Program-made: the position numbers and the translations under genes
Shown here: positions 1 to 64,000 of the stretch, in pieces
Position numbering within the stretch: the stretch's first letter is position 1
Layout of the letters: each line of letters begins with the position of its first letter
Notes under the pieces: generated by a model
What the model was told of the DNA's origin: nothing
What the model saw: only the letters and a program-made list of their open reading frames with translations
The model's database searches: none
NCBI RefSeq assembly: GCF_032854445.1
Contig: NC_088304.1
Coordinates: 35,201,551-35,265,550, forward strand
Length of the DNA: 64,000 nucleotides
From: Liolophura sinensis
Lineage: Eukaryota; Mollusca; Polyplacophora; Chitonida; Chitonidae
Direction: 5' to 3'

Positions 1-345
1 TCAGATCCAGCCCTCATTGTTTCAGTTGCTGCTTGAGGTCAGGCGTTTGCCTCATGAGGTCACGTGCTCAAATCCAGCTCTCATACACGTCGCTTCAGCT
101 GCTGCTTGAGGTCAGCCCTTTGCCTTATGCGCTTGCCTGTTCAGATCCAGCCCTCATTGTTTCAATTGCTGCTTGAGGCCAGGCCTTTGCCTCATGAGGT
201 CACGTGCTCAATTCCAGCTCTAATACATGTAGCTTCAGCTGCTGCTTGAGGTCAGGCCTTTGCCTCATGAGGTCACATGCTCAGTTCCAGCTCTCATACA
301 TGTGGCTTCAGCTGCGGCTTGAGGTCATGCCTTTGCCTTATCATA
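1..345. repeat. Tandem array, ~70 bp unit, about 5 copies
   Basis: Degenerate repeats sharing GCTGCTTGAGGTCAGGC and CCTCATGAGGTCACGTGCTC lie in the KIF22 intron upstream of exon 412-579. The array runs off the left edge of the window. No coding content was recognised. Confidence 0.8.
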
Positions 346-411
346 AGTCAAAATGTCTTGAGTATGTCATTGACTAACAATCAAATAAATAACAAATGTG
401 GAATTTTTCAG

Positions 412-3400
412 ATACAACAAATATCCCTAATGAACAAAAGAAAACCTTAAAAAAGCCCAAATTGGAGAAGATCAAGACCCCGCCACCTTTTTCCCCGGTG
501 ACTTGTGAAGCGCTGTTCTTCAAACCCGAAAAGCGCTCAAAGAAAGGTTTTGTGTCTACAGCCTGCAGACCTTCAGCAGGTGAGCACCAAGGTAATGTGA
601 TTAACATATTAGAGTTGATGGGATTGACTGAACAACAATGTCTATCCTGAGTCTATCAGGAACGGTGATAAAAACAGTTTTGAGTGATATTAAGACGAAG
701 GGCCCAGGTGTTGCGTGTGAAACACCTCGTAGCATGGCTCTGTACAGTGGAGCATTTAATGGAAGTGAATGCTGGAGAACTCGTTACACTAACATGGCCA
801 GGTGTAGACAAAACTTGTAGGTTCTGATTTTAAAGGTGGCATCGTGAGCGTGGAGGAGATGTATAAAATGCAACTTAGAAACATGCTTTCTGAGACAAAC
901 ATTTTTAGGTAGTAAAACGGATAAATCCCCCATAAATACCACCGGTGATTGGTTTTCCTGTTGCTTTGCTCTTTAAATCCTAGTCTTTTAAGGGACAGAT
1001 GACTTTTAATTGATAGATGTCAAATATGAAAATATGGTGAAATTGTCTTTGAACATAAACAATCCTAATTCATATCTTTTTTGGTACAGCTGGTTGGCTA
1101 TTTTTAGCCAATATACATGTAATTGTAACAGAAATATTTAGTTTCTTTTTCTTCACATGTTTAGTTCATCTATTGAGCAGCATATTCATATATTTAGTTT
1201 TCCAAAAAACTGGGGGGTAAATGTAATTGTTTTCTGTCAGCACCACTAATATCTGTCCTAATATTAACAGAAGAATTAGGGTATGGGACTTGGCAGTCCT
1301 TAAGTATCATGGAATTGCAAAATGGCTGTATTTTCAGATGAAAACTTTGAAACACCGACAAAAGTGAAGATAGATGAAGGATGGAAGGTTCATATTAACT
1401 CAGATACACAACAGAAACACAGTAAGTTGTGACAGTCTCTTGCAGTTTTGGCTGTGGCTTGTATAAGTTGATAAGTTAGTCAGGCACCATGCAGAGGTCG
1501 GTGGTTTTCTCCGTGCACTCCAGTCTCCTCCACCCCATAAACTTCACCTCTTCCTTTATATTCTTCCTTTATATTGATAAATCATGGTTTTAAAGGTCTG
1601 GAATACCCTGAATGACTGTAAGTTTCTTCCAAGACCAACTTGCCCATTTTTTCTGATTCTGAGAGTTCTATTAATTTTACAAAGATGTTTTGTGGTTTGC
1701 TTGGGGTGGAATTTTACTTGAAAGTTGTAAGTTTCAGCACCAAAAATAATATTTTGTGACATGTATTTTCCTCTAATAATGTACTTTTAGAGTGGAATTG
1801 TAGGTCATTTAGGGCATATTGATTTTTGTGTTTATGGAAAGGATTTATTTGTTTGTTTATCCTCTTCAGCAGTAAACCAGTCAAAATGGCCATTAGCTGT
1901 TACTGAGTTATTCTACATTGATATAATGTTTCACTTTGCTGTTGACATTCTGGGAGCCACTTTCATGAACATATCATAAGTCAGATTCTCGAGGTGGTAT
2001 AGGCTATATTGCCATAAGGTGACATCATCTACGAGAAAAGTTATGAAAAATTGGTTTATGAAGTTTTGTGAAAGTGGTCTGTGAACAGTTTGGACAATGG
2101 ATGTGAAATACGGTTATATGTGACTAATATTATCCTGATCTTCCTACTCCAGATGAGAGCATTTTGAAGGTAATAAATACGGGGTCCATGAAGGATTTAC
2201 AGATGTTACAGACAGTGGGGAAGAAGAGAGCACAGCTAATTCTGGCGTACCGAGAAACTAATGGGCCATACTTAAAGGTAACATTAAAGAGATTAAACAG
2301 AAGTATCATACCTTTTGAGATATACAAGACTTAGCTTGAATGTAGACACAGCTCATCCTGGTGCACTGAGAGACTAATGACCCATACTTAAAGGTAACAT
2401 TAAAGAGAAGTATCATCAATTTTGAGATGTACAAGACTTAGTGTTACAATGTAGACACAGCTCATGCTGGTGCAGTGAGAGACTAATGGTCCCTAATTAA
2501 AGGTAACATTAAAGGGAAATATCATTGATTTTGAGACGTACAAGACTTAGCGTGACAATGTAGACACAGCTCATCCTGGTGCATTGAGAGACTAATGCTC
2601 CATACTTAAAGGTAACATTAAAGAGAAGTATCATTGATTTTGAGACATACAAGACTTAACGAGAAAATGTAGACACATCTCATCCTGGTGCATTGAGAGA
2701 CTAATGCTCCATACTTAAAGGTAAGGTTGGGAAGAGAGGGTCATGATGACAAAGTGGTTTTAATCACTTAATGGGGTTTCAAACCCACCATTGGACTGGG
2801 AATTTCTGGATTCTTCTACAATCAATGTTATTGAGACCTTGGTTACAGTATTAAATCAGTCGCTGATGCTTGTTTGGACTTGGGTACAGTTTAACATCTA
2901 TTGAAGACCATTTGTCTGCCACAGATATTGTGTGCATGTGTACATCAGACTTGGTGCGGTCGCTGTGAGTTCAAGTCCAGCTCATGCTGGCTTCCTCTCC
3001 GGCCGGAAGTGGGAAGGTCTGCCAGCAACCTGGGGATGGTCGTGGGTTTCCCCCGTCGTATAAGTGAAATATTCTTGAGTACGGCGTAAAAACACCAATC
3101 AAAAAAAAAAAAAAAAAAAATACATCAGACTTGGGAAAGTTGCCAGTGACGTTTCAAAGGCCTGTAGTTTACCAGCAGTGATTTGTATAAGTGAAAAATT
3201 CTTGAGTACGGAGTTAAACAGCAATCAAATAAATAAACTGAAGGTAATGTTGGACAGAATCCTCACTTACTATGAGATGTACAAGACTTTATAGGATGGC
3301 AGAAAGATTGAAGTTAGTGTACAGGATAATAAGAAAATAGGATATTCACTCACGTCCAGGTTTCTGATTTGTAGGTAGAAGATTTGAAACTGGTGCCTGG

Positions 3401-5105
3401 TCTGACGGCCAAATATGTGGAGAATTTCCAGAGGGTAATTTGTTCATAATGCGCCTTCACAGTGCCACAGGCTACACAAGTTGTTAGTACAAGCCTGCAC
3501 AGTGCCACTTGCTACACAAGTTGTTAGTACAGGCCTGCACAGTGCCACTTGCTACACAAGTTGTTAGTACAAGGCTGCACATTGCCACTGGCTACACAAG
3601 TTGTTAGTACAAGCCTGCACAGTGCCACTTGCTACACAAGTTGTTAGTACAAGCCTGCACAGTGCCACTTGCCACACAAGTTGTTAGTACAAGCCTGCAC
3701 AGTGCCACTTGCTACACAAGTTGTTAGTACAGGCCTGCACAGTGCCACTTGCTACACAAGTTGTTAGTACAAGCCTGCACAGTGCCACTTGCTACACAAG
3801 TTGTTAGTACAAGCCTGCACAGTGCCACTTGCTACACAAGTTGTTAGTACAGGCCTGCACAGTGCCACTTGCTACACAAGTTGTTAGTACAAGGCTGCAC
3901 ATTGCCACTGGCTACACAAGTTGTTAGTACAAGCCTGCACAGTGCCACTTGCTACACAAGTTGTTTGTACAAGCCTGCACAGTGCCACTTGCCACACAAG
4001 TTGTTAGTACAGGCCTGCATAGTGCCACTTGCTACACAAATTGTTAGTACAAGGCTGCATATTGCCACTGGCTACACAAGTTGTTAGTACAAGGCTGCAC
4101 AGTGCCACTGGCTACACAAGTTGTTAGCACAAGCCTGCATATAAGCAGCCCAGCAACCTGCGGATGGTTGTGGGTTTCCTCCGGGCTCTGCTTGATTTCG
4201 TCCCGACATAATGCTGGCTGCCATCATATAAGTGAAATATTCTTGAGTACGGTGTAAAACACCAGTCACATAAATCATATAAGCAGCCTTTCAAGGACAT
4301 TGTTCAAAAAGTCCACCTGGGAAGGTCTGGCAGCAACCTGCCGATGGTTGTGGGTTTGTCCCAGGCTCTGCCCGGTTTCCTCCCTCCATAAGGCTGGCCG
4401 CCGTCATATAAGTGAAATACTCTTGAGTACAGTGTAAAACACCAATCAAATCAATCCAAAAAAAAAGTCCACATATTTTTGATTTTTCTTTTTTGTGTGT
4501 GCTTTCAAACTGATTAAATGTTCAAAACTCTGAAATGTACAAGTTTTCAAGCTTCAGCCGGCCTATTTTCTCTGAACAATAACTTTTTTTCTCATGTCAT
4601 TTTATTAATTCTTGTGAAAAATCAATGAAGCACTTCGTGATGTTGCCTAGATCCACCACTGCATTGCCTGTTATGCTGGAGACTACTATCTTTACCTACA
4701 GTTAACTAGTAGACAACCACTGATTTTTCATTGGCTGGCTGACTGCAATATACCACAAAATAGCCAGTCAGACAAAAAGTTATGACCTTGTTGAGAAATG
4801 AGTAACTTCCCTTTTTAAGCTCAATGACTTAAGTTAAGTTCTCCATGGAGGCGTCGTTATGACAGCTGACAACATTATAAACATGTTTGATGCAAATCCT
4901 GATTAAAGCACCCAGAGATTTGATTTGAGACAGGACCTACCGTGTTATTGTATCCCTCGTGGATGACACACTGCCAGTGTGTCATTAATTCGTCCCTTTC
5001 TTCTCCTTTATTAATTTTCAAAAAATTTATTATACTCATTAATAACACTGTTTTTTTTTTGTTTCTTTTTTGCAGAGTAACCTGTTTTCAAAACTGATGC
5101 TTTGA
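412..5105 (+). CDS. KIF22: KIF22/Kid-like chromokinesin, 3' part (C-terminal exons)
   Basis: Five exons with matching phase are visible: 412-579, 1338-1421, 2153-2277, 3375-3434 and 5076-5105 (stop TGA 5103-5105). Each intron is GT...AG. The motor domain and start codon lie left of the window. The first exon is basic and proline-containing (KTPPPFSPV, a possible proline-directed phosphosite). Exons 2153-2277 and 3375-3434 encode the helix-hairpin-helix DNA-binding tail typical of KIF22, with the landmarks KVINTGSMKDLQMLQTVG, KKRAQLILAYRETNGPY and VEDLKLVPGLTAKYVENFQ. This follows the human Kid C-terminus closely in order and spacing. Kid is a plus-end kinesin that binds chromatin and moves chromosome arms toward the metaphase plate. 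The product ends in NLFSKLML, slightly shorter than the human tail. An array of duplicated exon-donor copies follows exon 2153-2277, and a 40 bp array follows 3434. The identification is strong; exons further left are not visible. Confidence 0.9.
1612..1826 (+). repeat. Dispersed ~210 bp repeat, copy 1
   Basis: Shares a long diverged stretch with 45505-45713 (same strand) and 48355-48565 (opposite strand). Common blocks include TGATTCTGAGAG, GGTTTGCTTGG, CAGCACCAAAA and TAGGTCATTTAG. It lies in a KIF22 intron. The family is unclassified; no terminal repeats were evident by eye. Confidence 0.65.
2346..2725 (+). repeat. Tandem copies of the KIF22 exon/donor boundary, ~112 bp unit
   Basis: Four copies follow exon 2153-2277. 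Each begins with a diverged version of the exon's last ~50 bases (CACAGCTCATCCTGGTGCA, then CTAATG and CATACTTAAAG) and continues with the donor GGTAACATTAAAG plus intron. The copies no longer read as the original protein. They create four decoy 5' splice sites (the last reads AAAGGTAAGG). Confidence 0.85.
2955..3120 (+). mobile_element. 5'-truncated tRNA-derived SINE with 14 bp target-site duplication
   Basis: Begins within the SINE body (TGCGGTCGCTGTGAGTTCAA), runs through CTTGAGTACGGCGTAAA and ends in a poly(A) run. It is bounded by perfect copies of TACATCAGACTTGG at 2941-2954 and 3121-3134. The tRNA-like head is missing, as expected from incomplete LINE-driven reverse transcription. Confidence 0.9.
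3448..4137 (+). repeat. 40 bp tandem array, ~17 copies
   Basis: Unit includes GCCTGCACAGTGCCACTTGC and TACACAAGTTGTTAGTACA. It starts 13 bases after the donor of KIF22 exon 3375-3434 and fills the first part of the last intron. No exon sequence is included. Confidence 0.9.
4151..4275 (+). mobile_element. 5'-truncated SINE with 13 bp target-site duplication
   Basis: Contains only the SINE 3' half, from CAGCAACCTGCGGATGG to GTGTAAAACACCAGTCACAT. It is flanked by perfect copies of CATATAAGCAGCC at 4138-4150 and 4276-4288. Confidence 0.85.
4319..4460 (+). mobile_element. 5'-truncated SINE
   Basis: SINE 3' half from GGGAAGGTCTGGCAGCAACC to CACCAATCAAATCAATCC plus an A-run. AAAAAGTCCAC occurs just before the element and again at its A-rich end, consistent with a target-site duplication. 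Confidence 0.75.
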
Positions 5106-5298
5106 TTGGCATTGAAGTCTCTTTCAAACACTTCAAACACCTCAGCTACACGTACTCATTGTACATATCTCTATAAATTTCATCATTTTTCATGGTTGTC
5201 CTCTTCACACATAATAGATTTATTCTCAGACTTCAGCCATCTATGTAAATAACTCTTATTATTTTTACAGATTTTAGTAATTATGCAAGTAGGTATGT

Positions 5299-5304
5299 AA
5301 TAAA
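5299..5304 (+). terminator. Probable poly(A) signal of the KIF22-like gene
   Basis: AATAAA about 195 bases after the KIF22 stop codon, in T-rich 3' sequence. It is the first canonical hexamer seen after the stop. The cleavage site was not determined. Confidence 0.55.
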
Positions 5305-5965
5305 GTTTTTATATCTAGCTAGCTTGTACTGTTTGTGAATTGCTGCCATGCATTGAAATTGGTAGGAGTCTCGTTTGAATTCTTTGCATGGTTTAAAGGC
5401 AACGGAAAACAATACCATACTATGCGACCAATAAAAACTGCCCCGGAAAATAGTTGGATTTAGGGTTTCTTACAATTTGTTTAACCTTGCAAAATGCATT
5501 TGAATATTTTATTCTATGGCGGCCTTTTCTGACCACAATGGGAACAGAGACGTCACTTAAGGTTTCGCTACTAAACACACGAGACTGCTACATTTCATCA
5601 TTCAAAATACATATACATATAGATCTATGAATGCATTTGGTGATTTGACCTTGAAACAAATTATTTCAGGCCGAAGGATAGATGTGGCATAGTTAATACC
5701 TTCTGGGCCACAACAGACCACAGTAGAATCTCATCATTTAACCAAAGTTTGCTTGGTTAGAAAAAATCCTAAAAAAAATAAATTGAGCAACTTTCCTGAA
5801 CAGTTTTTAATGGTCTTTCCCGTGATATATACTTCATTCTAGAGCGGAAAATCAATTGGCCTTGGTTATGGGATATGTAGATTTCCTGCATTCTCACGGC
5901 TTGTGGATTTTTGGTGACCAGAAGTTGTTAACAGTGCTGGTGTTTGGGGCCTCCTGCCTCAGGCT

Positions 5966-6300
5966 GCCCCCGATAGCACAGTTGGTAGAGTGCCCTCTTT
6001 GGGAGTGGTAGATCCAGGGTCAGTCCTGGGTTGAGTCACACCTAAGACTTTAAAAAATGGGTTCAGCATGAAGGGGATAGTGCAACGACTGGCTCGGGTG
6101 GATGGCTTACTTGTTTCTGGTAAGGCGTCTCAGTGAGGCAGCACTATATAAAAGAGTGGTGGAAATCCGTCAGGAGGCACATTACATGCACTCTAAGGAT
6201 TCCTTCGTCGTCATATGACTGAAAAAATTTGCAGTCTGAATACGACTGAAAACTTAGTGAGATATTCTTGAGTACCGCGTAAAGCACAAATCAATAAATA
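5966..6300 (+). mobile_element. tRNA-headed SINE, second family, diverged
   Basis: The head resembles a tRNA promoter (A-box-like TAGCACAGTTGGTAGAGTGC, B-box-like GGGTCAGTCCTGGG), followed by CCTAAGACTTTAAAAAATGG and TGAGGCAGCACTATATAAAA. It ends in GAGTACCGCGTAAAGC and an AAATAAATAAAT tail. Related copies lie at 6690, 27300 and 46965. Confidence 0.65.
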
Positions 6301-6689
6301 AATAAATAAAACAATGAACAGCCTAGGGTTCGTTGAAGACGACTTGTCTTTTACAAGTATAATGTGCACATCTGTATGTGAGATGAGGGAAAGTTTGTTA
6401 GTAACTTGCTGACAGTTAGTGGTTTACTCCAGGCACAACAGTTTCTTCCACCCATTAAACTTGACTGCCATCATATAAGTGAACAATTCTCGTATATGGT
6501 GTTAAGAAACATCATATAATGGCAGTCAGAATTGATGCAGGTTGAGTGACAGTAATAGTTTTATCACAAGACAATGGCCTTGATACGACTGGATTCTAAC
6601 AACAGTACAATGTGATTGAGATTCTAGGGTGTCATGTCTGGTGTATTAAGCATGGCATTCCAGTGAGGCAGCATTTTAAATATCTCGGG

Positions 6690-6995
6690 ACCGCTTTGTG
6701 GCCAAATAGTTAGACCGTCCTCCGTGAAGTCGGCAGACATCAGGATCAAACTTGGGTCGGGTCATACCAAAGACTTTAAAAATGGTACTTGATGCTACCT
6801 TGCTTGGCACTTAGCAGTGAGAGATTAGACAAGGAAGCACGACTGTTTAGCCCGGTGTCAGCAGAATGTAACTGGGTTGGGAATGACATACTTCAGTGGA
6901 GGCAACATGGACTCCAGAAGACACAATATACCTACACACACCTAATGACCCCTCCTTGCCATATGACTGAAAATTGTTAAGTACGACGTTAAACC
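6690..6995 (+). mobile_element. tRNA-headed SINE, second family
   Basis: Head with TTTGTGGCCAAATAGTTAGA and GATCAAACTTGGGTC, then ACCAAAGACTTTAAAAATGG, a body shared with 27300-27615 and 46965-47235, and the 3' end AAGTACGACGTTAAACCCC. Short ORFs here are by-products of the element. Confidence 0.65.
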
Positions 6996-8224
6996 CCAAG
7001 CATACATACGTATTAAATATCCCTGCACTATTACTGTTACAAGACAAAAGCAGGCTTGAAAGGCTGGTCTTTGAATGGCTACAATTTTCTGCTTATATGT
7101 TGGTTCCAAGCTGTGTGCAAAAAACACCACTCCGCTGTTATACTGCACTGTCTGTGAGCTAAATGCATCTCTTAGCTTCACGAACACAACTCTGAACACA
7201 CTGACACATTACAGAAACTGACAGAAACAGAAAAGAGAACACTAATTGGATGGCCTGGTTTTAGGGAGATTATTGGTTTCATCCAAAACCTGGTCATGAT
7301 ATATTCAGGGTATGTGGGACAATGTGACCTTTAACACACTTACCTTCATCCAACATGCATGTACATGTACCTTCAGCATACCATGCAGGTGAAAATACAG
7401 GTGGCATACGTGGGAAAACATTTGTCAGTGAATGTGCCAAAGGTTGGTGGTTTTATCCCATTTCCTCCACTTATGAAACTCACTGCATGTTCAATTATGT
7501 AAGTGAAATATCTTACAGTAAGCCATGATCATTCATTCTAGATAGTGTTGTCTTAACAGTTACAGGGCTCGTTGGTTGAAAGTTCCAGCAAGGTTAAAAG
7601 CCATGAAAATGCTTTCCAAGGAGCTTAATTACAGTAGGCAGTGTCTTCTAGCACTTGATCATTCGCTATAAATGCAAACGCTAATGTAGAGATTGATTTG
7701 TTACTTATCACTGACAGATCAAATATTTTCAAGGACTTACATGTATCTGCCAACGCTCTTTTCAGGACTTTCATGGTCTTTTTTTTTTTACACCATTCAA
7801 ATACTTGCAGGTATTTCAAGGGTTAGTGTCTGAATTAATGGCCGGTGACCTAACACTTATTCCCCGCTGTTAGACACATTTCTGACACACTGGGTTATCA
7901 AAGTCGCAGACTTATTACTTCAGATCATTCATTGTTGATAAACCTACCACTCAAATGATAAAACAGCTCAGCTAAATTTCTAAACATAAATCATTTAAGC
8001 CTTTTTGGTGATAGATGGAAGTACATCATGTTGAAAAATATATTTCTGCCAAAGCTGAACTTACATTTGGTAGCAATTAAGGCTACCAAAGAGCTCGCCT
8101 GTAGGAGACACATGAATGCAAAATTTCAGCTCAATACATACAGTACTGAAATTGTGAATCTGGTAATTTAAGGTAATAAATATGCACACAGAGCATCAGT
8201 CATTGTGCTTTATATGCATGTTAC

Positions 8225-8830
8225 ACTTAGGACAATACATGCTGTACTTTTTGTGATGCCATCCCTAACGCTTTGTTTAACTTTGATTCTAATACACAAT
8301 ACTCTGTCAGGAATTTCGTAATTTATCATATTTCATATACACACACCTTATCAAGGATGGAATATTCCCCTGGTGTTATTGTGCTCTACATGTGTGCAAA
8401 CCCTGAGCTCAATGTATGCAGTACATCTTTATTTTGTACAACATTTTGTTTAACTTTCATTCTAATACACAATACTCTGTCAGGAATTTCGTAATTTATC
8501 ATATTTCATATACACACACCTTATCAAGGATGGGATATTCCCCTGGTGTTATTGTGCTCTACATGTGTGCAAACCCTGAGCTCAATGTATGTAGTACATT
8601 TTTATTTTGTACAACACTTTGTTTAACTTTCATTCTAATACACAATACTCTGTCAGGAATTTCGTAATTTATCATATTTCATATACACACACCTTATCAA
8701 GGATGGAATATTCCCCTGGTGTTATTGTGCTCTACATGTGTGCAAACCCTGAGCTCAATGTATGCAGTACATCTTTATTTTGTACAACATTTTGTTTAAC
8801 TTTGATTTCACCACACAATAAGTGAGGAAT
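8225..8830 (+). repeat. 173 bp tandem array, about 3.4 copies
   Basis: TTTAACTTT(C/G)ATTCTAATAC recurs at about 8276, 8449 and 8622, with a diverged fourth copy near 8796. The copies are nearly identical (recent expansion). A diverged piece of the same unit occurs in reverse orientation near 48830-48900, so it is a dispersed family that expanded locally. It lies just downstream of the CHCHD2 3' end. Confidence 0.85.
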
Positions 8831-9000
8831 TTCATCATACTTAATACATACACACCGAGCCAACAATGGAATATCCCCTCTTATATTTTAAGATACAACT
8901 CCTAACATTTTGTTTAACATTGCTTAAATGAGAGTGACAAGAAAAAGATTTACGCAGAAAAAAGAAAACAACCAGGTTTTCAATTTCAGACTTCCAGGCG

Positions 9001-9006
9001 TTTATT
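9001..9006 (-). terminator. Probable poly(A) signal of the CHCHD2-like gene
   Basis: TTTATT on the plus strand is AATAAA on the coding strand, about 385 bases after the stop codon. No experimental support. Confidence 0.45.
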
Positions 9007-9390
9007 CCATTTTCACAAATTCTTTCAGGTCACGATATAACAACTGTACAGCTTCCGTCCTTAAAAGAAAATCTACAAACAACAGTACCATACTTCAACA
9101 CTCCCCGTAGTTTTAACTGGAGTAGATAGAAACTATTCAAGACCAAAGCCACACTGTATTATAACATAGGTTAATTGTAATATATATGATCAGTCAGTCT
9201 ATCCGGAATTCACTCCAGTTTCCCTAAGACTAAAACCACAAATAGGTTACAAAGTCTCTGATGTCACACGGTCATAGGCAAGAAGTTAATTTTTCCCTCT
9301 GACAAGTCACTTAAATGGTGCTCATAAAATCCAAACTCTGTAAATATTCCTTATTTTCCACTCTATCATCTTTTCTAAAACTGACCAGCA

Positions 9391-12300
9391 TCACACTTGC
9401 ATACCTGTAAACAAAGGTAAACAAAAACAAAAACTGTTTCAGTTGAAGTTAACTTTCATGACATGTTTCAGTTGTGAATCGTATATGTATGCTTTAGGCT
9501 TTACATCATACTTGACAATATTTCAGCGCACATACAATTATTTATATTATTTTAAATGATCCTGGTTTTTTTTCCTGTGCATCATTTTTTAAAAAAATGT
9601 TTTGCAACACCTTTAACTTTAACTTCAAGCCACTGAATTAGAACTTACTAACTTTAACTCAAACTAAACTGCTATTTGCTCTGAATAACAATGACGATGG
9701 TATTATGATTCATTTGTTTATTTATTCATTAATTTGACTGATGTCACACTCCAGACTCAAACAAGTTTTCTACTTGTCTGACACATATACTTTCATCTTC
9801 AGAGCAAAAGTTAAGGTCAGAGGTTAATGACCTCTGATAAACTTCATGTAAGACCAAACCAACAGCTATATGAGCACTGTCATTCGCTCTACTGATAAAA
9901 GTGGATGTGGTTGAATCTTAAGGATTTACTTTCCAAAGATGTATAAACACTTAATCATGACTTCAATACACTTCTGAACACCCGGCCCCTGGGTTTGCTA
10001 GGACACTGCCTGACTTCCTGAGAGAGTTTCACACTTACCATAGCGCGCCTTACACTGTCGCAACGCCTCGTTAAATCCCTGACACAGACCGATATCCGCC
10101 TGTCCCTGGGCACAGTCCAAGAACTGTTTAAGTTCATACTGACAAGCGGATTGCTGCTCCTGCTGCTGGCCGGGCTGCTGGGAGTAAGCTGCTGGGGCCT
10201 GCTCCTGGGGTGCTACCTCCGTCTGACTGCCTCCACCCCCTGTCATGGCATGACCAATTGTGTGGCCCTGTCACGCAGAGAAGGAACACATCTGATAAAC
10301 ATGTACGCACACCGACGACTGTCACAACCTTGCATGCAAGTCAGTGACAGATATAGTATCACCAAGAGGGGCGGAATTGGTGCTGATGGCTACCATAATT
10401 CCTCAACATTTTCACATGATATATATGGACTGCTTTGTTTTTAACTGCCAAGCTTTAAAATGACATTTCTTTCTTGAAAACAAAACAAAATACTACATAT
10501 AACTATAATTTATTAGTATCGTTATTATTATTACTAAATTCATGAATATGTATGAGCTTACCACAGCAGATCCTACAGCTACGCCAGCTGCAGTGCTTGC
10601 CATCTGTGCAAAAAGGCCAGGTTGTTTGGGCTGTGCCATTTGTGTGGCGGGGGCAGCAGGTGGTGGGTGAGCTGGCATGGTGGACACAGGCCGGGATGGA
10701 GCTGGTCTCATGGGGGAAGGGGAGGCGGATGGCCTGTCGTGAGAGGAAGAGAAAATGAGGAATGGGGTTTAGTTCTGTATTCTACCAAAATTGATTATAT
10801 GTGCAGACAAACCACACCTGAAACAGAAAAAAACACAGACCAATGATCTGCATGCTTTAATTGCTTAAAATTGTCATAACCAATAGAATATGTACCCACC
10901 CTTGTGACACACATGTACACGTATGTGTCTCCTTCATTTTCAGAATCACCCATATTTACACTTAAGACACTGTGTAAAGCAGCAGCCAACTATTATCACA
11001 TTACATAATATGTCCACATTTTTAAGATGACCTTGACTCCTCCCATTTTTTAATTATGCATTTAATAATCAAGGTGATCAAAAGCATTGCCAGATGTATT
11101 TCAATTCCTGGTTATTTAAGAATATATGTAACTTTCTCTGTAATACAAATTCATGTACATGTATGTACATCAAAGTACAGTATTCTCTTAATCTGCATGA
11201 TGCAACTGATTATTACCAGTACTTTCGCAGACGTTTATTATAAAAACAGCCTTTTCATCTGACATATCCAAATATCCGTCTTGTCCGTTCACAAGGAGAT
11301 GCTTGCAGCTCAAACTCCACAAACTTTTAACAACATTTGCCATAGGTAAGGTAGAGTAAGGTAACTTTTTCAAAATGTAGTGATGTAAAAATGTACTCAA
11401 AATGTAATACATTTATCCGAAATCATTCGTCCCTATTGCTCTAGCTCTGTAGGGCTGTGATTAAGTATACTATCACAGCCCTGTCTTGTTCCATAAGCTT
11501 ACTTTGAACGCCTCTGTACTTCCCTTGCTGGCTTCAGTATACTACTGCTGGGCACCAATAATTCATCTGTCCGTAGTCATAGTCATCTAAGCTATCAATT
11601 CCAGGTAGGTGTTCACATGTGTCATCACTAGTAAATCCACACAAGCATGAAACTATAGTGGAAATTGGGCAAATTCCAACTGCCGTGTTTGAAGGCATAC
11701 TCCTCACAGCCTATACAAGGGAGATAACTACTGACATTTCTAACTTACTGTGTACTTATTTAATCTTTTCTTTTTGTTTAATTTATTTGAGAAATATTTT
11801 TAGTGATCAATATTGATTATGCTTCTCTCTAGGTCATTACCTGTGGGACTGATCCAAAACCATTAGCCAGAATGCATGTCAAAAGGTCTAACTTGCCTAA
11901 TAGGGCAGTGGTAATTGTATACATGATTCCTCTCACTGTGAGGGGTATGCATTCAAACAAGGCGGTTGGAGTTGCAATTCATCCAGTTTCCACACTAGTT
12001 TCATGCTTCTGTGCGTTTACTTGTGACACATAGGAACACCTTCCTGGAACTGATAGATGAGATGACTGTGACTATGGACAGACACATTATTTGGCTGAAT
12101 GCAGTAGTATATATAGGCTAGTAAGAGAAGTACGGATGTGTTCAAGGTAATCTTGAAGAACAAAACAGGGCTAGAGAGTTATTTTTGCTCCTATGTTCTC
12201 TGGCTAGCTGATCCCATTCTCAAAATGAAAATCGACCATTATCCAAGAATTTAATCAGCTAATGTTCTGATCACCGCAATGACCACTAAGTTTACTTCAA

Positions 12301-12460
12301 CTGGAAGTCGTGTAAACATCGTCGTTCGATGGTGTTCAATCGTCGGCGTTACATAAATGAAATTTCATCACAACAACAACTCCATGTTAAATTTTGACGT
12401 TAGATTCCAAGGCAATTGTTACCTCGCTCCAAATCCACCAGATCGTCCTCGTCGCGGCAT
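9391..12460 (-). CDS. CHCHD2: CHCHD2/CHCHD10-type twin-CX9C mitochondrial protein
   Basis: Four exons on the minus strand: 12460-12423 (start [12 protein letters not shown]), 10733-10562, 10267-10039 and a tiny last exon 9404-9391 encoding only the end of a glycine codon, MQV and the stop. All junctions are GT/AG and phases agree, giving 150 aa, close to the 151 aa of human CHCHD2. The N-terminus is basic and proline-rich, like a mitochondrial targeting segment. A glycine/alanine-rich hydrophobic stretch ([20 protein letters not shown]) follows, including the family GHTIGH motif. The CHCH domain has Cys112/Cys122 and Cys132/Cys142, each pair exactly nine residues apart ([11 protein letters not shown] and [11 protein letters not shown]). 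Family members sit in the intermembrane space with MICOS and support respiration and cristae structure; CHCHD2 can also act as a nuclear regulator of a cytochrome oxidase gene. A single gene here is probably co-orthologous to vertebrate CHCHD2 and CHCHD10. The last exon is the least certain part. Confidence 0.93.
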
Positions 12461-12589
12461 TTTCACTCCTTCCTATCGAAATATAGCTCCTGAGATTTAC
12501 TTTCCGTCTAATGTAATCGAATGCTCCCGAAAAACTACGTAAAACTTGCGGTTAAATCTGCGACGTCAAGAACATGCACGAGGTCACTA

Positions 12590-12845
12590 TTAGGGACCGT
12601 TCACAAATGTCAATATGGAAAAAGCTGCAACAGTTCCCGAGACATAATGGGAGGAAATTACTTGTTACAATATCATTAGTTTTTATTTATTTATATTTTT
12701 CTACAGCCATTGACACAAACTGACTTCTTCTAACTGTTCAAAATATATACCTGCAAAAAGAGATTGGACACCAGAAAAGAAAACTGTAATTTTAACTAAT
12801 TATTTTTGTGAAACTGTGTTGATGTTTTGTGAGTACGGTCCCTAA
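12590..12845. mobile_element. MITE-like element with ~20 bp terminal inverted repeats
   Basis: The left end TTAGGGACCGTTCACAAA matches the reverse complement of the right end (TTAGGGACCGTACTCACAAA), apart from a 2-base gap. The 256 bp between are AT-rich with no ORF. It sits about 130 bp upstream of the CHCHD2 start codon. A target duplication was not clear, so the superfamily is not assigned. Confidence 0.55.
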
Positions 12846-14539
12846 CGCTAATATCGAAGAACGCAAAAGGGGAGGATAACTCTGAATCCACTCTCTGATT
12901 GGATAGCGGTAACATTTTCAACCAATGAAAATTGAATGTTTTTGCGGCAGCCATACAAGTACAACTTCCGTCTCGAATGTAATCAAATCGGTGCACTTGC
13001 TTTTGAAAACCCACGTCGTTTATTTCGTCTAAATATGCCCTTTTCTTTTCTTTTCTTTTCGAAATGCATGTTTACTGTAGCAAGTCTACATGAAAAGCAA
13101 CTTGGGGTAAATGTAAATGGAACGATTAAAAGAGATACAGACGGTGAGAATACTGTTCAAATAAACATGTTGGTGTTATGCCAAATTTTATGCTTAGCAA
13201 CAGAGCGCAGGGCTAACACACCTTTTGTCTGTTTGCCCCCATTCTAATGCGTGATAAACACGATCTTCTTAATCCAGTTATTGTCTGTGAGGATCGAATA
13301 CCTACAGCATGTTCACGCTTCTCCTCAAGGGGACTCTATATATGTCTCACGAAAGTCCATGATTCATGGGACGAGTTTTTCTTTATTTCTTACCAACTTG
13401 ATTTCTTGGCGTTTGGATACTTTTAGACACTGAACCGTAAGTGTACCCCAGTGAAACGATGAACTTTGATGCGTGTGAGGTGCACGTACTAACATGATGT
13501 TCTCAGCATGAAGTTTTAAATACATATGTCTTCTGCCATCATGCTTATAATGTGTCCCCAATTATATATTAAATTCATTCATCATATACTGTATATAAGG
13601 TATGTGGTTTCATGTAAGCCCACATGTATGCCTAGTCAGTAAAAAGTATTCAAAATTTAGCTGACAATCTTTATCGTATGTATATCATTGTCATACTTTA
13701 TTTTGTGTATGTACCAGTACCATATGCTCAATTTTAACTAAAGGCTTGGACAACATGTTTACATGTTTGTTGCAAGTTTTCTGTTGTTAACACCATGAGG
13801 GTCAGTATGAACAGGTCTATGTGTGTCTGTAACAATATACTCAGCTGATGACAGTGATATACAGCTGTAGTTGTCCTGGCCAGGTTTTGTTCACTGGTTC
13901 AGTACTCTGGCATTTACTCCACACAATACCTCACAGATTCAGGTAGTATACGGTTCATTTTTCTATTCCAAAAGAATAATAATATTTGGATAGCATAGCT
14001 GGGTCTTTCCCTTTGTTAAAAATGAATATACAAGAATGCTGAGTGTTGAGGTCAAGAACTTTGGTTAGAGTGCCATGTTAAATCTGTGGGACCGTCAGTA
14101 TTATTATTAAGTACGTGCAGCCACATAAACTTCATACACTTTGAGCAGTTCTTCATGTTGGGTAGTGTAGGATATGCTGGCTGTGATGGGATATATGGGA
14201 ACACATAGCCTGGATAAGAAACGTGTCACTGGGCTAGCTATTTGAATGTTTAAACAGGAAGTGTATATTGTCTCCAGATCAGGTAGAAGATCACTTGTGT
14301 AGTTGCTACTTTAATAGCTGTATGCAGAGACTTAACCAGGGTACTTCATATACATATAGTCTTTATCAGCAATAACCTTATCAAAGTTTATCTAATGAAG
14401 TGTCGCCACGCTATGGCTGAAATATTGCTGATGTGGCATTATGCAGCAATCATTCATTCTAATGAAGCATGATTTTAGCAGTCAAGCCTCAAAGCTAACA
14501 AGTGGCATTTACCAATGATGTAAATAGTGTGTCCTCACT
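12846..14539. other. Intergenic region between divergent CHCHD2 and LRRC74-like genes
   Basis: Nothing with coding support. It is presumably where promoters or 5' non-coding exons of LRRC74 could lie, but no such exon can be defined from sequence. It contains AT-rich unique sequence and short ORFs with no recognisable homology. Confidence 0.4.
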
Positions 14540-14550
14540 TAACTGTTTTA

Positions 14551-14816
14551 GGGGCCTCCGTGGCTCAGTTGGTTAGCACACTAGCGCAGCGTAATGACCC
14601 AGGAGTCTCTCACCAATGCGGTCGCTTTGAGTTCAAGTCCAGCTCATGCTGGCTTTCCCTCCGGCCATATGTGGGAAGGTCTGTCAGCTACCTGCGGAAG
14701 GTCGTGGGTTTCCCCCGGGTTCTGCCTGGTTTCCACCCACCATAATGCTGGCCGCCGTTGTATAAGTTAAATATTCTTGAGTACGGCGTAAAACACCAAT
14801 CAAAAAAAAAAAAAAA
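14551..14816 (+). mobile_element. Full-length tRNA-derived SINE with 11 bp target-site duplication
   Basis: Complete copy: tRNA-like head GGGGCCTCCGTGGCTCAGTT with the B-box region GAGTTCAAGTCC, a body ending in CTTGAGTACGGCGTAAAAC, and a poly(A) tail. TAACTGTTTTA is repeated at 14540-14550 and 14819-14829. Confidence 0.9.
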
Positions 14817-15294
14817 CATAACTGTTTTATTATATAGAAAGGCCGAAGTGTGTCTGAAAATTGCAGTACAGGAGTTTCGTTATTCAGTGTTGTAACATCA
14901 TTGTGACGTCCCTTTTTGCCGGGACATGATCGCTTTAGGGAAGGGGTGAGGTGACATATATCAGTCCATTTTAACATGTATACCATTATTAACCTTTCCA
15001 AAAGCACATATTCTTGGAATATTTAGTTAGCTTTATGCTTAAGCATTTCAATAAAATGTAGTCATATTTTGTGGGTGATTTTCAGTGTGTGGACTTGCCC
15101 ATGTTAAAATGCCTTTGTTAGCCTTCAGGTGCTGTAAAGCGCAGTCATGACACAATTCAGGACACCATGATGTTGTAACAGCGAATCTCGAAATACCCAT
15201 ATTGAAATCAGTTACAGATACATGTATGTATGTACATGTATATGAATATATATGTAGTTATATTGAAGCAAATCAGAAACCTCTACTCTTACAG

Positions 15295-15558
15295 GGCCCC
15301 CGTCGCTGAGGGGGTTAGCATGCCAGCACGGCGCAATGACGCAGGTGTCTGTCACCAGTGCAGTCCGTGTGAGTTCAAGTCCAGTTCATGCTAGCTTCCT
15401 CTCCATCTGTAAGTGGGAAGGCCTGTCAGCATCCTGCATATGGTGGTGGGTTTCTCCCGGGCTCTGCCCGGTTTCCTCCCGCCATAATGCTGGCCACTGT
15501 CATATAAGTGAAATATTTTTGAGTACGGTGTAAAACACCAATCTAATAAATAAATAAA
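15295..15558 (+). mobile_element. Full-length SINE, diverged
   Basis: Head GGCCCCCGTCGCTGAGGGGG through GTACGGTGTAAAACACCAAT to an AATAAATAAAT tail. It is flanked by TCTACTCTTACA (15282-15293) and TCTAGTCTTACA (15559-15570), which differ by one base. It lies just upstream of the first LRRC74 coding exon. Confidence 0.85.
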
Positions 15559-15649
15559 TCTAGTCTTACAAAGCTGTTTGTTTATAGAAAACTGTTTATC
15601 ATAAGCAGACTACACATTGAAGTGACAGGCAGCCTGAGCTGAAGTGACC

Positions 15650-18600
15650 ATGTCAAACGGAGAGGAGTCCGAGGAGGTTGGATCACCATCGACCAGAACT
15701 TGTGGGCATAGTCGAGAGAAAAAGTCAGACATTAATGGCAATGAGAAGCTGACAGATCTTGGAGAAGTGAAGGAGGAATCTGAAGAGGCTGATGGGTATG
15801 CAGCTGACACAGAGACAGGCGGCAAGGGAATCTACTCCAGACCTGCCACAAGCTCTGGTGCCAAGGAGGAGCAGTCACAGAAAATCCGTCCCCCTAGTCG
15901 ATCGGACAGCACTTTCATGACAAAACCCAAACAGGAAGTGAGCCGTGAAAACTCTCGACTAATATCAAGCCGATCCAGCACAAGTCTGAGGCCTAGTGGC
16001 CAGGCGAGTCGAAACTGTCCACCATCGTCTAACAACAGGAAGGTACGTGTAAGCTGCTGATTTCCCACAAAAACAAATTCATTGCACTTCAAAACAGACA
16101 GAATAATGACACACTCTGTCAGAAAGTTAAACATGAGAAAGGACATCGAGAATTCCATTCCTGACTTTTTAATCACAGAGGAAATTCCAAGAGTGCGCCC
16201 CTCTGCCATAGCTACATGTAAACATACAAATTCACCCAGGAGACAAAAGGATAATATCGCATTTACTGTGTGTCTGTCTAATCTGGCCTTGGTGAAGATT
16301 CATTTACAAAATTTATTGGATCTTTTCCCCAATCCAGATGATTTAGCACATCGGTCCTAGGCTCAAGCCAATCTGTAAATAAAATTTCATTCAAACCTCT
16401 GCAGTAGGCCTACTTATTTCTGTTAAGTTAAGTTGCTGATAGACAGGCAAACAGACGCTGGCAAAAACATGAAGTCCTAGGCAAAGATACATGTATAAAT
16501 AATAAGGTTAACAGACAGTATGTATGCCTGAGGCCATGTACAGACCCGAATACGGTCTTTTCTGTCACAAGTATGTATTTCTATGCTTGGGGTCTTTCAG
16601 TCATGTGACGAGGAGGAGTTATTAAGTGTATGTACATATATCGTTTCTTCTGGTGGGTATGGTGTGTAGCATTTCCATGTAGCCAAATTGCTGCGCACGG
16701 TGAAGTATCATGCCAAAGACACCAGACATGACACCCCATCCACTCACACTATGCTGACACAGGGCCAATCAGTCCTGTTTCTTTTCTCTAAGCCCCCCTT
16801 TGATGTATTTATTTATTTATTTGATTGGTGTTTTATGCCGCACTGAAGAATATTTCACTTATATGACGGTGACCAGCATTATGGAGGGAGGAAACCATGC
16901 AGAGCCTGGAGAAAAGCCACAACCATCTGCAGGTTGCTGAAAGACCTTCCCACGTACGGCCGGAGAGGAAGCCAGCATGAGCTGGACTTGAATTTATAGC
17001 GACAGCATTGGTGAGAGGCTGCTGGGTCATTACGCTGCACTAGCGCACTAACCAACTGAGCCACAGAAGCCCCTCCGTGTAAATTACAGTTCATGTTAGA
17101 CAACAGGACACTCTGTACGGCGTATATGGACATAAATTCTGAATGTCAACAAAGCGTAGCTTTTATTTATGTAACCATGAGGCAGAGTTTTGCGTTAATG
17201 ACCGGGTTGTTTATAGACCATATTTTCACTGCTGTAGGTCAGAAAGACAAGCTCATAGGCACAAGTAAAATGGCAAATGGCCAGATGTGAGCGGTCTTAT
17301 ATACAGCAGACTGATCCGGTGTTGACAGTGTTGAGGAATAACAAGCATTTTAATAGCCATGGTGATCTACATGTAGCACAGCAGGATTATCAGTGTCCCT
17401 GTTCAATACGGCCTCCTATAAAGATACGCCATGATTGTTGTCCCCATGCAAACAAACAAGAAAACATCATACGTGTATAATTGGGGCCTCCATGGCCGAA
17501 GGGGCTAGCACACCAGGCGCATTGACCCAGGAGTCCCTCACCATTGCGGTCGGTGTGAGTTCAAGTCCAACTCAAGCTGGCCTCCTCTCTGGCCTTTCGT
17601 GGGAAGGTCTGCCAGCAACCTGCAGGTGGTCCTGGGTTTTCCCTGGGTTGTGCCAGGTTTTCTCCCACCTAATTCTGGTAATGTAAGTGAAATATTCTTA
17701 AATATGGCGTGAAACAAATAAATAACTAAAAGTGTGCAGTATGTAATGATGGATGACAGTGTCTGTATAAGTAATAAAACATGATGCAAGTATACACATA
17801 ATCATTAACATGGGTTTGATTGGTTTATGGACTTTCTATTGAGACAGGTTTATATCACATCTGTACTGAAAACATTTATGCACTCTCAAAGTGTTTACTT
17901 TGGCATTTTTTATGACACTCCCCTAGTGTGAGTGTGATATATGGTTTTTACACCTAGCTGACGGCACACCTGTAAAAGACCAAGTTTTGTTTGGCTGCTA
18001 TTTCAGTGGTCAGGTTGAAGCAATGACAAATTACATTCCACAGCCTTTAGTAAGCTCAGACAAAGTGGGCTAATGACATTGTAATAGATTACACTTTTCA
18101 GGAAATGAACCATAAAAATCTGGACAGACTAATGTATGTAAATTTTCTCTGAACAACATGGCTTAATTGTTCCCTGTGGATTTAGGAACACTTGTGACAT
18201 CAAAGTGGTTCCTGTTCCTTTATCTAACCATCAACAATGTCACAAAAAGTCTCAGTTCAGAGGCCATCATTGCATTCTAAAAACAAGGCAGTGGACATTT
18301 TCCATATGATTTGACATTGCACAGTGGTAAAGATTTTGGTTAAAAATACTTAAAAAATTTTTTTTCACCATGAAAACTACCCTAATCTTATTTGATAAGC
18401 ATAATACGTTTTAGAACTTTTTTTTGAAAAAATTGAAAGTGTTGTGGTTCTCTTTCACAACAGATTCCCTCAGGATACTCCTTTCCCACCTTCTGACACT
18501 CAACCAGATTTCTGTTAAATATTCCCAGAGAAAACACAAATTACTACATCAGTACTTGTTCATATCTGGGGTTTGCTTGTTTACAGACAGTGAGTCGTGC

Positions 18601-21600
18601 CAATCGTAAGTCTCGACCCCAGAGCTCAGGGTCGCAGACAGACCGCTTCCAGAGCTCTGAGAGTGAGAGTGAGACAGATGGACCACGCACCCGGCTGGAT
18701 GCTGCCTCTGTGTCTGACATTGAGTTTGGCGGCGTGGACATCACGGATGAAAGGGCCTGGGACACAGATCTGGAGGTGGAAGGTAAGAGGAGTGTGCATC
18801 AGGGATAAGAGTTCATTATAGGCAAGACAGTATCAAGCCTTTAACCTCCCAGTAGTTTGCCAATGGGTGCTGTGGGTGGTCGTGAAAAATGAGTTGAGTA
18901 GATGAAGACTAGGTAGGGGAATGCTTGAAGTCTGCTAGTGGTGAGCTAGTATACTAGTCTGCTACATTTGTGCTTGTATTAAGCCAGTGGTCTGCTACAG
19001 ATGTGCTGGTGGTGAGCTAGTGGTCTTTTACATGTGTGCTGTGCTAAGCAAGTTGTCTGCTACATGTGTGCTGGTTGTAAGCTAGTGGACTGCTAAATGT
19101 GTGCTGGTTGTAAGCTTGTGGTCTGTTATATGTGTGCAGGTACTGAGTGAGTGGCTTGCAACATGTGTGCTAGTACTAAGCTAGTGATCTGCTACATGTG
19201 TGCTAGTGCTAAGCTAGTGTTTTGCTGCTTATGTGCTAGTGCTGAGCTAGTGGCTTGCTACATGTGTGCTAGTAAATTGCTAGTAAATTGAGCTAGTGGC
19301 TTGTTACATGTGTGCCAGTATTAAGCTAGTGTCTTGCTCTTCACATTCCCTTCAGCCATAAGTCACGTGTGTGTAGATTTATATGTAGTTGACTAGCTCA
19401 ATAGGGTAGCACTGAATTTCCTCCTTTGCGGTCCCTCTCTGATTTAAGAGGTGCGTTTGTAGGAGAAAGCTGTGGTTAGGTGGGATCTCAGAAAATGGTT
19501 AATGTCAAATTTCGGAGTTAAAGCAGCATAAGCTGATTGAAGACCAGGTTTTAAGACAGATGTTAATTTTGTAAACCTGTTTGGAAGTCCAGGATTAACA
19601 TTATGCATTTTTTAAATCCATTTGGAGGTAATTAAAAAATCCTGACCCTAATTAAATACCACAGATAGCTTTAGGGAACTGTGTTATTTATTCTACCTTT
19701 AAGCTGGTAAACATCGACTTCATTTGATATCTCTGCAACTCGCAAAGCTGACTTCATGTTTTGTTAACTTTCTGTTGTCTTTTTTTTTGTGACTGTCTTG
19801 AGATAACCTACATACTGCATACTTTAATAGGCGAAGTACTCGTAGTTTCACACCTCTAAAACTAACTTTGTAGTCGCCGTCGTGTAACAAGGGAGGTCAT
19901 CCAGAGCAGATCTGTTAACAACAATACTTTTTCTTGAATATTGGTAGTAATCATATGAGTATCAACCTGTCATCTTACAAAAAATAGTGGACCAGTGACA
20001 TCGTACATCAAAAGAAATGTCTTAATCGCCAGACCCCAATCCCCCATCTCAAATATCCACTTATATACTTGATATTAATTTCACTTTGGCAGAGCCACGT
20101 GAAGCTTATGACCACACAGGGAAGGCTTCATACATTGAGGGATGTAAGAGACTTGGGGTGATCCCTGCATCCTACTTCCTCCGCCACATGAATGACCCTC
20201 ACCTTGACATGAAGCACCATGGGCTAGGGGTCATTGGGGTCAAGGCCATTGCTGTCTCCTTAGTGGTAAGTCTAATTTTAGTAGAAGTGAGAGGAGACAG
20301 TCGGTAGTAGAGGGAAATAACCTAGCCTGACTCACTGTACTGCATGGTAACAAGCTGGAAAGCTCATTTTATATTTTTTTTACACATCTAACCTCTTGTT
20401 CAAATAACACCAATATAAGGAACTCCAGTAATAAATGGTGTCTAAGAGTCACCTGTATATTTTATAAAGTGTTATTTGGTGTCCAAATATTTTTCATTTC
20501 TGGAGAATTTAATGAGAATATTAATGATTTGAATTTATGACATACCCAGAAAAGGATCATTCTGGAACTGCTCATTGGGTTAGCAAGGAAATTTAATCCT
20601 GAAAACAGTAATGTGACAAAATAAAGTAACAGTCAGAGTAAATAACTGGGTACGCCCATGATTTAGGCATTTTTGTGCCTGGGAACCCAGTGTACTGTAC
20701 TTGATATATATATAGTACCTTGTAAGTCATACATTCCTGGTTGTGGTCTTTGCATTACGTTCTATGTTTAAATTCTGATGTGAACTTCAGTCTGCATGAT
20801 ATGATATCTCTGTCCTCATTGCGGCTGCATGTTCATTGTCAAGTCATCAGCTATTGCTTGTCTCCAGTCCAACCCTCACGTAACACATCTGAACCTGAGA
20901 GACAACTGGCTTGGGACAGAAGGGGGCGTGGCCATCTGTGAGATGCTCAGAGAAAACTGTTTTATCGTGGATTTGGTAAGACTGGCATTTTCTTATACCG
21001 TGTGTACATATATACAAATAGTGATGACTCAGTGGCTTGTTAGATTGCAAAAAGTTTTTGCGGGGTTTGAGGTTTTGGAATGTAATGTGATTTAGAGATA
21101 ACGTCAGAAACGAGATTGGAGGTTTTGGAATGTGATTTAGAGATAATATCAAAAAAGAGATTGGAGGTTTTGGAATGTGATTCAGAGGTAATGTCAAAAA
21201 TGAGATTGGAGGTTTTGGGGTGTGATTTAGAGATAATGTCAAAAAAGAGATTGGAGGTTTTGGAATGTGATTTAGAGATAATGTCAAAAACGAGCTTGGA
21301 GGTTTTGGAATGTGATTTAAAGATAATGTCAAAGACGAGCTGGAGGTTTTGGAATGTGATTCAGAGATAATGTCAAAAATGAGGTTGGAGGTTTTGGAAT
21401 GTGATTCAGAGGTAATGTCAGAAACGAGATTGAAGGTTTTGGAATGTGATTTAGAGGTAATGTCAAAAATGAGATTGGAGGTGTAATATTCAAGTTGTAT
21501 AATTATGACTAATAATACATTAATTTTGTTTTTTAATGGCAATTGTAGCAAAGCCTTCAATTAGCTTATAGGACAGCTTACAAGACAGCTTTTTTTAGCC

Positions 21601-24600
21601 TGTTACTTGTTCTTCATGAAAAACGTGAAACCATATTTTCAGTGCAATATGTGACTTTATCTATACAAACTTGTTTTAAGTTTTTGTCATGTAATTTCAA
21701 CACAACTGAACACTTTTTATAAATAACTAAGACCTACTTGTAGTTCATGTGTTTAGAATATCCTGTTGTAAACAGATACATGGGAAATTATCTCTTCCAA
21801 AGATTTGTTTCTTTGTTTTTCATGCAGGATTTGTCTGACAACAAGCTGGGTATGGAGTTTGCTACTGTCATCACAGACGTCATTCTGAGCAGTGGTAACC
21901 TGACACACCTCACACTGTCAGGTATGTTAACATTGTGTGTCTGACAACAAGCTGGGTGTGGAGTTTGTTACTGTCATCACAGACGTCATTCTGAGCAGTG
22001 GTAACCTGACACACCTCACACTGTCAGGTATGTTAACATTGTGTGTCTGACAACAAGCTTGGTTTGTGAGTGAGGATTTGCTTGACCAAATGCTGGCTTT
22101 GTGAGTGAGGATTTGTCTGACAACAAGCCAGGTTTGTGAGTGAGGATTTGTCTGACAACAAGCTGGGTGTGGAGTTTGTTACTGTCATCACAGACGTCAT
22201 TCTGAGCAGTGGTAACCTGACACACCTCACACTGTCAGGTATGTTAACATTGTGTGTCTGACAACAAGCTAGGTTTGTGAGTGAGGATTTGCTTGACCAA
22301 ATGCTGGCTTTGTGAGTGAGGATTTGTCTGACAACAAGCTGGATGTGGAGTTTGTTACTGTCTTCACAGACGTCATTCTGAGCAGTGGTAACCTGACACA
22401 CCTCACACTGTCAGGTATGTTAACATTGTGTGTCTGACCAGCTAGGTTTGTGAGTGAGGATTTGTCTGACAACAAGCTGGATGTGGAGTTTGTTACTGTC
22501 ATCACAGACGTCATTCTGAGCAGTGGTAACCTGACACACCTCACACTGTCAGGTATGTTTACATTGTGTGTCTGACAACAAGCTAGGTGTGTGAGTGAGG
22601 ATTTGCTTGACCAAATGCTGGCTTTGTGAGTGAGGATTTGTCTGACAACAAGCTGGGTGTGGAGTTTGCTACTATCATCACAGACGTCATTCTGAGCAGT
22701 GGTAACCTGACACACCTCACACTGTCAGGTATGTTAACATTGTGTGTCTGACAACAAGCTTGGTTTGTGAGTGAGGATTTGCTTGACCAAATGCTGGCTT
22801 TGTGAGTGAGGATTTGTCTGACAACAAGCCAGGTTTGTGAGTGAGGATTTGTCTGACAGCAAGCCAGGTTTGTGAGTCAGGATTTGTCTGACAATAACCC
22901 AGGTTTATGAGTCAGGATTTGTCTGACAACAAGTTAGGTTTGTGAATCAGGATTTGTCTGACAACAAGTCAGGTTTGTGAGTTAGTATTTGTCTGAGAAC
23001 AAGCCAGGTTTGTGAGTCAGGATTTGTCTCACAACAAGCAAAGTTTGTGAGTCAGGATTTGTCTGACAACAAGCAGGGTTTGTGAGTCAGGATTTATTCG
23101 ACAACAAGCCAGGTTTGTGAGTCAGGATTTGTGTGACAACAAGCTAGGTTTGTGAGTTAGGATTTGTCTGACAACAAGCAAAGTTTGTGAGTCAGGATTT
23201 GTCTGACAACAAGCAAGGCTTGTGAGTCAGGATTTGTTTGACAACAAGACTGGATTGTGAGTCAGGATTTGTCTGACAAGAAGCAAGGTTTGTGAGTCAG
23301 AATTTGTCTGACAGCAAGCCAGGTTTATGAGTCAGGATTTGTCTGACAACAAGCTAGGTTTGTGAGTCAGGATTTGTCTGACAAACAAGTAAGTGTTGTG
23401 AGTCAGGATTTGTGTGACAAGAAGCAAAGTTTGTGAGTCAGGATTTATCTGACAAGAAGCAAGGTTTGTGAGTCAGGATTTGTCTGACAGCAAGTCAGGT
23501 TTGTGAGTCAGGATTTGTCTGACAACAGGCCAGGTTTGTGAGTTAGTATTTGTCTGAGAACAAGCCAGGTTTGTGAGTCAGGAATTGTGTGACAAGAAGC
23601 AAAGTTTGTGAGTCAGGATTTGTCTGATAACAAGCTAGGTTTGTGAGTCACGATTTGTTTGACAACAAGTGAAGGTTTTGAATTTTATTTAAATCATTTT
23701 CTGTTTTGTTCTCCTTCTTTCAGGAAACAATTTTGATGACAGTGCTGGGCAGCATTTTGCAGAAGCAATTATGGTAAGTCTAATGTAACTATACTATATA
23801 GTTACATTAGATATACTATATACTATATAACTGGGTGATCATATGAACGTGAACAAGTTTGTTCTATCTTTATTATGAATTCACAAAGTACTGTATATGA
23901 AGCTTGTCAGGAATGTGTGTAATCAAGTTGAGAACCCTGGGTACATGCAAAAAAATACACTATGGGAGAATCTGAATCTGTTATCAGGAACTCGGTGTCT
24001 TATTTTCCTCTGGGGACACTCAGTGTACATAATCAATTGACCAATGATGTTGCTTGCTTGAACCCAGCTATCACTCATTCACATGTGCCTTTAAGTCAGG
24101 AAATTTGTCACATTCATGGTGAAGATCAGTGGTTTCTTTGAACCATGTTTCGGTTCCTCTAACCATAATCCTTTCCATCATCTCATAAGTGAAAACAAGT
24201 TTTAAAGTTCATTCCATCGAAATACAGTTTTAAACCATAATCTAATAAAATGAAATAAGAAAAATGTCAATTTCAGAACACGCGCCATCTTGAGTACCTA
24301 AATTTGAGTCACAACCGGCTGGGAGAAGAGGCTGGAGTTGCCCTGGGTCCAGCCATCTCAGAGAACAGCAGTATTAAACACCTAGACCTCAGCTGGAACA
24401 GTCTGCGTCGTAAGGGGGCCGTCTGTGTGGCCATGGGGCTGAAGGTGGGTTACTGTGTGTGTGAGAGAGAGAACAGCAGTATTAAACACCTAGACCTCAG
24501 CTAGAACAGTCTCTGTGGTAACGAGGCTGTCTGTGTGGCCATCGGGCTGAAGGTGGGTTACTGTGTGTGAGAGAGAGAGAACAGCATTGTTAAACACCTA

Positions 24601-27600
24601 GACCTCAGCTGGAACAGTCTGTGTGGTAAGGGGGCCGTCTGTTTGGCCATGGGGCTGAAGGTGGATTACTGTGTGTGAGAGAGAGAACAGCAGTATTAAA
24701 CACTCAGATGTCAGCTGGAAGAGTCTCTGTTGTAAGAGGGCCATCTATGTGGCCATCGGGCTGAAGGTGGGTTACTGTGTGAGAGAGAGAACAGCATTGT
24801 TAAACACCTAGACCTCAACTGGAACAGTCTGCACCGTAAGGGGGCCATCTGTGTGACCATGGAGCTAAAGGTGGGTTACTGTGTGTGACAGAGAGAACAG
24901 CAGTATTAAACGCCTAGACCTCAGCTAGAACAGTCTCTGTGGTAACGGGGCCGAGTGTGTGGCCATCGGGCTGAAGGTGGGTTGCTGTGTGTGAGAGAGA
25001 GAGAACAGCAGTATTAAACGCCTAGACCTCAGCTGGAAGAGTCTCTGTTGTAAGAGGGCCATCTATGTGGCCATCGGGCTGAAGGTGGGTTACTGTGTGA
25101 GAGAGAGAACAGCATTGTTAAACACCTAGACCTCAACTGGAACAGTCTGCACCGTAAGGGGGCCATCTGTGTGGCCATGGAGCTAAAGGTGGGTTACTGT
25201 GTGTGACAGAGAGAACAGCAGTATTAAACTCCTAGACCTCAGCTGGAACAGTCTGTGTGGTAAGGGGGCCATCTGTGTGGCCATGGGGCTGGAAGTAGGT
25301 TACTGTGAGAGGGAGAAACAGCTGTATGAAACACTTAGACCTCAGCTCAAACAGTTTAATTAATTCCTTCCAAAACTGTCTGATTTTTATTAAACTTTAT
25401 GTGGCTTACTTCATGGATATGATTGGCATATTTTCAACAGCTTCGGATATACATTTTTTGAATGGGCATATTTTCTTCCATAAGACTACTGATATTAATT
25501 GATTGCCATTGTTGTTCCTCAAAGAATAACTACTTGTTACATTGGGAAAGCCAAAATGCTAACTGGCTGCGTTAGTCTTATTGATTCATCTTTTCATTGA
25601 GCTTTAATATGAAATCACCAGAAATTTTATAACCTTAACAGTCACACGATGAGGGCGTCCTGTAGAAATCTAAAAGGTAAACATTGTGTTTAAACACCTA
25701 GACCTCACGAATGTACAAGGATGTGTTTCCCTTTAAAGTAATGTGTTTAACTTGTAGATTAATGTGTTTCCCTTTAGAACAAAGTGTTTACCTTCTAGTA
25801 CAATTTGTTTACCTTGTAGAATGTGTTTATCTTGTAGAACAACGTGTTTATGAAGAAGATTAACCTGTCCTGGAATGGTTTTGGTCTGGATGGCTCTCTG
25901 GCGTTAGGTGATGCTCTCAAAGGCAACTCGGTGCTACAGGAACTGGATATCACGTCAGTCTGAACCTAATGTTATGAAGATGTTAGATGGAAACATCTTA
26001 ATTTTAATAACCCGATATTACTATTAAAAACATCGCATTGAGAAATAAGTTATGCCAATTCTTATGATAAATTGGTCTTTCACCTCCGTCATTGCTGTAT
26101 TTAAAGAACTGCTTCACTTAAGAGTTCAGCAAAGCACAATTCTTTTTATTTTGATCATCAGCATCAAATGATATAGTTTGCTGTTCAACCTGCCATACAT
26201 GTGTCCGAAGCTTTCTCTGAACATTTCATGCATACATAAAAGAAACTTTGGATTAGTGTGGTTTTCAAATTGTATTTTATTTTCTTCTTCAGGTTTTGTA
26301 ATACCGGGACTATTGTCAGAGTCTTGAATATTTCACTTAAACACAAAATAATAAGGATAGTTACTTGTAAAATTTTATTTATTTTTATTGATTACTTAAT
26401 CATGACACTGTCAGATATTTTACTGTCTGTATGGACACTTGTGTCTTATCAGGAATAACCGAATCACAGCTGAAGGTGCTGTTTGGATTGGCAAAGGCCT
26501 GGCCGTCAACGAAACTCTAAAGACTTTAAAGGTGTTGTGTTTTACTTGACATTTCTCTAAAGGTGTCTAATTATATTTTTATAATACATGTAATATATAT
26601 TATTTCTCTTCTGTGTTTAGAATCATCATATAATTTTTGATGGAAGCCTTACAATAGTGAAACAAAATCATTTACATGACGCAGAATTTATCTGATGAAA
26701 CATGTCAGTGGTGTGCTGAGATGTATATATATATCTACATGTTTCCCGGATTTTTCACGACACACAGAACTATATATTATTCTTTCTCAGTTTGCCTGCT
26801 CAAGATGTTTAGTTTTGACAGGCACCTGCTGTGAATGTGGGCTTGTTTGCTTGTACATGTACACTTTTTTGAGGCAGGTATGAAAGCTGCTCACTGAACA
26901 AATTATTGCAGTTAGAAAAGTAGTACAGATTTTATGACTAAAACATTGATTATGCTCTTATATATTTGCAGATGGCCACAAATCCTATGGAGTCTCCAGG
27001 ATGTTACGCAGTGCTCGCTGGAATTCTACGCAATCAGTCATCTATAATTGAATTCCTGGACTTTCATGTATGTGTAAAGCATATACATGTAGTATATTCT
27101 ACATTTTAATCAACACTTTCACCTGTGAGATCTAAACAAAGGATTAATTAGAGAGAGACTATTTAATATTATAATGTTTTAAGATTTATCTTCTGTTCTC
27201 CAAATGTTAGTGTATCTTTTTACTTTTTATTTGTGTATGTGTGCTCTGAATTTAAAATAGTGTTCTCCATTGTTTGATGGAAATACTAAAGTTATCTGGA
27301 CTGCTTCAATGGCCTAATGGTTAGAGCGTCTGCCTCAAAGTCGGGAGTCCCTGGGATCAAACCCGGATCTGGTCACACCAAAGACCTTATAAATGGCACT
27401 TGGTGCTGCCTTGTTTAGCAGTCAGCACTGAGAGGTCAGAGCAAGGAAACATAACTGGCTGGCCAGGTATCAGTATAGTGTGAGTGGGTGGGGTGTCATG
27501 CCTGATGTCTTCAGTATGATACTTCATAAGTGGTAGCACTTTGGCTTCATTGACTCACCACAAGAAGACACAGTATGTGCACACACAACTAATGGCCCCT

Positions 27601-30600
27601 AGTCATCATATGTCGTCATAAGTATAACAAAGAATTTATGATGAGTATCACTGTATAACTCTTATATCTGAAGAGTCTTCAAAAACAACATATTTGGCAG
27701 GTTCCATAAAATTTGCCATTTGTAACGGGGTAAATATAACGGGATATTTTTGAGACATTGATTCAAGCAAATGGATGAGGCAGTTATGCTGGAATGATAC
27801 AAGTGTTTGAAAGTACAGCGTCATTTGTAGCTGTATGTCAGCAAAGGTCAGCCGAGGGCAAAGTGGAAAAAACAGTGAAAAAACTTTTGTTTGTCTGATT
27901 TACAGAACATTCAGTCTACTAAGGATTCCAGTAACTGCCTCTGCGTTCACTCATAACAGAAAAGCTTTGTAATCTCATAACTGTTGCCTGGTTCAGAGGA
28001 CTTACATGTAGATCGCATAGATCCACGTAAACAAGAATTTCCAGGAACTTCTCAATTTACACAATTGTGTCTAATCCACAGGAGACTCAGTTACTATTGA
28101 CTTCTTGGAAATTCTCTTCCAGATTCATTCTGTATCTGAAGCATGTTTGTCTGATTTACAGGACATTCAGGTGAACAAGGACTTTCAGGCACTTCTCCAG
28201 CAGGTGCAGAATTAGTCCCCACAGTTGAAGGTTGTCCACAGAGGTAGAGAACTGATAAGAAACCTTTTGGCTGATTTTCAGGACATTCAGGTGAACAAGG
28301 ACTTTGAGGAACTTCTCCAGCAGGTGCAGGTGCAGCACCCTGAACTGAAGATCGTCCATGGAGGTAGAGAACGCATTAGAAACCTTCTGTCTGATTTTCA
28401 GGACATTCAGGTGAACAAGGACTTTGTGGAACTTCTCCAGCAGGTGCAGGGGCAGTACCCTGAGCTGAAGGTCATCCATGGAGGTAGAGAACTGATTAGA
28501 AACCTTCTATCTGATTTTCAGGACATTCAGGTGAACAAGGACTTTGGGGAACTTCTCCGGCAGGTGCAGGTGCAGCACCCTGAGCTGAAGGTCATCCATG
28601 GAGGTAGAGAACTGATTAGAAACCTTCTATCTGATTTTCAGGACATTCGGGTGAACAAGGACTTTGAGGAACTTCTCCAGCAGGTGCAGGTGCAGTACCC
28701 TGAGCTGAAGGTTGTCCATGGAGGTAGAGAATGCATTAGAAACCTTCTGTCTGATTTTCAGGACATTCAGGTGAACAAGGACTTTGAGGAACTTCTCCAG
28801 CAGGTGCAGGTGCAGTACCCTGAGCTGAAGGTCATCCATGGAGGTAGAGAATGCATTAGAAACCTTCTGTCTGATTTTCAGGACATTCAGGTGAACAAGG
28901 ACTTTGTGGAACTTTTCCAGCAGGTGCAGGTGCAGTACCCTGAGCTGAAGGTCATCCATGGAGGTAGAGAATGCATTAGAAACCTTCTATCTGATTTTCA
29001 GGACATTCAGGTGAACAAGGACTTTGAGGAACTTCTCCAGCAGGTGCAGGTGCAGTACCCTGAGCTGAAGGTTGTCCATGGAGGTACAGAACTGATTAAA
29101 AAGTCTAAAGTTAAGCTCCACCCTATGCTAAAGCTACGCAACTACATAGACCGGCACAACATTCGCATGATAGACTTCTTCAATAAGTTTGACAAGGACG
29201 GCAGTCTGAGCGTGTCTCGGGAGGAGTTCGTTCATGGCCTGGAGGTATTTCTGCTTCAGACATGTCAGGTGTTGGGGTAGAACTTGATTTACCACCTGGT
29301 GATGGTAGACGGCATTGTCTAGTTAATGAACGTAGATGTAGAAGGTTGTTGCTAGGTTTGCTGTGGATAGTTCTACACGTACTTACTGGTAGTTGTGTTT
29401 AGTTTGTAGTCATAGGTTATCTTCTCTTTAAGGAAATCTTCTGGACAAAGAGGTAGGCAAGCTTCATTCACATGCATAAAAAAATCCTTTCTATTCCAGT
29501 AACTGCGTCTCACAAAATTCTTTCTAACATAGTATCATGTGGAAAAAAATTCAGAGCAAATGGATTTAGGGAAAAAATTTCCAGCTGTTGAACATATTTT
29601 GGAAAATTTCGGTGAAGTGCTCCTGTCCTTTTTTCTGACTTCCACTTCATAAATAATTTACCTGATCTTGCCATGAATTTGTACATCTACAACACGTGTA
29701 CTTGTGGTATATGCAGCAATGCAACAAAAATTCGCTCCAACTAATAAGCAATAGAGACAGCCAGTATAAGGGTCACAGTACTTTGGTACATGTACGCGAG
29801 ATAGAAAAAACAGCCAGGAAAACCAGTAACAATGAACATTTTATAGATGGACTAAACCTAGATGTGAAAATTTGTGTCCTTAGCAATATTGATCTCATAT
29901 CACTCATACATGTGGATGTACATTAGGTGCGTATATGTGAAGATCATGTGCGTGTTGTAAAACTGTGATTGTACAGTAGAGTTTAGCATGTTGTAGAGGT
30001 ACATGTAATTAGACCTAGGTGTTGGTACTCTGTGTTAGCTAGACTTTGATTGACTGGTTTTTGCGGGTTGGACTGGTTGAGGATGAGAGATATTTCTGTC
30101 GGAAACAAACCCTCTAACAAGTTTTTTTTGTATCCCTGTAGCTGCTTGGGAGATGGCATGATTTGATAACTGCGGTCATAGCAGTTCTTTACGGTTAATA
30201 TAGATATAGGTCAGAGTTTGATGTACGCGGTGCATTTACTCTGTCTTGGCTGCTTGATTAACATTAATCATTACTGGCAACTTTGATTCAGTGGTGGGTG
30301 ATTTGCTGATCACTGTGGACCCGTTGTAAATTTGCTTTTTAATTCAATGTGTAAACAGATTTACATATTTAAAAATAAAAAAACAAACTGCATCCAGAAT
30401 GAGCATTCCAACCATAATTAGTCAATAGCTGCTATGACTGAGTAAATCCAGGAAAAATTATTGTCAGTATTTCTAGACTAGCAAATGATCTTTATATTCA
30501 CATTTTTTTTTTTGTTTTTTTGAGAATTATATTGCAGTAATCATATAATTAAACTGTAAAGCTTAAAAGTGATTTCACTCTACAAGTACAGTGGATTTTA

Positions 30601-32847
30601 AAAATATGCAATAGTAACCATTTGTACTTGAAAAAAAAAGAAATAAGATCTAGAAACGTATGTTAGCAACACTTTTCCAGAAAGAAATGTTTGTCACAGT
30701 TGGTAAGATATACTGGTGCACATCTTTGTTAGCATCTGCTCACTTGTGTGGACTACATGTATCAGGTAAACTTACATGTGTATGGGTGTGTTTTTGCAGA
30801 CTTGTGCAAATTTCTCATGCTGTTTGATGGTGATGGCTGTATTTGGTTTGCTTGATTTGGAATTGCAGTGACTCAAATTTAAAATGTTTATGAATTTTTA
30901 TGAAATAACTATTTTTGACATTTTGTGTGCATAATCTTCTAAAACCTTATTCCTGATCAAGCAGCCGTATCAGTAGCCAAGGTTTCAAATCTGTGGCAGT
31001 ATTAGGGTTGAAGGTTGAGAAAATATAAAAATTACATGAAGTTCAAATGAAAGAGTGAGAAAAGTCTTTATTAAATGCGGTCTTCAATTTTTTATTGATT
31101 TTTTTAACAAGAAAAAGACATTTGAAAATAATTTGTCTTTGTTTATGTTGTCTTTGTGGAATAATGCTATCAGTGAGAATGTGATGCATGTTTAATAAAT
31201 ATATTTACACTAGAGTTTGGTCTTTTCAGGTAACAAGTGTGTTCAACCTTGATTTTGATCATATTTATATTTTTAATATGTTCATAAATATTATATTAAT
31301 TCAGATTAAATGTATGTTTTTGGATATAAACAACAAATTTACATTCAAATAAATTAATTAGGCATGCATCACATCATTATTTAGAACATTATTAAGCAAA
31401 GACGATATACACCAAGAGGTGGTCCTAAATTCCCACCATACAAAAATTTCTTTTCTTCTCCTTTAAGAATAGTCATCATGAGCTATTATGTTTTCATTCT
31501 TTTCCTCTGTATGCACTGGGTGTCACATCTGATGTCCTTAGCATGATTCTTCGTTGAGGCAGCACAATATTGTGATTGAAATAAACATCGAAAAATACAT
31601 GAAAATTGGAAGGCGGGAAACAATGAAGTAAATAACATCTTTAATAACAGCTGTACTTAATAGTGGTGTAGAGTGTCAAGTGTATAACTAAATGTATGCC
31701 ATTTTAATCACTTTCTGAGTTATGAATGCCAATTTCTTCTGTACGTGCGTTAATTTGTCATCAGTTATGTGGAATCTTCTACATGCAGTTAGAATTATCT
31801 TTGTACTAATACTTTAGTGTAGATCATCCCGTTTGACTTTTCACACATAAATGTATACAACTTTGAACAAATACATGTTAAAGGAAAATTGTAATGATGG
31901 TTTGTCTTGTACCGGTGTAACAGATTTCAGTTACAAGAAATAATTGAAAAAAAGCTAATTTCAGTTCTTTTCTAGAATTTAACTTTATGAATATACCATG
32001 CTTTTAACAAATTTTGAAACTATGAAAGGAGAACTATTAGGTAAGTTGAAATCTGAACACTTCCAGATACGTGTACTGTACATCCAATCCTGTGTAGTTT
32101 TCTGGATATACATCCAACAATGGCTTCAGTTTATACAGTGCCGTTATTTTGTAAAGCTGTGTTCCTGTTATAGGACATAGGGATCCAGTTGACAGACGAG
32201 GAGGTCGAGATACTGGTGAATGAGATGGACAGAGACGGGGATGGGGAAATAAATTACAGGTGGGTAGTTCTGTTACCTTGGTGATTAATTGCAGGAGGCC
32301 ACTGGTGTCACCTGGACAAATAATTGCAGGTGGGCACTTGTTAATTACATGGGCAATTAATTGTAGATGGGCACTGTTGGGTAGGGTTGTTACCTGCGTG
32401 AATAATTACAGGTGGGTACTATTGTTACCTGGGTGATGAATTACAAGTGGGCACTGATATTACCCGGGTGATCAATTACAAGTGGGCACCGTTGTTACCT
32501 GGGTGATTATTTACTGTTGGTCACTGTTGTTACCTGGGTGATTAATTACAGGGGAGCACTGTTGTTACCTAGGTGATTAATTACAGGTGAGTACTGTTGT
32601 TCCTGGGGCTGCTAATTTATGGGACCATGTGGTTAATTTGTTAATTATAGTTTCATTTATTTGTTTATTTATTTGTTTATTTGTTTCATTGGACTTTTTC
32701 GCCATACAACATTGGCTATTACAAAACTATAGCTCTATTAATGTCTGCTTGTATTTCTGTTTTGTTTGTAGTGAACTTGTGATAGGTCAGCGAGACTTCA
32801 TGGAGAAAGAGGAACAGCTTCAAAAGGCCTTGATCAGTGCTGCATAA
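15650..32847 (+). CDS. LRRC74A: LRRC74A-like leucine-rich repeat protein with C-terminal EF-hands
   Basis: Thirteen exons: 15650-16042, 18587-18782, 20093-20265, 20868-20975, 21828-21921, 23724-23773, 24277-24444, 25838-25953, 26453-26531, 26972-27067, 29002-29244 (minimal form), 32174-32259 and 32772-32847. Phases agree and give 625 aa. Residues 1-196 are acidic, Ser-rich and low in complexity. Residues ~205-260 hold the family signature (YIEGCKRLGVIPASYFLR, HHGLGVIGVKAIA). About eight RNase-inhibitor-type LRRs follow (for example HLNLRDNWLG, YLNLSHNRLGEEAG, HLDLSWNSLRRKGA, KINLSWNGFGLDG). Two canonical EF-hand loops end the protein: DKDGSLSVSREE (555-566) and DRDGDGEINYSE (602 is the final Glu). 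Human LRRC74A has the same order, but its EF-like loops are degenerate. Function in the family is poorly known. Exons 21828, 24277, 29002 and 32174 are each next to tandem copies of themselves. Upstream acceptors at 28282 to 28882 would lengthen exon 11 in frame. The start ATG at 15650 is the first supported one; upstream non-coding exons are possible. Confidence 0.9.
16560..16790 (-). mobile_element. Second-family SINE fragment, reverse orientation
   Basis: Reverse complement shows TGTCATGTCTGGTGTCTTTG and a CATATGACTGAAAGACCCC-like 3' region, as in the 6690 and 46965 copies. It is diverged and lacks a clear head. It lies in LRRC74 intron 1. Confidence 0.5.
16807..17073 (-). mobile_element. 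Full-length SINE, reverse orientation
   Basis: Starts with the reverse tail ATTTATTTATTTATTTGATT and ends with the reverse of the tRNA-like head (CCAACTGAGCCACAGAAGCC). It lies in LRRC74 intron 1, facing a plus-strand copy at 17483-17728. Confidence 0.85.
17483..17728 (+). mobile_element. SINE, nearly full length
   Basis: Head GGGGCCTCCATGGCCGAAGG, GAGTTCAAGTCCAACTCAAG, then CCAGCAACCTGCAGGTGG and a diverged 3' end ATGGCGTGAAACAAATAAAT. It lies in LRRC74 intron 1. Confidence 0.8.
18900..19345 (+). repeat. ~33-36 bp degenerate tandem array
   Basis: Irregular repeats of AAGCTAGTGG, TCTGCTACATGTGTGCT and GGTTGTAAGC fill about 440 bp in LRRC74 intron 2. No exon sequence was recognised. Confidence 0.75.
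21060..21485 (+). repeat. 45 bp tandem array, ~9 copies
   Basis: Unit includes GGAGGTTTTGGAATGTGATT, AGAGATAATGTC and AAAAACGAGATT. It starts ~85 bp after the donor of LRRC74 exon 20868-20975. Because 45 is divisible by three it stays open on both strands and gives a spurious 237 aa minus-strand ORF. Confidence 0.9.
21943..22730 (+). repeat. Five pseudo-copies of LRRC74 exon 5 with donors
   Basis: Near-exact copies of exon 21828-21921 end at about 22027, 22238, 22413, 22551 and 22729. Each ends in CACACTGTCAGGTATGTT, an intact donor. Four begin at GATTTGTCTGACAACAAGC preceded by GTGAGTGAG, a poor acceptor with no pyrimidine tract; the first lacks even that. Read as protein they keep the LRR (DNKLGVEFVTVITDVILSSG). 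Confidence 0.9.
22745..23680 (+). repeat. ~33 bp array made from the first bases of LRRC74 exon 5
   Basis: About 28 diverged units of GATTTGTCTGACAACAAGC plus GGTTTGTGAGTCAG. The first 19 bases equal the start of exon 21828-21921; the rest is the spacer used in the pseudo-exon array just upstream. Located in the intron before exon 23724. Confidence 0.9.
24465..25345 (+). repeat. ~105 bp array of the 3' half of LRRC74 exon 7 plus donor
   Basis: About nine copies start with AACAGCAGTATTAAACACC, run through ACCTAGACCTCAGCTGGAAC and GGCCATGGGGCTGAAG and enter the donor GGTGGGTTACTGTGTG, joined by GAGAGAGAGA. The last copy (~25315) fades after CTCAGCTCAAACAG. Several carry stops (for example CTCAGCTAG), so they are not coding. 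Confidence 0.9.
27300..27615 (+). mobile_element. tRNA-headed SINE, second family, well preserved
   Basis: Head TCAATGGCCTAATGGTTAGA with B-box-like GGGATCAAACCCGGATC, then CACCAAAGACCTTATAAATG, TTGTTTAGCAGTCAGCACTG, GGGGTGTCATGCCTGATGTC, and a 3' region CATCATATGTCGTCATAAG. It lies in LRRC74 intron 10 and is the clearest copy of the family in the window. Confidence 0.7.
27890..28060 (+). repeat. Degenerate older copies of LRRC74 exon 11 start
   Basis: GTCTGATTTACAGAACATTC near 27893 and AAACAAGAATTTCCAGGAAC near 28030 resemble the acceptor and first bases of exon 11 and its array, but are heavily diverged. They suggest the array once reached further upstream. Confidence 0.45.
28162..29001 (+). 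repeat. 120 bp in-frame array of LRRC74 exon 11 acceptor plus coding start
   Basis: Seven exact-period copies start at 28162, 28282, 28402, 28522, 28642, 28762 and 28882, ahead of the last copy at 29002 that leads into the unique coding region. Each has TCTGATT(T/TT)CAG then GACATTCAGGTGAACAAGGA. Every copy from 28282 on is open and in frame with exon 11 and encodes DIQVNKDFEELLQQVQVQ-type 40-residue units. Copy 1 carries a TAG at 28213-28215. Each copy also contains GGAGGTAGAG, a possible donor. Confidence 0.93.
32260..32600 (+). repeat. ~33 bp array of the LRRC74 exon 12 end and donor
   Basis: Begins directly at the donor of exon 32174-32259, whose end is AATTACAGGTGGGTA. About ten units repeat ATTACAGGTGGGCACTGTTG and TACCTGGGTGATTA, so each unit copies the last exon bases and the 5' splice site. 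Confidence 0.85.
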
Positions 32848-32949
32848 TGAACAAAACAGTTTACTTCCACCTGTTCTGATGCCCAACAGTGGGCCAGTGA
32901 GGCTGTCTGTCCTTTGCTAGCACATGTATAGTGAACAAGATAGCTCTTC

Positions 32950-34260
32950 AACCTGGGGAGAAAGCAAGACAATCTGTCCTCTTATGAAAATGTCTGTTAC
33001 CCTGCTTAATGAGATAATCTCATCTAGAATGTCTGTTGTTTACAAGGACAAAGTTAAGAAGACCGTCTGTCCTCTTCTGGAAATGTGTTTTACTCTGCTC
33101 AATGAGATAATCTTATCTAGAATGTCAGTTGTTTTAAAGGACAAAGTTAAGAAGACCGTCTGTCCTCTTCTGGAAATGTGTTTTACTCTGCTCAATGAGA
33201 TAATCTTATCTAGAATGTCTGTTGTTTTAAAGGACAAAGTTAACAAGACAGTCTGTCCTCTTCTGGAAATGTCTATTACTCTGCTTGATGAGACAATCTC
33301 ATCTAGAATGTCTGTTGTTTTAAAGGACAAAGTTAACAAGACAGTCTGTCCTCTTCTGGAAATGTCTGTTACTCTGCTCAATGAGATAATCTCATCTAGA
33401 ATGTCTGTTGTTTAAAAGGACCAAGTTAACAAGACAGTGTCTTCTTCTGGAAATGTCTATTACTTTGCTTGATGAGATAATCTTATCTAGAATGTCTGTT
33501 GTTTTAAAGGACAAAGTTAAGAAGACAGTCTATCCTCTTCTGGAAATGTCTATTGCTCTGCCTGATGAGACAATCTCATGTAGAATGTCTGTTGTTTAAA
33601 AGGACCAAGTTAACAAGACAGTCTGTTCTCTTCTGGAAATGTCTGTTACTCTGCTTGATCAGACAATCTCGTCTAGAATGTCTGTTGTTTTAAAGGACCA
33701 CGTTAACAAGACAGTGTCCTCTTCTGGAAATGCCTGTTACTCTGCTCAATGAGATAATCTTATCTAGAATGTCTGTTGTTTAAAAGGACAAAGTTAACAA
33801 GACAGTCTTTCAGCTTCTGGAAATGTCTGTTACTCTGCTTGATCAGACAATCTCATCTAGAATGTCTGTTGTTTTAAAGGACAAAGTTAAGAAGACAGTC
33901 TGTCCTCTTCTGGAAATGTCTGTTACTCTGCTCAATGAGACAATCTCATCTAGAATGTCTGTTGTTTAAAAGGACAAAGTTAACAAGACAGTGTCCTCTT
34001 CTGGAAATGTCTGTTACTCTGCTCAATGAGACAATCTCATCTAGAATGTCTGTTGTTTAAAAGGACAAAGTTAACAAGACAGTGTCCTCTTCTGGAAATG
34101 TCTGTTACTCTGCTCAATGAGACAATCTCATCTAGAATGTCTGTTGTTTAAAAGGACAAAGTTAACAAGACAGTGTCCTCTTCTGGAAATGTCTGTTACC
34201 CTGCTCGATGAGAAAATCTCGTCTAGAATTTCTGTTGTTTTACAGGACTAAGTAAACACG
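32950..34260 (+). repeat. 93 bp tandem array, ~14 copies, after the LRRC74 stop
   Basis: Unit includes AAGGACAAAGTTAACAAGAC, TCTTCTGGAAATGTCTGTTA and GAGATAATCTCATCTAGAAT. It starts ~100 bp after the stop codon and may lie in the 3' UTR. The 93 bp period keeps frames open (163 aa plus, 113 aa minus), but later copies break the frame. It is treated as non-coding. Confidence 0.9.
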
Positions 34261-34269
34261 ACAATCTGT

Positions 34270-36630
34270 CACCATGTAAAACCTCCGTGTTCTGCAGCAG
34301 TAGGATATACCCTAATTCCTCAACCTTTTTGCATGTGAAAGAACAACTTACAGTGCAGCTTATGCACATTATTGATATAAGTGTGGAGACAAAATCACAC
34401 CTGTTGGATTGGCCAATTTCTTGGCTTCACAAGAGGTATAATTTTGTCAGTCAACACAAACTAGTGCCTACAAAATATGCTTGAATAAGCACCTTAAAAA
34501 CATGTGAAAAGCTTGAAGAATTACAGTAGTGAGTATTTAATGCATTTATTGTATACAGTGTAATGTATAGTGTATCTTACATTCCAACTGTGTAGTCTTT
34601 TTGCAAGTTAAGTGCCTTGTTAATGTGATCTCTACAGCTCTAATTTTTTTTTTTTTTGAATGTTCATATATATATATACAATAATATACGCAACGTCTCT
34701 ACGTAAATTTGGTGTATAGAACAGTGCAAGGAGACAAAAAACCCTTATTGGTTGCTGTCTGAATACAATGATGGTAAAGTCATTTGTGAAATTTTTTAAA
34801 TCTCTTGTATATCTTTTTATTAAACATGTCGTAGATATTTATAAGTGTGTTACAAATGACATGTTTTCTAACCAATATAGAGTGCATGTATGGCGGATAT
34901 TTAATTGTATTTTTTTGGTTTTTAGATAGTATTTCTACAAATTTGTAATAAATTTTTGTACTAGATTTTTCTTTTGAAGTTTGTCAGATTGATTTTCAAA
35001 GAGAAATACATGTATTTCTGTATCTCTTTCCTCTGTTGCAAAAGATTTTTGGAGGACAAACTTGCCCTAGAGTATCAAACATATATAATTTATAGATAAA
35101 ACAAAAATGATTTTCATTGAACAGATTTATGACTTAAATTTGAAAATATTTATGGACACTATGTGCTTAAAGTGAAAATGAAGATCAAAAAATTTTCAGT
35201 GAAAAGACCTCTGAAACCATATCCAAAACTACCTGAACTTTCTACGCTGGTTTTTTTTAGGGAACATTTAACCTGACGATGATGACACAAACTTTATTTT
35301 CACCCTAAATACTCGAGCTGTTTGGAATAGCTTGTATCACAGAGTGTGTAGACATTAGACTGGCACACTTCAGAAGGAGAAAAAACATCCCTGGAATGCA
35401 AGATTTTCAATGACTTCTTTCATTTTTAACATTTGACTGCATTTTATTTAATCGCAAAATACATGTATGTAAAAAAATATGTGATGGTAGTTTCTAATAG
35501 TAGTTTTGATTGATCTTTTTGGTGGGGATTTTTAAATGTTTAACAAAGATAAAGAAGTACTCCAGACATATTGCAAAAAAAAATGTGATGTAACATGTTT
35601 TGTAACTTGTCAATTTTAGCAGTGTTCAGATCATGTATTTATTTATACAGTAGGCTGCATGTATGTATTTGTACAGAACATTTATGTGTACAGAATTCCG
35701 TGTTATGGTTACGCACTTTTGGTTAGGTTCTCAAATGAAGTATTATTCTAGTCTAACTGAGAAAATCAGCAAATACTTCAGATAACATAATAATTTAACC
35801 TTTAAATATGTACAAAAAGTGTAAAATGTATTTAAAATATTTTCTTCTTCCTTGGGGAATGCAGGATAGAATGAAAAAAAGGAAAAAAAAAAAAAAAAAA
35901 GGACAAAGTAAGGGTGATCAGAAGGACTATATCGCTTGTGCCAGTATCTAAAAGGATGTGCAAATGTTGATATCATGATGTGAAGGCATTTTTGGCCCTA
36001 AACAATGGAATGTAATGAAATGAAATAATTTTACGGGAATAACAAGGAATGGAGTCCTGACATGAATAATTGTCTGTGGAGCTTATTATATATAGGTTTG
36101 TACAAGTACTGTACAAAAGTCGCATCTACAGGTACTACTGTAATTTGATCAGTACATGCATGCCTTTTGCGGAATTGTAGTTTGGTTTTTTTTTTTTGGT
36201 ATTAGAAAAATCATTTATTCTGGCATAGAAATGACAATGTGTTTTATACAGGAATATTTTACAGTAATAGTGGATGTAATTATTTGGTTTTATGGCATCT
36301 TTTAATTTATCCACACAATTGTATATCAGTTTTGACTGTGTACAGGAGAAAAAAGTAACAATAATAAACTTTTCATTTCTTTATTATTGTCAGCTGTATG
36401 GGCTTAATTCTTTGGTCCTATGTTCAGGTGGTTGTCTTGTTACAATTTTAACACCTTGTATTTTCTAGGTCCATGGTTGAACTATTTAGCTTAATGGCAT
36501 TAATGCTATGGTGCAGCTATGGCTAATGAGCTGACATAAATAAAAGTAGCTGACCTGCCGCTGTATGGCTAAGGCTTTTGCAGTTGTGCAGTCTTCATTG
36601 AACCAGCACGGTTTGCATATTTGTGTGTGG
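34270..36630. other. AT-rich LRRC74-CHEK2 intergenic sequence
   Basis: No coding exon was recognised. It contains many T and A runs and several AATAAA-like hexamers (for example GTAATAAATTTT near 34947 and AATAATAAAC near 36360) that could end LRRC74 transcripts. None can be chosen from sequence alone. Confidence 0.4.
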
Positions 36631-36633
36631 TGC

Positions 36634-36965
36634 GTGAGGGGCTTCTGTAATCTAGTGGTTAGGGTGCTAGCACAGCACAGACCCAGAAGCCTCCCACCAA
36701 TGCAGTCCCTGTGAGTTCAAGACCAGCTCATGCTGGCTAATTCTCTCCAGTCATACGTAGGAAGGTCTTGCAGCAACCTATGATTTGTACATGCATGCCT
36801 TTTGCGGAATTGCATGTAAACACCCTACTGAGGAAGACATGCAGATGGTTGTGTGTTTCACCTGAACTCTGACTGGTTTCCTCCCATCATAATGCTGTTT
36901 GCCGTTGTACAATTGAAACATTCTTGAGTATGGCGTAAAACACCTATCAAGGATATAAATAAATA
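36634..36965 (+). mobile_element. SINE interrupted by ~59 bp of filler sequence
   Basis: Diverged full-length copy (GGGGCTTCTGTAATCTAGTG head, GAGTTCAAGACCAGCTCATG, tail AATAAATAAAA). The normally continuous CAGCAACCTGCAGATGG is split at 36780-36838. The filler includes a 26-base exact match to 36152-36177. Confidence 0.75.
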
Positions 36966-38680
36966 AAAGCCAGGGGTTCACTTGCCAAAGGTCCTTGTTT
37001 TCCACATGGCATTTGGGGTTTGATGTTGTCATATATGTGAAAATTGTTGAGTAAACCCAAATCAAAGCAAGACATACCCATATCTTCAGTCTATTTATGA
37101 ACGTGAATAAAGAGTCTAGCGTTTTATTCAATCCTACTACCTGAGAACATGGGTAGGATATGAAAAAATTGGAGGCTGAGAATAAGTCTGAATAAAAATA
37201 TGAATCTGATACCATACCGATTACCCACAAAAAAAAACAGCCACTATACATGTTATATGCCTTTGGAAAAACAGCTTTCCAAAAACAGCTTTCCAAAGCT
37301 TATACTAGTCACAGCTAATGTGAATTTTCCTGCACTTTAATTGGTTGCGGCCGAACATCCAAGTTCAGATCTTGGTGTGTCACTCACAGGGGAAATCCTT
37401 GAACTATTATATTTAGTACTTACAACTTCCCAGACCTTATACAAGCTGTATATAATGAGAATTTGCTTTTAGCTGAGTTTCCTGGTGCCCTGGGTCTGTG
37501 AATATGCATGGGTGTGTCTTGGGAGAGGGAGTATTTACGTGGAGAAGGGTGTGAAGGGAGCTGATTTCCAGTGCTTATACTAGCAGTAACTTGTGGGCTT
37601 TTCACTTTAGCTAGAGTCAGTGGGTAGAGTGCTGAATTTTGGATGTTACAGTCTAACCTAAACTATCAGTGGGTCCCACCATAACAAATGTATGTTGAAT
37701 GCATTCCCCATGAACATGTAACATGGTTATCCCTCATTAGTGCTTGACATATTAGCTGGACATTCAGATTCCTGAATGCTGGCTATCATTGTCATTTTAA
37801 TCATTCAACCATTGTGCTGTTGATTCCAAATTGGTAAACCTCTAAAAAAAAGTTTTCAAAAATAATTTTAAGGCTTTAAAACAGGCTTTCAAAGCTTTAA
37901 AAATAATTTCTTATGGATTCAAAATGGTTTTCGAACCTGTGAAAATGTTGTTTTATGGAATACATAGTGCAATCAAGTAGCAGTGCCAGTAGACCTACAT
38001 ATATTCTCCTCAAATTATGGTATAATCATGCACCTTACCATATACCAGTAATCTTGTAATTTAAAAAAATATATACTGATCTTTATTATATAATATACTA
38101 GTGAGTAAAAAATAATAAGAGCACAGAAATGTCAGACTACAGGACTACATAAAATGTGTTTATAAAGAATGCAAAATTTTCAGCTGATGAAAGGTATTTT
38201 TTTAACAAGTATTTAATATGGTATCAGTGTATAATAATATGTAAATATGAGTATAATCCCGGTAGTTCTCTAATGAAAGATAATTAATGCAAACACAGAA
38301 ATGTCGGATTAGCAACTTTGTTACTCTGTCCTTCTCTAGTAACTTTTACTGGCGTTTACCTGAATTTTTCAGAAAAAGCCTTCAACATTTTAAAAATACA
38401 AATAAAAAAATGAAATAAACTGGCGCTCTGCATTCCCTTTAAACTCAACTGACATTAAGCTAACAAGTAGATCCCTGCCGGTAAATGTTTTTTTTTCACT
38501 TTTATTTTTGTATATTTCTTATGTATTTTTTTGCTGAATATTTTTTGGTCTTACTCATTTTTTCTTGTACAATTTCGCCTCTTTCAATTTCATATTTTCT
38601 TTCCTTTGTTTGGGTTGATGCACACATGTAAAACAATCGATAAAGAAGAAAACAAAACAAAATAAAAAAAATGGGCGTGG
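36966..38680. other. Intergenic sequence upstream of CHEK2
   Basis: No exon or repeat family was recognised with confidence; AT-rich, with long A and T runs near 38040-38660. ORFs here are short and without homology. Confidence 0.35.
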
Positions 38681-38684
38681 CATG

Positions 38685-38785
38685 GGTACTTTAGCCAAAG
38701 GTCAAGGTCGGGAGGGGTCAGGGTCATCGTCGCCCGTCTCGCGCTCGGACTAGTCTCGCGCAGTCCTCGCCGCGCAACATGAGCT
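38685..38785 (+). promoter_or_regulatory. CpG-rich CHEK2 promoter / 5' UTR candidate
   Basis: A sharp change from AT-rich sequence to a CpG-rich block (GTCTCGCGCTCGG, GTCTCGCGCAGTCC, TCGCCGCGC) immediately before the CHEK2 start, as expected of a housekeeping TATA-less promoter. The transcription start was not located. Confidence 0.45.
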
Positions 38786-38814
38786 ATGCAGAGTGTTGCC
38801 TCGGCAGAGTTTAG
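38779..38814 (+). other. Upstream ORF overlapping the CHEK2 start codon
   Basis: ATG at 38779 with A at -3 encodes [11 protein letters not shown] then TAG at 38812-38814. It is out of frame with and overlaps the first 29 bases of the CHEK2 CDS (ATG 38786). The in-frame TGA at 38780-38782 shows that CHEK2 cannot start further upstream in this exon. Confidence 0.6.
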
Positions 38815-41800
38815 ATTAACGGATCATTTATCTACAACCAACAGCTATTCCTCAAGTCAAGGCACAGCCAGCAGCATGGAGACACTACCCACACAAGATT
38901 TACTCGACGGCGACTACAGCGAAGAAGATTCAGAGGAAACAACTAGCGATCACATCTGGGGGCGATTCTTCCCACTGGGCACAAGTTTTACGGCAATAGG
39001 TGCGTGTAACAACAACAACACATCAGAAATGTATACAAAACCATGTGGTACTACCGCCGCTAACTGACAGTAGATCGATTAGGAACGTGTTTAAGCCTGT
39101 TTTTACGAGTAGCCTACTTTGTTCCTAGTATCGTGTATATGTATACAATCTAACTGGAAGAAAGAAAGACGTTTATGAAAGTTGACAGTTTCAGACAATG
39201 ATCCACGAATTCACGATGCATATTGTAGTCACCCGCCTGTAATTTGTGAACGTACTGGTAACAGTGCAGTGCATAAGCTGCCCAGCTTGTTAATGTGAGA
39301 AACACACCATATTTGAGGGGGGAAAAATGAAGTATTAAAGAAAAATAATAAGAAAACAGTGTCAGTACAACCTCGCTATGGTTGGGTATAGGCCTAATTT
39401 GAATAGGTTGTGGCATGCAATCCACATGGATCTCGTTCCTTATATACAGGGCTGAGGTGCTCCAGTTTCTTTAATTATGCAGTTTGATGGAGAGCTATAG
39501 TGTGAAAGCTGCAGACATTAGGTGAACTCCAGTCCCAAGTGAGGCAGTGTGACAATATAGGTGTTTCAGTTGGGGGAGGGGTACTTCGCATGGAGCATAA
39601 ATATTAGCAGGTAGCACTATATGATGAGGAAGCTGTGACCCAAGACATAGCTATCTTAGTGTTTTTATTCAAAAGAAGACCCTTATTTTCTTTTTGTAAT
39701 GTTCCACCAAGGATCAGTGGGTGAACAGCCATAGTTACCTGCTTAGTACGCTGAATCAGCATTTCAGGCGTTTTGTGTGTTTGCGAAGGTTTGGAAAGGG
39801 CAAGGCAAGGGCTCTCTCAACTTAACATAGTTGAAAAAAAGTTTGATTTAACGGTAGGTATGGTCCACATCAGTCAGAATACTCCACTTTTCATTGGAAG
39901 TTAATGGTCACATGGGGGTCGTGTATATTCCTGTATCCTGCAGTTCATACCATATTATTATGCGTCTGTTCATTAGGTTAATTATTACATCCCTTTGTTT
40001 GGCTGTTAAAACAACACCTCACCCAATGTAGGCATTACTAACACCATATATATTATCTTGTAACTACTATTATTGTCCGATTTTGATGAAATTTTGTGTG
40101 AATTCCTTTTACTTTGTCCCTGGGATTGTCAACCCAAGCTTGATTCAGGGATAAGTTACTATGGGATATAAATTCTCTGAATTGACATGCTTACAGTGTT
40201 AGATGTTCACACTGATACTGTTGTAATAATAATTCTGCTTGACAGACCTGACCAAAGATGAGTACACATTCGGGCGAGGAGAGTCCTGTGACTATGCCTT
40301 CAATACTCCAGATATGAAGAAACACCAGTGCTTTCAGGCGTACAGCAAAATCCACTTCAAATTAAAAAGGGTATAGTTTTACCTCAAGTATTTTGGTCCA
40401 TTATAATAAGCGACATTCGCATTTTAGGATGCACACCACTTCACTTGCCACAACAGAGCAGGCATGATAAAATTAGCACCTAGTCACAGACAGTGGCCTT
40501 TGAAGTTTGAGGTGGCAGCTGCTTTTCACAGCCAATAAAACGGCACTATTTCAAAGTAACATTTTCTACTTGGCATTTTCACTTTCTGCTTTTGTTTTAC
40601 TAAAAGTTACTGCAAATGGGGGCATGATTTCGATTGCATAATTTCAATGAAACAGATATTTAATGTAATGAGCATGCCAATGCTAGATTAAAGTATAAGC
40701 TGATGAGTGAAAATTAGCACCCAGCTCCCGTGCAATACGAGATCTCACGACATTTCTGTTAAAAAAAAATCTTGGCCTTCTGAAATGCGTAAGTGACTTA
40801 TTAAAATGTTATCTAACAAGATTCAGAGTGAAACATCAGCCTGGGATTCTCTTTCTAAAATTTTTATTTTTATATGGCCATGGGTAAATGAAGTGCAAAG
40901 TTTGGTGAAAGTGTCACAGGTCAGATGTTGCTAAAGCAAACACTATTTTTTCACAAGTTAAATCTCCATTTCTGAACTGATTTATCAAAGACAGATTTAA
41001 GGAAACTTCACATATTTCATATACATTTTATTAATGGTAATGGACTGTCTCATATATGGCTGTGATTGAAAATACAATTTCTTTGTATTTTGAATACTGT
41101 AATTGTCTAACCTTTTCACATGTTTGCAAAGTGTTTATTCAAGCATATTCTGAAGGCAGTATTCTATGTTTACTGGTAATGTTATACATTTGGTGAAGCC
41201 CTGAAACTGGCCAGTGCAACCAACTTGACCACTGTAATTTTGTCTACAAAATCAAATTAAAATTTGCATGAATTGCACTGAATGTTGTTCTTTCATGTGC
41301 AAAGAGATTTAGGATTTGGGGTAGATAAAGTATGATATACTGATTTAGCCATGCCTTTAGGCGAGGAGGTTTGCCTAAGGGTGACATTTTCTCATTCCTG
41401 TTCTAGGTTCCCACCTCTAAAACCTTAAACCTGACCACTGTTGAAATAATCTAGAGTAAACCCTATCAGAAACCCAATCAGGTATACATATATAAAGAAT
41501 AATTAGTAGATATCATCAGAGGACAGTTTCGATATCTCCATTTGTGATAATTTGTGTCGGCATTTCTGGAATCTCGTGAGTTCATACAGGTTGAGATGAG
41601 ACAAAATGGCGGCTCTCGCAAACTAACGTAGCTCAAAGGCATGATTTTACGTCAGCTGCTAATGGCGCCCTTGGGCTGGCGGACAGGGCTGTGCGAAATG
41701 TGTATTTTGTTTAGCAAGTGTGGTGAAATCTTGCTTTTTTGCTGCATATAGTTAGCGAGAACCCCCACCCTATCTCATCCATATATGCATGAGCTTTCAG

Positions 41801-44800
41801 GACCCCCACCCTATCTCATCCATATATGCATGAGCTCTCAGGACCCCCACCCTATCTCATCCATATCTGCATGAGCTCTCAGGACCCCCACCCTATCTTA
41901 TCCATATATGCATGAGCTCTCAGAACCCCCACCCTATCTCATCCACATCTGCATGAGCTCTCAGGACCCCCACCCTATCTCATCCATATATGCATGAGCT
42001 CTCAGGACCCCCACCCTGTCGCATCCATATCTGCATGAGCTCTCAGGACCCCCACCCTATCTCATCCATACATGCATGAGCTCTCAGGATGCCCACCCTA
42101 TCTCATCCATATCTGCATGAACTCTCAGGACCCCCACCCTATCTCATCCATATCTACATGAGCTCTCAGGACCCCCACCCTATCTCATCCATATCTGCAT
42201 GAGCTCTCAGGACCCCCATCCTGTTGCATCCATATCTGCATGAGCTTTCAGGACCCCCACCGAATCTCATCCATATATGCATGAGCTCTCAGGATGCCCA
42301 CCCTATCTCATCCATATCCGCATGAGCTCTCAGGACCCCCACCCTATCTCATCCATATCTGCATGAGCTCTCAGGACCCCCACCCTATCTCATCCATATC
42401 TGCATGAACTCTCAGGACCCCCACCCTATCTCATCCATATCTTCATGAGCTCTCAGGACCCCCACCCTATCTCATCCATATATGCATGAGCTCTCAGGAC
42501 CCCCATCCTGTTGCATCCATATCTGCATGAGCTTTCAGGACCCCCACCGAATCTCATCCATATATGCATGAGCTCTCAGGACCCCCACCGTATCTCATCC
42601 ATACATGCATGAGCTCTCAGGATGCCCACCCTATCTCATCCATATCCGCATGAGCTCTCAGGACCCCCACCCTATCTCATCCATATCTGCATGAGCTTTC
42701 AGGACCCCCACCCTATCTCATCCATATATGCATGAGCTCTCAGGACCCCCACCGTGTTGCATCCATATCTGCATGAGCTTTCAGGACCCCCACCGTATCT
42801 CATCCATATATGCATGAGCTCTTAGGACGCCCACCCTATCTCATCCATATCTGCATGAGCTCTCAGGACTTGTGAAATTCCGACTGGGCTTTATTACTAG
42901 ATGCCAGGGCCTCCGTGGCTCAGTTGGTTACCGCGCTAACGCAGCGTAATGACCCAGGAGTCTCTCACCAATGCGTTCGCTGTGAGTTCAAGTCCAGCTC
43001 ATGCTGGCTTCCTCTCCTGCCGTACGCGGGAAGGTCTGCCAGCAACCTGCGGATGGTCGTGGGTTTCCCTCGGGCTGTGCCCGGTTTCCTCCGACCATAA
43101 TGCTGGCCGCCGTCGTATAAGTGAAATATTCTTGAGTACGGCGTAAAACACCAATCAAATAAATAAATACTAGATACCATCAAAGGACAGTTTCATTTGT
43201 GATTATTAGACACTGACTTATCCTTTCAGCAATCAACAAGTTCAGGGATACATATATTTTTAGAAGACTGCAGTAGCAATGGGACTTTCATAAATGGGGA
43301 AAAAGTGGGTAAGTAATAAATGCTGTAAACCACATGTAATAGTTTGATAACAGTGTGCCTCTTCCAGGTTTCTTGTGACATTTTGGTAAACTCTAAATGT
43401 GGCTTTACATGTACATAATCAAACATAATTTCTGACCTCCAGATTACATGTTTTTATCCTGTAGATGTGTGAATAAACAATTAACGCGCAAATTATCAGA
43501 TGACAGCTTTCTAAATATCCTCAACTTCTCTTTTGGCTAAACTTAGTAACTCACTCCTGTTAACAGTTGTGCAGTTTTCCATTCATTCATATGCCTGTGG
43601 TGGCCTGTAAAGAGATAATCGTACATCCATAATAGCATCTCACCAAGGAGAGTTAAAGTTCAAAACTCATGACTGCTGGGGGCCTCTGTGGATGGGGTGG
43701 TTAATGTGTTTCCACCGAGTGGTTAGTTTCCACCGGGCTGAAGACCAGCCATACTGCTGGCCTCCATCGTATAAGTAAAATACTCTAGAATGTATGACGT
43801 AAAACACCAATCAAATAAATAATTAAAATCATCGCAGCCAAGATTTAATCCTTGTTGTAGGTATAGGTTGAATAGAAGTAAGTGGTTGCTAATTTTGTAC
43901 CTGGTTTTTGTTGGCCTAGCTGTTAATGATGATGGTATATCTTACCTTTGAAACAGTGCATTTTAATTTCAAACTCTTTTCCTCTTACATGTGGTATTTT
44001 AATCACTCATCTCAAACTTTGTACATGTGATATTGTTTCAGGGAAGGGAAATAAGCAAGTGTTAAGCAACAATGATGAAATAGCTCTGGCCATGAAGAAA
44101 AACAAAGGTACGTCCGTTTTCTTTCTCGTTTGGGAAGCTTTGATGTTTACAATTCTCACCTTATCTCTGTGCAGTTATACATGTACTGGACATCACCAAA
44201 AGGCATCACATGTATGTTTTTTGTTAAAGAGCTACTTTAGTTCTAAGACTTGTATGTCTAGAAAGCAAGGTTAAACGATAAGGATTGAGATAGACAGACT
44301 TATTTTCTTAGCTTGGTGCTGTTCTAGTTTGCGAGGATAACACAGAAACAAAAGTCTTCTGTCGTTTCCAATTTTACCTGTAGTGACATCGTGGAAGAAC
44401 ACTTGACATCATCATCACTGATGTATAGTCACAAATGACATTGTACTTCGAATGCGCATGATGTCATTCCAGCATAACTGACTTTCTCAAGGTCATAGCT
44501 GCCTGATTCATCGTCACATAAGGAATATCTTGACGTCACATCAGGAAAATTTTAAGGAAACTGCCGAAGATTTTGTTTTTGGGGACTCTTCACTTATAAG
44601 GGTTAAAATGAGTTATTCATCGTAAATGTTTTTGAACATTGGTGCTAACTGCATTCTGCAGGGTATACCTTCATATCAGTTTTAACATTTCCGCCTAGCC
44701 TTTCTTGGGACTGAAGTAAGACTTTAAATTTGATTAATCTCTCATCCAATAAACTTCAGAGTTAGATTCCAAAGATGTCATTTTAAGGCTGTTATGCTAT

Positions 44801-47800
44801 CCAATCCAATGTTTACATTTTTTGTCACTTAGTATCTGCTAGGGCTGCAATCACTGGATATATCTGTGTTTTTCTGACAAAAACGATCCCGGAAAGAAAT
44901 GTATTATTACCTCACAGACAGAGGTCAATCATCACGTTTTACCATTTGAGGTCATCGCTGTTAAAATATAGGTCAGTGCATTGATGAAGGAACTTGTTGA
45001 GATTATTGACCTAATCTTCACATTTTGACTCTGATATTTGAAGTGTAACAGAAAGTTTAGTTTATTGTTGATACTGATTCGTTGTGTTGGTCGTGTTTTA
45101 GCATTTGTGTTTCTGGACATGAAGGCGAATGACGATGCAAATTTACCCAAAGAAATTCGAGAGAAATACACCTTAACAGCAGTGCTGGGCAGGTAAGTGT
45201 AAAGTTTTCATGTGCATCAGTTTTCAGAATGTGACTCATTGCTTTTGTGCAGTGGCGTAGTACACATTTGACGAGCACAAAATATATTTGATGTCCTAGA
45301 TACATGTAATCTCTAAAAGTCAAATTTCTTTTTAGCACTGATACATTGGAGCGTAAGGTTCACTAGACTTGGAAAAGCTGAGTGTTTAATTTCAGTTCTT
45401 GTCAGCTATTTTGTGGCATTATTTCTTCATAAAGTAACAACCATTTTATTTGTGAAAATTCCTAAATTTTTAGATACATTTTACGACACCCTGTCTGGCA
45501 TAAATGGCCATAAATTTTGTTCATGACTAACTCGCCCTTATTTCCTGATTCTGAGAGCTCTGTTGATTTTAGAAAGGTGTTTTGAGGTTTGCTTGGAACG
45601 TGGGATGATATTCTACTGGAAAATTGTAAGTGTCAGCACCAAAATCAATGTTTTGCGACATTTTTTTGCCTCTAAAAATGGGCTTTTAAGGGTGAAATTT
45701 TAGGTCATTTAGTGGGTTTTTGTGGGAAGCTGATGTCTAAAGCTATCTTCTTGATGTTTGCTGCAGAGGAGCCTGTGGAGAAGTCAAACTGGCCTTTGAG
45801 AAAGGATCCTGTAAAAAGTTTGCTGTAAAAATTATTTCCAAGAAAAAATTTTCCGTTGGTGGAAAGACACCAGTTGTAAGTGGTCTTGGTGAACTAATCT
45901 TTTTCTGCCTGTATGTAACAACGTAGTATGATTTGTCTCCCTGAAAAGGTGAAAGGTTAACTCTGTAGGTTTGATGTACACTCTGTATGTCGGGAGGTCT
46001 GCAGCAACCTGCAGCAGATCCTGAGTTTCCTTCCACCATATTGCTGGTCGTATAACATCCTTGAGTATAACATAAATGACCAATCAAATAAATAAATAAT
46101 AAACATACACTCAAGTTGTAGCACCTGGCTTGTTTAGCAGTTGATCATGATAAAGTGTAGTGGTTGATGTTTTCTCTCTCTGCTGTAACAGGTCTCAGAT
46201 ATAACAAATGCACACTGTAAATCTTCAACCTTTTCCACCACTAGAGCGCTGTTTTAAGTAGAATTTGTGCATGTGGACAAGTATTGGAAACCTTTGACGT
46301 CACAGTTTTGTCATTCCTCCTGTCTTTTCAGAATATGGCTTCTCATGTGATGAGTGAAGTCAGAATTTTAAAGTCACTTAAACATGTAAGTATGAACTTT
46401 TTTTTTTGTCATCCCATATTTAATTTGTTGTGAGTGTTTCCCTGCAGAAAAATAATGTTCGATTGATATTTTCCCCGTGGATGTTGAGTTTCGTGCCACA
46501 ACCTAAATGGGTTTAAAATTGCATGTGTTTAAAATTACTTCTAAATAGACCACTGAATATGAATATTCCTGAGTACAGTTTGCAAAACTCAATTTATGAA
46601 TAATTAAATATATAAACTTGTCATGTGATGAACTGTCTTGTCGCCCCAGTCTGACATCTGCCGACTGATTGGTTAATTTCGGAACCAATGACAAGTATTC
46701 CTATTACAGATGGATTTTACTGGTTATTTTTACTCATGCTAGTGGTTGATTGACAGGTCTTTCTGTCTTCTGTTTACAGCCCTGTATTATAGGAATAGAA
46801 GATGTGGTTGACTCACCAGATACCTTGTACATAGTATTAGAGCTGTGAGTATTGTAATTATATAGGGACAGTTACTGGATATATGTATTGTCTTTCTCTA
46901 GGCCATTTCTCTAGACCAAGGATATAATGTGTCATGCATGTGTCACAACAGGAGCAGCTTTTCAGCGCTTCTAGTTATGCCAAAGACTTTAAAAATGGTA
47001 TTTGTTGCTGCCTCGCTTAGAGCAAGGAAACAGGACTGGGTGGCGCTGTCTCAGTGTAATGTGGCTGGTTTGGGTGTCGTGTCTAGTGTCTTTGGCTTTA
47101 TACTTCAGTGGAGGCAGCACTTTGGTGGCATGGATTCTTCCTGTCGCAAGAAGACAAAGTATTTGTACACATACCTAATGACTCCTTGTCGTCATATGAC
47201 TGAAAAATTGGTAAGTGCAACCCAAAACTCAAGCTTACACACATACTACTCCCGTGGTTGGTTAAGTGGGTATCGGATGAAGAAAATGACTACAGTTATT
47301 CTTCAGTCTGCGCGTACATGTGTCTGGAAAGTATATATTCAAGCATATTCCAATGGCATTTCTTCAGTGTAGACTGACAAAATAATATTTTTTGTGAAGC
47401 CCTGAAATTAGCAAACCAAAATCAATCAGTGTAGTTTTGTGTCCAAAATCGAATTACATAGGCACATAAAAATTACAAAAAAAATGAAGAGTTGCTCTTT
47501 CATTTGTGAAAAGGAGGATTACAGTACTGCCTCTTAGTATGCAACAAAGCCTTCTGCCTTAATGTGCTTTAGTGAAAAATATAACTGACCATTGAGATCC
47601 TCCCACAGATCTGGGGCAGGGGGATCGCATCTGGGGTTGGGCAGGGGGATCGCACCTGGGGCAGGGGGATCGCATCTGGGGCTGGGCAGGGGGATCGCAT
47701 CTGGGGCAGGGAGAGCGCATCTGGGGCTGGGAGATCGCCTCTGGGGCTGGGCTGGGAGATCGCATCTGGGGCTGGGAGATCGCATCTGAGGCTGGGCTGG

Positions 47801-50800
47801 GAGATCGCATCTGGGGCTGGGCTGGGCTGGGAGATCACATCTCGGGCTGGGCTGGGAGATCGCATCTGGGGCTGGGCTGGGAGATCACATCTGGGGCTGG
47901 GAGATTACATCTGGGGCTGGGCTGGGAGATCGCATCTGGGGCTGGGCTGGGCTGGGAGATCAAATCTGTGGCTGGGCTGGGGGATCGCATCTGGGGCTGG
48001 GCTGGGGGATCGCATCTGGGGCTGGGCTGGGAGATTGCATCTGGGGCTGGGCTGAGAGATCGCATCTGGGATTGGGAGATCACTCTGGCTCGGCTAGCTA
48101 TTAAAGCGTTGCTTTTGCCACGGTCAGTCGTCCTGTGACTAGTGAGGAGACAGGCTTGATTTTAGCCAACATCCTGCCTGAGGATTCATGTTAGAATATT
48201 CCCACATGTGAACTTGACAGCCATTGTGTGAGTGAAAATTCCTTGATCACGGTTTGAAATCTCAGTCAACTACACAAATAAATAAACAGGCTATTTCATT
48301 GCTCTCAAGGTGATTATCCTGTGTACTTTGCTCGTGTTAACAGACTTTCTTTTAAAACTGCCCTAAGTGACCTAAAATTTCGCCCACAAAAGTGCATTTT
48401 TAGAGGTAAATAAATGTCACAAGATACTGTTTTTGGTGCTAGAACTTTTCCACTAGAATATCATCCCATGATCCAAGCAAACCTCAAAACACCATTCTAA
48501 AATCAATAGAACTCTCAGAATCAGGAAAAATGGGCAAGTTAGTCATGGCCAAATTTATGGTCGCGTATAGTATATAACTTTAGAAGGCTAGGTCACAGTT
48601 GTCATTTTCTGTTGACTGTTTCAGAGTGGAGGGTGGAGAACTGTTTGACAGAGTGATCAACGCTGGCAAGATAGAGGAGCCTGTCTCTAAGCTGTTATTC
48701 TACCAGATGGTCTGTGCTGTCAAGGTATGGCAAGGGATTTAGCTTATGTCATAGTGTAAGTGATGGTGTCCTGTAACAGGGAAAGCAATGCTTAAGTCAA
48801 AGTTACAGGTGATGTCTTAGATAGTATTGCATGTATTGAGCTCAGGCTTTGCACACAAGAAGAGCACAATAACATGAGGGTGATGTTTCAATGGTGATGC
48901 TCTATGTGCATATTAATTACTGCTAATTACAGAATTCTCGACTTAGTGTCTATGACGGGCGAGCTCTTAGGAAGCCTTGTAAAAGTTTGGCTGCAGCAAG
49001 GAGCTCCAAATGTCATTCAGTATTGCTGTAGGGTCAGATTTTGTAAATCTTGTCTCTAAACCATTGGCCATTTAACCATGTTGGGAAACTGTGGTTTAAT
49101 GACTATGACAGATAAAGTTTTCTCTATTTGAAGGTTGGGTGTTCATAACCTCTGTTGAGTCTGTAGCTTTGTTGTGTATACAGCTCTCTTGTGTGCAGTC
49201 TGAATGGCTGCCTCCATGCATAAACCAGACTACCATTGTCCAAATAAAGTATTCTTGAACATGAATAAGAATTCAAACTTTTTCCTAAAATACAAACAAC
49301 TTCAAACGGTTTTGTATCTACTTTGTTTTACAGTATTTACACGACAAAGGCATCACTCATAGAGATCTGAAACCAGAAAATATTTTACTGGCGGGAGATG
49401 AGGACAGAACATTGATCAAGGTGACCGACTTCGGACTGTCTAAGTTCGTGGATGCGAACACAATGATGAAGACTTTCTGCGGTACTCCAACGTACCTGGC
49501 ACCAGAGATTCTGGAGACTGCCGGAGTCGGTAGTTACACCAAAGCCATTGACTGCTGGAGTCTTGGAGTTATATTGTTTATATGGTAATGGCATGTTTGT
49601 GAACATGACACTTTCGTGCACCAGATCTAACATGTGAGGTCAAAAAAAGTTAAGAATAAAAGTAATGTCAAATTGGCCAATTGATGCTTGAAAATTCGTA
49701 AATATTAATAGCACATTTCAGCTGATTTATTAACAGATAATGGTTAATATCTTCAATACAAGTTTGGGTCATTTGATTTTTTGAGATTTGTAACATTGGT
49801 AGCCAGATTTCATTTGATTTGTAACATTGGTAGCCAGATTTCATTTGATTTGTAACATTGGTAGCCAGATTTCATTTGATTTGTAACACTAAAATCAACT
49901 AGATACATCATACCATCACTGACCATTTGTTTTTGGGTTCATACGACGCTAAAAACTCTTTTCCAGCCTGGTGGGTTATCCCCCTTTTTCAGACGAGCGA
50001 AAGGACATGGATTTGCCCAAGCAGATTTTGGGGGGCCATTTCTCATTTCCAGAAGAGTATTGGAAAGACATCTCTAATGAGGGTAAGCATAGTGGTGTAA
50101 ACCGCTCCCATCTGTCAATCAAGGACACGCATTTGACTAATCATAATGGTTTAAAAATAATAATAAAGGGGGGAGGTGGGCCGTGTGGGGCCCATATATT
50201 TCTGACAAATCTTTGACGGCATTGTCTTGTTTTTTCCATGAACAAGTACACAGTTGTTTATGTTGGGAAAAAGCCTATCAAAGTTAAATTTTTACTTTCA
50301 ATTCAGGGTTATAGATCTAAGTTTCTGTAGTTGACACATTAAATTTAAATCCTGGTTTTACATTCATTTTTGGGAAGTGCATAGCCTGCATGTTTGGCTG
50401 CTATAGTTTTGTATGTAGAGAATAAAGTTACCAATGTTATTTATGGGACTTACTTGTACATGTAGTTTGCATGATCAGCTGCTGATTGTAAGATCTCCTT
50501 AATATGAGGACGTTTCATTAGGAGGTCTTTATGTTCTCCGTGAATGAAATGGGGGCATCCTATATTTGCAACTGTGTGTTTGTGGATGTGTCAGTGTGTT
50601 TATGCCATGCATATGTGGTGTAATCTGGTGGGCAAATTGTGCCAAAATGTGTTTGTTTATACCATGCATATGTGGTGTAATCTGGTGGGCAAATTGTACC
50701 AAAATGTGTTTGTTTATACCATGCATATGTGGTGTAATCTGGTGGGCAAATTGTACCAAAATGTGTTTCTTTATACCATGCGTATGTGGTGTAATCTGGT

Positions 50801-53800
50801 GGGCAAATTGTACCAAAATGTGTTTCTTTATACCATGCATATGTGGTGTAATCTGGTGGGCAAATTGTACCAAAATGTGTTTGTTTATACCATGCATATG
50901 TGGTGTAATCTGGTGGGCAAATTGTACCAAAATGTGTTTGTTTATACCATGCATATGTGGTGTAATCTGGTGGGCAAATTGTACCAAAATGTGTTTGTTT
51001 ATACCATGCATATGTGGTGTAATCTGGTGGGCAAATTGTACCAAAATGTGTTTGTTTATACCATGCATATGTGGTGTAATCTGGTGGGTAAATTGTACCA
51101 AAATGTGTTTGTTTATGCCATGCATATGTGGTGTAATCGGGTGGGTAAATTGTGCCAAAATGTGTTTGTTTATACCATGCATATGTGGTGTAATCTGGTG
51201 GGTAAATTGTACCAAAATGTGTTTGTTTATACCATGCATATGTGGTGTAATCTGGTGGGTAAATTGTACCAAAATGTGTTTATACCCTTCAGCCATTGAT
51301 CTGGTGAAACAACTGCTGGTGACAGACCCCAAGAAGAGACTGACGCTACAGGAGGCTCTCCTACATCCATGGTTTAAGGTCAGACTGTTGTGAACTTGTC
51401 AGTGAAACGTCTGATGTAACTCCTGTGTTTTAGCGTTTGAGGAGACTGAGCAGACTGAGGCTGTTAATGCGTCTTTTGTCTGTCCTGCTGTCTGTCTGTC
51501 TTATTCTCAGTCAGCTGTCACTTAATAGACAAAAAAAAAAAAAAAAAAGAAAATAGAGAATCAGCATTATATAAGTCAATTTATCCGGCCACTTTTATAT
51601 GTTTTTGTAATTCCAGGTGGGATGTCTGGGTGTTTATTGTCTGACACAATGTATAATAGATATTTTCCACTTGGCTTGGAATGTGTTCAACCTTTGAGAA
51701 AACAAATCTGTTCCAATCTGCGAAATTCAGAATGAGAAATTAAAAAATAATTAATTCGCGTAAATGCACTTGCAAAAAGCACATAGGAGAAGATAATCAC
51801 AAATTGTGGAGTTAGCTATTTACTTTTTTTTCAATTCTGTACGATTGAGAATTCAAAAAATGTTGTTCTGCCTTGCTGATTTTTGTACGAGACGTTTAAA
51901 ACTGTACAGTAGAATTTTGGGTGTTGTATCACAGGATGAGGACATGAAGATTTGTGCCAAGGCGCTGATGTACCCTCTAGCTGAAGGAATGGTGCCCCCA
52001 GGAGTGGTATGTACCCGTTCTCTGCTTGTACCCTTTCTGGAGCTCTTACATATCCTTGTATCAAGAGTGCTGTGTTTCACTTGAAGTTAAGCATTTCTGA
52101 AGTGACACATTTTGTGTGACACTGAATGATTCTTGAACCTTTAGGGAACTTTACAGTTTGATAAATTTCTTATCAGAAGAACAAGTGCTGGCATCAAAAG
52201 TACATTTTCAGACCTTCACATGCCTGTGGTAGAGAGTGTTTACATAACAAACTGTATGTGAAATGTAGGAGTATGGAACAGTAAGTTTGGCTACAGAACT
52301 GGTAAGCATGTGGTTTCCTTGCAACCAAAGACGTGTGCGCGAAACAAAAAAGGCAGTTGCTACATTTGCCTTTAAAGTTAGCATGAATTTAGTGCATATT
52401 AAAAAGTCCAAATAAAAGTTATAAAATATTTCTCCTGGTGATGAAACTGACACATTTGGGGATTGGTGCATGTTGTTTACAGGAGAATGGTGCTGATGCT
52501 GGAGTAAGTTGTGTCCGCACATATCCGGGTTTATTTTGTGTTGTTTTTGTTGTGGTGGGGGGAACAGTCTACTCTGTTAACTTAATTTCTTACCCTTTTC
52601 ACAAGTTCAAGGCCATTTTCAAATGCAATTTAAGTGGTAGAGTATGGAGGTAAAACAAATTTAAGACTTTCACGTAACCTCAAACAAATTTAAGACTTTC
52701 ACATAACCAGTCTCAAGGTTTGTCAGGCACCTGGTAAAATTTGCTGCTTTCCTCAAGGCACTCAGGTTCCTGCACCTGACAGTCCTGACTGTGGTTGTGT
52801 TCAAAATACAACACAATTCTTGAATACAGCATTAAATATGATTCAGATAAATGTATAAATAAATCAAATTCTTTAAAAAAAGTAGCCATCTGGTTACGCG
52901 ACACCTACATGTAATAGATTAGAGAATATAGTTGTGTGAAAAGTATGATTCGATCCGTTATACAACTTTGAACTGACAACGGAACGGGGGCAGTTTTGAG
53001 GGGTTTCATGGTGTTCTGTTCAGTTTTATGTCACTTTCATTGTTATATCATGACCTGCGTGTATTAACTAACACATGTTGTTACAATTTCATTGTTCAAA
53101 ATTGTGCACGTTTTGATTAAGTGAATCATTTGCACCTAACACACCATTATGTACAACATGTTGTGAGATCTTCCATTTTATATCCTCTGTATCCTCCGGC
53201 CAACAAGGTCTCCAGACAGAAACCTTCTCTTACTGATTTGCCATAAATCCATGTATTATCGGGTTAATAACTAAAAGGATTGGGTTCTTTGGAGTCTAGT
53301 TCTTTCTGGCTTTTATCACATTGCCTTGCTAAGTTATGGCTGGTATAGTGGCATTGGGTAAATGTGAAGTGATACGTACAGGGGTTAGGAAACATTAAGA
53401 AATCCTAAAATCCCAGAAGTATATGATACGTACAGGGGTTAGAAAACATTAAGAAATCCTAAAATCCCAGAAGTATATGTAGGAAGTGAAGCTTAATCGC
53501 ATTTTGTTCACCCAGAGCATTTGGCTGTGATTGTGAGCAGGTACCATCTTGGTAGGTATGACTGAATTCAGTGCAGTAAACTACCGGTACTCAATACTTA
53601 TATTTCACGCGTATTATCGTGTTAGTACATGTGTATGAAAAAGATCCTGCTAAAAAATGTCTCCCAAGTTGAGGTGTCAGAAATATATCACCAGTAGGCA
53701 GGAACAATTTAGTTTGCTAATGTACATATTTTTGTTTAAAGGGCAATAAAAATACCTGTAAAAATGAAGTGAACATCAGTAGACTTTTTTTTTTTTTATT

Positions 53801-56378
53801 GAGTTGAATGCAGTCAAATGTTTTGATTGTCGGGTTGTAAGTAAAGATATTTTCAGACAGAGTTTTCAATGCCGCAGGCTTTCTACCAATGCTACTCCAT
53901 CGTGTTTCTCAAAGTAACAAATTAATATAGTAAATGTCCTAAAGTTTCATCTTGGGACTTGGAAAGTGTATCCCAGGAGTCATTGCGTTGGTTGTGGTTG
54001 TTACTGACTGTGTGCTGTGGGAGCGCGGGAGAAGTGGTCAGGGGATTATACTGACAGTTTAAGAATGTAATAAACAAGGTCCCGTTTCACTGAGCCGTTA
54101 GTCTATGCTCCTACCACCAACAGTTCACGCTTCACTGAGCAGTTAGTCTATGCTCCTACCACCAACAGTTCACGCTTCACTGAGCAGTTAGTCTATGCTC
54201 CTACCACCAACAGTTCATCCTTCACTGAGAAGTTAGTCTATGCTCCTACCACCTACAGTTCACGCTTCACTGAGCAGTTAGTCTATGCTCCTACCACCAA
54301 CGGGGCCTCCGTGGCTCAGTCGGTTAGCGCGCTAGCGCAGCGTAATGACCCAGAAGCCTCTCACCAATGCGGTCGCTGTGAGTTCAAGACTAGCTCATGC
54401 TGCCTTCCTCTCCGGCCGTACGTGGGAAGGTCTGCCAGCAACCTGCGGATGGTCGTGGGTTTCCCCGGGCTCTGCCCGGTTTCCACCCACCATAATGCTG
54501 GCCGCCGTCGTATAAGTGAAATATTCTTGAGTACGGCGTAAAACACCAATCAAAAAAAAAAAATCCTACCACCAACAGTTCACGCTTCACTGAGCAGATA
54601 GTCTATGCTCCTACCACCAACAGTTCACGCTTCACTGAGCAGTTAGTCTATGCTCCTACCACCAACAGTTCATGCTTCACTGAGAAGTTAGTCTATGCTC
54701 CTACCACCTACAGTTCATGCTTCACTGAGCAGTTAGTCTATGCTTTTACCACCAACAGTTCACGCTTCACTGAGCAGTTAGACTATGCTCCTACCACCAA
54801 CGCTTCACTGAGCAGTTAGTCCATGCTTCTACCACCAACACTTCCACGCTTCACTGAGCAGTTAGTCCATGCTCCTACCACCAACAGTTCATGCTTCACT
54901 GAGCAGTTAGTCTATGCTCTTACCACCAGCAGTTCACGCTTCACTGAGCAGTTAGTCCATGCTCCTACCACCAACAGTTCACACTTCACTGAGCAGTTAG
55001 TCTATGCTCCTACCACCAACAGTTCACGCTTCACTGAGCAGTTAGTCTATGCTCCTACCACCAACAGTTCACAGTTCACTGAGCTGTTAGTCCATGCTCC
55101 TACCACCAACAGTTCACACTTCACTGAGCAGTTAGTCTATGCTCCTACCACCAACAGTTCACGGTTCACTGAGCAGTTAGTCCATGCTCCTACCACCAAC
55201 AGTTCACACTTCACTGAGCAGTTAGTCTATGCTCCTACCACCAACAGTTCATGCTTCACTGAGCAGTTAGTCCATGCTCCTACCACCAACAGTTCACGGT
55301 TCACTGAGCAGTTAGTCTATGCTCCTACCACCAACAGTTCACACTTCACTGAGCAGTTAGTCTATGCTCCTACCACCAACAGTTCACACTTCACTGAGCA
55401 GTTAGTCTATGCTCCTACCACCAACAGTTCACGGTTCACTGAGCAGTTAGTCTATGCTCCTACCACCAACAGTTCACGCTTCACTGAGCAGTTAGTCTAT
55501 GCTCCTACCACCAACAGTTCACACTTCACTGAGCAGTTAGTCTATGCTCCTACCACCAACAGTTCACACTTCACTGAGCAGTTAGTCTATGCTCCTACCA
55601 CCAACAGTTCACGCTTCACTGAGCAGTTAGTCTATGCTCCTAGCACCAACAGTTCACGCTTCACTGAGCAGTTAGTCTATGCTCCTACCACCAACAGTTC
55701 ATGTTGCAATCATAATAATCTTAGTCCATGCACTTCCCAACATGTTGATTGTTTTTTTATTGTTATTTTGTGATAAATGGGAATTTGGGAGAAAACTCTG
55801 TGGAGATTAGGTATGACTACCCAGTATATGTACCTTTATTCACGTGGAGTGTCATGTCAAATATCCATATTTAAATGACAGGGCTGTCCGTATCACGAAG
55901 CTGTAGATAAATAGGGATATCAACTGATACATGTAGTTAGGTAGTGGCCCAGGCCTTGGTGTGAACAGAAGTATTTACCCCCGACTGCAAGGCCAGAATT
56001 TATACCTTTTCTTTTTTTTAACTTTTTATTTCTTTCTAAAGAATAATTTCACCAACGGCTGTTCACAATGATGATTGACAAACCGCCCCAGTCTGACAGC
56101 CACTGACTGATTGGTTAACATCTGATAGACAGCCGGCAAGTCCTAAGCAATTAAGAAATGAGCTTGATAGTTCTATGCTCTCTCCAGACGCGTAGTATGT
56201 CTACTTTGTTAAATTGCCCTGTTGACAATATAAACATGTAGATCTGAAAGTTTTCATAATTTTGCACATATTTCAGCCTGCCCCAAAGAAAAGACCCCGA
56301 GAAGGTGGAGAGGAGCCTGTTGCTAAGAGGAAGGGTTCTGAGGATACGATCACACCCCCAGAAACACCGTCTCCATGA
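38786..56378 (+). CDS. CHEK2: CHEK2 (Chk2) DNA-damage checkpoint Ser/Thr kinase
   Basis: Fifteen exons: 38786-38999, 40246-40370, 43230-43308, 44042-44107, 45102-45192, 45767-45875, 46332-46385, 46780-46844, 48625-48724, 49334-49584, 49967-50082, 51293-51378, 51935-52006, 52483-52503 and 56277-56378. All phases agree: 516 aa (human 543). The SQ/TQ N-terminus has SSSQ (24-25) and METLPTQDL (Thr36-Gln37, aligning with human Thr68, the ATM site). The FHA domain (~75-160) has FGRGESCDY and SSNGTFING. The kinase domain (~188-452) has GRGACGEV, Lys213 in [12 protein letters not shown] (310-317), DFG (333-335), and an activation loop [15 protein letters not shown] retaining Thr348 and Thr352 at the human autophosphorylation sites. 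The C-terminal tail has a basic KKRPR...KRK nuclear signal. In the family, ATM phosphorylation causes FHA-mediated dimerisation, activation and phosphorylation of p53, CDC25 and others in the nucleus. All catalytic residues are present. A 21 bp microexon (52483-52503) in the tail looks unusual. Confidence 0.97.
41757..42870 (+). repeat. 41 bp tandem array, ~27 copies
   Basis: Unit includes AGGACCCCCACCCTATCTCA, TCCATATCTGCATGAGCTCT. It lies in CHEK2 intron 2, between FHA exons 2 and 3. Higher-order similarity is visible: blocks with ATCCTGTTGCATCC and GGATGCCCACC recur together. Confidence 0.92.
42907..43167 (+). mobile_element. Full-length SINE with 12 bp target-site duplication
   Basis: GGGCCTCCGTGGCTCAGTTG head to CACCAATCAAATAAATAAA tail. 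Flanked by TACTAGATGCCA (42895-42906) and TACTAGATACCA (43168-43179). It is inserted 25 bp beyond the end of the 41 bp array, in CHEK2 intron 2. Confidence 0.9.
43678..43830 (+). mobile_element. Internally deleted SINE
   Basis: GGGGGCCTCTGTGGATGGGG head joined to CATACTGCTGGCCTCCATCG and the tail CACCAATCAAATAAATAATT; most of the body is missing. It lies in CHEK2 intron 3. Confidence 0.65.
45505..45713 (+). repeat. Dispersed ~210 bp repeat, copy 2
   Basis: Matches 1612-1826 in the same orientation and 48355-48565 in reverse: GGCCATAAATTTTG, TTTCCTGATTCTGAGAG, GGGATGATATTCTACTGG and TTTTAGGTCATTTAG. It sits just upstream of CHEK2 exon 6. Confidence 0.75.
45985..46108 (+). mobile_element. 5'-truncated, diverged SINE
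   Basis: GTCTGCAGCAACCTGCAGC, CCATATTGCTGGTCGTATAA, CTTGAGTATAACATAAATG and the tail CAATCAAATAAATAAATAAT; internal deletions. In CHEK2 intron 6. Confidence 0.6.
46965..47240 (+). mobile_element. Second-family SINE, 5'-truncated
   Basis: Starts at TTATGCCAAAGACTTTAAAA, continues GTTGCTGCCTCGCTTAGAGC, GGTGTCGTGTCTAGTGTCTT and ends near CGTCATATGACTGAAAAATT. In CHEK2 intron 8. Responsible for a spurious 147 aa ORF. Confidence 0.65.
47605..48085 (+). repeat. GC-rich ~21-26 bp tandem array
   Basis: Irregular units of GGGCTGGGAGATCGCATCTG with extra GGGCT blocks, in CHEK2 intron 8. The G-rich strand has many short G-runs. Its shadow ORFs (MRSPSP-type, minus strand) are not genes. Confidence 0.9.
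48355..48565 (-). repeat. Dispersed ~210 bp repeat, copy 3, reversed
   Basis: Reverse complement of copies 1 and 2 (CTCTCAGAATCAGGAAAAAT, AAGCAAACCTCAAAACACC, TGACCTAAAATTTCGCCC). In CHEK2 intron 8. Confidence 0.75.
49780..49890 (+). repeat. ~32 bp direct repeat, three copies
   Basis: TTGATTTGTAACATTGG plus TAGCCAGATTTCA occurs three times in CHEK2 intron 10. Confidence 0.8.
50586..51291 (+). repeat. 57 bp tandem array abutting the CHEK2 exon 12 acceptor
   Basis: About twelve nearly identical units of TTTATACCATGCATATGTGG, TGTAATCTGGTGGGCAAATT and GTACCAAAATGTG. The final unit breaks off as GTTTATACCCTTCAG, the acceptor of exon 51293. The period is divisible by three, so two plus-strand frames and at least one minus-strand frame stay open (251-275 aa). 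One plus frame runs into the true exon 12 frame. Confidence 0.93.
53360..53480 (+). repeat. Two-copy ~58 bp direct repeat
   Basis: GATACGTACAGGGGTTAG, AACATTAAGAAATCCTAAAA and CCCAGAAGTATATG occur twice in tandem in CHEK2 intron 14. Confidence 0.8.
54085..55705 (+). repeat. 45 bp tandem array, ~29 copies, split by a SINE
   Basis: Unit of TTCACGCTTCACTGAGCAGT, TAGTCTATGCTCCTACCACC and AACAG in the last CHEK2 intron. Because 45 is divisible by three it yields a 316 aa spurious ORF (54823-55773). A SINE at 54302-54563 interrupts it. Confidence 0.93.
54302..54563 (+). mobile_element. Full-length SINE inserted in the 45 bp array, perfect 13 bp duplication
   Basis: GGGGCCTCCGTGGCTCAGTC head to CACCAATC plus A-run. 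TCCTACCACCAAC, itself part of the array unit, flanks both sides (54289-54301, 54564-54576). Apparently the youngest-looking copy in the window. Confidence 0.95.
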
Positions 56379-57639
56379 AATGCGAACCTGCCTCGTCAGA
56401 AGTATGTGAACGGTTTACAAGCTTTCATCGCTATGACACGTAGTCAGCAATGCTGTGCTTTGTTACAGATTTCCTTGACATGTATCATGTAACTCATGTG
56501 AGGTTTGTATTAGAACAAAACTAGAATTAACATTTATATGTGGCTCAACTCACTTTTGAAGAACCTGCCCCTGAATATATATCAGCCATAGAAATTGTAA
56601 GTTAAACAGTTAAACAAAAATATTTTGTTTTGTGTTGAAACAACCACCTGAAAAGATCATCTCCACCAACAACTCTGTTTGTGCTGACTGGTATTGCATT
56701 TAATTTTATTCAGCTTTGGGCATTTCAAGTCTTTTGACCTGCACTGTCAAAAGTTTTAGGTCTTTGGTCTTGATTTTTCAGTAGATCTGGATGTATAGTT
56801 ATGGCTGATGATATGGGTCCAATTTTTGGAATGGTTGGTTTTTTGAAACTTATGATTACAGCAGCTGTATGAAATTCTAACCCAAACAATTTCATGAAAA
56901 AAAAAAAAAGAAAAATGTGTGGAAATTCATTCTCAAAGTGTAATATGTAGTATGAATATGTCAGCCCAAGCCAGCATAAAACAAGATGTATGCATTTAGA
57001 ATAGTTTTGTAAAGCTTTTAGCACTTTATAGACACTCTTTTAGTCTTGTAATTTGCACTGTCAGGTACATGCTGTGTACAGTCAGTGTTTTTTGTGATTT
57101 TATACAGATACCATCCATTTGTTTTATCTTGTTGGTTTAATATGAAGTTTATTTTACGGACGAGTGCATTTTTTGCAGACATGCATTCCTGTTTGTTTAC
57201 CCACATGATAGATACCTTTTGTATAGCAATGTGAGTAATATGTGAAGTTACAAGGTTTAAAACTTTGTTGATTGTTGTGTTCATGTCTGGTACATTTATC
57301 ACCATTATGCCATAGTTGACAATGATACAGCAGTTGTATTTTGACCAATATCTTGGGGTTTGATTCATTTAAAAAATGAGCAGAATAATTTTAAGCCTTG
57401 CTTGTATTTGTGCCATTTTTAGACATTCTCGGAACTGGTGAACAATTTCAATACTTTTAAGGTTGTTTTTGTTTTTTGTTTTTTTTTTTTGGACCTGTCA
57501 TATTATCTGCATTGTATCATGGCAAGTATTTCCTGAAAAGATCAAGATTTCACTTTCACAATTAAAATATTTTTTATTGGTGTAACTCAAATGGGTTTAA
57601 GAACGTTAATTAATGATGATGTCATGAAGCAATTTGTTT

Positions 57640-57780
57640 ATATATTTATTTATTTGATTGGTGTTTTACGCTGTAGTCAAGGTTAGTTCACTTAAACGAC
57701 GACGGCCAGCATTATGGTGGGAGAAAACTGGGCAGAGCCTGGGGGAAACCCACGACCATCCGCAGGTTGCTAACAGACCC
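57640..57780 (-). mobile_element. 5'-truncated SINE, reverse orientation
   Basis: TATTTATTTATTTGATTGGT then GGCCAGCATTATGGTGGGAG and GACCATCCGCAGGTTGC; stops in the body. Confidence 0.75.
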
Positions 57781-58104
57781 TGTTAAGTAAAGCAATTTGT
57801 TGCAGGCAGCAAGATCCTTGTGAAGGTTCATGATTCAGACAACAGTGCATTCGTCTTTTGCTTTCTTATGGCTTCACAAAGTAGCAACAAGCTCTGCGAT
57901 TGTTTCAGGTTATTATTTTTTTTTTTTCATCCGCATGCAGCTTTAGGCTTTCTTAACACACCTGTAGCTTGACAGCTGTTGGCTTTACACATGCAGTGTA
58001 GCACAGCAATGTACAGAGCTCTGCAATAGGGCGCGTCTTTGTGGCTTCATCAGGTAGGAGCAGTATTTATTGGTAGTATTAGTAAGGCAACTTGAAACGT
58101 CATA

Positions 58105-58310
58105 ATGCGGTCGCTGTGAGTTCAAGTCCAGTTCATGCTGGCTTCCTCTCCGGCCGTACGTGGGAAGGTCTGCCAGCAACCTGCAGATGGTCGTGGGTTT
58201 CCTCTGGGCTCTGCCCAGTTTCCTCCCACCATAATGCTGGCCGCCGTCGTATAAGTGAAATATTCTTGAGTATGGCGTAAAACACCAATCAAAATGAAAT
58301 GAAGTGAAAT
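58105..58310 (+). mobile_element. 5'-truncated SINE with 11 bp imperfect target duplication
   Basis: Starts ATGCGGTCGCTGTGAGTTCA and ends CACCAATCAAAATGAAATG, a variant tail. GAAACGTCATA (58094-58104) and GAAACGCCATA (58311-58321) flank it. The break point in the SINE is nearly the same as for the copy at 2955. Confidence 0.85.
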
Positions 58311-59427
58311 GAAACGCCATAAAGGTGTGAGAGCAGGATTTACCTGAATGAACAGCTGAACATTGAGTGGCTGAATTCTGTGAGAACACCTGAACAGTAT
58401 GTGTAGGGTGTAGTGTATATACAGGTGTTAATAGCCAATGCATTTAGATGTATGCTGTGACAGTGGTAATGGTTTGTGGGAGTCTGTATTCAGTCCAGTT
58501 TGATCATGTATTTGTGCTCAAGAAATGTCCACATAATTGTGCATAGTTGTTATTTTTCAGCCAATCATGGAGCTTAAGTTTAGCGAAGAACTTCAGCGTA
58601 TCCAAATATGAAATTCTCGATGTTGATATGCATGCTGACGAAAATATAGCCAGTGGGGTCCTAGACGTTTTGTTATGTTACCATATAACACTTGATGTAT
58701 AATTTCATGTCTGCCAGCTATACTGTGTAAACAGGGAAAGCAAAAGTGGGTTTATTTTACAGCGATCTTGGTCAGTATTTAAGCTAACATTTCCACCTTA
58801 ATACCCTGGTGTGTATGCAAATCCTTCAATAGTACACAAGTACAGTACTCAGACAGGCAGAGAGATTGAGTGATGCAGTGTAACGGGAGCCAAATTGGCA
58901 CCCGCTGGTTGATTTGTTTACAAAGGCAGGCCTGAACCCACACTGAATTCCATGTATTTATTATCTTACTTTACATAAATGTATGCAACTATGGCCCCTG
59001 ACCTTTTGCCAACCAATCAGTTGTGATAATGACTGTCTTTATATGAAATCTTACTACAAGATCGCTAAAGACAATGTTTTCCTCAACCATGTAGCGCTGT
59101 TATAATGCAAGTAAGGACATAAGCGTGGGTCAGTGGTGCTGTAAAGACCATGGGTTTGTGCATATACATGTTGTACAGTGTGTAGAATGATTATTGTAAC
59201 ACATGCATGCATATTGTATAGAGAATTTAATGGTGGAAACAGAGTACATGTACATATAAATAAAAATTGTGATAGTAAAATCATTTTTTTTTGGTCTTTG
59301 TATAAAATAAAAAGACAAAATGGCTTTTTATACAATCAGAGGTTGGACTTCAGCAATATCTTCAACTTGTTTCAACTGATATTTAGTACAGAAAGTTGGC
59401 AGGTTTTCACAAGCTGAGATGGTTGTA

Positions 59428-59684
59428 GTGCTGGTGTGGCTGAGGGGGTTAGCATGCCTGTACGGAGCAAATAACCCAGAAGACTCCCACCAATGCAATC
59501 CCTGTGAGCTCAACTCCATCTCATGCTGGCTTCCTCTCCAGGGATATGTGAGAAGGTCTGTAAACAACCTTCAGATGGTTACCCCGGGCTCTGCCTGGTT
59601 CTCTCCCTCCATAATGCTGGCCACCGTTGTATAACTCAAATATTCTCGAGTACAGCATAAAACACCAATCAAATAAATAAATAA
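59428..59684 (+). mobile_element. Full-length SINE, diverged
   Basis: TGGTGTGGCTGAGGGGGTTA head, CCTGTGAGCTCAACTCCATC, GAGTACAGCATAAAACACC and an AAATAAATAAATAAA tail. It lies downstream of the GST gene's stop, between the two convergent genes. Confidence 0.8.
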
Positions 59685-59983
59685 AATATAGCACTGGATC
59701 ACTGTGATGATGTGCAGTGATGTTGAGGATGACTGAGGTTGTGTTGGTGCTCTTTGAAACTTCTAAAATGTACATGAAGAAGTACCTTTATTTTTGTCAG
59801 ATTTTTTTATTTTTATTTTTATTTTTGGCCCAGTTTTCAGAAGATGAAAATATTTCTTGCCTTTCACAATATTTAGCTGAAAAATTCAAGATTTGCATTA
59901 AAATATCTGGAGTTCAAAGCTTCTTCTTGCATGAAAAGTTTTTTCATGTGCATTATCCTCAATAGCCCTTCACAACTAGTGCA

Positions 59984-62009
59984 TCAGAGTTTGGCCATTT
60001 TCATATCGTCATATCTGTCCCTCACTCGGTATATCATCTGATGAGCCGCGTCAAAGTGAGGCTGGAGCCTCTGTGTCACTCTCTCCACCCAAGCATTGAC
60101 CAGCGGTCTCTGGGTAAAAAGGGCCTCTTCTTTGACAGCATACAGCTGAGTCAGCTCACACACACCCAGCACGTCACCCACAGAGATTTCATTTCCGCTA
60201 ACAAACGGCGTTTTCAAGAAAGCTGTCTCGAGTCCATCCAGGGCCTCATTCACCAGCTTTTTCCATCTTTGGACTTTTTCTTGATTAATTGGCTTTCCCT
60301 TTGCCATTGGTATTATCAACTGGACAAAAAAACAACAGGTGATTGAGGATTTATACATTGTTAGTCTGACCTGAGCAAAGATCATGTTAATATTTGACTT
60401 TCCTACTATAATTGTTGTTCTGCGCCATAAGAATATTTCACTTACACAAGGCAGCCAGCATTATGGTGGGAGGAAACTGGGCAGAGTGCGTGAAAAATTG
60501 ACGACCATCCTCAGGTTGCTTACAGACCTTCACACATACGGCCAGAAAGGAAGACAGCATGAGCTGGACTTGAACAATGGGGTACAATGCTGGTTTCACT
60601 TCAATAAGAAAGTTTCACTTCAGACATACAGCCAGTTTTACTGGAATAAACCTGCAACCTTCAGCAAGTAACTGACAAATTTTTCCACAAGTGATGATCA
60701 TGCATAGATTTCATCCACCTAGGGAGCTCTGTCTTATGTTCTGGTGGAAAGCGAGTGATTTCCTATGAACTTCGTGTAAGATGACCTCAAATGGCCAAGA
60801 AGAATGATAAGGAGTCTGTGAATTTACATTCAGTGAGCTCATTGATAACAAGGTTAAGTTGAAGCTCGGGTCGGACTAGCCGCAACTGCTTATATGGTTA
60901 CTAAACTAACGTATGTACTATTGTTACAAATGTTACCCGGCTCAAAGCTGGAAATTCATCCCTGCACTGTTCAATTTAGGTCCGGAATCCCTACAACTGC
61001 ATGAAGCAGAGACACTGGGTAAGCCCACCACCTTACCATATTTTCTCCACATTGTCGCTATACATCACCAGGATAGTAGACACGTCCCTTTTTGCTTTTG
61101 GGGCATCCTGTACCGTGAATGGAAGTTGATTTGTGTAAGTGACAACATGGTGGCTGGTGACGTGTTCAGATGAGTCAGTAGGGGGTATTTTGTTTGTATT
61201 TTCCCATTTCCAAACTTCACTCTGGAGAGTAAAACTAAAGGAACAATTCTGAAGGTAGGTGTCTAGAGTCCTTTTCAGATGTCCCCAAGAGTTTGAAGGC
61301 CATAACCTCTGATGGTACAAGGGTGTAATAAAAATGTACATGTAGTGATGGGTGGGCAGGAAGTTTCCTCTGTCGATAGAGCTCACAAATCTGATAAAGA
61401 CAGCCAATTAATATAATTGTTGTAAAGTAACAAAGTTGAAGTTGACTTCACAGGACAGATGCAGCTGTGAAGAAAGTAGTCAGGTGGATAGAGGCCAAAT
61501 TTTTTCAACTGTTGATGCACAGAGATCAGGTTTTATGCATGTTAAGTCTGAAGACTATATGTGGTTCACTTATTAGGGATAGGTGACTGGAAATGCAAAA
61601 ATTGGTAGTCGACACCCTGCCCCTGAATAAGCTAGGGGAAAGCATTAATTAATCAATATAAACTTCCACTTTGACCACTGAAAATCTGTGCTCATTTGTG
61701 AAGGTATTCTGCATGAACCCAGCATTCAATGACTGGCACTTACTAAGTCACTTTTCACTTACATCCGTAAAGCACGTGGCGTTCAACAGAGCATACACAT
61801 GTAGAATCGATCAAATTGAAGAGTGCGTTGTGGAGAGAATAGCAGGAACTATACAGACCTTTTCCCTGAAGAGTGAGGCAGCAGCTATCCGTAATCCTAG
61901 GTGATGCCAGCTCATGTACTCGTCCACTCTAACCTGAGCCTGGAGGTCACGTGGATACCAGTGGTCTGCCACATTGTACTTCACGCACAGATACTTCAGG
62001 ATGGCAACA
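59984..62009 (-). CDS. GSTT1: Theta-class glutathione S-transferase, 3' part
   Basis: Two exons on the minus strand: 62009-61859 (first base completes a codon, then 50 codons) and 60319-59984 (111 codons and TGA). The junction is phase 0 with GT/AG ends. Exon 1 in view begins VAILKYLCVKYNVADHWYPR and continues LQAQVRVDEYMSWHHLGL, which matches the end of the thioredoxin-fold domain and start of the helical domain in GSTT proteins (WYP, RVDEYL.W.H). The last exon has the C-terminal helical domain with SGNEISVGDVLGVCELTQ and ends DDMKMAKL. The N-terminal exons with the catalytic Ser lie beyond the right edge. Theta GSTs conjugate glutathione to small electrophiles such as halogenated compounds in the cytosol. 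Tandem copies of its splice acceptor fill 62011-63510. It converges with CHEK2. Confidence 0.92.
60430..60575 (-). mobile_element. SINE fragment, reverse orientation
   Basis: GAATATTTCACTTACACAAG, CAGCATTATGGTGGGAGGAA, CATACGGCCAGAAAGGAAG and AGCATGAGCTGGACTTGAA; both ends are missing. In the GST intron. Confidence 0.75.
60576..61858 (-). other. Intron of the GST gene
   Basis: AT-rich unique sequence apart from the SINE fragment at 60430-60575. No additional exon was recognised, and the flanking exons join in phase without one. Confidence 0.5.
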
Positions 62010-62010
62010 C

Positions 62011-63510
62011 TACAAATACAAGACTACACATGTAAGGATACTTCAGGATGATAGCACTACAAATACAGCACTACACATGTAAGGATACTTCAGGATGATA
62101 GCACTACAAATACAGCACTACACATGTAAAGATACTTCAGGATGGCCACACTACAAATACAGCACTACACATGTAAAGATACTTCACTCAGGATACAGCA
62201 CTACACATGTAAAGATACTTCAGGATGGCCACACTATAAATGCAGTACTACACATGTAAGGATACTTCAGGATGGCAACACTACAAATACAGCACTACAC
62301 ATGTAAGGATACTTCAGGATGATAGCACTACAAATGCAGCACTACACATGTAAGGATACTTCAGGATCATAGCACTACAAATACAGCACTACACATGTAA
62401 GGATACTTCAGGATGATAGCACTACAAATACAGCACTACACATGTAAGGATGCTTCAGGATGGCAACACTACAAATACAGCACTACACATGTAAGGATAC
62501 TTCAGGATGATAGCACTACAAATACAGCACTACACATGTAAGGATGCTTCAGGATGGCAACACTACAAATACAGCACTACACATGTAAGGATACTTCAGG
62601 ATGATAGCACTACAAATACAGCACTACACATGTAAAGATACTTCAGGATGGCCACACCACAAACACAGCACTACACATATAAGAATACTTCAAGATGGCC
62701 ACACTACAGACACAGCACTGCACATGTAAGGATACTTCACTCAGGATGTCAACACTACAAATACAGGACTACAAATGTAAGGATACATCAGGATGATAGC
62801 ACTACAAATACAGGACTACACATGTAAGGATATTTCACTCAGGATGGCAACACTACAAATACAGCACTACACATGTAAAGATACTTCACTCAGGAGACAG
62901 CACTACACATGTAAGGATACTTCAGGATGATAGCACTACAAATACAGCACTACACATGTAAGGATACTTCAGGATGATAGCACTACAAATACAGCACTAT
63001 TCATGTAAGGATACTTCACTCAGGATGGCAAACACTACAAATACAGCACTACACATGTAAAGATACTTCACTCAGGATACAGGACTACACATGTAAGGAT
63101 ACTTCAGGATGATAGCACTACAAATACAGCACTACACATGTAAAGATACTTCACTCAGGAGACAGCACTACACATGTAAGGATACTTCAGGATGATAGCA
63201 CTACAAATACAGCAGTACACATGTAAGGATGCTTCACTCAGGATACAGGAATACACATGTAAGGATACTTCAGGATGATAGCACTACAAATACAGCACTA
63301 CACATGTAAAGATACTTCACTCAGGAGACAGCACTACACATGTAAGGATACTTCAGGATGATAGCACTACAAATACAAGACTACACATGTAAGGATACTT
63401 CAGGATGATAGCACTACAAATACAGCACTACAAATGTAAAGATACTTCACTCAGGATACAGCACTACACATGTAAGGATACTTCAGGGTGATAGCACTAC
63501 AAATACAGCA
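62011..63510 (-). repeat. ~46 bp array of the GST exon acceptor and first codons, ~33 copies
   Basis: On the coding strand each unit holds TGTATTTGTAG (the true acceptor), then a version of TGTTGCCATCCTGAAGTATC (first bases of the exon, VAILKY), then CTTACATGTGTAGTGC. Many units carry GCTATCATCC instead. A shorter variant with CTTCACTCAGGA joins some units. It lies upstream of the exon in the gene's own orientation, within its intron. Confidence 0.92.
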
Positions 63511-63639
63511 ATAGGCATACACAAATACATCCAGATTGCACCACAAAGTGAAAAGAATTTCTTTAAGGTGTAAATGTTTGTTTCCCTTTGTACAAGAAAC
63601 CTCTGTACTGCGAAGTAAACCTTTCCACCCTACATAAAA

Positions 63640-64000
63640 TCTTAGCGGCACACAGAAAACATTCCCACCATGGAGAAACGTCTGACAATGGACAAAATCT
63701 GGCCCACCAGTTCAAACTTTTAGCCCTGGAGACAACCTTCCCATCATGGAGAAAATCTTTGCACTTCGGAGAAAACTATTTACACCATAGAGGATAAGTT
63801 TTCACAACTGATAAAATAGTAATAATGCACTTGAAAAGTATGTAGGAAAATGTATACATCATGGTGAAAACCTTTCCCACTCCAGTGAAAACTGTGCTGG
63901 GCAGGAAATGATTCTAAAATGGAGACATGTTTACACTACAAAGAAAACATTAATACCGTAGAGAAAAAGTTTTACACTGTCATGACTGTGTTGAAAATGT
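63640..64000. repeat. Degenerate ~25-30 bp repeats with ATGGAGAAAA core
   Basis: Loose repeats such as CACCATGGAGAAACG, CATCATGGAGAAAATC, TTCGGAGAAAACT, CATGGTGAAAACC and GTAGAGAAAAAG to the right edge. Old or weak array; no coding meaning found. Confidence 0.45.

Follow-up and report, generated by a model that had tools for sequence, protein, structure and literature searches.

Why do tandem repeats in unrelated genes of a chiton lie across the borders between exons and introns, and do they lie there more often than random placement would put them? The question is raised by a stretch of 64,000 nucleotides of Liolophura sinensis DNA (the window, meaning the whole stretch that was analysed), in which the original prediction had pointed to six arrays in KIF22, an LRRC74-like gene and a GST gene and had proposed a process that favours splice junctions.

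Arrays at the exon edges of the window

Sequence and reading frames place five genes in the window: the end of KIF22, a CHCHD2-like gene, an LRRC74-like gene, CHEK2 and, on the minus strand, a GST theta-like gene. The second of these is an open frame, also on the minus strand, which we take to be CHCHD2-like. The LRRC74-like gene, whose putative name is kept from earlier work, has leucine-rich repeats and EF hands. The spliced gene models stay open across the array-bearing introns, with frames read from the genome sequence. In addition, human KIF22 (2edu) aligns without gaps over the KIF22 junction that bears array 1, and the alignment to GST theta (2c3n) begins at residue 1 of the GST exon.

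For each of 69 window junctions, 15 exonic and 15 intronic bases were taken as a 30-mer and the best copy was sought within 3 kb. Eight junctions reach at least 23/30 and represent seven separate arrays (Table 1), the eighth junction, acceptor 21828, being part of the array of donor 21921. The best copies score 28/30 for the KIF22 exon end at 2277 (found at +116), 30/30, 29/30 and 23/30 for the LRRC74 donors 21921, 24444 and 32259, 30/30 and 23/30 for the LRRC74 acceptors 29002 and 25838, and 28/30 for the GST acceptor 62009. The junctions ranking just below these score 20/30.

All six predicted arrays are therefore real. They are all present in the TRF output, the one given at 32260 being listed from 32386, and each holds the adjacent exon edge with its splice site, as had been claimed, with junction 30-mers recurring at 23/30 to 30/30. 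The list was nevertheless incomplete, for it overlooked the array at LRRC74 acceptor 25838 (25721-25851), and the KIF22 array, placed at 2346, starts at about 2253, inside the exon. The left edges of this array and of array 6 (32245) were read directly from the sequence, and both arrays were classed as spanning by hand, edge extension having overlooked them. In array 2 the 106-bp unit is nearly the whole exon plus the donor, and the array occupies almost the entire intron.

Table 1. Junction-spanning arrays of the window and the exons they adjoin (positions in the 64-kb stretch)
Feature	Position	Strand	Basis
KIF22 exon, source of array 1 (last 25 bp and donor)	2153-2277	+	open frame; aligned to human KIF22 2edu
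Array 1, donor type, 109-bp unit, ~4 copies and authentic exon edge	2253-2724	+	TRF 2292-2724
LRRC74-like exon, source of array 2	21828-21921	+	open spliced gene model
Array 2, donor type, 106-bp unit and derived 35-bp unit intermixed	21832-23681	+	TRF, junction 30-mer
LRRC74-like exon, source of array 3	24277-24444	+	open spliced gene model
Array 3, donor type, 106-bp unit including 85 bp of exon	24360-25356	+	TRF, junction 30-mer
Array 4, acceptor type, ~21-bp unit over acceptor 25838	25721-25851	+	TRF, junction 30-mer
LRRC74-like exon downstream of array 4 acceptor	25838-25953	+	open spliced gene model
Array 5, acceptor type, 120-bp unit, 8 copies	28146-29102	+	TRF, junction 30-mer
LRRC74-like exon (EF-hand region starts), source of array 5	29002-29244	+	open spliced gene model
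LRRC74-like exon, source of array 6	32174-32259	+	open spliced gene model
Array 6, donor type, 35-bp unit, degenerate	32245-32607	+	TRF 32386-32607; junction 30-mer 23/30
GST theta-like exon, source of array 7	61859-62009	-	frame, alignment to GST theta 2c3n
Array 7, acceptor type, 47-bp unit and 83/94-bp variants	61989-63510	-	TRF, junction 30-mer

The other 14 of the 21 window arrays with a period of at least 15 span no annotated junction. Two of them lie close to one: a 40-bp array at 3453-4139, 18 bp from KIF22 donor 3434, and a 57-bp array at 50597-51281, ending 11 bp from the acceptor of the CHEK2 exon at 51293. Both were considered as degenerate arrays of the same kind and left uncounted, their similarity to the exon edge not being significant (P=0.66 and P=0.18, respectively). 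Elsewhere, a 45-bp array in a CHEK2 intron (54086-55701) is interrupted by a SINE-like insertion at about 54301-54563, and a 41-bp array of 27 copies in another (41761-42869) adjoins a SINE-like element at about 42907-43168. About 118 bp past the stop codon of the LRRC74-like gene begins an array with a 93-bp unit and 14 copies (32965-34270), which probably belongs to the 3' untranslated region.

Junction-spanning arrays in an independent sample

The window had been selected because the pattern had been seen there, so an independent sample was drawn. The whole genome (609,464,459 bases, 632 contigs) was searched for exon matches to the Pfam domains Myosin_head, Kinesin and Cullin, chosen without regard to repeats; the best 65 of 213 candidates were scored for myosin and the best 122 of 207 for kinesin. 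Matches were clustered by eye, and groups of at least four within about 9 kb gave 31 loci covering 279.8 kb. Donors and acceptors were paired by script from frame and profile continuity where possible, yielding 257 junction calls, 148 of them paired. One call, a second match on a copy inside the L018 array, was dropped; the L013 call sat on a copy and was moved to the authentic donor, which scores 21/30; and the L032 acceptor 3657, with four exonic bases, was left out of the count.

Scores of 23/30 or above were obtained for 13 of the 257 junctions, corresponding to 12 arrays. Nine of these rest on single and three on paired junction calls, and all 12 were checked by eye, the coding frame being compared with known family motifs. 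The shortest exon overlaps are 6 (L013), 7 (L004) and 9 (L024) bases. In the myosin locus L020 (about 945-1641 in gene orientation) a pair of exon edges recurs in diverged form 603 bp upstream (21/30 and 22/30), where an alternative exon may have been duplicated. The assembly also contains a contig of 108.7 kb (C99) with seven COX1 matches at intervals of about 15.5 kb, which is probably a mitochondrial-genome concatemer that was not removed. A mitochondrial fragment read by eye carries ND3, ND2, COX1, COX2, ATP8 and ATP6, which is the ancestral molluscan order.

TRF arrays with a period of at least 15 (21 in the window, 81 in the sample, 102 in total) were compared with a null in which the array unit is placed at random but not wholly within an exon, spanning being defined as six bases on each side of a junction. 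This is fairer than counting bases, because an array in an intron accounts for a large number of bases, whereas only the founding unit can reach a junction; per base, junction 30-mers are in fact repeated less often (8/69) than non-coding positions (26% of 2084). Of the 21 window arrays, 7 lie across an annotated junction, where random placement predicts 1.09 (P=8e-5). The expectation becomes 1.19 with GC-weighted placement (P below 1e-4) and 2.01 when the longest period of each array is used (P=0.0016). For the sample the count is 12 of 81, where random placement predicts 2.19, or 2.39 with GC weighting and 3.79 under the most conservative null, that of the longest period (P=2.7e-4). Since L018 was sampled partly because its profile match falls on an array copy, the results were repeated without it (11 against 2.36 expected, P=1.5e-5), and once more after also removing three arrays whose units hold fewer than 10 exonic bases (8 against 1.87, P=4.5e-4). 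Split by gene family, the excess is found in myosin (6 against 0.90, P=1.5e-4) and cullin loci (2 against 0.15, P=0.009) and is weaker in kinesin loci alone (4 against 1.34, P=0.04). A preference for GC was rejected as the cause, as weighting the placement for it barely shifts the expectation.

The prediction that array units overlap junctions more than randomly placed ones is thus borne out in the window and in the 31 independent loci alike, and a 3-6-fold excess of junction-spanning arrays is supported. Chance or an assembly artefact seems a very improbable source of it. The window was picked after the pattern had been noticed, but the whole-sample P stays below 5e-4 in five versions of the null. 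HiFi coverage is just 14x according to the accessible text on the published assembly, which also gives an average read length of 8.3 kb; the longest array in window and sample measures 3.4 kb, and copies carry point differences, both of which speak against an artefact.

Over window and sample, 19 of 325 junctions (about 6%, or about 1 in 17) bear an array, 12 being donors and 7 acceptors. The remaining 83 of the 102 arrays lie over no annotated junction, exons outside the searched domains being unannotated. Hidden junctions were sought in 53 intronic arrays away from junctions: an acceptor-like site occurs in sense in 13 (against 17% of 1082 control windows) and in antisense in one (against 12.6%), and donor-like sites, in 7 of 53 on either strand, show no difference.

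Anatomy of the units and origin of the arrays

The units, about 21-140 bp long, consist of unspliced exon and intron sequence arranged head to tail, and copies within an array differ by point changes. The exonic share of the unit ranges from 0.08 to 0.85 and is consistent with a uniform distribution (Kolmogorov-Smirnov P=0.54), in a test of low power (n=19) with depths partly set by hand. With breakpoints so evenly spread, the junction lies within the duplicated segment and does not mark its ends. Anchoring of the units at the splice site, as had been proposed, is thus not supported; neither breakpoint falls at the junction. The process favouring exon edges that the original prediction invoked agrees with the 3-6-fold excess, but its action at the splice site itself does not agree with breakpoints that lack a preferred point.

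Whole-genome queries from arrays 3, 5 and 7 match only their own locus, so that the dispersal of units over many loci that would be expected of introners or transposable elements was not seen for these three arrays. With the KIF22 query, among the best 40 of 409 candidates, all matches elsewhere come from its SINE-like end and none from its array part. RNA-mediated copying, or a cut at the splice junction, had been offered as the mechanism. The location at splice junctions, and nothing else, agrees with it; units that join unspliced exon and intron head to tail do not fit an RNA intermediate, nor does the absence of copies elsewhere for three array queries and, among the candidates scored, for the fourth. 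Nicking at junctions likewise finds no counterpart in the breakpoints, which show no preferred point around the junction (n=19, low power). We regard both routes as highly implausible.

Head-to-tail unspliced units and breakpoints away from the junction point instead to local duplication of DNA. The arrays are very probably mirages, formed by in-place tandem duplication of an exon edge that later expanded, the outermost copy being kept with its exon. A short DNA segment across an exon edge would first be duplicated in tandem, and slippage or unequal exchange would then expand it into a minisatellite array. The outermost copy would remain joined to its exon and, judging from the frames, could be spliced into the normal coding frame, the remaining copies sitting in the intron with decoy splice sites. 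Selection presumably purges duplications within exons, which would leave survivors visible at the edges.

In array 5, the array examined for this, copies 2-8 are open in frame with the 120-bp unit, and an inner acceptor, if used, would add 40-residue repeats to the LRRC74-like protein (28282-29244). A translated coding repeat was considered and rejected, as the variants show no codon constraint: they are spread evenly over the codon positions (15/14/13), and the synonymous ones number 10 of 42, where 24% is expected, which indicates neutral variation.

Why exon edges carry more arrays

A first explanation of the excess is mutational: exon edges may be founded as duplications more often, through transcription-linked breaks, R-loops or effects of nucleosomes or polymerase pausing. 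The size of the excess is in its favor, and so is the density of arrays that lie within 100 bp of a junction but were not counted as spanning (16 against 9.1 expected, 1.75-fold, P=0.017). This second signal is weaker at 50 bp (8 against 4.6, P=0.08) and at 200 bp (22 against 17.4, P=0.13), and, being modest, it indicates that the effect is strongest for arrays that truly span. SINE tails (67 sites) served as a control for insertion. None was found within 50 bp of junctions in 14.9 kb, which favors a mutational bias, although their density too is higher between 50 and 400 bp (2.8-3.1 per 10 kb) than beyond (1.9-2.0). A crowding near exons like that of transposable elements was rejected as an explanation of the arrays, since the mild crowding is shared by SINE tails, hence not peculiar to arrays, and falls far short of the junction excess. 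Breakpoints without a preferred point do not favor a mutational bias, nor does the lack of young arrays: junctions hold 0 of the 22 arrays with fewer than three copies (0/19 junction arrays against 22/83 others, Fisher 0.011), with only 0.54 two-copy junction arrays expected. We consider more frequent founding a real possibility, though short of probable.

Alternatively, founding may be uniform, and arrays that touch an exon may last longer and grow, their deletion being constrained and their exonic copy held fixed. Junction arrays have more copies (median 13.4) than arrays more than 100 bp away (4.8, P=0.0024), near-junction arrays having 8.8 (P=0.07), and the lack of junction arrays below three copies fits growth and survival better than a founding bias, although with so few expected it does not decide. 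Copy identity is lower in junction arrays (median 86%) than in other arrays of at least three copies (90%), as if they were older, but other arrays of fewer than three copies also show low identity (86.5%), which makes it a poor clock. Moreover, 3-6-fold is a large effect for such a cause. Growth and survival may plausibly account for the excess, again without being the probable answer.

Finally, selection may keep decoy splice sites, or tolerate units whose decoys are harmless, as an AG|GT edge used as acceptor regenerates a donor (compare recursive splicing). GT or AG is retained in 0.82 of copies against 0.72 of intronic control pairs (P=0.027; retention is higher in 12 arrays and lower in 7), copies within an array not being independent; a looser first control gave 0.87 against 0.76. 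The decoy selection suggested earlier agrees weakly with this figure, but one array, L002, has lost GT in 3/3 copies. Donor arrays are rich in CAG|GT edges (7/12 against 32/152 other donors, Fisher 0.008) and AG|GT edges (11/12 against 85/152, 0.015), in exploratory, post hoc comparisons of eight tests followed by two more. Among single-call sample donors the CAG|GT difference is 4/7 against 10/49 (P=0.06), and acceptor arrays give no signal (2/7 start with GT against 22/154). Selection of this kind is rather unlikely to explain the excess. If it holds, the AG|GT enrichment would mean that duplications are tolerated where a decoy acceptor rebuilds the donor.

Comparison with known systems

Mirages are tandem duplications of intron-exon borders that were named in the amphioxus Adh gene and later extended to globins (PMC3087553) and to troponin C and PGBD5 (PMC3902484). 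The accessible text of the 2010 paper calls their mechanism unclear and proposes them as a source of new introns (PMC3087553), and regular splicing and length instability have been reported for them. The chiton arrays are known from one haploid assembly, with splicing read as open frames. Among the papers listed in the literature searches, a set whose reach left most subscription papers outside, we recognised no report of mirage-like repeats in molluscs or chitons. A 27-bp minisatellite repeat described in an abalone TSSK1-like intron is also tandem and molluscan, but the available description mentions no exon edge in the unit.

In a leading model of intron gain, reviewed in PMC3443670 and shown for an RdRp case in potato (PMC4974935), tandem duplication of sequence holding splice signals creates the intron, at least as the accessible parts of these papers describe it. 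The chiton units hold splice signals too. However, the window arrays sit within introns that already exist and fall short of the splice site at the far end (array 2, for example, stops at 23681, ahead of the next exon at 23724), so they did not create these introns as the model states, although they could seed new ones. A genome rich in mirages would let the process be followed between related chitons. It also carries a warning for annotation, as such arrays confront the annotator with dozens of spurious splice sites and exon fragments. It is conceivable, although we hold it doubtful, that tandem repeats tend to grow at exon edges in animal genomes generally, in molluscs as well as cephalochordates and not as a peculiarity of the latter, and that AG|GT units are preferentially tolerated because a decoy acting as acceptor restores the donor. 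If true, the genome would thereby keep a reserve of duplicated splice sites able to heal themselves, on which new introns and exon extensions could draw.

The likeness to the amphioxus cases described in the accessible reports (Adh3, BflGb6, BflGb9, troponin C and PGBD5) is close. There, minisatellite-like units of 10-160 bp, a range comparable to that of the chiton units, cover 5' and 3' borders in several genes, and many copies keep AG or GT, as in the chiton. Here, 19 arrays (7 from the window, 12 from the sample) place tandem units that include exon sequence over an exon-intron border, both border types are represented, as they are in the amphioxus globins, and the genes are unrelated: KIF22, LRRC74-like and GST in the window, and members of the kinesin, myosin and cullin families in the sample. 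By these features the chiton arrays are mirages, a known kind. Unlike the amphioxus reports, of which the accessible text lists cases, they have a chiton host and a measured frequency and excess over chance. What was an amphioxus curiosity is thus carried into a second phylum with a number attached, about one junction in 17, several times what chance would give.
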